Positions 1-64,000 of a stretch of DNA of 64,000 bases are shown here, piece after piece (position 1 is the first letter of the stretch; each line of letters begins with the position of its first letter). The notes under the pieces are model-generated. The model saw only the letters and a program-made list of their open reading frames with translations. It was not told the DNA's origin and did no database searches. The stretch lies in the NCBI RefSeq assembly GCF_000003605.2, contig NW_003135827.1, forward strand, positions 62,001 to 126,000, in the 5' to 3' direction. The stretch is from Saccoglossus kowalevskii (taxonomy: Eukaryota > Hemichordata > Enteropneusta > Harrimaniidae). Made by a program: the position numbers and the translations under genes.

Positions 1-56
1 TTTTTCGGTGGGTACCATTTAATTTCACTACCCTGGCTACGTGTTAAAATGGTTAT

Positions 57-196
57 GAATTCATTTTGGATAAGTACGTACATAACCGACCAATCGTGGA
101 CTTTAATTCAATGTGTTGGTCAGGGTTCTGACCCTGTGTATTTTTCGGTGGGTACCGTTTAATTTCACTACCCTGGCTACGTGTTAAAATGGTTAT
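57..196. repeat. Representative standard 140-bp monomer
   Basis: This is the first complete unit, taken from GAATTC to the base before the next GAATTC. It holds ATGAATTCAT (a 10-bp palindrome that starts two bases before phase 1), the palindrome GTACGTAC at 74-81, overlapping inverted repeats at 118-136, a T5 tract, GGTACC at 151-156 and the ACGTG site near its end. It is the C115/T126/GGATAAG type. Six CpGs are present against about 5.5 expected from base composition, so the monomer is not CpG-depleted. I see no CENP-B-box-like motif in it. Confidence 0.95.
118..136. other. Two overlapping inverted repeats, present in each standard monomer
   Basis: Two stems share the same bases. GGTCAG (118-123) can pair with CTGACC (128-133) around a GGTT loop. 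CAGGGT (121-126) can pair with ACCCTG (131-136) around a TCTG loop. Both cannot form at once in one strand. The motif recurs at phases 62-80 of nearly every standard unit and is absent from the 17 hybrid units, whose 110-bp segment replaces it. The arms are only 6 bp, so cruciform formation in duplex DNA is uncertain; a transcript or single strand could fold more readily. Function is unknown. Confidence 0.7.
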
Positions 197-245
197 GAAT
201 TCATTTTGCATAAGTACGTACATAACCGACCAATCGTGGACTTTA

Positions 246-355
246 TTTTGCATGCAGGTAAGGTATACCTACAGACATAACTGTGGACATTATGCTTAAA
301 CTTATGTACTAAGACGTTAGTTAACATTTAATATCAGGCAATGCATTGGTTCATT
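246..355 (+). repeat. 110-bp replacement segment, copy 1
   Basis: Sequence after ACTTTA departs from the standard unit at 246 and rejoins it at TTACCCTGG, so 64 bp (phases 50-113) are replaced by 110 bp and the unit becomes 186 bp. It contains the palindromes TGCATGCA, AGGTATACCT and CAATGCATTG, plus GTTAAC. This copy has the TAAAC variant of the CTTA(A/T)AC site. Upstream is the GCATAAG subtype. Downstream come a CACTCTGG unit and then a CACTCTGG unit with ACAAAACC. There is no target-site duplication and no coding potential. Its origin is unknown. Confidence 0.95.
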
Positions 356-3300
356 ACCCTGGCTACGTGTTAAAATGGTTATGAATTCACTCTGGATAAG
401 TACGTACATAACCGACCAATCGTGGACTTTAATTCAATGTGTTGGTCAGGGTTCTGACCCTGTGTATTTTTCGGTGGGTACTGTTTAATTTCACTATCCT
501 GGCTACGTGTTAAAATGGTTATGAATTCACTCTGGATAAGTACGTACAAAACCGACCAATCATGGACTTTAATTCAATGTGTTGGTCAGGGTTCTGACCC
601 TGTGTATTTTTCGGTGGGTACCGTTTAATTTCACTATCCTGGCTATGTGTTAAAATGGTTATGAATTCATTTTGGATAAGTACGTACATAACCGACCAAT
701 CGTGGACTTTAATTCAATGTGTTGGTCAGGGTTCTGACCCTGTGTATTTTTCGGTGGGTACCGTTTAATTTCACTACCCTGGCTATGCGTTAAAATGGTT
801 ATGAATTCATTTTGGATAAGTACGTACATAACCGACCAATCGTGGACTTTAATTCAATGTGTTGGTCAGGGTTCTGACCCTGTGTATTTTTCGGTGGGTA
901 CCGTTTAATCTCACTATCCTGGCTACGCGTTAAAATGGTTATGACTTCATTTTGGATAAGTACGTACATAACCGACCAATTGTGGACTTTAATTCAATGT
1001 GTTGGTCAGGGTTCTGACCCTGTGTATTTTTCGGTGGGTACCATTTAATTTCACTATCCTGGCTACGTGTTAAAATGGTTATGAATTCATTTTGGATAAG
1101 TACGTACATAACCGACCAATCATGGACTTTAATTCAATGTGTTGGTCAGGATTCTGACCCTGTGTATTTTTCGGTGGGTACCGTTTAATTTCACTATCCT
1201 GGCTACGTGTTAAAATGGTTATGAATTCATTTTGGATAAGTACGTACATAACCGACCAATCGTGGACTTTAATTCAATGTGTTGGTCAGGGTTCTGACCC
1301 TGTGTATTTTTCGGTGGGTACCGTTTAATTTCACTACCCTGGCTACGTGTTAAAATGGTTATGAATTCATTTTGGATAAGTACGTACATAACCGACCAAT
1401 CGTGGACTTTAATTCAATGTGTTGGTCAGGGTTCTGACCCTGTGTATTTTTCGGTGGGTACCGTTTAATTTCACTATCCTGGCTATGTGTTAAAATGGTT
1501 ATGAATTCACTCTGGATAAGTACGTACATAACCGACCAATCGTGGACTTTAATTCAATGTGTTGGTCAGGGTTCTGACCCTGTGTATTTTTCGGTGGGTA
1601 CCGTTTAATTTCACTATCCTGGCTACGTGTTAAAATGGTTATGAATTCATTTTGGATAAGTACATACATAACCGACCAATCGTTGACTTTAATTCAATGT
1701 GTTGGTCAGGGTTCTGACCCTGTGTATTTTTCGGTGGGTACCGTTTAATTTCACTACCCTGGCTACGCGTTAAAATGGTTATGAATTCATTTTGGATAAG
1801 TACGTACATAACCGACCAATCGTGGACTTTAATTCAATGTGTTGGTCAGGGTTCTGACCCTGTGTATTTTTCGGTGGGTACCGTTTAATTTCACTACCCT
1901 GGCTACGCGTTAAAATGGTTATGAATTCATTTTGGATAAGTACGTACATAACCGACCAATCATGGACTTTAATTCAATGTGTTGGTCAGGGTTCTGACCC
2001 TGTGTATTTTTCGGTGGGTACCATTTAATTTCACTACCCTGGGTACGCGTTAAAATGGTTATGAATTCATTTTGGATAAGTACGTACATAACCGACCAAT
2101 CGTGGACTTTAATTCAATGTGTTGGTCAGGGTTCTGACCCTGTGTATTTTTTGGTGGGTACCGTTTAATTTCACTACCCTGGCTACGTGTTAAAATGGTT
2201 ATGAATTCATTTTGGATAAATACGTTCATAACCGACCAATCATGGACTTTAATTCAATGTGTTGGTCAGGGTTCTGACCCTGTGTATTTTTCGGTGGGTA
2301 CCGTTTAATTTCACTACCCTGGCTATGCGTTAAAATGGTTATGAATTCATTTTGGATAAGTACGTACATAACCGACCAATCGTGGACTTTAATTCAATGT
2401 GTTGGTCAGGGTTCTGACCCTGTGTATTTTTCGGTGGGTACCGTATTTAATTTCACTATCCTGGCTACGTGTTAAAATGGTTATGAATTCATTTTGAATA
2501 AGTACGTACATAACCGACCAATCATGGACTTTAATTCAATGTGTTGGTCAGGGTTCTGACCCTGTGTATTTTTCGGTGGGTACCGTTTAATTTCACTACC
2601 CTGGCTACGCGTTAAAATGGTTATGAATTCATTTTGGATAAGTACGTACATAACCGACCAATTGTGGACTTTAATTCAATGTGTTGGTCAGGGTTCTGAC
2701 CCTGTGTATTTTTCGGTGGGTACCGTTTAATTTCACTACCCTGGCTACGCGTTAAAATGGTTATGAATTCATTTTGGATAAGTACGTACATAACCGACCA
2801 ATCGTGGACTTTAATTCAATGTGTTGGTCAGGGTTCTGACCCTGTGTATTTTTCGGTGTGTACCGTTTACTTTCACTACCCTGGCTACGCGTTAAAATGG
2901 TTATGAATTCATTTTGGATAAATACGTACATAACCGACCAATCGTGGACTTTAATTCAATGTGTTGGTCAGGGTTCTTGACCCTGTGTATTTTTCGGTGG
3001 GTACCGTTTAATTTCACTACCCTGGCCACGCGTTAAAATGGTTATGAATTCATTTTGGATAAGTACGTACATAACCGACCAATCGTGGACTTTAATTCAA
3101 TGTGTTGGTCAGGGTTCTGACCCTGTGTATTTTTCGGTGGGTACCGTTTAATTTCACTACCCTGGCTACGTGTTAAAATGGTTATGAATTCATTTTGCAT
3201 AAGTACGTACATAACCGACCAATCGTGGACTTTAATTCAATGTGTTGGTCAGGGTTCTGACCCTGTGTATTTTTCGGTGGGTACCGTTTAATTTCACTAC

Positions 3301-4450
3301 CCTGGCTACGTGTTAAAATGGTTATGAATTCATTTTGGATAAGTACGTACATAACCGACCAATCGTGGACTTTAATTCAATGTGTTGGTCAGGGTTCTGA
3401 CCCTGTGTATTTTTCGGTGGGTACCGTTTAATTTCACTATCCTGGCTACGTGTTAAAATGGTTATGAATTCATTTTGGATAAGTACGTACATAACCGACC
3501 AATCGTGGACTTTAATTCAATGTGTTGGTCAGGGTTCTGACCCTGTGTATTTTTCGGTGGGTACCGTTTAATTTCACTACCCTGGCCACGCGTTAAAATG
3601 GTTATGAATTCATTTTGGATAAGTACGTACATAACCGACCAATCGTGGACTTTAATTCAATGTGTTGGTCAGGGTTCTGACCCTGTGTATTTTTCGGTGG
3701 GTACTGTTTAATTTCACTACCCTGGCTACGCGTTAAAATGGTTATGAATTCATTTTGGATAAGTACGTACATAACCGACCAATCGTGGACTTTAATTCAA
3801 TGTGTTGGTCAGGGTTCTGACCCTGTGTATTTTTCGGTGGGTACCGTTTAATTTCGCTATCCTGGCTACGTGTTAAAATGGTTATGAATTCATTTTGGAT
3901 AAGTACGTACATAACCGACCAATCGTGGACTTTAATTCAATGTGTTGGTCAGGGTTCTGACCCTGTGTATTTTTCGGTGGGTACCGTTTAATCTCACTAC
4001 CATGGCTACTCGTTAAAATGGTTATGAATTCATTTTGGATAAGTACGTACATAACCGACCAATCATGGACTTTAATTCAATGTGTTGGTCAGGGTTCTGA
4101 CCCTGTGTATTTTTCGGTGGGTACCGTTTAATTTCACTACCCTGGCTACGTGTTAAAATGGTTATGAATTCACTCTGGATAAGTATGTACATAACCGACC
4201 AATCGTGGACTTTAATTCAATGTGTTGGTCAGGGTTCTGACCCTGTGTATTTTTCGGTGGGTACCGTTTAATTTCACTACCCTGGCTACGTGTTAAAATG
4301 GTTATGAATTCATTTTGGATAAGTACGTACATAACCGACCAATCTTGGACTTTATTTCAATGTGTTGGTCAGGGTTCTGACCCTGTGTATTTTTCGGTGG
4401 GTACCGTTTAATTTCACTACCCTGGCTACGCGTTAAAATGGTTATGAATT

Positions 4451-4740
4451 CATTTTGGATATTAAGTATGTACATAACCGATCAATCTTGGACTTTATTT
4501 CAATGTGTTGGTCAGGGTTCTGACCCTGTGTATTTTTCGGTGGGTACCGTTTAATTTCACTACCCTGGCTACGCGTTAAAATGGTTATGAATTCATTTTG
4601 GATATTAAGTATGTACATAACCGATCAATCTTGGACTTTATTTCAATGTGTTGGTCAGGGTTCTGACCCTGTGTATTTTTTGGTGGGTACCGTTTAATTT
4701 CACTACCCTGGCTACGCGTTAAAATGGTTATGAATTCATT
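4451..4740. repeat. Tandem pair of 143-bp variant monomers
   Basis: Two adjacent units carry GGATATTAAG in place of GGATAAG, together with AAGTATGTAC, CCGATCAATC and the T-type CTTGG/TTATTTC. Their spacing is 143 bp. The shared private variants show one was copied from the other in tandem. Confidence 0.88.
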
Positions 4741-6130
4741 TTGGATAAGTACGTACATAACCGACCAATCGTGGACTTTAATTCAATGTGTTGGTCAGGG
4801 TTCTGACCCTGTGTATTTTTCGGTGGGTACCGTTTAATTTCACTACCCTGGCTACGTGTTAAAATGGTTATGAATTCATTTTGGATAAGTACGTACATAA
4901 CCGACCAATCTTGGACTTTATTTCAATGTGTTGGTCAGGGTTCTGACCCTGTGTATTTTTCGGTGGGTACCGTTTAATTTCACTACCCTGGCTACGCGTT
5001 AAAATGGTTATGAATTCATTTTGGATAAGTACGTACATAACCGACCAATCTTGGACTTTATTTCAATGTGTTGGTCAGGGTTCTGACCCTGTGTATTTTT
5101 CGGTGGATACCGTTTAATTTCACTACCCTGGCTACGTGTTAAAATGGTTATGAATTCATTTTGGATAAGTACGTACATAACCGACCAATCTTGGACTTTA
5201 ATTCAATGTGTTGGTCAGGGTTCTGACCCTGTGTATTTTTCGGTGGGTACCGTTTAATTTCACTATCCTGGCTACGTGTTAAAATGGTTATGAATTCATT
5301 TTGGATAAGTACGTACATAACCGACCAATCGTGGACTTTAATTCAATGTGTTGGTCAGGGTTCTGACCCTGTGTATTTTTCGGTGGGTACCGTTTAATTT
5401 CACTATCCTGGCTACGTGTTAAAATGGTTATGAATTGATTTTGGATAAGTACGTACATAACCGATCAATCGTGGACTTTAATTCAATGTGTTGGTCAGGG
5501 TTCTGACCCTGTGTATTTTTCGGTGGGTACCGTTTAATTTCACTATCCTGGCTACGTGTTAAAATGGTTATGAATTCATTTTGGATAAGTACGTACATAA
5601 CCGACCAATCGTGGACTTTAATTCAATGTGTTGGTCAGGGTTCTGACCCTGTGTATTTTTCGGTGGGTACCGTTTAATTTCACTACCCTGGCTACGTGTT
5701 AAAATGGTTATGAATTCATTTTGGATAAGTACGTACAAAACCGACCAATCGTGGACTTTAATTCAATGTGTTGGTCAGGGTTCTGACCCTGTGTATTTTT
5801 CGGTGGGTACCGTTTAATTTCACTACCCTGGCTACGTGTTAAAATGGTTATGAATTCATTTTGGATAAGTACGTACATAACCGACCAATCTTGGACTTTA
5901 ATTCAATGTGTTGGTCAGGGTTCTGACCCTGTGTATTTTTCGGTGGGTACCGTTTAATTTCATTACCCTGGCTACGTGTTAAAATGGGTCTGAAGTCACT
6001 CTGGATAAGTACGTACATAACCGACCAATCTTGGACTTTAATTCAATGTGTTGGTCAGGGTTCTGACCCTGTGTATTTTTCGGTGGGTACCGTTTAATTT
6101 CATTACCCTGGCTACGTGTTAAAATGGTTA

Positions 6131-6930
6131 TGAATTCATTTTGGATAAGTACGTACATAACCGACCAATCTTGGACTTTATTTCAATATGTTGGTCAGGG
6201 TTCAGACCCTGTGTATTTTTCGGTGGGTACCGTTTAATTTCATTACCCTGGCTACGTGTTAAAATGGTTATGAATTCATTTTGGATAAGTTACGTACGTA
6301 ACCGACCAATCTTGGACTTTATTTCAATATGTTGGTCAGGGTTCTGACCCTGTGTATTTTTCGGTGGGTACCGTTTAATTTCACTACCCTGGCTACGTGT
6401 TAAAATGGTTATGAATTCATTTTGGATAAGTACGTACATAACCGACCAATCTTGGACTTTATTTCAATATGTTGGTCAGGGTTCAGACCCTGTGTATTTT
6501 TCGGTGGGTACCGTTTAATTTCATTACCCTGGCTACGTGTTAAAATGGTTATGAATTCATTTTGGATAAGTTACGTACGTAACCGACCAATCTTGGACTT
6601 TATTTCAATATGTTGGTCAGGGTTCTGACCCTGTGTATTTTTCGGTGGGTACCGTTTAATTTCACTACCCTGGCTACGTGTTAAAATGGTTATGAATTCA
6701 TTTTGGATAAGTACGTACATAACCGACCAATCTTGGACTTTATTTCAATATGTTGGTCAGGGTTCAGACCCTGTGTATTTTTCGGTGGGTACCGTTTAAT
6801 TTCACCACCCTGGCTACGTGTTAAAATGGGTATGAATTCATTTTGGATAAGTACGTACATAACCGACCAATCTTGGACTTTATTTCAATGTGTTGGTCAG
6901 GGTTCTGACCCTGTGTATTTTTCGGTGGGT
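6131..6930. repeat. 281-bp dimer higher-order repeat, nearly three copies
   Basis: The private marker TTCAGACC occurs at 6201, 6482 and 6763, exactly 281 bp apart. The one-base-longer TTACGTACGTAACC marker occurs in the alternate units near 6290 and 6571 and is missing from the third copy. The dimer is one 140-bp and one 141-bp T-type unit, each with TTTCAATATG. Identical short reading frames appear in each copy only because the DNA is duplicated. Confidence 0.93.
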
Positions 6931-7389
6931 ATCGTTTAATTTCACTACCCTGGCTACGTGTTAAAATGGTTATGAATTCATTTTGCATAAGTACGTACAT
7001 AACCGACCAATCATGGACTTTAATTCAATGTGTTGGTCAGGGTTCTGACCCTGTGTATTTTTCGGTGGGTACCGTTTAATTTCACTACCCTGGCCACGCG
7101 TTAAAATGGTTATGAATTCATTTTGGATAAGTACGTACATAACCGACCAATCGTGGACTTTAATTCAATGTGTTGTTCAGGGTTCTGACCCTGTGTATTT
7201 TTCGGTGGGTACCGTTTAATTTCACTATCCTGGCTACGTGTTAAAATGGTTATGAATTCATTTTGGATAAGTACGTACATAACCGAGCAATCGTGGACTT
7301 TAATTCAATGTGTTGGTCAGGGTTCTGACCCTGTGTATTTTTCGGTGGGTACCGTTTAATTTCACTACCCTGGCTACGCGTTAAAATGG

Positions 7390-7520
7390 TTATGAATTCA
7401 TTTTTGGATAAGTACGTACATAAACCAACCAATCGTGGACTTTAATTCAATGTGTTGGTCTGGGTTCTGACCCTGTGTATTTTTTCGGTGGGTACCGTTT
7501 AATTTTCACTACCCTGGCTA
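7390..7520. repeat. Monomer patch with clustered one-base insertions
   Basis: Within about one unit, homopolymers are one base longer than usual: CATTTTTGG, ATAAACC, a T6 before CGGTGGG, and AATTTTCAC. Neighbouring units lack these. This could be a decayed copy or a low-quality consensus stretch; the second seems more likely. Confidence 0.6.
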
Positions 7521-8006
7521 CACGTTAAAATGGTTATGAAATCATTTTGGATAAGTACGTACATAACCGACCAATCGTGGACTTTAATTCTATGTGTTGG
7601 TCAGGGTTCTGACCCTGTGTATTTTTCGGTGGGTACCGTTTAATTTCACTACCCTGGCTACGCGTTAAAATGGTTATGAATTCATTTTGGATAAGTACGT
7701 ACATAACCGACCAATCGTGGACTTTAATTCAATGTGTTGGTCAGGGTTCTGATCCTGTGTATTTTTCGGTGGGTACCGTTTAATTTCACTATCTTGGCTA
7801 CGTGTTAAAATGGTTATGAATTCATTTTGGATAAGTACGTACATAACCGACCAATCGTGGACTTTAATTCAATGTGTTGGTCAGGGTTCTGACCCTGTGT
7901 ATTTTTTGGTGGGTACCGTTTAATTTCACTATCCTGGCTACGTGTTAAAATGGTTATGAATTCATTTTGGATAAGTACGTACCTAACCGACCAATCGTGG
8001 ACTTTA

Positions 8007-8116
8007 TTTTGCATGCAGGTAAGGTATACCTACAGACATAACTGTGGACATTATGCTTAAACTTATGTACTAAGACGTTAGTTAACATTTAATATCAGGC
8101 AATGCATTGGTTCACT
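8007..8116 (+). repeat. 110-bp replacement segment, copy 2
   Basis: It has the TAAAC variant. It is the only copy whose right junction reads TTCACTACCC, identical to a standard unit, instead of TTCATTACCC. It is also unusual upstream: the unit is GGATAAG, not GCATAAG, with ACCTAACC. The first downstream unit has CATTTTGGATAAATACG and the second is CACTCTGG with ACAAAACC. The right junction may reflect exchange with a standard unit. Confidence 0.94.
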
Positions 8117-9325
8117 ACCCTGGCTACACGTTAAAATGGTTATGAATTCATTTTGGATAAATACGTACATAACCGACCAATCGTGGACTTTAATTCTATG
8201 TGTTGGTCAGGGTTCTGACCCTGTGTATTTTTCGGTGGGTACCGTTTAATTTCACTACCCTGGCTACGTGTTAAAATGGTTATGAATTCACTCTGGATAA
8301 GTACGTACAAAACCGACCAATCATGGACTTTAATTCAATGTGTTGGTCAGGGTTCTGACCCTGTGTATTTTTCGGTGGGTACCGTTTAATTTCACTACCC
8401 TGGCTACGCGTTAAAATGGTTATGAATTCATTTTGGATAAGTACGTACATAACCGACCAATCGTGGACTTTAATTCAATGTGTTGGTCAGGGTTCTGACC
8501 CTGTGTATTTTTCGGTGGGTACCGTTTAATTTCACTACCCTGGCTACGCGTTAAAATGGTTATGAATTCATTTTGGATAAGTACGTACATAACCGAACAA
8601 TCGTGGACTGTAATTCAATGTGTTGGTCAGGGTTCTGACCCTGTGTATTTTTCGGTGGGTACCGTTTAATTTCACTACCCTGGCTACGCGTTAAAATGGT
8701 TATGAATTCATTTTGGATAAATACGTACATAACCGACCAATCGTGGACTTTAATTCAATATGTTGGTCAGGGTTCTGACCCTGTGTATTTTTCGGTGGGT
8801 ACCGTTTAATTTCACTACCCTGGCTACACGTTAAAATGGTTATGAATTCATTTCGGATAAGTACGTACATAACCGACCAATCGTGGAATTTAATTCTATG
8901 TGTTGGTCAGGGTTCTGACCCTGTGTATTTTTCGGTGGGTACCGTTTAATTTCACTACCCTGGCCACGCGTTAAAATGGTTATGAATTCATTTTGGATAA
9001 GTACGTACATAACCGACCAATCGTGGACTTTAATTCAATGTGTTGGTCAGGGTTCTGACCCTGTGTATTTTTCGGTGGGTACCGTTTAATTTCACTACCC
9101 TGGCTACGCGTTAAAATGGTTATGAATTCATTTTGGATAAGTACGTACATAACCGACCAATCGTGGACTTTAATTCAATGTGTTGGTCAGGGTTCTGACC
9201 CTGTGTATTTTTCGGTGGGTACCGTTTAATTTCACTATCCTGGCTACGTGTTAAAATGGTTATGAATTCACTCTGGATAAGTACGTACAAAACCGACCAA
9301 TCATGGACTTTAATTCAATGTGTTG

Positions 9326-9475
9326 GTCAGGTTCTGACTCTGTGTATTTTTCGGTGGGTACCGTTTAATTTCACTTCTCCTGCTATGTGTTAAATGGTTA
9401 TGAATTCATTTGGATAAGTACGTACATACCGACCAATCGTGGACTTTAATTCAATGTGTTGGTCAGGGTCTGACC
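9326..9475. repeat. Monomer patch with clustered one-base deletions
   Basis: Just over one unit shows GGTCAGGTTCTGACTC, CACTTCTCCTGC, GTTAAATGG, ATTTGG, CATACCG and CAGGGTCTGACC, nearly all single-base losses in short homopolymers. Flanking units are normal. The likely cause is a local consensus error, though a decayed unit is possible. Confidence 0.6.
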
Positions 9476-12400
9476 CTGTGTATTTTTCGGTGGGTACCGT
9501 TTAATTTCACTACCCTGGCTACGTGTTAAAATGGTTATGAATTCACTCTGGATAAGTATGTACATAACCGACCAATCATGGACTTTAATTCAATGTGTTG
9601 GTCAGGGTTCTGACCCTGTGTATTTTTCGGTGGGTACCGTTTAATTTCACTATCCTGGCTACGCGTTAAAATGGTTATGAATTCATTTTGGATAAGTACG
9701 TACATAACCGACCAATCGTGGACTTTAATTCAATGTGTTGGTCAGGGTTCTGACCCTGTGTATTTTTCGGTGGGTACCGTTTAATTTCACTACCCTGGCT
9801 ACGCGTTAAAATGGTTATGAATTCATTTTGGATAAGTACGTACATAACCGACCAATCGTGGACTTTAATTCAATGTGTTGGTCAGGGTTCTGACCCTGTG
9901 TATTTTTCGGTGGGTACCGTTTAATTTCACTACCCTGGCTACGTGTTAAAATGGTTATGAATTCACTCTGGATAAGTATGTACATAACCGACCAATCGTG
10001 GACTTTAATTCAATGTGTTGGTCAGGGTTCTGACCCTGTGTATTTTTCGGTGGGTACTGTTTAATTTCACTATCCTGGCTACGCGTTAAAATGGTTATGA
10101 ATTCATTTTGGATAAGTACGTACATAACCGACCAATCGTGGACTTTAATTCAATGTGTTGGTCAGGGTTCTGACCCTGTGTATTTTTCGGTGGGTACCGT
10201 TTAATTTCACTACCCTGGCTATGTGTTAAAATGGTTATGAATTCATTTTGGATAAGTACGTACATAACCGACCAATCGTGGACTTTAATTCAATGTGTTG
10301 GTCAGGGTTCTGACCCTGTGTATTTTTCGGTGGGTACCGTTTAATTTCACTACCCTGGCTACGTGTTAAAATGGTTATGAATTCATTTTGCATAAGTACG
10401 TACATAACCGACCAATCATGGACTTTAATTCAATGTGTTGGTCAGGGTTCTGACCCTGTGTATTTTTCGGTGGGTACCGTTTAATTTCACTACCCTGGCT
10501 ACGTGTTAAAATGGTTATGAATTCATTTTGCATAAGTACGTACATTACCGACCAATCGTGGACTTTAATTCAATGTGTTGGTCAAGGTTCTGACCCTGTG
10601 TATTTTTCGGTGGGTACCGTTTAATTTCACTACCCTGGCTACGTGTTAAAATGGTTATGAATTCATTTTGGATAAGTACGTACATAACCGACCAATCATG
10701 GACTTTAATTCAATGTGTTGGTCAGGGTTCTGACCCTGTGTATTTTTCGGTGGGTACCGTTTAATTTCACTACCCTGGCTACGCGTTAAAATAGTTATGA
10801 ATTCATTTTGGATAAATACGTACATAACCGACCAATCGTAGACTTTAATTCAATGTGTTGGTCAGGGTTCTGACCCTGTGTATTTTTCGGTGGGTACCGT
10901 TTAATTTCACTACCCTGGCTACACGTTAAAATGGTTATGAAGTCATTTTGGATAAGTACGTACATAACCGACCAATCGTGGACTTTAATTCTATGTGTTG
11001 CTCAGGGTTCTGACCCTGTGTATTTTTCGGTGGGTACCGTTTAATTTCACTACCCTGGCCACGCGTTAAAATGGTTATGAATTCATTTTGGATAAGTACG
11101 TACATAACCGACCAATCGTGGACTTTAATTCAATGTGTTGGTCAGGGTTCTGACCCTGTGTATTTTTCGGTGGGTACCGTTTAATTTCACTACCCTGGCT
11201 ACGCGTTAAAATGGTTATGAATTCATTTTGGATAAGTACGTACATAACCGACCAATCGTGGACTTTAATTCAATGTGTTGGTCATGGTTCTGACCCTGTG
11301 TATTTTTCGGTGGGTACCGTTTAATTTCACTATCCTGGCTACGTGTTAAAATGGTTATGAATTCATTTTGGATAAGTACGTACATAACCGACCAATCGTG
11401 GACTTTAATTCAATGTGTTGGTCAGGGTTCTGACCCTGTGTATTTTTCGGTGGGTACCGTTTAATTTCACTACCCTGGCTACGTGTTAAAATGGTTATGA
11501 ATTCATTTTGGATAAGTACGTACATAACCGACCAATCGTGGACTTTAATTCAATGTGTTGGTCAGGGTTCTGACCCTGTGTATTTTTCGGTGGGTACCGT
11601 TTAATTTCACTATCCTGGCTACATGTTAAAATGGTTATGAATTGATTTTGGATAAGTACGTACATAACCGATCAATCGTGGACTTTAATTCAATGTGTTG
11701 GTCAGGGTTCTGACCCTGTGTATTTTTCGGTGGGTACCGTTTAATTTCACTATCCTGGCTACGTGTTAAAATGGTTATGAATTCATTTTGGATAAGTACG
11801 TACATAACCGACCAATCGTGGACTTTAATTCAATGTGTTGGTCAGGGTTCTGACCACATGTGTATTTTTCGGTGGGTACCGTTTAATTTCACTACCCTGG
11901 CTACGTGTTAAAATGGTTATGAATTGATTTTGGATAAGTACGTACATAACCGACCAATCGTGGACTTTAATTCAATGTGTTGGTCAGGGTTCTGACCATG
12001 TGTATTTTTCGGTGGGTACCGTTTAATTTCACTACCCTGGCCACGTGTTAAAATGGTTATGAATTCACTCTGGATAAGTACGTATATAACCGAACAATAG
12101 TGGACTTTAATTCAATGTGTTGGTCAGGGTTCTGACCCTGTGTATTTTTCGGTGGGTACCGTTTAATTTCACTACCCTGGCTACGTGTTAAAATGGTTAT
12201 GAATTCATTTTGGATAAGTACGTACATAACCGACCAATCGTGGACTTAAATTCAATGTGTTGGTCAGGGTTCTGACCCTGTGTATTTTTCGGTGGGTACC
12301 GTTTAATTTCACTACCCTGGCCACGTGTTAAAATGGTTATGAATTCACTCTGGAAAAGTACGTACATAACCGACCAATCGTGGACTTTAATTCAATGTGT

Positions 12401-13739
12401 TGGTCAGGGTTCTTACCCTGTGTATTTTTCGGTGGGTACCGTTTAATTTCACTACCCTAGCTACGTGTTAAAATGGTTATGAATTCATTTTGGATAAGTA
12501 CGTACATAACCGACCAATCGTGGACTTTAATTCAATGTGTTGGTCAGGGTTCTGACCCTGTGTATTTTTCGGTGGGTACCGTTTAATTTCACTACCCTGG
12601 CTACGCGTTAAAATGGTTATGAATTCATTTTGGATAAGTACGTACATAACCGACCAATCGTGGACTTTAATTCAATGTGTTGGTCAGGATTCTGACCCTG
12701 TGTATTTTTCGGTGGGTACCGTTTAATTTCACTATCCTGGCTACGTGTTAAAATGGTTATGAATTCATTTTGGATAAGTACGTACATAATCGACCAATCG
12801 TGGACTTTAATTCAATGTGTTGGTCAGGATTCTGACCCTGTGTATTTTTCGGTGGGTACCGTTTAATTTCACTACCCTGGCTACGTGTTAAAATGGTTAT
12901 GAATTCATTTTGCATAAGTACGTACATAACCGACCAATCGTGGACTTTAATTCAATGTGTTGGTGAGGGTTCTGACCCTGTGTATTTTTCGGTGGGTACC
13001 GTTTAATTTCACTACCCTGGCTACGCGTTAAAATGGTTATGAATTCATTTTGGATAAGTACGTACATAACCGACCAATCGTGGACTTTAATTCAATGTGT
13101 TGGTCAGGGTTCTGACCTTGTGTATTTTTCGGTGGGTACCGTTTAATTTAACTACCCTGGCTATGCGTTAAAATGGTTATGAATTCATTTTGGATAAGTA
13201 CGTACATAACCGACCAATCGTGGACTTTAATTCAATGTGTTGGTCAGGGTTCTGACCCTGTGTATTTTTCGGTGGGTACCGTTTAATTTCACTATCCTGT
13301 CTATGTGTTAAAATGGTTATGAATTCACTCTGGATAAGTACGTACATAACCGACCAATCTTGGACTTTAATTCAATGTGTTGGTCAGGGTTCTGACCCTG
13401 TGTATTTTTCGGTGGGTACCGTTTAATTTCACTACCCTGGCTACGTGTTAAAATGGGTCTGAATTCACTCTGGATAAGTACGTACATAACCGACCAATCT
13501 TGGACTTTAATTCAATGTGTTGGTCAGGGTTCTGACCCTGTGTATTTTTCGGTGGGTATGTTTAATTTCACTATCCTGGCTACGTGTTAAAATGGTTATG
13601 AATTCACTCTGGATAAGTACGTACATAACCGACCAATCTTGGACTTTAATTCAATGTGTTGGTCAGGGTTCTGTCCCTGTGTATTTTTCGGTGGGTACCG
13701 TTTAAGTTCACTACACTGGCTACGTGTTAAAATGGTTAT

Positions 13740-13935
13740 GAAATCACTCTGGATAAGTACATACATAAACCGACCAATCTTTGACTTTTATTCAATGTGT
13801 TTGGTCAAGGTTTCTGAACCTTTGTGTATTTTTCGGTGGGTACCGTTTAAATTTCACTACCCTGGCTACGCGTTAAAAATGGTTATGAATTCATTTTGGA
13901 TAAGTACGTACATAACCGACCAAATCGTGGACTTT
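13740..13935. repeat. Monomer patch with clustered one-base insertions
   Basis: This patch shows ATAAACCG, ACTTTTATTC, GTGTTTGGTCAAGG, TTTCTGAACC, TTTGTG, TTTAAATTTC, TTAAAAATGG and CCAAATCG. Nearly every change lengthens a homopolymer by one, unlike the deletion-only patch at 9326-9475. A one-directional error of this kind suggests poor local consensus. Confidence 0.62.
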
Positions 13936-14917
13936 AATTCAATGTGTTGCTCAGGGTTCTGACCCTGTGTATTTTTCGGTGGGTACCCTTTAATTTCACT
14001 ATCCTGGCCACGCGTTAAAATGGTTATGAATTCATTTTGGATAAGTACGTACATAACCGACCAATCGTGGACTTTAATTCAATGTGTTGGTCAGGGTTCT
14101 GACCCTGTGTATTTTTCAGTGGGTACCGTTTAATTTCACTACCCTGGCTACGCGTTAAAATGGTTATGAATTCATTTTGGATAAGTACGTACATAACCGA
14201 CCAATCGTGGACTTTAATTCAATGTGTTGGTCAGGGTTCTGACCCTGTGTATTTTTCGGTGGGTACCGTTTAATTTCACTATCCTGGCTACGTGTTAAAA
14301 TGGTTATGAATTCATTTTGGATAAGTACGTACATAACCGACCAATCGTGGACTTTAATTCAATGTGTTGGTCAGGGTTCTGACCCTGTGTATTTTTCGGT
14401 GGGTACCGTTTATTCTCACTACCCTGGCTACGTGTTAAAATGGTTATGATTCATTTTGGATAAGTACGTACATAACCGACCAATTCGTGGACTTTAATTC
14501 TATGTGTTGCTCAGGGTTCTGACCCTGTGTATTTTTCAGTGGGTACCGTTTAATTTCACTAATCCTGGCCACGCGTTAAAATGGTTATGATTTCATTTTG
14601 CATCAATACGTACATAACCGACCAATCGTGGACTTTAATTCAATGTGTTGGTCAGGGTTCTGACCCTGTGTATTTTTCGGTGGGTACCGTTTAATTTCAC
14701 TACCCTGGCTATGCGTTAAAATGGTTATGAATTCATTTTGGATAAGTACGTACATAACCGACCAATCGTGGACTTTAATTCAATGTGTTGGTCAGGGTTC
14801 TGACCCTGTGTATTTTTCGGTGGGTACCGTTTAATTTCACTACCCTGGCTACGTGTTAAAATGGTTATGAATTCATTTTGCATAAGTACGTACATAACCG
14901 ACCAATCGTGGACTTTA

Positions 14918-15027
14918 TTTTGCATGCAGGTAAGGTATACCTACAGACATAACTGTGGACATTATGCTTATACTTGTGTACTAAGACGTTAGTTAACATT
15001 TAATATCAGGCAATGCATTGGTTCATT
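14918..15027 (+). repeat. 110-bp replacement segment, copy 3
   Basis: It has the TATAC variant with a private A-to-G change giving CTTGTGTAC. Upstream is the GCATAAG subtype. Downstream come a CACTCTGG unit and then a GCATAAG unit. It starts 1,164 bp before copy 4. Confidence 0.95.
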
Positions 15028-16081
15028 ACCCTGGCTACGTGTTAAAATGGTTATGAATTCACTCTGGATAAGTACGTACATAACCGACCAATCGTGGACT
15101 TTAATTCAATGTGTTGGTCAGGGTTCTGACCCTGTGTATTTTTCGGTGGGTACCGTTTAATTTCACTACCCTGGCTACGTGTTAAAATGGTTATGAATTC
15201 ATTTTGCATAAGTACGTACATAACCGACCAATCGTGGACTTTAATTCAATGTGTTGGTCAGGGTTCTGACCCTGTGTATTTTTCGGTGGGTACCGTTTAA
15301 TTTCACTACCCTGGCTACGTGTTAAAATGGTTATGAATTCATTTTGGATAAGTACGTACATAACCGACCAATCGTGGACTTTAATTCAATGTGTTGGTCA
15401 GGGTTCTGACCCTGTGTATTTTTAGGTGGGTACCGTTTAATTTCACTACCCTGGCTACGTGTTAAAATGGTTATGAATTCGTTTTGCATAAGTACGTACA
15501 TAACCGACCAATCGTGGACTTTAATTCAATGTGTTGGTCAGGGTTCTGACCCTGTGTATTTTTCGGTGGGTACTGTTTAATTTCGCTATCCTGGCTACGT
15601 GTTAAAATGGTTATGAATTCATTTTGGATAAGTACGTACATAACCGACCAATCGTGGACTTTAATTCATGTGTTGGTCAGGGTCTGACCCTGTGTATTTT
15701 TCGGTGGGTACCGTTTAATTTCACTACCCTGGCCACGCGTTAAAATGGTTATGAATTCATTTTGGATAAGTACGTACATAACCGACCAATTGTGGACTTT
15801 AATTCAATGTGTTGGTCAGGGTTCTGACCCTGTGTATTTTTCGGTGGGTACCGTTTAATCTCACTACCCTGGCTACGTGTTAAAATGGTTATGAATTCAC
15901 TCTGGATAAGTACGTACATAACCGACCAATCGTGGACTTTAATTCAATGTGTTGGTCAGGGTTCTGACCCTGTGTATTTTTCGGTGGGTACCGTTTAATT
16001 TCACTACCCTGGCTACGTGTTAAAATGGTTATGAATTCATTTTGCATAAGTACGTACATAACCGACCAATCGTGGACTTTA
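15028..16081. repeat. Array segment between hybrids 3 and 4 (7 standard units)
   Basis: Seven units, short by two bases because of one-base losses near 15668 and 15690. GCATAAG units lie near 15204 and 15485. The unit just before the hybrid is CACTCTGG type. With the following segment it forms two consecutive blocks of seven units plus one hybrid. No gene is present. Confidence 0.94.
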
Positions 16082-16191
16082 TTTTGCATGCAGGTAAGGT
16101 ATACCTACAGACATAACTGTGGACATTATGCTTAAACTTATGTACTAAGACGTTAGTTAACATTTAATATCAGGCAATGCATTGGTTCATT
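16082..16191 (+). repeat. 110-bp replacement segment, copy 4
   Basis: It has the TAAAC variant. Upstream is GCATAAG. Downstream come a CACTCTGG unit and then a CACTCTGG unit with ACAAAACC, the same linked flank as copies 1, 11 and 14. Confidence 0.95.
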
Positions 16192-17247
16192 ACCCTGGCT
16201 ACGTGTTAAAATGGTTATGAATTCACTCTGGATAAGTACGTACATAACCGACCAATCGTGGACTTTAATTCAATGTGTTGGTCAGGGTTCTGACCCTGTG
16301 TAATTTTCGGTGGGTACCGTTTAATTTCACTATCCTGGCTACGTGTTAAAATGGTTATGAATTCACTCTGGATAAGTACGTACAAAACCGACCAATCGTG
16401 GACTTTAATCCAATGTGTTGGTCAGGGTTCTGACCCTGTGTATTTTTCGGTGGGTACCGTTTAATTTCACTACCCTGGCTACGTGTTAAAATGGTTATGA
16501 TTTCATTTTGGATAAGTACGTACATAACCGACCAATCGTGGACTTTAATTCAATGTGTTGGTCCGGGTTCTGACCCTGTGTATTTTTCGGTGGGTACCGT
16601 TTAATTTCACTATCCTGGCTACGTGTTAAAATGGTTATGAATTCATTTTGGATAAGTACGTACATAACCGACCAATCGTGGACTTTAATTCAATGTGTTG
16701 GTCAGGGTTCTGACCCTGTGAATTTTACGGTGGGTACCATTTAATTTCACTACCCTGGCTACGTGTTAAAATGGTTATGAATTCATTTTGGATAAGTACG
16801 TACATAACCGACCAATCGTGGACTTTAATTCAATGTGTTGGTCAGGGTTCTGACCCTGTGTATTTTTCGATGGGTACCGTTTAATTTCACTATCCTGGCT
16901 ACGTGTTAAAATGGTTATGAATTCATTTTGGATAAGTACGTACATAACCGACCAATCGTGGACTTTAATTCAATGTGTTGGTCAGGGTTCTGACCCTGTG
17001 TATTTTTCGGTGGGTACCGTTTAATTTCACTACCCTGGCTACGTGTTAAAATGGTTATGAATTCATTTTGGATAAGTACGTACATAACCGACCAATCGTG
17101 GACTTTAATTCAATGTGTTGGTCAGGGTTCTGACCCTGTGTATTTTTCGGTGGGTACCGTTTAATTTCACTACCTTTGCTACGTGTTAAAATGGTTATGA
17201 ATTCATTTTGCATAAGTACGTACATAACCGACCAATCGTGGACTTTA
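16192..17247. repeat. Array segment between hybrids 4 and 5 (7 standard units)
   Basis: Exactly seven 140-bp units. Private changes include TGTGAATTTTACGG near 16728 and ACCTTTGCTACG near 17172. No gene is present. Confidence 0.95.
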
Positions 17248-17357
17248 TTTTGCATGCAGGTAAGGTATACCTACAGACATAACTGTGGACATTATGCTTA
17301 TACTTATGTACTAGGATGTTAGTTAACATTTAATATCAGGCAATGCATTGGTTCATT
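17248..17357 (+). repeat. 110-bp replacement segment, copy 5
   Basis: It has the TATAC variant plus CTAGGATG in place of CTAAGACG, a two-base difference shared only with copy 6. Upstream is GCATAAG; downstream is a CACTCTGG unit. Copies 5 and 6 are sister copies. Confidence 0.95.
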
Positions 17358-20093
17358 ACCCTGGCTACGTGTTAAAATGGTTATGAATTCACTCTGGATA
17401 AGTACGTACATAACCGACCAATCGTGGACTTTAATTCAATGTGTTGGTCAGGGTTCTGACCCTGTGTATTTTTCGGTGGGTACCGTTTAATTTCACTACC
17501 CTGGCTACGCGTTAAAATGGTTATGAATTCATTTTGGATAAGTACGTACATAACCGACCAATCGTGGACTTTAATTCAATGTGTTGGTCAGGGTTCTGAC
17601 CCTGTGTATTTTTCGGTGGGTACCGTTTAATTTCACTACCCTGGCTACGCGTTAAAATGGTTATGAATTCATTTTGCATAAGTACGTACATAACCGACCA
17701 ATCGTGGACTTTAATTCAATGTGTTGGTCAGGGTTCTGACCCTGTGTATTTTTCGGTGGGTACCATTTAATTTCACTACCCTGGCTACGTGTTAAAATGG
17801 TTATGAATTCATTTTGCATAAGTACGTACATAACCGACCAATCGTGGACTTTAATTCAATGTGTTGGTCAGGGTTCTGACCCTGTGTATTTTTCGGTGGG
17901 TACCGTTTAATTATACTACCCTGGCTACGCGTTAAAATGGTTATGAATTCATTTTGGATAAGTACGTACATAACCGACCAATCGTGGACTTTAATTTAAT
18001 GTGTTGGTCAGGGTTCTGACCCTGTGTATTTTTCGGTGGGTACCGTTTAATTTCACTACCCTGGCTATGTGTTAAAATGGTTATGAATTCATTTTGCATA
18101 AGTACGTACATAACCGACCAATCATGGACTTTAATTCAATGTGTTGGTCAGGGTTCTGACCCTGTGTATTTTTCGGTGGGTACCGTTTAATTTCACTACC
18201 CTGGCTACGTGTTAAAATGGTTATGAATTCATTTTGCATAAGTACGTACATAACCGACCAATCGTGGACTTTAATTCAATGTGTTGGTCAGGGTTCTGAC
18301 CCTGTGTATTTTTCGGTGGGTACCGTTTAATTTCACTACCCTGGCTATGTGTTAAAATGGTTATGAATTCATTTTGCATAAGTACGTACATAACCGACCA
18401 ATCGTGGACTTTAATTCAATGTGTTGGTCAGGGTTCTGACCCTGTGTATTTTTCGGTGGGTACCGTTTAATTTCACTACCCTGGCTACGTGTTAAAATGG
18501 TTATGAATTCATTTTGGATAAGTACGTACATAACCGACCAATCGTGGACTTTAATTCAATGTGTTGGTCAGGGTTCTGACCCTGTGTATTTTTCGGTGGG
18601 TACCGTTTAAATTCACTACCCTGGCTACGTGTTAAAATGGTTATGAATTCATTTTGGATAAGTACGTACATAACCGACCAATCGTGGACTTTAATTCAAT
18701 GTGTTGGTCAGGGTTCTGACCCTGTGTATTTTTCGGTGGGTACCATTTAATTTCACTATCCTGGCTACGTGTTAAAATGGTTATGAATTCATTTTGGATA
18801 AGTACGTACATAACCGACCAATCGTGGACTTTAATTCAATGTGTTGGTCAGGGTTCTGACCCTGTGTATTTTTCGGTGGGTACCGTTTAATTTCACTACC
18901 CTGGCTACGTGTTAAAATGGTTATGAATTCATTTTGGATAAGTACGTACATAACCGACCAATCGTGGTCTTTAATTCAATGTGTTGGTCAGGGTTCTGAC
19001 CCTGTGTATTTTTCGGTGGGTACCGTTTAATTTCACTACCCTGGCTACGTGTTAAAATGGTTATGAATTCATTTTGCATAAGTACGTACATAACCGACCA
19101 ATCGTGGACTTTAATTCAATGTGTTGGTCAGGGTTCTGACCCTGTGTATTTTTCGGTGGGTACCGTTTAATTTCACTATCCTGGCTACGCGTTAAAATGG
19201 TTATGAATTCATTTTGGATAAGTACGTACATAACCGACCAATCGTGGACTTTAATTCAATGTGTTGGTCAGGGTTCTGACCCTGTGTATTTTTCGGTGGG
19301 TACCGTTTAATTTCACTACCCTGGCTACGCGTTAAAATGGTTATGAATTCATTTTGGATAAGTACGTACATAACCGACCAATCGTGGACTTTAACTTAAT
19401 GTGTTGGTCAGGGTTCTGACCCTGTGTATTTTTCGGTGGGTACCGTTTAATTTCACTACCCTGGCTACGCGTTAAAATGGTTATGAATTCATTTTGGATA
19501 AGTACGTACATAACCGACCAATCGTGGACTTTAATTCAATGTGTTGGTCAGGGTTCTGACCCTGTGTATTTTTCGGTGGGTACCGTTTAATTTCACTATC
19601 CTGGCTACGTGTTAAAATGGTTATGAATTCATTTTGGATAAGTACGTACATAACCGACCAATCGTGGACTTTAATTCAATGTGTTGGTCAGGGTTCTGAC
19701 CCTGTGTATTTTTCGGTGGGTACCGTTTATTTTCACTACCCTGGCTACGCGTTAAAATGGTTATGAATTCATTTTGGATAAGTACGTACATAACCGACCA
19801 ATCGTGGACTTTAATTCAATGTGTTGGTCAGGGTTCTGACCCTGTGTATTTTTTGGTGGGTACCGTTTAATTTCACTACCCTGGCTACGTGTTAAAATGG
19901 TTATGAATTCATTTTGGATAAGTACGTACATAACCGACCAATCGTGGACTTTAATTCAATGTGTTGGTCAGGGTTCTGACCCTGTGTATTTTTCGGTGGG
20001 TACCGTTTAATTTCACTACCTTGGCTATGTGTTAAAATGGTTATGAATTCATTTTGCATAAGTACGTACATAACCGACCAATCGTGGACTTTA
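17358..20093. repeat. Array segment between hybrids 5 and 6 (19 standard units)
   Basis: Exactly 19 units with no net indel. It is rich in the GCATAAG subtype, with units near 17674, 17814, 18094, 18234, 18374 and 19074, several of them adjacent. No gene is present. Confidence 0.95.
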
Positions 20094-20203
20094 TTTTGCA
20101 TGCAGGTAAGGTATACCTACAGACATAACTGTGGACATTATGCTTATACTTATGTACTAGGATGTTAGTTAACATTTAATATCAGGCAATGCATTGGTTC
20201 ATT
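20094..20203 (+). repeat. 110-bp replacement segment, copy 6
   Basis: It is TATAC with the CTAGGATG signature shared only with copy 5, 2,846 bp away. Upstream is GCATAAG in a unit with ACCTTGGCTATG. Downstream is a CACTCTGG unit. Confidence 0.95.
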
Positions 20204-20759
20204 ACCCTGGCTACGTGTTAAAATGGTTATGAATTCACTCTGGATAAGTACGTACATAACCGACCAATCGTGGACTTTAATTCAATGTGTTGGTCAGGGT
20301 TCTGACCCTGTGTATTTTTCGGTGGGTACCGTTTAATTTCACTATCCTGGCTACGTGTTAAAATGGTTATGAATTCATTTTGGATAAGTACGTACATAAC
20401 CGACCAATCGTGGACTTTAATTCAATGTGTTGGTCAGGGTTCTGACCCTGTGTATTTTTCGGTGGGTACCGTTTAATTTCACTACCCTGGCTACGTGTTA
20501 AAATGGTTATGAATTCATTTTGCATAAGAACGTACATAACCGACCAATCGTGGACTTTAATTCAATGTGTTGGTCAGGGTTCTGACCCTGTATATTTTTC
20601 GGTGGGAACCGTTTAATTTCACTACCCTGGCTACGCGTTAAAATGGTTATGAATTCATTTTGGATAAGTACGTACATAACCGACCAATCGTGGACTTTAA
20701 TTCAATGTGTTGGTCAGGTTCTGACCCTGTGTATTTTTCGGTGGGTACCGTTTAATTTC

Positions 20760-21400
20760 ACTACCCTGGCTACGTGTTAAAATGGTTATGAATTCATTTT
20801 GCATAAGTACGTACATAACCGACCAATCATGGACTTTAATTCAATGTGTTGGTCAGGGTTCTGACCCTGTGTATTTTTCGGTGGGTATCGTTTAATTTCA
20901 CTACCCTGGCTACGTGTTAAAATGGTTATGAATTCATTTTGGATAAGTACGTACATAACCGACCAATCTTGGACTTTATTTCAATGTGTTGGTCAGGGTT
21001 CTGACCCTGTGTATTTTTCGGTGGGTACCGTTTAATTTCACTACCCTGGCTACGTGTTAAAATGGTTATGAATTCATTTTGGATAAGTACGTACATAACC
21101 GACCAATCTTGGACTTTATTTCAATGTGTTGGTCAGGGTTCTGACCCTGTGTATTTTTCGGTGGGTACCGTTTAATTTCACTACCCTGGCTACGCGTTAA
21201 AATGGTTATGAATTCATATTGGATAAGTACGTACATAACCGACCAATCGTGGACTTTAATTCAATGTGTTGGTCAGGGTTCTGACCCTGTGTATTTTTCG
21301 TAGGGTACCGTTTAATTTCACTACCCTGGCTACGTGTTAAAATGGTTATGAATTCATTTTGGATAAGTACGTGCATAACCGACCAATCTTGGACTTTAAT
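20760..21400. repeat. Long-range duplicated block, left partner
   Basis: It matches 51923-52563 at a constant offset of 31,163 bp. Shared private markers in order are GCATAAG with CATGG, GGGTATCG (20884), two T-type units, CATATTGG (21215) and GTGCATAACC (21371). Confidence 0.88.
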
Positions 21401-22020
21401 TCAATGTGTTGGTCAGGGTTCTGACCCTGTGTATTTTTCGGTGGGTACCGTTTAATTTCACTACCCTGGCTACGTGTTAAAATGGTTATGAATTCATTTT
21501 GGATAAGTACGTACATAACCGACCAATCTTGGACTTTATTTCAATGTGTTGGTCAGGGTTCTGACCCTGTGTATTTTTCGGTGGGTACCGTTTAATTTCA
21601 CTACCCTGGCTACGCGTTAAAATGGTTATGAATTCATTTTGGATAAGTACGTACATAACCGACCAATCGTGGACTTTAATTCAATGTGTTGGTCAGGGTT
21701 CTGACCCTGTGTATTTTTCGGTGGGTACCGTTTAATTTCACTACCCTGGCTACGTGTTAAAATGGTTATGAATTCATTTTGGATAAGTACGTGCATAACC
21801 GACCAATCTTGGACTTTAATTCAATGTGTTGGTCAGGGTTCTGACCCTGTGTATTTTTCGGTGGGTACCGTTTAATTTCACTACCCTGGCTACGTGTTAA
21901 AATGGTTATGAATTCATTTTGGATAAGTACGTACATAACCGACCAATCTTGGACTTTATTTCAATGTGTTGGTCAGGGTTCTGACCCTGTGTATTTTTCG
22001 GTGGGTACCGTTTAATTTCA
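21181..22020. repeat. 420-bp trimer higher-order repeat, two copies
   Basis: Bases 21181-21600 and 21601-22020 differ at three positions by my reading: CATATT against CATTTT near 21218, and CGTAGGG against CGGTGGG at 21301-21302. Each copy holds one ACGCG standard unit, one CTTGG unit with the private GTGCATAACC (21371 and 21791) and one full T-type unit. Confidence 0.92.
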
Positions 22021-24197
22021 TTACCCTGGCTACGTGTTAAAATGGGTCTGAAGTCACTCTGGATAAGTACGTACATAAACAACCAATCTTGGACTTTAAT
22101 TCAATGTGTTGGTCAGGGTTCTGACCCTGTGTATTTTTCGGTGGGTACCGTTTAATTTCACTACCCTGGCTACGTGTTAAAATGGTTATGAATTCATTTT
22201 GGATAAGTACGTACATAACCGACCAATCTTGGACTTTATTTCAATGTGTTGGTCAGGGTTCTGACCCTGTGTATTTTTTGGTGGGTACCGTTTAATTTCA
22301 CTACCCTGGCTACGTGTTAAAATGGTTATGAATTCATTTTGGATAAGTACGTACATAACCGACCAATCGTGGACTTTAATTCAATGTGTTGGTCAGGGTT
22401 CTGACCCTGTGTATTTTTCGGTGGGTACCGTTTAATTTCACTATCCTGGCTACGTGTTAAAATGGTTATGAATTCATTTTGGATAAGTACGTACATAACC
22501 GACCAATCGTGGACTTTAATTCAATGTGTTGGTCAGAATTCTGACCCTGTGTATTTTTCGGTGGGTACCGTTTAATTTCACTACGCTGGCTATGCGTTAA
22601 AATGGTTATGAATTCATTTTGGATAAGTACGTACATAACCGACCAATCGTGGACTTTAATTCAATGTGTTGGTCAGGGTTCTGACCCTGTGTATTTTTCG
22701 GTGGGTACCGTTTAATTTCACTACCCTGGCTACATGTTAAAATGGTTATGAATTCATTTTGGATAAGTACGTACATAACCGACCAATCGTGGACTTTAAT
22801 TCAATGTGTTGGTCAGGGTTCTGACCCTGTGTATTTTTCGGTGGGTACCGTTTAATTTCACTATCCTGGCTACGTGTTAAAATGGTTATGAATTCATTTT
22901 GGATAAGTACATACATAACCGACCAATCGTGGACTTTAATTCAATGTGTTGGTCAGGGTTCTGACCCTGTGTATTTTTCGGTGGGTACCGTTTAATTTCA
23001 CTACCCTGGCTACGCGTTAATATGGTTAAGAATTCATTTTGGATAAGTACATACATAACCGACCAATCGTGGACTTTAATTCAATGTGTTGGTCAGGGTT
23101 CTGACCCTGTGTATTTTTCGGTGGGTACCGTTTAATTTCACTACCCTGGCTATGTGTTAAAATGGTTATGAATTCATTTTGGATAAGTACGTACATAACC
23201 GACCAATCGTGGACTTTAATTCAATGTGTTGGTCAGGATTATGACCCTGTGTATTTTTCGGTGGGTACCGTTTAATTTCACTACCCTGGATAAGTGTTAA
23301 AATGGTTATGAATTCATTTTGCATGAGTACGTACATGACCGACCAATCATGGACTTTAATTCAATGTGTTGGTCAGGGTTCTGACCCTGTGTATTTTTCG
23401 GTGGGTACCGTTTAATTTCACTACCCTGGCTACGCGTTAAAATGGTTATGAATTCATTTAGGATAAGTACGTACATAACCGACCAATTGTGGACTTAATT
23501 CAATGTGTTGGTCAGGGTTCTGATCCTGTGTATTTTTCGGTGGGTACCGTTTAATTTCACTATCCTGGCTACGTGTTAAAATGGTTATGAATTCACTCTG
23601 GATAAGTACGTACATAACCGACCAATCGTGGACTTTAATTCAATGTGTTGGTCAGGGTTCTGACCCTGTGTATTTTTCGGTGGGTACCGTTTAATTTCAC
23701 TACCCTGGCTACGTGTTAAAATGGTTATGAATTCATTTTGGATAAGTACGTACATAACCGACCAATCGTGGACTTTAATTCAATGTGTTGGTCAGGATTC
23801 TGACCCTGTGTATTTTTCGGTGGGTTCCGTTTAATTTCACTATCCTGGCTACGTGTTAAAATGGTTATGAATTCATTTTGGATAAGTACGTACATAACCG
23901 ACCAATCGTGGACTTTAATTCAATGTGTTGGTCAGGGTTCTGACCCTATGTATTTTTCGGTGGGTACCGTTTACTTTCACTACCCTGGCTACGTGTTAAA
24001 ATGGTTATGAATTCATTTTGGATAAGTACGTACATAACCGACCAATCGTGGACTTTAATTCAATGTGTTGGTCAGGGTTCTGACCCTGTGTATTTTTCGG
24101 TGGGTACCGTTTAATTTCACTACCCTGGCTACGTGCTAAAATGGTTATGAATTCATTTTGCATAAGTACGTACATAACCGACCAATCGTGGACTTTA

Positions 24198-24307
24198 TTT
24201 TGCATGCAGGTAAGGTATACCTACAGACATAACTGTGGACATTATGCTTATACTTATGTACTAAGACGTTAGTTAACATTTAATATCAGGCAATGCATTG
24301 GTTCATT
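24198..24307 (+). repeat. 110-bp replacement segment, copy 7
   Basis: It has the TATAC variant. The right flank reads CCCTGACTACG and then CACTCTGAATAAG, shared with copy 9. A GGATTCCGACC unit follows 250 bp downstream, again as in copy 9 but with one monomer fewer between. Upstream is GCATAAG. Confidence 0.95.
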
Positions 24308-27172
24308 ACCCTGACTACGTGTTAAAATGGTTATGAATTCACTCTGAATAAGTACGTACATAACCGACCAATCGTGGACTTTAATTCAATGTGTTGGTCA
24401 GGGTTCTGATCCTGTGTATTTTTCGGTGGGTACCGTTTAATTTCACTATCCTGGCTACGTGTTAAAATGGTTATGAATTCATTTTGGATAAGTACGTACA
24501 TAACCGACCAATAGTGGACTTTAATTCAATGTGTTGGTCAGGATTCCGACCCTGTGTATTTTTCGGTGGGTACCGTTTAATTTCACTATCCTGGCTACGT
24601 GTTAAAATGGTTATGAATTCATTTTGGATAAGTATGTACATAACCGACCAATCGTGGACTTTAATTCATTGTGTTGGTCAGGGTTCTGACCCTGTGTATT
24701 TTTCGGTGGGTACCGTTTAATTTCACTATCCTGGCTACGTGTTAAAATGGTTATGAATTCATTTTGGATAAGTACGTACATAACCGACCAATCGTGGACT
24801 TTAATTCAATGTGTTGGTCAGGGTTCTGACCCTGTGTATTTTTCGGTGGGTATCGTTTAATTTCACTACCCTGGCTAAGCGTTAAATGGTTATGAATTCA
24901 TTTTGGATAAGTACGTACATAACCGACCAATCGTGGACATTATTTCAATGTGTTGGTCAGGTTCTGACCCTGTGTATTTTTGGTGGGTACCGTTTATTTC
25001 ACTATCCTGGCTACGTGTTAAATGGTTATGAATTCATTTGGATAGTACGTACATACCGACCAATCGTGGACTTAATCAGTGTGTTGGTCAGGGTTCTGAC
25101 CTGTGTATTTTTCGGTGGGTACCGTTTAATTTCACTACCCTGGCTACGCGTTAAAATGGTTATGAATTCATTTTGGATAAGTACGTACATAACCGACCAA
25201 TCGTGGACTTTAATTCAATGTGTTGGTCAGGGTTCTGACCCTGTGTATTTTTCGGTGGGTACCGTTTAATTTCACTACCCTGGCTACACGTTAAAATGGT
25301 TATGAATTCATTTTGGATAAGTACGTACATAACCGACCAATCGTGGACTTTAATTCAATGTGTTGGTCAGGGTTCTGACCCTGTGTATTTTTCGGTGGGT
25401 ACCGTTTAATTTCACTACCCTGGCTACGCGTTAAAATGGTTATGAATTCATTTTGGATAAGTACGTACATAACCGACCAATCGTGGACTTTAATTCAATG
25501 TGTTGGTCAGGGTTCTGACCCTGTGTATTTTTCGGTGGGTACCGTTTAATTTCACTATCCTGGCTACGTGTAAAAATGGTTACGAATTCATTTTGGATAA
25601 GTACGTACATAACCGACCAATCGTGGACTTTAATTCAATGTGTTGGTCAGGGTTCTGACCCTGTGTATTTTTCGGTGGGTACCGTTTAATTTCACTACCC
25701 TGGCTACGTGTTAAAATGGTTATGAATTCATTTTGGATAAGTACGTACATAACCGTCCAATCGTGGACTTTAATTCAATGTGTTGGTCAGGGTTCTGACC
25801 CTGTGTATTTTTCGGTGGGTACCGTTTAATTTCACTACCCTGGCTACGCGTTAAAATGGTTATGAATTCATTTAGGATAAGTACGTACATAACCGACCAA
25901 TCGTGGACTTTAATTCAATGTGTTGGTCAGGGTTCTGACCCTGTGTATTTTTCGGTGGGTACCGTTTAATTTCACTATCCTGGCTACGTGTTAAAATGGT
26001 TATGAATTCATTTTGGATAAGTACGTACATAACCGACCAATCGTGGACTTTAATTCAATGTGTTGGTCAGGGTTCTGACCCTGTGTATTTTTCGGTGGGT
26101 ACCGTTTAATTTCACTATCCTGGCTACGTGTTAAAATGGTTATGAATTCATTTTGGATAAGTACGTACATAACCGACCAATCGTGGACTTTAATTCAATG
26201 TGTTGGTCAGGGTTCTGACCCTGTGTATTTTTCGGTGGGTACCGTTTAATTTCACTATCCTGGCTACGTGTTAAAATGGTTATGAATTCATTTTGGATAA
26301 GTACGTACATAACCGACCAATCGTGGACTTTAATTCAATGTGTTGGTCAGGGTTCTGACCCTGTGTATTTTTCGGTGGGTACCATTTAATTTCACTATCC
26401 TGGCTACGTGTTAAAATGGTTATGAATTCATTTTGGATAAGTACGTACATAACCGACCAATCGTGGACTTTAATTCAATGTGTTGGTCAGGGTTCTGACC
26501 CTGTGTATTTTTCGGTGGGTACCGTTTAATTTCACTATCCTGGCTACGTGTTAAAATGGTTATGAATTCATTTTGCATAAGTTCGTACATAACCGACCAA
26601 TCGTGAACTTTAATTCAATGTGTTGGTCAGGTTTCTGACCCTGTGTATTTTCGGTGGGTACCGTTTAATTTCACTACCCTGGCTACGTGTTAAAATCGTT
26701 ATGAATTCATTTTTGATAAGTACGTACATAACCGACCAATCGTGGACTTTAATTCAATGTGTTGGTCAGGGTTCTGACCCCTGTGTATTTTTCGGTGGGT
26801 ACCGTTTAATTTCACTACCCTGGCTACGTGTTAAAATGGTTATGAATTCATTTTGCATAAGTACGTACATAACCGACCAATCGTGGACTTTAACTCAATG
26901 TGTTGGTCAGGGTTCTGACCCTGTGTATTTTTCGGTGGGTACCGTTTAATTTCACTACCCTGGCTACGCGTTAAAATGGTTATGAATTCATTTTGGATAA
27001 GTACGTACATAACCGACCAATCGTGGACTTTAGTTCAATGTGTTGGTCAGGATTCTGACCCTGTGTATTTTTCGGTGGGTACCGTTTAATTTCACTACCC
27101 TGGCTACGTGTTAAAATGGTTATGAATTCATTTTGGATAAGTACGTACATAACCGACCAATCGTGGACTTTA
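24308..27172. repeat. Array segment between hybrids 7 and 8 (about 20 standard units)
   Basis: It includes the ATAGTGG/GGATTCCGACC/AAGTATGTAC block (24480-24640) shared with 30589-30745. A deletion-rich patch lies at 24880-25110. A homogeneous run of T115/ACGTG units spans about 25970-26560. A stretch with one-base changes lies near 26620-26790. No gene is present. Confidence 0.93.
24880..25110. repeat. Monomer patch with clustered one-base deletions
   Basis: About 1.6 units show GTTAAATGG (twice), GGTCAGGTTC, TATTTTTGGTGGG, GTTTATTTC, ATTTGGATAGTAC, CATACCG, GGACTTAATC and CTGACCTGTG. All are losses. The longest open frame in the window, at 24886-25269, exists only because these losses happen to shift frame past stop codons. 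Confidence 0.65.
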
Positions 27173-27282
27173 TTTTGCATGCAGGTAAGGTATACCTACA
27201 GACATAACTGTGGACATTATGCTTATACTTATGTACTAAGACGTTAGTTAACATTTAATATCAGGCAATGCATTGGTTCATT
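27173..27282 (+). repeat. 110-bp replacement segment, copy 8
   Basis: It has the TATAC variant. The upstream unit is GGATAAG, not the usual GCATAAG. Three CACTCTGG units follow, and the third carries ACAAAACC, so it combines the TATAC form with the flank typical of TAAAC copies and may be a recombinant. Confidence 0.95.
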
Positions 27283-30162
27283 ACCCTGGCTACGTGTTAA
27301 AATGGTTATGAATTCACTCTGGATAAGTACGTACATAACCGACCAATCGTGGACTTTAATTCAATGTGTTGGTCAGGGTTCTGATGCTGTGTATTTTTCG
27401 GTGGGTACCGTTTAATTTCACTATCCTGGCCATGCGTTAAAATGGTTATGAATTCACTCTGGATAAGTACGTACATAACCGACCAATCGTGGACTTTAAT
27501 TCAATGTGTTGGTCAGGGTTCTGATCCTGTGTATTTTTCGGTGGGTACCGTTTAATTTCACTATCCTGGCTACGTGTTAAAATGGTTATGAATTCACTCT
27601 GGATAAGTACGTACAAAACCGACCAATCGTGGACTTTAATTCAATGTGTTGGTCAGGGTTCTGACCCTGTGTATTTTTCGGTGGGTACCGTTTAATTTCA
27701 CTATCCTGGCTATGTGTTAAAATGGTTATGAATTCATTTTGGATAAGTACGTACATAACCGACCAATCGTGGACTTTAATTCAATGTTTTGGTCAGGGTT
27801 CTGACCCTGTGTATTTTTCGGTGGGTACCGTTTAATTTCACTACCCTGGCTACGCGTTAAAATGGTTATGAATTCATTTTGGATAAGTACGTACATAACC
27901 GACCAATCGTGGACTTTAATTCAATGTGTTGGTCAGGGTTCTGACCCTGTGTATTTTTCGGTGGGTACCGTTTAATTTCACTACCCTGGCTACGCGTTAA
28001 AATGGTTATGAATTCATTTTGGATAAGTACGTACATAACCGACCAATCGTGGACTTTAATTCAATGTGCTGGTCAGGGTTCTGACCCTGTGTATTTTTCG
28101 GTGGGTACCGTTTAATTTCACTATCCTGGCTACGTGTTAAAATGGTTATGAATTCATTTTGGATAAGTACGTACATAACCGACCAATCATGGACCTTAAT
28201 TCAATGTGTTGGTCAGGGTTCTGACCCTGTGTATTTTTCGGTGGGTACCGTTTAATTTCACTACCCTGGCTACGCGTTAAAATGGTTATGAATTCATTTT
28301 GGATAAGTACTACATAACCGACCAATCGTGGACTTTAATTCAATGTGTTGGTCAGGGTTCTGACCCTGTGTATTTTTCGGTGGGTACCGTTTAATTTCAC
28401 TACCCTGGCTACGCGTTAAAATGGTTATGAATTTATTTTGGATAAGTACGTACATACAAATGTAACCGACCAATCGTGGACTTTAATTCAATGTGTTGGT
28501 CAGGGTTCTGACCCTGTGTATTTTTCGGTGGGTACCGTTTAATTTCACTTCCCTGGCTACGTGTTAAATGGTTATGATTTCATTTTGGATAAGTACGTAC
28601 ATAACCGACCAATCGTGACTTTAATTCAATGTGTTGGTCAGGGTTCTGACCCTGTGTATTTTTCGGTGGGTACCGTTTAATTTCACTACCCTGGCTACGC
28701 GTTAAAATGGTTATGAATTCATTTTGGATAAGTACGTACATAACCGACCAATCGTGGACTTTAATTCAATGTGTTGGTCAGGGTTCTGACCCTGTGTATT
28801 TTTCGGTGTGTACCGTTTAATTTCACTATCCTGGCTATGTCTTAAAATGGTTATGAATTCATTTTGGATAAGTACGTACATAACCGACCAATCGTGGACT
28901 TTAATTCAATGTGTTGGTCAGGGTTCTGACCCTGTGTATTTTTCGGTGGGTACCGTTTAATTTCACTACCCTGGCTACGTGTTAAAATGGTTATGAATTC
29001 ATTTTGCATAAGTACGTACATAACCGACCAATCATGGACTTTAATTCAATGTGTTGGTCAGGGTTCTGACCCTGTGTATTTTTCGGTGGGTACCGTTTAA
29101 TTTCACTACCCTGGCTACGTGTTAAAATGGTTATGAATTCATTTTGCATAAGTACGTACATAACCGACCAATCGTGGACTTTAATTCAATGTGTTGGTCA
29201 GGGTTCTGACCCTGTGTATTTTTCGGTGGGTACCGTTTAATTTCACTACCCTGGCTACGTGTTAAAATGGTTATGAATTCATTTTGGATAAGTACGTACA
29301 TAACCGACCAATCGTGGACTTTAATTCAATGTGTTGGTCAGGGTTCTGACACTGTGTATTTTTCGGTGGGTACCGTTTAATTTCACTATCCTGGCTACGT
29401 GTTAAAATGGTTATGAATTCATTTTGGATAAGTACGTACATAACCGACCAATCGTGGACTTTAATTCAATGTGTTGGTCAGGGTTCTGACCCTGTGTATT
29501 TTTCGGTGGGTACCGTTTAATTTCACTACCCTGGCTACGCGTTAATATGGTTAAGAATTCATTTTGGATAAGTACATACATAACCGACCAATCGTGGACT
29601 TAATTCAATGTGTTGGTCAGGGTTCTGACCCTGTGTATTTTTCGGTGGGTACCGTTTAATTTCACTACCCTGGCTATGTGTTAAAATGGTTATGAATTCA
29701 TTTTGGATAAGTACATACATAACCGACCAATCGTGGACATTAATTCAATGTGTTGGTCAGGATTCTGACCCTGTGTATTTTTCGGTGGGTACCGTTTAAT
29801 TTCACTACCCTGGCTACGTGTTAAAATGGTTATGAATTCATTTTGCATAAGTACGTACATGACCGACCAATCATGGACTTTAATTCAATGTGTTGGTCAG
29901 GGTTCTGACCCTGTGTATTTTTCGGTGGGTACCGTTTAATTTCACTACCCTGGCTATGCGTTAAAATGGTTATGAATTCATTTTGGATAAGTACGTACAT
30001 AACCGACCAATCGTGGACTTTAATTCAATGTGTTGGTCAGGGTTCTGACCCTGTGTATTTTTCGGTGGGTACCGTTTAATTTCACTACCCTGGCTACGTG
30101 TTAAAATGGTTATGAATTCATTTTGCATAAGTACGTACATAACCGACCAATCGTGGACTTTA
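27283..30162. repeat. Array segment between hybrids 8 and 9 (about 20 standard units)
   Basis: An 8-bp insertion creating TACATACAAATGTA lies at 28451-28464. A short deletion patch lies at 28549-28618. The TTAATATGGTTAAG block near 29541 parallels the one near 23016. No gene is present. Confidence 0.94.
28451..28464. other. 8-bp insertion forming a small inverted repeat
   Basis: TACATAACCG is expanded to TACATACAAATGTAACCG. The result contains TACAT and its reverse complement ATGTA around ACAA. I found this insertion only once. It could be a fold-back templated insertion during replication (inference). Confidence 0.6.
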
Positions 30163-30272
30163 TTTTGCATGCAGGTAAGGTATACCTACAGACATAACTG
30201 TGGACATTATGCTTATACTTATGTACTAAGACGTTAGTTAACATTTAATATCAGGCAATGCATTGGTTCATT
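30163..30272 (+). repeat. 110-bp replacement segment, copy 9
   Basis: It has the TATAC variant. The right flank CCCTGACTACG plus CACTCTGAATAAG is shared with copy 7. The next unit has ACATACATGACCG and CATGG, as after copy 17. Upstream is GCATAAG. Confidence 0.95.
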
Positions 30273-32100
30273 ACCCTGACTACGTGTTAAAATGGTTATG
30301 AATTCACTCTGAATAAGTACGTACATAACCGACCAATCGTGGACTTTAATTCAATGTGTTGGTCAGGGTTCTGACCCTGTGTATTTTTCGGTGGGTACCG
30401 TTTAATTTCACTACCCTGGCTACGTGTTAAAATGGTTATGAATTCATTTTGGATAAGTACATACATGACCGACCAATCATGGACTTTAATTCAATGTGTT
30501 GGTCAGGGTTCTGATCCTGTGTATTTTTCGGTGGGTACCGTTTAATTTCACTATCCTGGCTACGTGTTAAAATGGTTATGAATTCATTTTGGATAAGTAC
30601 GTACATAACCGACCAATAGTGGACTTTAATTCAATGTGTTGGTCAGGATTCCGACCCTGTGTATTTTTCGGTGGGTACCGTTTAATTTCACTATCCTGGC
30701 TACGTGTTAAAATGGTTATGAATTCATTTTGGATAAGTATGTACATAACCGACCAATCGTGGACTTTAATTCAATGTGTTGGTCAGGGTTCTGACCCTGT
30801 GTATTTTTCGGTGGGTACCGTTTAATTTCACTATCCTGGCTACGTGTTAAAATGGTTATGAATTCATTTTGGATAAGTACGTACATAACCGACCAATCGT
30901 GGACTTTAATTCAATGTGTTGGTCAGGGTTCTGACCCTGTGTATTTTTCGGTGGGTACCGTTTAATTTCACTACCCTGGCTACGCGTTAAAATGGTTATG
31001 AATTCATTTTGGATAAGTACGTACATAACCGACCAATCGTGGACTTTAATTCAATGTGTTGGTCAGGGTTCTGACCCTGTGTATTTTTCGGTGGGTACCG
31101 TTTAATTTCACTACCCTGGCTACGTGTTAAAATGGTTATGAATTCATTTTGGATAAGTACGTACATAACCGACCAATCGTGGACTTTAATTCAATGTGTT
31201 GGTCAGGGTTCTGACCCTGTGTATTTTTCGGTGGGTACCGTTTAATTTCACTATCCTGGCTACGCGTTAAAATGGTTATGAATTCATTTTGGATAAGTAC
31301 GTACATAACCGACCAATCGTGGACTTTAATTCAATGTGTTGGTCAGGATTCTGACCCTGTGTATTTTTCGGTGGGTACCGTTTAATTTCACTATCCTGGC
31401 TACGTGTTGAAATGGTTATGAATTCATTTTGGATAAGTACGTACATAACCGACCAATCGTGGACTTTAATTCAATGTGTTGGTCAGGGTTCTGACCCTGT
31501 GTATTTTTCGGTGGGTACCGTTTAATTTCACTACCCTGGCTACGCGTTAAAATGGTTATGAATTCATTTTGGATAAGTACGTACATAACCGACCAATCGT
31601 GGACTTTAATTCAATGTGTTGGTCAGGGTTCTGACCCTGTGTATTTTTCGGTGGGTACTGTTTAATTTCACTACCCTGGCTACGTGTTAAAATGGTTATG
31701 AATTCATTTTGGATAAGTACATACATAACCGACCAATCGTGGACTTTAATTCAATGTGTTGGTCAGGGTTCTGACCCTGTGTATTTTTCGGTGGGTACCG
31801 TTTAATTTCACTATCCTGGCTACGTGTTAAAATGGTTATGAATTCATTTTGGATAAGTACATACATAACCGACCAATCGTGGACTTTAATTCAATGTGTT
31901 GGTCAGGGTTCTGACCCTGTGTATTTTTCGGTGGGTACCGTTTAATTTCACTACCCTGGCTACGCGTTAATATGGTTAAGAATTCATTTTGGATAAGTAC
32001 GTACATAACCGACCAATCGTGGACTTTAATTCAATGTGTTGGTCAGGGTTCTGACCCTGTGTATTTTTCGGTGGGTACCGTTTAATTTCACTACCCTGGC

Positions 32101-32520
32101 TACGTGTTATAATGGTTATGAATTCATTTTGGATAAGTACGTACATAACCGACCAATCTTGGACTTTATTTCAATATGTTGGTCAGGGTTCTAACCCTGT
32201 GCATTTTTCAGTGGGTACCGTTTAATTTCATTACCCTGGCTACGTGTTAAAATGGTTATGAATTCATTTTGCATAAGTACGTACATAACCGACCAATCTT
32301 GGACTTTATTTCAATATGTTGGTCAGGGTTCTAACCCTGTGCATTTTTCAGTGGGTACCGTTTAATTTCACTACCCTGGCTACGTGTTATAATGGTTATG
32401 AATTCATTTTGGATAAGTACGTACATAACCGACCAATCTTGGACTTTATTTCAATATGTTGGTCAGGGTTCTAACCCTGTGCATTTTTCAGTGGGTACCG
32501 TTTAATTTCACTACCCTGGC
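32101..32520. repeat. Private T-type subfamily, 280-bp dimer repeated one and a half times
   Basis: Three consecutive units share TTTCAATATG, TTCTAACCCTGTGC and TTTTTCAGTGGG. Units one and three also share GTTATAATGG (32105 and 32385), while the middle unit has CATTACCC and GCATAAG, giving an A-B-A pattern. The G-to-A change in CTGACC destroys the first inverted repeat but lengthens the second to 7-bp arms (CAGGGTT and AACCCTG, 32184-32199). Confidence 0.9.
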
Positions 32521-35450
32521 TACGTGTTAAAATGGTTATGAATTCACTCTGGATAAGTACGTACATAACCGACCAATCGTGGACTTTAATTCAATGTGTT
32601 GGTCAGGGTTCTGACCCTGTGTATTTTTCGGTGGGTACCGTTTAATTTCACTACCCTGGCTACGCGTTAAAATGGTTATGAATTCATTTTGGATGAATAC
32701 GTACATAACCGACCAATCGTGGACTTTAATTCAATATGTTGGTCAGGGTTCTGACCCTGTGTATTTTTCGGTGGGTTCCGTTTAATTTCACTACCCTGGC
32801 TACACGTTAAAATGGTTATGAATTCATTTTGGATAAGTACGTACATAACCGACCAATCGTGGACTTTAATTCTATGTGTTGGTCAGGGTTCTGACCCTGT
32901 GTATTTTTCGGTGGGTACCGTTTAATTTCACTACCCTGGCCACGCGTTAAAATGGTTATGAATTCATTTTGGATAAGTACGTACATAACCGACCAATCGT
33001 GGACTATAATTCAATGTGTTGTTCAGGGTTCTGACCCTGTGTATTTTTCGGTGGGTACCGTTTAATTTCACTACCCTGGCTACGCGTTAAAATGGTTATG
33101 AATTCATTTTGGATAAGTACGTACATAACCGACCAATCGTGGACTTTAATTCAATGTGTTGGTCAGGGTTCTGACCCTGTGTATTTTTCGGTGGGTACCG
33201 TTTAATTTCACTATCCTGGCTACGTGTTAAAATGGTTATGAATACATTTTGGATAAGTACGTACATAACCGACCAATCGTGGACTTTAATTCAATGTGTT
33301 GGTCAGGGTTCTGACCCTGTGTATTTTTTGGTGGGTACCGTTTAATCTCACTACCCTGGCTACGCGTTAAAATGGTTATGAATTCATTTTGGATAAGTAC
33401 GTACATAACCGACCAATCGTGGACTTTAATTCAATGTGTTGGTCAGGGTTCTGACCCTGTGTATTTTTCGGTGGGTACCGTTTAATTTCACTACCCTGGC
33501 TACGCGTTAAAATGGTTATGAATTCATTTTGGATAAATACGTACATAACCGACCAATCGTGGACTTTAATTCAATATGTTGGTCAGGGTTCTGACCCTGT
33601 GTATTTTTCGGTGGGTACTGTTTAATTTCACTACCCTGGCTACACGTTAAAATGGTTATGAATTCATTTTGGATAAGTACGTACATAACCGACCAATCGT
33701 GGACTTTAATTCTATGTGTTGGTCAGGGTTATGACCCTGTGTATTTTTCGGTGGGTACCGTTTAATTTCACTACCCTGGCCACACGTTAAAATGGTTATA
33801 TATTCATTTTGGATAAGTACGTACATAACCGACCAATCGTGGACTTTAATTCAATGTGTTGGTCAGGGTTCTGACCCTGTGTATTTTTCGGTGGGTACCG
33901 TTTAATTTCACTACCCTGGCTACGCGTTAAAATGGTTATGAATTCATTTTGGATAAGTACGTACATAACCGACCAATCGTGGACTTTAATTCAATGTGTT
34001 GGTCAGGGTTCTGACCCTGTGTATTTTTCGGTGGGTACCGTTTAATTTCACTACCCTGGCTACGTGTTAAAATGGTTATGAATTCATTTTGGATAAGTAC
34101 ATACATAACCGACCAATCGTGGGCTTTAATTCAATGTGTTGGTCAGGGTTCTGACCCTGTGTATTTTTCGGTGGGTACCGTTTAATTTCACTACCCTGGC
34201 TACGTGTTAAAATGGTTATGAATTCATTTTGGATAAATACGTACATAACCGACCAATCGTGGACTTTAATTCAATGTGTTGGTCAGAGTTCTGACCCTGT
34301 GTATTTTTCGGTGGGTACCGTTTAATTTCACTACCCTGGCTACGTGATAAAATGGTTATGAATTCATTTTGGATAAGTACGTACATAACCGACCAATCAT
34401 GGACTTTAATTCAATGTGTTGGTCAGGGTTCTGACCCCGTGTATTTTTCGGTGGGTACCGTTTAATTTCACTACCCTGGCTACGCGTTAAAATGGTTATG
34501 AATTCATTTTGGATAAGTACGTACATAACCGACCAATCGTGGACTTTAATTCAATGTGTTGGTCAGGGTTCTGACCCTGTGTATTTTTCGGTGGGTACCA
34601 TTTAATTTCACTACCCTGGCTACGTGTTAAAATGGTTATGAATTCATTTTGGATAGTACGTACATAACCGACCAATCGTGGACTTTAATTCAATGTGTTG
34701 GTCAGGGTTCTGATCCTGTGTATTTTTCGGTGGGTACCGTTTAATCTCACTACCCTGGCTACGCGTTAAAATGGTTATGAATTCACTTTGGATAAGTATG
34801 TACATAACCGACCAATCGTGGACTTTAATTCAATGTGTTGGTCAGAGTTCTGACCCTGTGTATTTTTCGGTGGGTACCGTTTAATTTCACTATCCTGGCT
34901 ACGTGTTAAAATGGTTATGAATTCACTCTGGATAAGTACGTACAAAACCGACCAATCGTGGACTTTAATTCAATGTGTTGGTCAGGGTTCTGACCCTGTG
35001 TATTTTTCGGTGGGCACCGTTTAATTTCACTATCCTGGCTATGTGCTAAAATGGTTATGAATTCATTTTGGATAAGTACGTACATAACCGACCAATCATG
35101 GACTTTAATTCAATGTGTTGGTCAGGGTTCTGACCCTGTGTATTTTTCGGTGGGTACCGTTTAATTTCACTACCCTGGCTATGCGTTAAAATGGTTATGA
35201 ATTCATTTTGGATAAGTACGTACATAACCGACCAATCGTGGACTTTAATTCAATGTGTTGGTCAGGGTTCTGTCCCTGTGTATTTTTCGGTGGGTACCGT
35301 TTAATTTCACTACCCTGGCTACGTGTTAAAATGGTTATGAATTCATTTTGGATAAGTACGTACATAACCGACCAATCGTGGACTTTAATTCAATGTGTTG
35401 GTCAGGGTTCTGACCCTGTGTATTTTTCGGTGGGTACCGTTTAATTTCAC

Positions 35451-36300
35451 TACCCTGGCTATGCGTTAAAATGGTTATGAATTCATTTTGGATAAGTACA
35501 TACATAACCGACCAATCGTGGACTTCAATTCAATGTGTTGGTCAGGGTTCTGACCCTGTGTATTTTTCGGTGGGTACCGTTTAATTTCACTATCCTGGCT
35601 ACGTGTTAAAATGGTTATGAATTTATTTTGGATAAGTACGTACATAACCGACCAATCGTGGACTTTAATTCAATGTGTTGGTCAGGGTTCTGACCCTGTG
35701 TATTTTTCGGTGGGTACCGTTTAATTTCACTACCCTGGCTACGTGTTAAAATGGTTATGAATTCATTTTGGATAAGTACGTACATAACCGACCAATCGTG
35801 GACTTTAATTCAATGTGTTGGTCAGGGTTCTGACCTTGTGTATTTTTCGGTGGGTACCGTTTAATTTCACTACCCTGGCTACGCGTTAAAATGGTTATGA
35901 ATTCATTTTGGATAAGTACGTACATAACCGACCAATCGTGGACTTTAATTCAATGTGTTGGTCAGGGTTCTGACCCTGTGTATTTTTCGGTGGGTACCGT
36001 TTAATTTCACTATCCTGGCTAAGTCTTAAAATGGTTATGAATTCATTTTGGATAAGTACGTACATAACCGACCAATCGTGGACTTTAATTCAATGTGTTG
36101 GTCAGGGTTCTGACCCTGTGTATTTTTCGGTGGATACCGTTTAATTTCACTACCCTGGCTATGCGTTAAAATGGTTATGAATTCATTTTGGATAAGTACA
36201 TACATAACCGACCAATCGTGGACTTCAATTCAATGTGTTGGTCAGGGTTCTGACCCTGTGTATTTTTCGGTGGGTACCGTTTAATTTCACTATCCTGGCT
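35451..36300. repeat. 700-bp (5-monomer) higher-order repeat, edges duplicated
   Basis: A unit with TATGCG, AAGTACATACATAACC and GACTTCAATTC occurs at 35521 and again at 36221, exactly 700 bp apart, each followed by a T115/ACGTG unit. A related unit recurs at 43635. The five-monomer step suggests unequal exchange. Confidence 0.82.
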
Positions 36301-36507
36301 ACGTGTTAAAATGGTTATGAATTCATTTTGGATAAGTACGTACATAACCGACCAATCGTGGACTTTAATTCAATGTGTTGGTCAGGGTTCTGACCCTGTG
36401 TATTTTTCGGTGGGTACCGTTTAATTTAACTACCCTGGCTACGTGTTAAAATGGTTATGAATTCATTTTGCATAAGTACGTACATAACCGACCAATCGTG
36501 GACTTTA
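35831..36507. repeat. Duplicated block ending at hybrid 10, partner of 43245-44061
   Basis: Shared private markers TGACCTTGTG (35831), CTAAGTCTTAAAATGG (36019), GTGGATACCG (36130) and GACTTCAATTC (36221) match 43245, 43433, 43544 and 43635 at an offset of 7,414 bp. The last marker, AATTTAACTACC, and the hybrid itself are offset by 7,554 bp, so the right partner has gained exactly one monomer. Confidence 0.9.
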
Positions 36508-36617
36508 TTTTGCATGCAGGTAAGGTATACCTACAGACATAACTGTGGACATTATGCTTATACTTATGTACTAAGACGTTAGTTAACATTTAATATCAGG
36601 CAATGCATTGGTTCATT
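36508..36617 (+). repeat. 110-bp replacement segment, copy 10
   Basis: It has the TATAC variant. The upstream unit carries the private AATTTAACTACC also seen before copy 13, and is GCATAAG. The downstream unit is CACTCTGG with ACCGTCCAATC. Confidence 0.95.
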
Positions 36618-38089
36618 ACCCTGGCTACGTGTTAAAATGGTTATGAATTCACTCTGGATAAGTACGTACATAACCGTCCAATCGTGGACTTTAATTCAAT
36701 GTGTTGGTCAGGGTTCTGACCCTGTGTATTTTTCGGTGGGTACCGTTTAATTTAACTACCCTGGCTACGTGTTAAAATGGTTATGAATTCATTTTGGATA
36801 AGTACGTACATAACCGACCAATCATGGACTTTAATTCAATGTGTTGGTCAGGGTTCTGACCCTGTGTATTTTTCGGTGGGTACCGTTTAATTTCACTATC
36901 CTGTCTACGTGTTAAAATGGTTATGAATTCATTTTGGATAAGTACGTACATAACCGACCAATCGTGGACTTTAATTCAATGTGTTGGTCAGGGTTCTGAC
37001 CCTGTGTATTTTTCGGTGGGTACCGTTTAATTTCACTACCCTGGCTACGCGTTAAAATGGTTATGAATTCATTTTGGATAAGTACGTACATAACCGACTA
37101 ATCGTGGACTTTAATTCAATGTGTTGGTCAGGTTCTGACCCTGTGTATTTTTCGGTGGGTACCGTTTAATTTCACTACCCTGGCTACGTGTTAAAATGGT
37201 TATGAATTCATTTTGCATAAGTACGTACATAACCGACCAATCGTGGACTTTAATTCAATGTGTTGGTCAGGGTCTGACCCTGTGTATTTTCGGTGGGTAC
37301 CGTTTAATTTCACTACCCTGGCTACGGGTTAAAATGGTTATGAATTCATTTTGGATAAGTACGTACATAACCGACCAATCGTGGACTTTAATTCAATGTG
37401 TTGGTCAGGGTCTGACCCTGTGTATTTTTCGGTGGGTACCGTTTAATCTCACTACCCTGGCTACGCGTTAAAATGGTTATGAATTCATTTTGGATAAGTA
37501 CGTACATAACCGACCAATCGTGGACTTTAATTCAATGTGTTGGTCAGGGTTCTGACCCTGTGTATTTTTCGGTGGGTACTGTTTAATTTCACTATCTTGG
37601 CTACGTGTTAAAATGGTTATGAATTCATTTTGAATAAGTACGTACATAACCGACCAATCGTGGACTTTAATTCAATGTGTTGGTCAGGGTTCTGACCCTG
37701 TGTATTTTTCGGTGGGTACCGTTTAATTTCACTACCCTGGCTATGCGTTAAAATGGTTATGAATTCATTTTGGATAAGTACATACATAACCGACCAATCG
37801 TGGACTTTAATTCAATGTGTTGGTCAGGATTCTGACCCTGTGTATTTTTCGGTGGGTACCGTTTAATTTCACTATCCTGGCTACGTGTTAAAATGGTTAT
37901 GAATTCATTTTGGATAAGTACGTACATAACCGACCAATCGTGGACTTTAATTCAATGTGTTGGTCAGGGTTCTGACCCTGTGTATTTTTCGGTGGGTACC
38001 GTTTAATTTCACTACCCTGGCTACGTGTTAAAATGGTTATGAATTCATTTTGCATAAGTACGTACATAACCGACCAATCGTGGACTTTA
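36618..38089. repeat. Array segment between hybrids 10 and 11 (about 10 standard units)
   Basis: Three neighbouring units at about 37130-37420 each lack one base of the GGGTT run. A block from about 37440 (TTTAATCTCAC, ACTGTTTAATTTC, ACTATCTTGG, TTTTGAATAAG) is duplicated from about 47520. No gene is present. Confidence 0.94.
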
Positions 38090-38199
38090 TTTTGCATGCA
38101 GGTAAGGTATACCTACAGACATAACTGTGGACATTATGCTTAAACTTATGTACTAAGACGTTAGTTAACATTTAATATCAGGCAATGCATTGGTTCATT
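38090..38199 (+). repeat. 110-bp replacement segment, copy 11
   Basis: It has the TAAAC variant. Upstream is GCATAAG. Downstream come a CACTCTGG unit and then CACTCTGG with ACAAAACC. Together with its left flank it is the counterpart of copy 14 at an offset of 10,219 bp. Confidence 0.95.
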
Positions 38200-40935
38200 A
38201 CCCTGGCTACGTGTTAAAATGGTTATGAATTCACTCTGGATAAGTACGTACATAACCGACCAATCGTGGACTTTAATTCAATGTGTTGGTCAGGGTTCTG
38301 ACCCTGTGTACTTTTCGGTGGGTACTGTTTAATTTCACTATCCTGGCTATGTGTTAAAATGGTTATGAATTCACTCTGGATAAGTACGTACAAAACCGAC
38401 CAATCGTGGACTTTAATTCAATGTGTTGGTCAGGGTTCTGACCCTGTGTATTTTTCGGTGGGTACCGTTTAATTTCACTATCCTGGCTACGTGTTAAAAT
38501 GGTTATGAATTCATTTTGGATAAATACGTACATAACCGACCAATCGTGGACTTTAATTCAATATGTTGGTCAGGGTTCTGACCCTGTGTATTTTTCGGTG
38601 GGTACCGTTTAATTTCACTACCCTGGCTACGCGTTAAAATGGTTATGAATTCATTTTGGATAAGTACGTACATAACCGACCAATCGTGGACTTTAATTCA
38701 ATGTGTTGGTCAGGAGTCTGACCCTGTGTATTTTTCGGTGGGTACCGTTTAATTTCACTACCCTGGCCACGCGTTAAAATGGTTATGAATTCATTTTGGA
38801 TAAGTACGTACATAACCGACCAATCGTGGACTTTAATTCTATGTGTTGGTCAGGGTTCTGACCCTGTGTATTTTTCGGTGGGTACCGTTTAATTTCACTA
38901 CCCTGGCTACGCGTTAAAATGGTTATGAATTCATTTTGGATAAGTACGTACATAACCGACCAATCGTGGACTTTAATTCAATGTGTTGGTCAGGGTTCTG
39001 ACCCTGTGTATTTTTCGGTGGGTACCGTTTAATTTCACTATCCTGGCTACGTGTTAAAATGGTTATGAATTCATTTTGGATAAGTACGTACATAACCGAC
39101 CAATCGTGGACTTTAATTCAATGTGTTGGTCAGGGTTCTGACCCTGTGTATTTTTCGGTGGGTACCGTTTAATTTCACTATCCTGGCTACGTGTTAAAAT
39201 GGTTATGAATTCATTTTGGATAAGTACGTACATAACCGACCAATCATGGACTTTAATTCAATGTGTTGGTCAGGGTTCTGACCCTGTGTATTTTTCGGTG
39301 GGTACCGTTTAATTTCACTATCCTGGCTACGTGTTAAAATGGTTATGAATTCATTTTGGATAAGTACGTACATAACCGACCAATCGTGGACTTTAATTCA
39401 ATGTGTTGGTCAGGGTTCTGACCCTGTGTATTTTTCGGTGGGTACCGTTTAATTTCACTATCCTGGCTACGTGTTAAAATGGTTATGAATTCATTTTGGA
39501 TAAGTACGTACATAACCGACCAATCGTGGACTTTAATTCAATGTGTTGATCAGGGTTCTGACCCTGTGTATTTTTCGGTGGGTACCGTTTAATTTCACTA
39601 TCCTGGCTACGTGTTAAAATGGTTATGAATTCATTTTGGATAAGTACGTACATAACCGACCAATCGTGGACTTTAATTCAATGTGTTGGTCAGGGTTCTG
39701 ACCCTGTGTATTTTTCGGTGGGTACCGTTTAATTTCACTACCCTGGCTACGTGTTAAAATGGTTATGAATTCATTTTGGATAAGTACGTACATAACCGAC
39801 CAATCGTGGACTTTAATTCAATGTGTTGGTCAGGGTTCTGACCCTGTGTATTTTTCGGTGGGTACCGTTTAATTTCACTATCCTGGCTACGTGTTAAAAT
39901 GGTTATGAATTCATTTTGGATAAGTACGTACATAACCGACCAATCGTGGACTTTAATTCAATGTGTTGGTCAGGGTTCTGACCCTGTGTATTTTTCGGTG
40001 GGTACCGTTTAATTTCACTATCCTGGCTACGTGTTAAAATGGTTATGAATTCATTTTGGATAAGTACGTACATAACCGACCAATCGTGGACTTTAATTCA
40101 ATGTGTTGGTCAGGGTTCTGACCCTGTGTATTTTTTGGTGGGTACCGTTTAATTTCACTACCCTGGCTACGTGTTAAAATGGTTATGAATTCATTTTGGA
40201 TAAGTATGTACATAACCGACCAATCGTGGACTTTAATTCAATGTGTTGGTCAGGGTTCTGACCCTGTGTATTTTTCGGTGGGTACCGTTAAATTTCACTA
40301 CCCTGGCTACGTGTTAAAATGGTTATGAATTCATTTTGCATAAGTACGTACATAACCGACCAATCGTGGACTTTAATTCAATGTGTTGGTCAGGGTTCTG
40401 ACCCTGTGTATTTTTCGGTGGGTACCGTTTAATTTCACTACCCTGGCTACATGTTAAAATGGTTATGAATTCATTTTGGATAAGTACGTACATAACCGAC
40501 CAATCGTGGACTTTAATTCAATGTGTTGGTCAGGGTTCTGACCCTGTGTATTTTTCGGTGGGTACCGTTTAATTTCACTACCCTGGCTACGTGTTAAAAT
40601 GGTTATGAATTCATTTTGGATAAGTACGTACATAACCGACCAATCGTGGACTTTAATTCAATGTGTTGGTCAGGGTTCTGACCCTGTGTATTTTTCGGTG
40701 GGTACCGTTTAATTTCACTATCCTGGCTACGTGTTAAAATGGTTATGAATTCATTTTGGATAAGTACGTACATAACCGACCAATCGTGGACTTTAATTCA
40801 ATGTGTTGGTCAGGGTTCTGACCCTGTGTATTTTTCGGTGGGTACCGTTTAATTTCACTACCCTGGCCACGCGTTAAAATGGTTATGAATTCATTTTGTA
40901 TAAGTACGTATATAACCGACCAATCGTGGGCTTTA
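38200..40935. repeat. Array segment between hybrids 11 and 12 (19 standard units)
   Basis: Exactly 19 units. The stretch 38517-38770, with AATATG, CAGGAGTCTG and GGCCACGCG, is duplicated at 60322-60575. From about 39000 to 40120 the units are almost uniform T115/ACGTG/GGATAAG, suggesting recent local expansion. No gene is present. Confidence 0.95.
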
Positions 40936-41045
40936 TTTTGCATGCAGGTAAGGTATACCTACAGACATAACTGTGGACATTATGCTTATACTTATGTACT
41001 AAGACGTTAGTTAACATTTAATATCAGGCAATGCATTGGTTCATT
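40936..41045 (+). repeat. 110-bp replacement segment, copy 12
   Basis: It has the TATAC variant. The hybrid's left part is unusual: GGCCACGCG, TGTATAAG, ACGTATATAACC and GTGGGCTTTA. Downstream is CACTCTGAATAAG, shared with copies 7, 9 and 17. Confidence 0.95.
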
Positions 41046-44000
41046 ACCCTGGCTACGTGTTAAAATGGTTATGAATTCACTCTGAATAAGTACGTACATA
41101 ACCGACCAATCGTGGACTTTAATTCAATGTGTTGGTCAGGGTTCTGACCCTGTGTATTTTTCGGTGGGTACCGTTTAATTTCACTATCCTGGCTACGTGT
41201 TAAAATGGTTATGAATTCATTTTGGATAAGTACGTACATAACCGACCAATCGTGGACTTTAATTCAATGTGTTGGTCAGGGTTCTGACCCTGTGTATTTT
41301 TCGGTGGGTACCGTTTAATTTCACTACCCTGGCTACGCGTTAAAATGGTTATGAATTCATTTTGGATAAGTACGTACATAACCGACCAATCGTGGACTTT
41401 AATTCAATGTGTTGGTCAGGGTTCTGACCCTGTGTATTTTTCGGTGGGTACCGTTTAATTTCACTACCCTGGCTACGTGTTAAAATGGTTATGAATTCAT
41501 TTTGCATAAGTACGTACATAACCGACCAATCGTGGACTTTAATTCAATGTGTTGGTCAGGGTTCTGACCCTGTGTATTTTTCGGTGGGTACCGTTTAATT
41601 TCACTACCCTGGCTACGTGTTAAAATGGTTATGAATTCATTTTGGATAAGTACGTACATAACCGACCAATCGTGGACTTTAATTCAATGTGTTGGTCAGG
41701 GTTCTGACCCTGTGTATTTTTCGGTGGGTACCGTTTAATTTCACTATCCTGGCTACGTGTTAAAATGGTTATGACTTCATTTTGGATAAGTACGTACATA
41801 ACCGACCAATTGTGGACTTTAATTCAATGTGTTGGTCAGGGTTCTGACCCTGTGTATTTTTCGGTGGGTACCATTTAATTTCACTATCCTGGCTACGTGT
41901 TAAAATGGTTATGAATTCATTTTGGATAAGTACGTACATAACCGACCAATCGTGGACTTTAATTCAATGTGTTGGTCAGAGTTCTGACCCTGTGTATTTT
42001 TCGATGGGTACCGTTTAATTTCACTACCCTGGCTACGTGTTAAAATGGTTATGAATTCATTTTGGATAAGTACGTACATAACCGACCAATCGTGGACTTT
42101 AATTCAATGTGTTGGTCAGGGTTCTGACCCTGTGTATTTTTCGGTGGGTACCGTTTAATTTCACTACCCTGGCTACGTGTTAAAATGGTTATGAATTCAT
42201 TTTGCATAAGTACGTACATAACCGACCAATTGTGGACTTTAATTCAATGTGTTGGTCAGGGTTCTGACCCTGTGTATTTTTCGGTGGGTACCGTTTAATT
42301 TCACTATCCTGGCTACGTGTTAAAATGGTTATGAATTCATTTTGGATAAGTACGTACATAACCGACCAATCATGGACTTTAATTCAATATGTTGGTCAGG
42401 GTTCTGACCCTGTGTATTTTTCGGTGGGTACCGTTTAATTTCACTACCCTGGCTATGCGTTAAAATGGTTATGAATTCATTTTGGATAAGTACGTACATA
42501 ACCGACCAATCGTGGACTTTAATTCAATGTGTTGGTCAGGGTTCTGACCCTGTGTATTTTTCGGTGGGTACCGTTTAATTTCACTACCCTGGCTACGCGT
42601 TAAAATGGTTATGAATTCATTTTGGATAAGTACGTACATAACCGACCAATCGTGGACTTTAATTCAATGTGTTGGTCAGGGTTCTGACCCAGTGTATTTT
42701 TCGGTGGGTACCGTTTAATTTCACTACCCTGGCTACACGTTAAAATGGTTATGAATTCATTTTGGATAAATACGTACATAACCGACCAATCGTGGACTTT
42801 AATTCAATGTGTTGGTCAGGGTTCTGACCCTGTGTATTTTTCGGTGGGTACCGTTTAATTTCACTACCCTGGCTACGCGTTAAAATGGTTATGAATTCAT
42901 TTTGGATAAATACGTTCATAACCGACCAATCGTGGACTTTAATTCAATGTGTTGGTCAGGGTTCTGACCCTGTGTATTTTTCGGTGGGTACCGTTTAATT
43001 TCACTACCCTGGCTACGCGTTAAAATGGTTATGAATTCATTTTGGATAAGTACGTACATAACCGACCAATCGTGGACTTTAATTCAATGTGTTGGTCAGG
43101 GTTCTGACCCTGTGTATTTTTCGGTGGGTACCGTTTAATTTCACTACCCTGGCTACGTGTTAAAATGGTTATGAATTCATTTTGGATAAGTACGTACATA
43201 ACCGACCAATCGTGGACTTTAATTCAATGTGTTGGTCAGGGTTCTGACCTTGTGTATTTTTCGGTGGGTACCGTTTAATTTCACTACCCTGGCTACGCGT
43301 TAAAATGGTTATGAATTCATTTTGGATAAGTACGTACATAACCGACCAATCGTGGACTTTAATTCAATGTGTTGGTCAGGGTTCTGACCCTGTGTATTTT
43401 TCGGTGGGTACCGTTTAATTTCACTATCCTGGCTAAGTCTTAAAATGGTTATGATTTCATTTTGGATAAGTACGTACATAACCGACCAATCGTGGACTTT
43501 AATTCAATGTGTTGGTCAGGGTTCTGACCCTGTGTATTTTTCGGTGGATACCGTTTAATTTCACTACCCTGGCTATGCGTTAAAATGGTTATGAATTCAT
43601 TTTGGATAAGTACATACATAACCGACCAATCGTGGACTTCAATTCAATGTGTTGGTCAGGGTTCTGACCCTGTGTATTTTTCGGTGGGTACCGTTTAATT
43701 TCACTATCCTGGCTACGTGTTAAAATGGTTATGAATTCATTTTGGATAAGTACGTACATAACCGACCAATCGTGGACTTTAATTCAATGTGTTGGTCAGG
43801 GTTCTGACCCTGTGTATTTTTCGGTGGGTACCGTTTAATTTCACTACCCTGGCTACGTGTTAAAATGGTTATGAATTCATTTTGGATAAGTACGTACATA
43901 ACCGACCAATCGTGGACTTTAATTCAATGTGTTGGTCAGGGTTCTGACCCTGTGTATTTTTCGGTGGGTACCGTTTAATTTAACTACCCTGGCTACGTGT

Positions 44001-44061
44001 TAAAATGGTTATGAATTCATTTTGCATAAGTACGTACATAACCGACCAATCGTGGACTTTA
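41046..44061. repeat. Array segment between hybrids 12 and 13 (21 standard units)
   Basis: Exactly 21 units. ATGACTTCAT, AATTGTGG and ACCATTTAATT (41771-41880) repeat the same chain seen at 941-1050, at an offset of 40,830 bp. The stretch from about 43245 is duplicated from 35831. No gene is present. Confidence 0.95.
43245..44061. repeat. Duplicated block ending at hybrid 13, partner of 35831-36507
   Basis: It carries the same ordered private markers as the left partner plus one additional standard monomer between GACTTCAATTC and AATTTAACTACC. This makes the monomer the unit of gain or loss. Confidence 0.9.
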
Positions 44062-44171
44062 TTTTGCATGCAGGTAAGGTATACCTACAGACATAACTGT
44101 GGACATTATGCTTATACTTATGTACTAAGACGTTAGTTAACATTTAATATCAGGCAATGCATTGGTTCATT
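44062..44171 (+). repeat. 110-bp replacement segment, copy 13
   Basis: It has the TATAC variant. The upstream unit is GCATAAG with AATTTAACTACC, as before copy 10. The downstream unit has the private CACTCTGGGTAAG. Confidence 0.95.
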
Positions 44172-47100
44172 ACCCTGGCTACGTGTTAAAATGGTTATGA
44201 ATTCACTCTGGGTAAGTACGTACATAACCGACCAATCGTGGACTTTAATTCAATGTGTTGGTCAGGGTTCTGACCCTGTGTATTTTTCGGTGGGTACCGT
44301 TTAATTTCACTACCCTGGCTACGTGTTAAAATGGTTATGAATTCATTTTGCATAAGTACGTACATAACTGACCAATCGTGGACTTTAATTCAATGTGTTG
44401 GTCAGGGTTCTGACCCTGTGTATTTTTCGGTGGGTACCGTTTAATTTCACTACCCTGGCTACGTGTTAAAATAGTTATGAATTCATTTTGGATAAGTACG
44501 TACATAACCGACCAATCGTGGACTTTAATTCAGTGTGTTGGTCAGGGTTCTGACCCTATGTATTTTTCGGTGGGTACCGTTTAATTTCACTACGCTGGAT
44601 ACGCGTTAAAATGGTTATGAATTCATTTTGGATAAGTACGTACATAACTGACCAATCGTGGACTTTAATTTCAATGTGTTGGTCAGGGTTCTGACCCTGT
44701 GTATTTTTCGGTGGGTACCGTTTAATTTCACTACCCTGGCTACGCGTTAAAATGGTTATGAATTCATTTTGGATAAGTACGTACATAACCGACCAATCGT
44801 GGACTTTAATTCAATGTGTTGGTCAGGGTTCTGACCCTGTGTATTTTTCGGTGGGTACCGTTTAATTTCACTACCCTGGCTACGCGTTAAAATGGTTATG
44901 AATTCATTTTGGATAAGTACGTACATAACCGACCAATCGTGGACTTTAATTCAATGTGTTGGTCAGGGTTCTGACCCTGTGTATTTTTCGGTGGGTACCG
45001 TTTAATTTCACTACCCTGGCTACGTGTAAAAATGGTTATGAATTCATTTTGGATAAGTACGTACATAATCGACCAATCGTGGACTTTAATTCAATGTGTT
45101 GGTCAGGGTTCTGACCCTGTGTATTTTTCGGTGGGTACCGTTTAATTTCACTACCCTGGCTACGTGTTAAAATGGTTATGAATTCATTTTGGATAAGTAC
45201 GTACATAACCGACCAATCGTGGACTTTAATTCAATGTGTTGGTCAGGGTTCTGACCCTGTGTATTTTTCGGTGGGTACCGTTTAATTTCACTACCCTGGC
45301 TACGTGTTAAAATGGTTATGAATTCATTTTGCATAAGTACGTACATAACCGACCAATCGTGGACTTTAATTCAATGTGTTGGTCAGGGTTCTGACCCTGT
45401 GTATTTTTCGGTGGGTACCGTTTAATCTCACTACCCTGGCTACGTGTTAAAATGGTTATGAATTCATTTTGGATAAGTACGTACATAACCGACCAATCGT
45501 GGACTTTAATTCAATGTGTTGGTCAGGGTTCTGACCCTGTGTATTTTTCGGTGGGTACCGTTTAATTTCACTATCCTGGCTACGTGTTAAAATGGTTATG
45601 AATTCACTCTGGATAAGTACGTACATAACCGACCAATCGTGGACTTTAATTCAATGTGTTGGGCAGGGTTCTTACCCTGTGTATTTTTCGGTGGGTACCG
45701 TTTAATTTCACTATCCTGGCTACGTGTTAAAATGGTTATGAATTCATTTTGGATAAGTACGTACATAACCGACCAATCGTGGACTTTAATTCAATGTGTT
45801 GGTCAGGGTTCTGACCCTGTGTATTTTTCGGTGGGTACTGTTTAATTTCACTACCCTGGCTACGCGTTAAAATGGTTATGAATTCATTTTGGATAAGTAC
45901 GTACATAACCGACCAATCGTGGACTTTAATTCAATGTGTTGGTCAGGGTTCTGACCCTGTGTATTTTTCGGTGGGTACCGTTTAATTTCACTATCCTGGC
46001 TACGTGTTAAAATGGTTATGAATTCATTTTGGATAAGTACGTACATAACCGACCAATCGTGGACTTTAATTCAATGTGTTGGTCAGGGTTCTGACCCTGT
46101 GTATTTTTCGGTGGGTACCGTTTAATTTCACTATCCTGGCTACGTGTTAAAATGGTTATGAATTCATTTTGGATAAGTACGTACATAACCGACCAATCGT
46201 GGACTTTAATTCAATGTGTTGGTCAGGGTTCTGACCCTGTGTATTTTTCGGTGGGTACCGTTTAATTTCACTACCCTGGCTACACGTTAAAATGGTTATG
46301 AATTCATTTTGGATAAGTACGTACATAACCGACCAATCGTGGACTTTAATTCAATGTGTTGGTCAGGGTTCTGACCCTGTGTATTTTTCGGTGGGTACCG
46401 TTTAATTTCACTACCCTGGCTACGCGTTAAAATGGTTATGAATTCATTTTGGATAAGTACGTACATAACCGACCAATCGTGGACTTTAATTCAATGTGTT
46501 GGTCAGGGTTCTGACCCTGTGTATTTTTCGGTGGGTACCGTTTAATTTCACTACCCTGGCTACGCGTTAAAATGGTTATGAATTCATTTTGGATAAATAC
46601 GTTCATAACCGACCAATCGTGGACTTTAATTCAATGTGTTGGTCAGGGTTCTGACCCTGTGTATTTTTCGGTGGGTACCGTTTAATTTCACTACCCTGGC
46701 TACGCGTTAAAATGGTTATGAATTCATTTTGGATAAGTACGTACATAACCGACCAATCGTGGACTTTAATTCAATGTGTTGGTCAGGGTTCTGACCCTGT
46801 GTATTTTTCGGTGGGTACCGTTTAATTTCACTACCCTGGCTACCTGTTAAAATGGTTATGAATTCATTTTGGATAAGTACGTACATAACCGACCAATCGT
46901 GGACTTTAATTCAATGTGTTGGTCAGGATTCTGACCCTGTGTATTTTTCGGTGGGTACCGTTTAATTTCACTACCCTGGCTACGTGTTAAAATGGTTATG
47001 AATTCATTTTGCATAAGTACGTACATAACCGACCAATCGTGGACTTTAATTCAATGTGTTGGTCAGGGTTCTGACCCTGTGTATTTTTCGGTGGGTACCG

Positions 47101-48308
47101 TTTAATTTCACTACCCTGGCTACGTGTTAAAATGGTTATGAATTCATTTTGGATAAGTACGTACATAACCGACCAATCGTGGGCTTTAATTCAATGTGTT
47201 GGTCAGGGTTCTGACCCTGTGTATTTTTCGGTGGGTACCGTTTAATTTCACTACCCTGGCTACGTGTTAAAATGGTTATGAATTCATTTTGCATTAGTAC
47301 GTACATAACCGACCAATCGTGGACTTTAATTCAATGTGTTGGTCAGGGTTCTGACCCTGTGTATTTTTCGGTGGGTACCGTTTAATTTCACTATCCTGGC
47401 TACGTGTTAACATGGTTATGAATTCATTTTGGATAAGTACGTACATAACCGACCAATCGTGGACTTTAATTCAATGTGTTGGTCAGGGTTCTGACCCTGT
47501 GTATTTTTTGGTGGGTACCGTTTAATCTCACTACCCTGGCTACGCGTTAAAATGGTTATGAATTCATTTTGGATAAGTACGTACATAACCGACCAATCGT
47601 GGACTTTAATTCAATGTGTTGGTCAGGGTTCTGACCCTGTGTATTTTTCGGTGGGTACTGTTTAATTTCACTATCTTGGCTACGTGTTAAAATGGTTATG
47701 AATTCATTTTGAATAAGTACGTACATAACCGACCAATCGTGGACTTTAATTCAATGTGTTGGTCAGGGTTCTGACCCTGTGTATTTTTCGGTGGGTACCG
47801 TTTAATTTCACTACCCTGGCTACGCGTTAAAATGGTTATGAATTCATTTTGGATAAGTACGTACATAACCGACCAATCGTGGACTTTAATTCAATGTGTT
47901 GGTCAGGATTCTGACCTTGTGTATTTTTCGGTGGGTACCGTTTAATTTCACTATCCTGGCTACGTGTTAAAATGGTTATGAATTCATTTTGGATAAGTAC
48001 GTACATAACCGACCAATCGTGGACTTTAATTCAATGTGTTGGTCAGGGTTCTGACCCTGTGTATTTTTCGGTGGGTACCGTTTAATTTCACTACCCTGGC
48101 TACGTGTTAAAATGGTTATGAATTCATTTTGGATAAGTACGTACATAACCGACCAATCGTGGACTTTAATTCAATGTGTTGGTCAGGGTTCTGACCCTGT
48201 GTATTTTTCGGTGGGTACCGTTTAATTTCACTACCCTGGCTACGTGTTAAAATGGTTATGAATTCATTTTGCATAAGTACGTACATAACCGACCAATCGT
48301 GGACTTTA
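44172..48308. repeat. Array segment between hybrids 13 and 14 (about 29 standard units)
   Basis: It starts with several variant units (AAAATAGTTATG, CTACGCTGGATACG, ATAACTGACC), then long runs of standard units. The ACTATCTTGG/TTTTGAATAAG block near 47650 matches that near 37571. No gene is present. Confidence 0.94.
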
Positions 48309-48418
48309 TTTTGCATGCAGGTAAGGTATACCTACAGACATAACTGTGGACATTATGCTTAAACTTATGTACTAAGACGTTAGTTAACATTTAATATCAG
48401 GCAATGCATTGGTTCATT
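48309..48418 (+). repeat. 110-bp replacement segment, copy 14
   Basis: It has the TAAAC variant. Upstream is GCATAAG. Downstream come CACTCTGG and then CACTCTGG with ACGTTCAAAACC, a one-base derivative of the ACAAAACC flank shared with copies 1, 4 and 11. Confidence 0.95.
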
Positions 48419-51400
48419 ACCCTGGCTACGTGTTAAAATGGTTATGAATTCACTCTGGATAAGTACGTACATAACCGACCAATCGTGGACTTTAATTCAA
48501 TGTGTTGGTCAGGGTTCTGATCCTGTGTATTTTTCGGTGGGTACCGTTTAATTTCACTATCCTGGCTACGTGTTAAAATGGTTATGAATTCACTCTGGAT
48601 AAGTACGTTCAAAACCGACCAATCGTGGACTTTAATTCAATGTGTTGGTCAGGGTTCTGACCCTGTGTATTTTTCGGTGGGTACCGTTTAATTTCACTAT
48701 CCTGGCTATGTGTTAAAATGGTTATGAATTCATTTTGGATAAGTACGTACATAACCGACCAATCGTGGACTTTAATTCAATGTGCTGGTCAGGGTTCTGA
48801 CCCTGTGTATTTTTCGGTGGGTACCGTTTAATTTCACTATCCTGGCTACGTGTTAAAATGGTTATGAATTCATTTTGGATAAGTACGTACATAACCGACC
48901 AATCATGGACTTTAATTCAATGTGTTGGTCAGGGTTCTGACCCTGTGTATTTTTCGGTGGGTACCGTTTAATTTCACTATCCTGGCTACGTGTTAAAATG
49001 GTTATGAATTTCATTTTGGATAAATACGTACATAACCGACCAATCGTGGACTTTAATTCACTGTGTTGGTCAGGGTTCTGACCCTGTGTATTTTTCGGTG
49101 GGTACCGTTTAATTTCACTACCCTGCCTACACGTTAAATTGGTTATGAATTCATTTTGGATAAGTACGTACATAACCGACCAATCGTGGACTTTAATTCT
49201 ATGTGTTGGTCAGGGTTCTGACCCTGTGTATTTTTCAGTGGGTACCGTTTAATTTCACTACCCTGGCTACGCGTTAAAATGGTTATGAATTCATTTTGGA
49301 TAAATACGTACATAACCGACCAATCGTGGACTTTAATTCAATGTGTTGGTCAGGGTTCTGACCCTGTGTATTTTTCGGTGGGTACCGTTTAATTTCATTA
49401 CCCTGGCTACGCGTTAAAATGGTTATGAATTCATTTTGGATGATAAGTACGTACATAACCGACCAATCGTGGACTTTAATTCAATGTGTTGGTCAGGGTT
49501 CTGACCCTGTGTATTTTTCGGTGGGTACCGTTTAATTTCACTACCCTGGCTACGCGTTAAAATGGTTATGAATTCATTTAGGATAAGTACGTACATAACC
49601 GACCAATCGTGGACTTTAATTCAATGTGTTGGTCAGGGTTCTGATCCTGTGTATTTTTCGGTGGGTACCGTTTAATTTCACTATCCTGGCTACGTGTTAA
49701 AATGGTTATGAATTCATTTTGGATAAGTACGTACATAACCGACCAATCGTGGACTTTAATTCAATGTGTTGGTCAGGGTTCTGACCCTGTGTATTTTTTG
49801 GTGGGTACCGTTTAATTTCACTATCCTGGCTACGTGTTAAAATGGTTATGAATTCATTTTGGATAAGTACGTACATAACCGACCAATCGTGGACTTTAAT
49901 TCAATGTGTTGGTCAGGGTTCTGACCCTGTGTATTTTTCGGTGGGTACCGTTTAATTTCACTACCCTGGCTATGCGTTAAAATGGTTATGAATTCATTTT
50001 GGATAAGTACGTACATAACCGACCAATCGTGGACTTTAATTCAATGTGTTGGTCAGGGTTCTGACCCTGTGTATTTTTCGGTGGGTACCGTTTAATTTCA
50101 CTACCCTGGCTACGCGTTAAAATGGTTATGAATTCATTTTGGATAAGTACGTACATAACCGACCAATCGTGGACTTTAATTCAATGTGTTGGTCAGGGTT
50201 CTGACCCTGTGTATTTTTCGGTGGGTACCGTTTAATTTCACTACCCTGGCTATGCGTTAAAATGGTTATGAATTCATTTTGGATAAATACGTACATAACC
50301 GACCAATCGTGGACTTTAATTCAATGTGTTGGTCAGGGTTCTGACCCTGTGTATTTTTCGGTGGGTACCGTTTAATTTCACTACCCTGGCTACACGTTAA
50401 AATGGTTATGAATTCATTTTGGATAAGTACGTACATAACCGACCAATCGTGGACTTTAATTCTATGTGTTGGTCAGGGTTCTGACCCTGTGTATTTTTCG
50501 GTGGGTACCGTTTAATTTCACTACCCTGGCTACGCGTTAAAATGGTTATGAATTCATTTTGGATAAATACGTACACAACCGACCAATCGTGGACTTTAAT
50601 TCAATGTGTTGGTCAGGGTTCTGACCCTGTGTATTTTTCGGTGGGTACCGTTTAATTTCACTACCCTGGCTACGCGTTAAAATGGTTATGAATTCATTTT
50701 GGATATTAAGTACGTACATAACCGACCAATCGTGGACTTTAATTCAATGTGTTGGTCAGGGTTCTGACCCTGTGTATTTTTCGGTGGGTACCATTTAATT
50801 TCACTATCCTGGCTACGAGTTAAAATGGTTATGAATTCATTTTGGATAAGTACGTACATAACCGACCAATCGTGGACTTTAATTCAATGTGTTGGTCAGG
50901 ATTCTGACCCTGTGTATTTTTCGGTGGGTACCATTTAATTTCACTATCCTGGCTACGTGTTAAAATGGTTATGAATTCATTTTGGATAAGTACGTACATA
51001 ACCGACCAATCGTGGACTTTAATTCAATGTGTTGGTCAGGATTCTGACCCTGTGTATTTTTCGGTGGGTACCGTTTAATTTCACTATCCTGGCTACGTGT
51101 TAAAATGGTTATGAATTCATTTTGGATAAGTACGTACATAACCGACCAATCGTGGACTTTAATTCAATGTGTTGGTCAGGGTTCTGACCCTGTGTATTTT
51201 TCGGTGGGTACCGTTTAATTTCACTACCCTGGCTACGTGTTAAAATGGTTATGAATTCATTTTGGATAAGTACGTACATAACCGACCAATCGTGGACTTT
51301 AATTCAATGTGTTGGTCAGGGTTCTGACCCTGTGTATTTTTTGGTGGGTACCGTTTAATTTCACTACCCTGGCTACGTGTTAAAATGGTTATGAATTCAT

Positions 51401-54400
51401 TTTGGATAAGTACGTACATAACCGACCAATCGTGGACTTTAATTCAATGTGTTGGTCAGGATTCTGACCCTGTGTATTTTTCGGTGGGTACCGTTTAATT
51501 TCACTACCCTGGGTACGCGTTAAAATGGTTATGAATTCATTTTGGATAAGTACGTACATAACCGACAAATCGTGGACTTTAATTCAATGTGTTGGTCAGG
51601 GTTCTGACCCTGTGTATTTTTCGGTGGGTACCGTTTAATTTCACTACCCTGGCTATGTGTTAAAATGGTTATGAATTCATTTTGGATAAGTACGTACATA
51701 ACCGACCAATCGTGGGCTTTAATTCAATGTGTTGGTCAGGGTTCTGACCCTGTGTATTTTTCGGTGGGTACCGTTTAATTTCACTACCCTGGCTACGTGT
51801 TAAAATGGTTATGAATTCATTTTGCATAAGTACGTACATAACCGACCAATCGTGGACTTTAATTCAATGTGTTGGTCAGGGTTCTGACCCTGTGTATTTT
51901 TTGGTGGGTACCGTTTAATTTCACTACCCTGGCTACGTGTTAAAATGGTTATGAATTCATTTTGCATAAGTACGTACATAACCGACCAATCATGGACTTT
52001 AATTCAATGTGTTGGTCAGGGTTCTGACCCTGTGTATTTTTCGGTGGGTATCGTTTAATTTCACTACCCTGGCTACGTGTTAAAATGGTTATGAATTCAT
52101 TTTGGATAAGTACGTACATAACCGACCAATCTTGGACTTTATTTCAATGTGTTGGTCAGGGTTCTGACCCTGTGTATTTTTCGGTGGGTACCGTTTAATT
52201 TCACTACCCTGGCTACGTGTTAAAATGGTTATGAATTCATTTTGGATAAGTACGTACATAACCGACCAATCTTGGACTTTATTTCAATGTGTTGGTCAGG
52301 GTTCTGACCCTGTGTATTTTTCGGTGGGTACCGTTTAATTTCACTACCCTGGCTACGCGTTAAAATGGTTATGAATTCATATTGGATAAGTACGTACATA
52401 ACCGACCAATCGTGGACTTTAATTCAATGTGTTGGTCAGGGTTCTGACCCTGTGTATTTTTCGGTGGGTACCGTTTAATTTCACTACCCTGGCTATGTGT
52501 TAAAATGGTTATGAATTCATTTTGGATAAGTACGTGCATAACCGACCAATCTTGGACTTTAATTCAATGTGTTGGTCAGGGTTCTGATCCTGTGTATTTT
52601 TCGGTGGGTACCGTTTAATTTCACTATCCTGGCTACGTGTTAAAATGGTTATGAATTCATTTTGGATAAGTACGTACATAACCGACCAATCGTGGACTTT
52701 AATTCAATGTGTTGGTCAGGGTTCTGACCCTGTGTATTTTTTGGTGGGTACCGTTTAATTTCACTATCCTGGCTACGTGTTAAAAAGGTTATGATTTCAT
52801 TTTGGATAAGTACGTACATAACCGACCAATCGTGGACTTTAATTCAATGTGTTGGTCAGGGTTCTGACCCTGTGTATTTTTCGGTGGGTACCGTTTAATT
52901 TCACTACCCTGGCTATGCGTTAAAATGGTTATGAATTCATTTTGGATAAGTACGTACATAACCGACCAATCGTGGACTTTAATTCAATGTGTTGGTCAGG
53001 GTTCTGACCCTGTGTATTTTTCGGTGGGTACCGTTTAATCTCACTACCCTGGCTATGCGTTAAAATGGTTATGAATTCCTTTTGGATAAGTACGTACATA
53101 ACCGACCAATCGTGGACTTTAATTCAATGTGTTGGTCAGGGTTCTGACCCTGTGTATTTTTCGGTGGGTACCGTTTAATCTCACTACCCTGGCTACGCGT
53201 TAAAATGGTTATGACTTCATTTTGGATAAGTACGTACATAACCGACCAATCGTGGACTTTAATTCAATGTGTTGGTCAGGGTTCTGACCCTGTGTATTTT
53301 TCGGTGGGTACCGTTTAATTTCACTATCCTGGCTACGTGTTAAAATGGTTATGAATTCATTTTGGATAAGTACGTACATAACCGACCAATCGTGGACTTT
53401 AATTCAATGTGTTGGTCAGGGTTCTGACCCTGTGTATTTTTCGGTGGGTACCATTTAATTTCACTACCCTGGCTACGCGTTAAAATGGTTATGAATTCAT
53501 TTTGGATAAGTACGTACATAACCGACCAATCGTGGACTTTAATTCTATGTGTTGGTCAGGATTCTGACCCTGTGTATTTTTCGGTGGGTACCGTTTAATT
53601 TCACTATCCTGGCTACGTGTTAAAATGGTTATGAATTCATTTTGGATAAGTACGTACATAACCGACCAATAGTGGACTTTAATTCAATGTGTTGGTCAGG
53701 GTTCTGACCCTGTGTATTTTTCGGTGGGTACCGTTTAATTTCACTATCCTGGCTACGTGTTAAAATGGTTATGAATTCATTTTGGATAAGTATGTACATA
53801 ACCGACCAATCGTGGACTTTAATTCAATGTGTTGGTCAGGGTTCTGACCCTGTGTATTTTTCGGTGGGTACCGTTTAAATTCACTATCCTGGCTACGTGT
53901 TAAAATGGTTATGAATTCATTTTGGATGAGTACGTACATAACCGACCAATCGTGGACTTTAATTCAATGTGTTGGTCAGGGTTCTGACCCTGTGTATTTT
54001 TCGGTGGGTACCGTTTAATTTCACTACCCTGGCTACGTGTTAAAATGGTTATGAATTCATTTTGGATAAGTACGTACATAACCGACCAATCGTGGACTTT
54101 AATTCAATGTGTTGGTCAGGGTTCTGACCCTGTGTATTTTTCGGTGGGTACCGTTTAATTTCACTATCCTGGCTACGTGTTAAAATGGTTATGAATTCAT
54201 TTTGGATAAGTACGTACATAACCGACCAATCGTGGACTTTAATTCAATGTGTTGGTCAGGGTTCTGACCCTGTGTATTTTTCGGTGGGTACCGTTTAATT
54301 TCACTACCCTGGCCACGCGTTAAAATGGTTATGAATTCATTTTGGATAAGTACGTACATAACCGACCAATCGTGGACTTTAATTCAATGTGTTGGTCAGG

Positions 54401-56345
54401 GTTCTGACCCTGTGTATTTTTCGGTGGGTACCGTTTAATTTCACTACCCTGGCTACGTGTTAAAATGGTTATGAATTCATTTTGCATGAGTACGTACATA
54501 ACCGACCAATCGTGGACTTTAATTGAATGTGTTGGTCAGGGTTCTGACCCTGTGTATTTTTCGGTGGGTACCGTTTAATTTCACTACCCTGGCTACGCGT
54601 TAAAATGGTTATGAATTCATTTTGGATAAGTACGTACATAAACGACCAATCGTGGACTTTAATTCAATGTGTTGGTCAGGGTTCTGACCCTGTGTATTTT
54701 TCGGTGGGTACCGTTTAATTTCACTACCCTGGCTACGCGTTAAAATGGTTATGAATTCATTTTGGATAAGTACGTACATAACCGACCAATCGTGGACTTT
54801 AATTCAATGTGTTGGTCAGGGTTCTGACCCTGTGTATTTTTCGGTGGGTACCGTATAATTTCACTATCCTGGCTACGTGTTAAAATGGTTATGAATTCAT
54901 TTTGGATATTAAAAAGTACGTACATAACCGACCAATCGTGGACTTTAATTCAATGTGTTGGTCAGGGTTCTGTCCCTGTGTATTTTTCGGTGGGTACCGT
55001 TTAATTTCACTACCCTGGCTACGCGTTAAAATGGTTATGAATTCATTTTGGATAAGTACGTACATAACCGACCAATCGTGGACTTTAATTCAATGTGTGG
55101 TCAGGGTCTGACCCTGTGTATTTTTCGGTGGGTACCGTTTAATTTCACTATCCTGGCTACGTGTTAAAATGGTTATGAATTCATTTTGGATAAGTACGTA
55201 CATAACCGACCAATCGTGGACTTTAATTCAATGTGTTGGTCAGGGTTCTGACCCTGTGTATTTTTCGGTGGGTACCGTTTAATTTCACTATCCTGGCTAC
55301 GTGTTAAAATGGTTATGAATTCATTTTGGATAAGTACGTACATAACTGACCAATCGTGGACTTTAATTCAATGTGTTGGTCAGGGTTCTGACCCTGTGTA
55401 TTTTTCGGTGGGTACCGTTTAATTTCACTATCCTGGCTACGTGTTAAAATGGTTATGAATTCATTTTGGATAAGTACATACATAACCGACCAATCGTGGA
55501 CTTTAATTCAATGTGTTGGTCAGGGTTCTGACCCTGTGTATTTTTCGGTGGGTACCGTTTAATTTCACTATCCTGGCTACGTGTTAAAATGGTTATGAAT
55601 TCATTTTGCATAAGTACGTACATAACCGACCAATCGTGGACTTTAATTCAATGTGTTGGTCAGGGTTCTGACCCTGTGTATTTTTCGGTGGGTACCGTTT
55701 AATTTCACTACCCTGGCTACGCGTTAAAATGGTTATGAATTCATTTTGGATAAGTACGTACATAACCGACCAGTCGTGGACTTTAATTCAATGTGTTGGT
55801 CAGGGTTCTGACCCTGTGTATTTTTCGGTGGGTACCATTTAATTTCACTACCCTGGCTACGTGTTAAAATGGTTATGAATTCATTTTGGATAAGTACGTA
55901 CATAACCGACCAATCGTGCTCTTTAATTCAATGTGTTGGTCAGGGTTCTGACCCTGTGTATTTTTCGGTGGGTACCGTTTAATTTCACTACCCTGGCTAC
56001 ATGTTAAAATGGTTATACATTCATTTTGCATAAGTACGTACATGACCGACCAATCGTGGACTTTAATTCAATGTGTTGGTCAGGGTTCTGACCCTGTGTA
56101 TTTTTCGGTGGGTACCGTTTAATTTCACTACCCTGGCTACGTGTTAAAATGGTTATGAATTCATTTTGGATAAGTACGTACATAACCGACCAATCGTGGG
56201 CTTTAATTCAATGTGTTGGTCAGGGTTCTGACCCTGTGTATTTTTCGGTGGGTACCGTTTAATTTCACTACCCTGGCTACGTGTTAAAATGGTTATGAAT
56301 TCATTTTGCATAAGTACGTACATAACCGACCAATCGTGGACTTTA
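48419..56345. repeat. Array segment between hybrids 14 and 15 (about 56 standard units)
   Basis: This is the longest stretch without a hybrid. Three units carry insertions at the same GGATAAG site: GGATGATAAG (49438), GGATATTAAG (50701) and GGATATTAAAAAG (54904). The T-type block at about 52050-52560 is the partner of 20760-21400. ATAGTGG and AAGTATGTAC units lie near 53670-53795. No gene is present. Confidence 0.93.
51923..52563. repeat. Long-range duplicated block, right partner
   Basis: It matches 20760-21400 through GGGTATCG (52047), T-type units, CATATTGG (52378) and GTGCATAACC (52534). It stops at the first GTGCATAACC unit and lacks the second copy of the trimer found at 21601-22020. 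Confidence 0.88.
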
Positions 56346-56454
56346 TTTTGCATGCAGGTAAGGTATACCTACAGACATAACTGTGACATTATGCTTATAC
56401 TCATGTACTAAGACGTTAGTTAACATTTAATATCAGGCAATGCATTGGTTCATT
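56346..56454 (+). repeat. Replacement segment, copy 15 (109 bp)
   Basis: It has the TATAC variant with a one-base loss (CTGTGACATT for CTGTGGACATT) and a private CTCATG. The hybrid continues with a 4-bp insertion giving CTACATGTTTGTTAAAATGG. Upstream is GCATAAG; downstream is CACTCTGG. It is the most diverged copy. Confidence 0.95.
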
Positions 56455-58215
56455 ACCCTGGCTACATGTTTGTTAAAATGGTTATGAATTCACTCTGGAT
56501 AAGTACGTACATAACCGACCAATCGTGGACTTTAATTCAATGTGTTGGTCAGGGTTCTGACCCTGTGTATTTTTCGGTGGGTACCGTTTAATTTCACTAT
56601 CCTGGCTACGTGTTAAAATGGTTATGAATTCACTCTGGATAAGTACGTACATAACCGACCAATCGTGGACTTTAATTCAATGTGTTGGTCAGGGTTCTGA
56701 CCCTGTGTATTTTTCGGTGGGTACCGTTTAATTTCACTATCCTGGCTACGTGTTAAAATGGTTATGAATTCATTTTGGATAAGTACGTACATAACCGACC
56801 AATCGTGGACTTTAATTCAATGTGTTGGTCAGGGTTCTGACCCTGTGTATTTTTCGGGGGGTATCGTTTAATTTCACTACCGTGGCTACGCGTTAAAATG
56901 GTTATGAATTCATTTTGGATAAGTACGTACATAACCGACCAATCGTGGACTTTAATTCAATGTGTTGGTCAGGGTTCTGACCCTGTGTATTTTTCGGTGG
57001 GTACCGTTTAATTTCACTACCCTGGCTACGCGTTAAAATGGTTATGAATTCATTTTGGATAAGTACGTACATAACCGATTAATCTTGGACTTTAATTCAA
57101 TGTGTTGGTCAGGGTTCTGACCCTGTGTATTTTTCGGTGGGTACCGTTTAATTTCACTGTACTGGCTACGTGTTCAAATGGTTATGAATTCATTTTGGAT
57201 AAGTACGTACATAACCGACCAATCGTGGACTTTAATTCAATGTGTTGGTCAGGGTTCTGACCCTGTGTATTTTTCAGTGGGTACCGTTTAATTTCACTAC
57301 CCTGGCTACGCGTTAAAATGGTTATGAATTCATTTTGGATAAGTATGTACATAATCGACCAATCGTGGACTTTAATTCAATGTGTTGGTCAGGGTTCTGA
57401 CCCTGTGTATTTTTCGGTGGGTACCGTTTAATTTCACTACCCTGGCTACGCGTTAAAATGGTTATGAATTCATTTTGGATAAGTACGTACATAACCGACC
57501 AATCGTGGACTTTAATTCAATGTGTTGTTCAGAGTTCTGACCCTGTGTATTTTTTGGTGGGTACCGTTTAATTTCACTACCCTGGCTACGCGTTAAAATG
57601 GTTATGAATTCATTTTGGATAAGTACGTACATAACCGACCAATCGTGGACTTTAATTCAATGTGTTGGTCAGGGTTCTGACCCTGTGTATTTTTCGGTGG
57701 GTACTGTTTAATTTCACTACCCTGGCTATGTGTTAAAATGGTTATGAATTCACTCTGGATAAGTATGTACATAACCGACCAATCGTGGACTTTAATTCAA
57801 TGTGTTGGTCAGGGTTCTGACCCTGTGTATTTTTCGGTGGGTACCGTTTAATTTCACTATCCTGGCTACGCGTTAAAATGGTCATGAATTCATTTTGGAT
57901 AAGTACGTACATAACCGACCAATCGTGGACTTTAATTCAATGTGTTGGTCAGGGTTCTGACCCTGTGTATTTTTCGGTGGGTACTGTTTAATTTCACTAC
58001 CCTGGCTACGTGTTAAAATGGTTATGAATTCATTTTAGATAAGTACGTACATAACCGACCAATCGTGGACTTTAATTCAATGTGTTGGTCAGGGTTCTGA
58101 CCCTGTGTATTTTTCGGTGGGTACCGTTTAATTTCACTACCCTGGCTACGTGTTAAAATGGTTATGAAATTCATTTTGCATAAGTACGTACATAACCGAC
58201 CAATCGTGGACTTTA
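56455..58215. repeat. Array segment between hybrids 15 and 16 (12 standard units)
   Basis: Twelve units with scattered private changes: CGGGGGGTATCG near 56857, CACTGTACTGG near 57157, GTTCAAATGG near 57173 and TTTTAGATAAG near 58034. No gene is present. Confidence 0.95.
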
Positions 58216-58325
58216 TTTTGCATGCAGGTAAGGTATACCTACAGACATAACTGTGGACATTATGCTTATACTTATGTACTATGACGTTAGTTAACATTTA
58301 ATATCAGGCAATGCATTGGTTCATT
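58216..58325 (+). repeat. 110-bp replacement segment, copy 16
   Basis: It has the TATAC variant with a private CTATGACG. The upstream GCATAAG unit has an extra A (ATGAAATTC), which destroys its GAATTC. Downstream is CACTCTGG with ACCGATCAATC. Confidence 0.95.
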
Positions 58326-61300
58326 ACCCTGGCTACGTGTTAAAATGGTTATGAATTCACTCTGGATAAGTACGTACATAACCGATCAATCGTGGACTTT
58401 AATTCAATGTGTTGGTCAGGGTTCTGACCCTGTGTATTTTTCGGTGGGTACCGTTTAATTTCACTACCCTGGCTACGTGTTAAAATGGTTATGAATTCAT
58501 TTTGCATAAGTACGTACATAACCGACCAATCATGGACTTTAATTCAATGTGTTGGTCAGGGTTCTGACCCTGTGTATTTTTCGGTGGGTACCGTTTAATT
58601 TCACTACCCTGGCTACGTGTTAAAATGGTTATGAATTCATTTTGCATAAGTACGTACATAACCGACCAATCGTGGACTTTAATTCAATGTGTTGGTCAGG
58701 GTTCTGACCCTGTGTATTTTTCGGTGGGTACCGTTTAATTTCACTACCCTGGCTACGTGTTAAAATGGTTATGAATTCATTTTGGATAAGTACGTACATA
58801 ACCGACCAATCGTGGACTTTAATTCAATGTGTTGGTCAGGGTTCTGACCCTGTGTATTTTTCGGTGGGTACCGTTTAATTTCACTATCCTGGCTACGTGT
58901 TAAAATGGTTATGAATTCATTTTGGATAAGTACGTACATAACCGACCAATCGTGGACTTTAATTCAATGTGTTGGTCAGGGTTCTGACCCTGTGTATTTT
59001 TCGGTGGGTACCGTTTAATTTCACTATCCTGGCTACGCGTTAAAATGGTTATGAATTCATTTTGGATAAGTACGTACATAACCGACCAATCGTGGACTTT
59101 AATTCAATGTGTTGTCAGGGTTCTGACCCTGTGTATTTTTCGGTGGGTACCGTTTAATTTCACTATCCTGGCTACGCGTTAAAATGGTTATGAATTCATT
59201 TTGGATAAGTACGTACATAACCGACCAATCGTGGACTTTAATTCAATGTGTTGTCAGGGTTCTGACCCTGTGTATTTTTCGGTGGGTACCGTTTAATTTA
59301 ACTATCCTGGCTACGCGTTAAAATGGTTATGAATTCATTTTGGATAAGTATGTACATAACCGACCAATCGTGGACTTTAATTCAATGTGTTGGTCAGGGT
59401 TCTGACCCTGTGTATTTTTCGGTGGGTACCGTTTAATTTCACTACCCTGGCTACGCGTTAAAATGGTTATGAATTCATTTTGGATAAGTACGTACATAAC
59501 CGACCAATCGTGGACTTTAATTCAATGTGTTGGTCAGGGTTCTGACCCTGTGTATTTTTCGGTGGGTACCGTTTAATCTCACTAACCTGGCTACTCGTTA
59601 AAATGGTTATGAATTCATTTTGGATAAGTACGTACATAACCGACCAATCGTGGACTTTAATTCAATGTGTTGGTCAGGGTTCTGACCCTGTGTATTTTTC
59701 GGTGGGTACCGTTTAATTTCACTATCCTGGCTACGTGTTAAAATGGCTATGAATTCATTTTGGATAAGTACGTACATAACCGACCAATCGTGGACTTTAA
59801 TTCAATGTGTTGGTCAGGGTTCTGACCCTGTGTATTTTTCGGTGGGTACCATTTAATTTCACTACCCTGGCTACGCGTTAAAATGGTTATGAATTCATTT
59901 TGGATAAGTACGTACATAACCGACCAATCGTGGACTTTAATTCAATGTGTTGGTCAGGATTCTGACCCTGTGTATTTTTCGGTGGGTACCGTTTAATTTC
60001 ACTATCCTGGCTACGTGTTAAAATGGTTATGAATTCATTTTGGATAAGTACGTACATAACCGACCAATCGTGGACTTTAATTCAATGTGTTGGTCAGGGT
60101 TCTGACCCTGTGTATTTTTCGGTGGGTACCGTTTAATTTCACTACCCTGGCTACGTGTTAAAATGGTTATGAATTCATTTTGGATAAGTACGTACATAAC
60201 CGACCAATCGTGGACTTTAATTCAATGTGTTGGTCAGGGTTCTGACCCTGTGTATTTTTCGGTGGGTACCGTTTAATTTCACTACCCTGGCTACGCGATA
60301 AAATGGTTATTTAATTCATTTTGGATAAATACGTACATAACCGACCAATCGTGAACTTTAATTCAATATGTTGGTCAGGGTTCTGACCCTGTGTATTTTT
60401 CGGTGGGTACCGTTTAATTTCACTACCCTGGCTACGCGTTAAAATGGTTATGAATTCATTTTGGATTAGTACGTACATAACCGACCAATCGTGGACTTTA
60501 ATTCAATGTGTTGGTCAGGAGTCTGACCCTGTGTATTTTTCGGTGGGTACCGTTTAATTTCACTACCCTGGCCACGCGTTAAAATGGTTATGAATTCATT
60601 TTGGATAAGTACGTACATAACCGACCAATCGTGGACTTTAATTCAATGTGTTGGTCAGGGTTCTGACCCTGTGTATTTTTCGGTGGGTACCGTTTAATTT
60701 CACTACCCTGGCTACGCGTTAAAATGGTTATGAATTCATTTTGGATAAGTACGTACATAACCGACCAATCGTGGACTTTAATTCAATGTGTTGGTCAGGG
60801 TTCTGACCCTGTGTATTTTTCGGTGGGTACCGTTTAATTTCACTATCCTGGCTACGTGTTAAAATGGTTATGAATTCATTTTGGATAAGTACGTACATAA
60901 CCGACCAATCGTGGACTTTAATTCAATGTGTTGGTCAGGGTTCTGACCCTGTGTATTTTTCGGTGGGTACCGTTTAATCTCACTACCCTGGCTACTCGTT
61001 AATATGGTTATGAATTCATTTTGGATAAGTACGTACATAACCGACCAATCGTGGACTTTAATTCAATGTGTTGGTCAGGGTTCTGACCCTGTGTATTTTT
61101 CGGTGGGTACCGTTTAATTTCACTACCCTGGCTACGCGTTAAAATGGTTATGAATTCATTTTGGATAAGTACGTACATAACCGACCAATCGTGGACTTTA
61201 ATTCAATGTGTTGGTCAGGGTTCTGACCCTGTGTATTTTTCGGTGGGTACCGTTTAATTTCACTACCCTGGCTACGCGTTAAAATGGTTATGAATTCATT

Positions 61301-62040
61301 TTGGATAAGTACGTACATAACCGACCAATCGTGGACTTTAATTCAATGTGTTGGTCAGGGTTCTGACCCTGTGTATTTTTCGGTGGGTACCGTTTAATCT
61401 CACTACCCTGGCTACGCGTTAAAATGGTTATGAATTCATTTTGGATAAGTACGTACATAACCGACCAATCGTGGACTTTAATTCAATGTGTTGGTCAGGG
61501 TTCTGACCCTGTGTATTTTTCGGTGGGTACCGTTTAATCTCACTACCCTGGCTACGTGTTAAAATGGTTATGAATTCATTTTGGATAAGTACGTACATAA
61601 CCGACCAATCGTGGACTTTAATTCAATGTGTTGGTCAGGGTTCTGACCCTGTGTATTTTACGGTGGGTACCGTTTAATTTCACTATCCTGGCTACGTGTT
61701 AAAATGGTTATGAATTCATTTTGGATAAGTACGTACATAACCGACCAATCGTGGACTTTAATTCAATGTGTTGGTCAGGGTTCTGACCCTGTGTATTTTT
61801 CGGTGGGTACCGTTTAATTTCACTACCCTGGCTACGCGTTAAAATGGTTATGAATTCATTTTGGATAAGTACGTACATAACCGACCAATCGTGGACTTTA
61901 ATTCAATGTGTTGGTCAGGGTTCTGACCCTGTGTATTTTTCGGTGGGTACCGTTTAATTTCACTACCCTGGCTACGTGTTAAAATGGTTATGAATTCATT
62001 TTGCATAAGTACGTACATAACCGACCAATCGTGGACTTTA
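58326..62040. repeat. Array segment between hybrids 16 and 17 (about 26 standard units)
   Basis: Two adjacent 139-bp units share GTGTTGTCAGGG (59111 and 59250) and the uncommon T115 with ACGCG combination, a tandem copy of a one-base-deleted unit. CTACTCG units lie near 59592 and 60991. The stretch 60322-60575 matches 38517-38770. No gene is present. Confidence 0.94.
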
Positions 62041-62150
62041 TTTTGCATGCAGGTAAGGTATACCTACAGACATAACTGTGGACATTATGCTTATACTTAT
62101 GTACTAAGACGTTAGTTAACATTTAATATCAGGCAATGCATTGGTTCATT
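62041..62150 (+). repeat. 110-bp replacement segment, copy 17
   Basis: It has the TATAC variant. Upstream is GCATAAG. Downstream is CACTCTGAATAAG, then a unit with ACATACATGACCG and CATGG, the same chain as after copy 9. Confidence 0.95.
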
Positions 62151-64000
62151 ACCCTGGCTACGTGTTAAAATGGTTATGAATTCACTCTGAATAAGTACGT
62201 ACATAACCGACCAATCGTGGACTTTAATTCAATGTGTTGGTCAGGGTTCTGACCCTGTGTATTTTTCGGTGGGTACCGTTTAATTTCACTACCCTGGCTA
62301 CGTGTTAAAATGGTTATGAATTCATTTTGGATAAGTACATACATGACCGACCAATCATGGACTTTAATTCAATGTGTTGGTCAGGGTTCTGACCCTGTGT
62401 ATTTTTCGGTGGGTACCGTTTAATTTCACTACCCTGGCTACGCGTTAAAATGGTTATGAATTCATTTTGGATAAGTACGTACATAACCGACCAATCGTGG
62501 ACTTTAATTCAATGTGTTGGTCAGGGTTCTGACCCTGTGTATTTTTCGGTGGGTACCGTTTAATTTCACTACCCTGGCTACCTGTTAAAATGGTTATGAA
62601 TTCATTTTGGATAAGTACGTACATAACCGACCAATCGTGGACTTTAATTCAATGTGTTGGTCAGGGTTCTGACCCTGTGTATTTTTCGGTGGGTACCGTT
62701 TAATTTCACTATCCTGGCTACGTGTTAAAATGGTTATGAATTCATTTTGGATAAGTACGTACATAACCGACCAATCGTGGACTTTAATTCAATGTGTTGG
62801 TCAGGGTTCTGACCCTGTGTATTTTTCGGTGGGTACCGTTTAATCTCACAACCCTGGCTACGCGTTAAAATGGTTATGAATTCATTTTGGATAAGTACGT
62901 ACATAACCGACCAATCGTGGACTTTAATTCAATGTGTTGGTCAGGGTTCTGACCCTGTGTATTTTTCGGTGGGTACCGTTTAATTTCACTATCCTGGCTA
63001 CGTGTTAAAATGGTTATGAATTCATTTTGGATAAGTACGTACATAACCGACCAATCGTGGACTTTAATTCAATGTGTTGGTCAGGGTTCTGACCCTGTGT
63101 ATTTTTCGGTGGGTACCATTTAATTTCACTACCCTGGCTACGCGTTAAAATGGTTATGAATTCATTTTGGATAAGTACGTACATAACCGACCAATCGTGG
63201 ACTTTAATTCAATGTGTTGGTCAGGATTCTGACCCTGTGTATTTTTCGGTGGGTACCGTTTAATTTCACTATCCTGGCTACGTGTTAAAATGGTTATGAA
63301 TTCATTTTGGATAAGTACGTACATAACCGACCAATCGTGGACTTTAATTCAATGTGTTGGTCAGGGTTCTGACCCTGTGTATTTTTCGGTGGGTACCGTT
63401 TAATTTCACTACCCTGGCTACGCGTTAAAATGGTTATGAATTCATTTTGGATAAGTACGTACATAACCGACCAATCGTGGACTTTAATTCAATGTGTTGG
63501 TCAGGGTTCTGACCCTGTGTATTTTTCGGTGGGTACCGTTTAATTTCACTACCCTGGCTACGTGTTAAAATGGTTATGAATTCATTTTGGATAAGTACGT
63601 ACATAACCGACCAATCGTGGACTTTAATTCAATGTGTTGGTCAGGGTTCTGACCCTGTGTATTTTTCGGTGGGTACCGTTTAATTTCACTACCCTGGCTA
63701 CGTGTTAAAATGGTTATGAATTCATTTTGCATAAGTACGTACATAACCGACCAATCGTGGACTTTAATTCAATGTGTTGGTCAGGGTTCTGACCCTGTGT
63801 ATTTTTCGGTGGGTACCGTTTAATTTCACTATCCTGGCTACGTGTTAAAATGGTTATGAATTCATTTTGGATAAGTACGTACATAACCGACCAATCGTGG
63901 ACTTTAATTCAATGTGTTGGTCAGGGTTCTGACCCAGTGTATTTTTCGGTGGGTACCGTTTAATTTCACTACCCTGGCTACACGTTAAAATGGTTATGAA
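62151..64000. repeat. Array segment after hybrid 17 (about 13 standard units)
   Basis: Mostly plain units alternating C115/ACGCG with T115/ACGTG. GACCCAGTGTAT followed by CTACACG at the very end (63931 onward) repeats the chain at 42686-42740. The array is still in progress at the last base, so its right boundary lies outside the window. No gene is present. Confidence 0.95.

Follow-up and report, generated by a model that had tools for sequence, protein, structure and literature searches.

Replacement of one segment within a 140-bp satellite monomer, probably once, and its spread as a minority of hybrid units

A satellite monomer with a replaced segment

Scattered through a long array of 140-bp satellite monomers we find hybrid units in which 104 bp of other sequence stand in place of 58 bp of the plain monomer, and we consider it highly probable that they go back to one ancestral replacement that was then spread by ordinary short-tract exchange between repeats. 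Support comes from junctions that are the same, small base changes aside, in all of the complete hybrids compared on four contigs and from a single founder haplotype in the home array, as expected under the original prediction of one ancestral recombination followed by array turnover.

The window, that is, the whole 64,000-nt stretch that was analysed, comprises bases 62001–126000 of contig C2783 (NW_003135827.1; 140,959 bp), which belongs to a eukaryotic assembly of 572 Mb in 4,830 contigs. Tandem 140-bp repeats occupy the entire window (1–64000, forward strand), where 390 of 449 units measure exactly 140 bp, and the array extends past both window ends to about 141 kb; BLAST searches using consensus sequences of the plain and the hybrid unit covered C2783 save for its last 79 bases (gaps shorter than 6 bases being unlisted). 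Another contig of the same assembly, C4830 (L062), is mitochondrial and carries cox1 on the opposite strand to nad1 and cox2.

Seventeen units in the window are hybrids, 16 of them 186 bp long and one, starting at 56326, 189 bp long. Their replacement segments, all on the forward strand, lie at 246–349, 8007–8110 (where the right flank has been exchanged for the plain type), 14918–15021, 16082–16185, 17248–17351, 20094–20197, 24198–24301, 27173–27276, 30163–30266, 36508–36611, 38090–38193, 40936–41039, 44062–44165, 48309–48412, 56346–56448 (103 bp, in the 189-bp unit), 58216–58319 and 62041–62144. Both segment edges agree at all 17 sites, as had been predicted. The change had also been read correctly as a replacement, although its size, given as 110 bp for 64 bp, included several further bases on the right that form a linked variant (TTCAT/TTCAC); on a strict count, 104 bp (TTTTGC...CATTGG) replace 58 bp (ATTCAA...TTTAAT), a net gain of 46 bp.

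We compared 64 complete hybrids, comprising 45 from C2783, 14 from C3588, three from slices of C865 and two from slices of C971. C2783 contains 46 hybrids by count, the one at 140833, at the contig end, being cut by a dispersed element and therefore left out. Of the 15 hybrids on C3588, 14 could be read whole; the omitted one is held in a 332-bp unit at 14895 that spans an assembly gap. The first 4546 bases of C3588 (L048) are N, possibly an assembly gap. Apart from small base changes and a one-base difference at the left edge, the junctions are identical in 64/64. That difference separates two pairs of arrays by a one-base indel: the left junction reads ACTTTCATTTTGC in C865 (3/3 hybrids in the slices) and ACTTTAATTTTGC in C971 (2/2), one base longer than in C2783 and C3588. 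The switch immediately after ACTTTA, noted earlier for the window, thus holds for C2783 and C3588 only, and since the junction in C865 and C971 is longer, it is the left edge of the C2783 array and not necessarily the founding one. Judging from the aligned junctions, the founding left edge may sit up to 3–4 bases further right.

Hybrids of the home array share one founder haplotype

Variants of the monomer on either side of the segment are strongly associated with it in C2783. On the left, 37/45 hybrids vs 88/944 plain units are preceded by TTTTGCAT at a distance of 37 bp; on the right, 43/45 hybrids vs 27/944 plain units have T at 5 bp, and 42/45 vs 76/944 have ACTCTG at 41–43 bp. The corresponding figures for the window hybrids are 14/17, 16/17 and 16/17. 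One unit further to the right the linkage is partial (ACTCTG in 16/45 vs 76/946, and another site in 30/45 vs 278/946), and at units −2 and +2 it has fallen close to the background level. The hybrids of C2783 are one family with one founder haplotype on both flanks, which fades within one to two monomers. An early reading, in which the segment was linked to its right flank only, was dropped when a site-by-site test showed linkage on both sides.

This shared haplotype bears on whether the segment could instead be a mobile element, or the product of a site-specific cut-and-replace process that acted again and again, each copy then being a separate event at a favoured site. Such a process could produce breakpoints that are identical at many sites, and a swap rather than an addition, and a nematode satellite offers a precedent at a shared motif (PMC3694981). 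Independent events, on the other hand, are not expected to share one flanking haplotype on both sides. Nor does the segment look like a mobile element: no target-site duplication longer than 3 bp was found across the edges (6 bp of slack allowed), in agreement with the prediction that nothing is duplicated there, and no terminal inverted repeats are evident (best match 6 of 15 bases), although some element classes have none. The window lacks the CENP-B box pattern at up to one mismatch, and a search of the assembly for a near-intact left end (up to one mismatch) next to a non-satellite flank returned a sole match, itself a hybrid with a deleted base; this search would overlook more diverged copies and any flank in which both tested positions are T. 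We regard independent placement as extremely unlikely, and a segment mobilised with target duplications, which had been named as the finding that would overturn a single recombination, was not seen.

With a single replacement as the preferred reading, the same linkage gives a measure of how far exchange reaches. First, fully identical hybrid pairs (n = 43) share on average 0.8 neighbours to the left and 0.3 to the right (at most one difference allowed), and identical plain monomer pairs (n = 215) share 0.4 on either side; hybrids therefore travel in blocks about as short as those of plain units. Second, the right flank has been swapped for the plain type in 3/59 complete hybrids of C2783 and C3588. 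Third, longer duplicated blocks exist in small number: among the 20 listed, 4 to 13 units long, six hold a hybrid; in the control, three permutations yielded one block, at the lowest score. Variation in the shared part of the unit is lower in hybrids than in plain units of C2783 (0.016 vs 0.024). Satellite arrays seldom show how long exchange tracts are, and here a segment that does not pair, set in a long homogeneous array, reveals a reach of about 75 bp to the left and 150–200 bp to the right of the segment.

The hybrid is present in diverged arrays

Besides C2783, the hybrid is present in five contigs (C3588, C865, C971, C3203 and C1205). A 34-bp core of the segment, allowing up to 3 mismatches, gave 151 matches across the whole assembly (113 forward and 38 reverse); among the 100 listed, 55 are on C2783 and C3588, 32 on C865 and 13 on C971. 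The same hybrid, its segment carrying a few changes too, stands amid plain monomers that differ at several sites in the C865 and C971 slices. Because these diverged arrays also carry the hybrid, the swap took place before the arrays separated, and a replacement within a monomer has persisted while several arrays of a single genome diverged.

Near the segment, within 10 bp on the left and about 30 bp on the right, the bases that mark each array are common to plain and hybrid units in C2783, C3588 and C865. On C971, where seven plain and two hybrid units were compared, the two kinds agree at two array-marking bases and differ at others. These patterns amount to concerted evolution of the shared part of the monomer, in which neither of the unlike segments takes part.

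Copies with other breakpoints, which had been proposed as evidence against a single event, are absent from the 64 complete hybrids, and one exception was seen elsewhere: at position 1539 of slice L061, on C3203, a unit joins about 10 bases of the left end of the segment to plain monomer. On C2783 and C3588 there are no part-segments, except for six places that are matched by the monomer's own TTTTGCAT variant.

On C3203 and C1205 the segment is split by a dispersed element. On C3203 this element (CAGTTC...ACTGA; L061:84–1259) is about 1.18 kb long and non-coding, with a longest open stretch of 110 codons, and lies within the segment after GTGGACATT. It starts at the same segment position on C1205 (L063:1–80) and at the end of C2783 (140881–140959), and two of the three contigs break off inside it. 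A query with the contig end gave 40 matches, of which 12 are on C3203, C1205 and C2783; the other 28 start at query base 11 or later (26 matches) or at bases 6 and 7 (two), and these copies elsewhere thus come without the segment. The element is a later insertion into the segment and not its donor. It occurs ten times on C3203, 1.6–2.1 kb apart and in nine cases with part of the segment, and so shows the same kind of rare-variant spread.

A tree of the segment was expected to show one origin. In the tree of all 64 hybrids (24 distinct sequences) the copies of C865 and C971 group together and those of C2783 and C3588 are intermixed, with one copy of each of the latter two falling weakly with the C865/C971 group. 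This topology is compatible with one origin but does not prove it, as 0/21 inner branches pass both support thresholds; the junctions and the flanking haplotype are better evidence for a single origin than the tree.

We propose that the hybrids are a structural allele of the satellite monomer. In one monomer, before the present arrays diverged, a single founding event, either a double exchange of the illegitimate kind or a switch of template with subsequent return, would have put about 104 bp of other sequence in the place of some 55–58 bp. The hybrid unit would then have spread among the plain ones through the same exchange of short tracts, by gene conversion and unequal exchange, that keeps plain monomers alike. 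The two units would pair in the roughly 82 bp that they share and not inside the two unlike segments, and for this reason the edges would stay fixed while the flanks homogenise to the local type. What we infer here is the nature of the founding event (illegitimate recombination), its uniqueness, and gene conversion as the mode of copying. Several points count against a single replacement with random copying, namely that no donor was found, the different breakpoint at L061:1539, the partial disagreement of bases on C971 and a tree with no well-supported fork.

Origin of the segment and known replacements

The source of the 104 bp is not visible, as had been anticipated, and the left-end search described above yielded no donor at up to one mismatch. 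In BLAST with the segment, the 40 candidates scored, out of 168–170, are all satellite hybrids, on C2783, C3588, C865 and C971, and Rfam gave no match to window positions 1–700. We also considered and rejected homology between the segment and the replaced part, the backbone or the reverse complement of either, since no comparison with the window form was significant (P 0.27 for the backbone).

A more specific proposal concerns the donor only, and is a variant of the explanation preferred above: the segment could be a decayed partial duplication of the monomer and not foreign DNA, taken from a diverged relative of this satellite and joined with a shift in register of about 46 bp. Its left half is similar to the 43 bp that precede the left edge (0/1000 shuffles in two scorings and 0.003 in a third, with the cut chosen after the alignment had been seen). 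In addition, the form found on C971 aligns end-to-end from monomer phase 118 to phase 82–91, which is in keeping with the 46-bp difference in length, with P of 0.014–0.12 vs shuffles and 0.002–0.035 vs other sequence. These values come from several segment forms and scorings that were tried, however, and the window form against the plain consensus gives only P 0.10–0.46 vs shuffles; a profile of plain monomers misses the segment, yet matches a few shuffles. The C971 form that fits best may itself be derived, because its extra bases are present in 9/18 of the C971 copies and 0/23 of the C865 copies among those listed. We therefore hold an out-of-register origin to be a tentative and rather unlikely reading.

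The kind of event is already known, and the closest precedent is the 'cut-and-replace' described in mollusc and nematode satellites. In the molluscan Cg170 satellite, 54 bp of unrelated sequence take the place of 63 bp of the monomer with the same ends in seven fragments, and the authors regard the replacement as one event and report no motif at the replacement sites (PMC5139131). The likeness to our case is close, in that part of a monomer is lost, other sequence stands in its place with the same ends, and one event is assumed; in Cg170, however, the replaced monomers lie in array flanks, within Helitron-associated fragments, and the incoming and lost stretches are similar in length (PMC5139131), whereas here 46 bp are gained inside long arrays. 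In Meloidogyne satellites monomer replacement takes place at Box 1, for which the authors propose either a transposition-like cut-and-paste or illegitimate recombination (PMC3694981). There too a monomer segment is replaced with precise edges within satellite arrays, but the incoming sequence is a whole known monomer of equal length joined at a motif like the CENP-B box (PMC3694981), and here the lengths are unequal, no donor was found and the window holds no such box at up to one mismatch. A later oyster paper mentions 'cut-and-replace' events again (PMC7492417).

Set against these descriptions, our hybrids show the sharp-edged substitution and the constant ends (64/64, with the one part-segment on C3203 as exception), but the lengths, 104 vs 58 bp, are dissimilar; we therefore assign the case to the same kind of event without making it a member of the Cg170 or Meloidogyne group. 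It differs from both precedents in the length relation and in its spread inside long arrays. Six strings from the satellite and the segment had no match in the literature searched for those strings.

Spacing of the hybrids

The 44 gaps between hybrids on C2783 range from 6 to 57 units and are more even than random (CV 0.61 vs a mean of 0.96; P 0.0004, 5000 placements). No gap is shorter than 6 units, which 0/20,000 random placements match, and the smallest gap on C3588 is 4 units (chance 0.011). Random copying does not predict such even spacing, which hence also counts against the simplest form of the preferred explanation. Among the copies listed for C865 and C971, by contrast, gaps of 1 to 4 units occur, adjacent units included.

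Unlike unit types are also interspersed in higher-order repeat arrays such as those of alpha satellite, and the likeness lies in the presence of unlike unit types in one array. The difference is that C2783 has no fixed multi-unit period; a fixed-period higher-order structure was considered and rejected, as the gaps vary over the range given and the duplicated blocks are short. C3203 does have a repeat of 1.6–2.1 kb, which includes the dispersed element. Equal gap sizes recur (39 pairs vs 25 expected from a smooth model; P 0.023), and because of this recurrence old block duplications may be the cause of the even spacing.

Could the hybrid units be kept by selection, for example as spaced binding sites for a chromosomal protein? 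The even spacing on C2783 and the minimum gaps of 6 units there and 4 units on C3588 would suit such a role. It is at odds with the adjacent units and the gaps of 2–4 units among copies listed for C865 and C971, and the recurring equal gaps are explicable by block duplication. Moreover, the segment is not clearly less variable in hybrids than its plain counterpart (0.0096 vs 0.0111 on C2783 and 0.0110 vs 0.0080 on C3588), the two being about alike. Selection on the hybrids is in our view very improbable. We see it as a long shot, too, that hybrids lying within about 5 monomers of one another are removed or prevented, whether by selection or by recombination, so that the two segment types would coexist with one as a stable, spaced minority. 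Were hybrids held apart in this manner on C2783, the sister arrays with their close pairs would represent a relaxed state.

The composition of the plain monomers also varies along the contig. CTTGG and ACTCTG variants, which look older, are frequent among the plain monomers of C2783:1–5000 (L039), at 0.50 and 0.42, respectively. Plain monomers with these variants reappear, less frequently, in patches such as C2783:60000–70000, which takes in about 1–8000 of the window.
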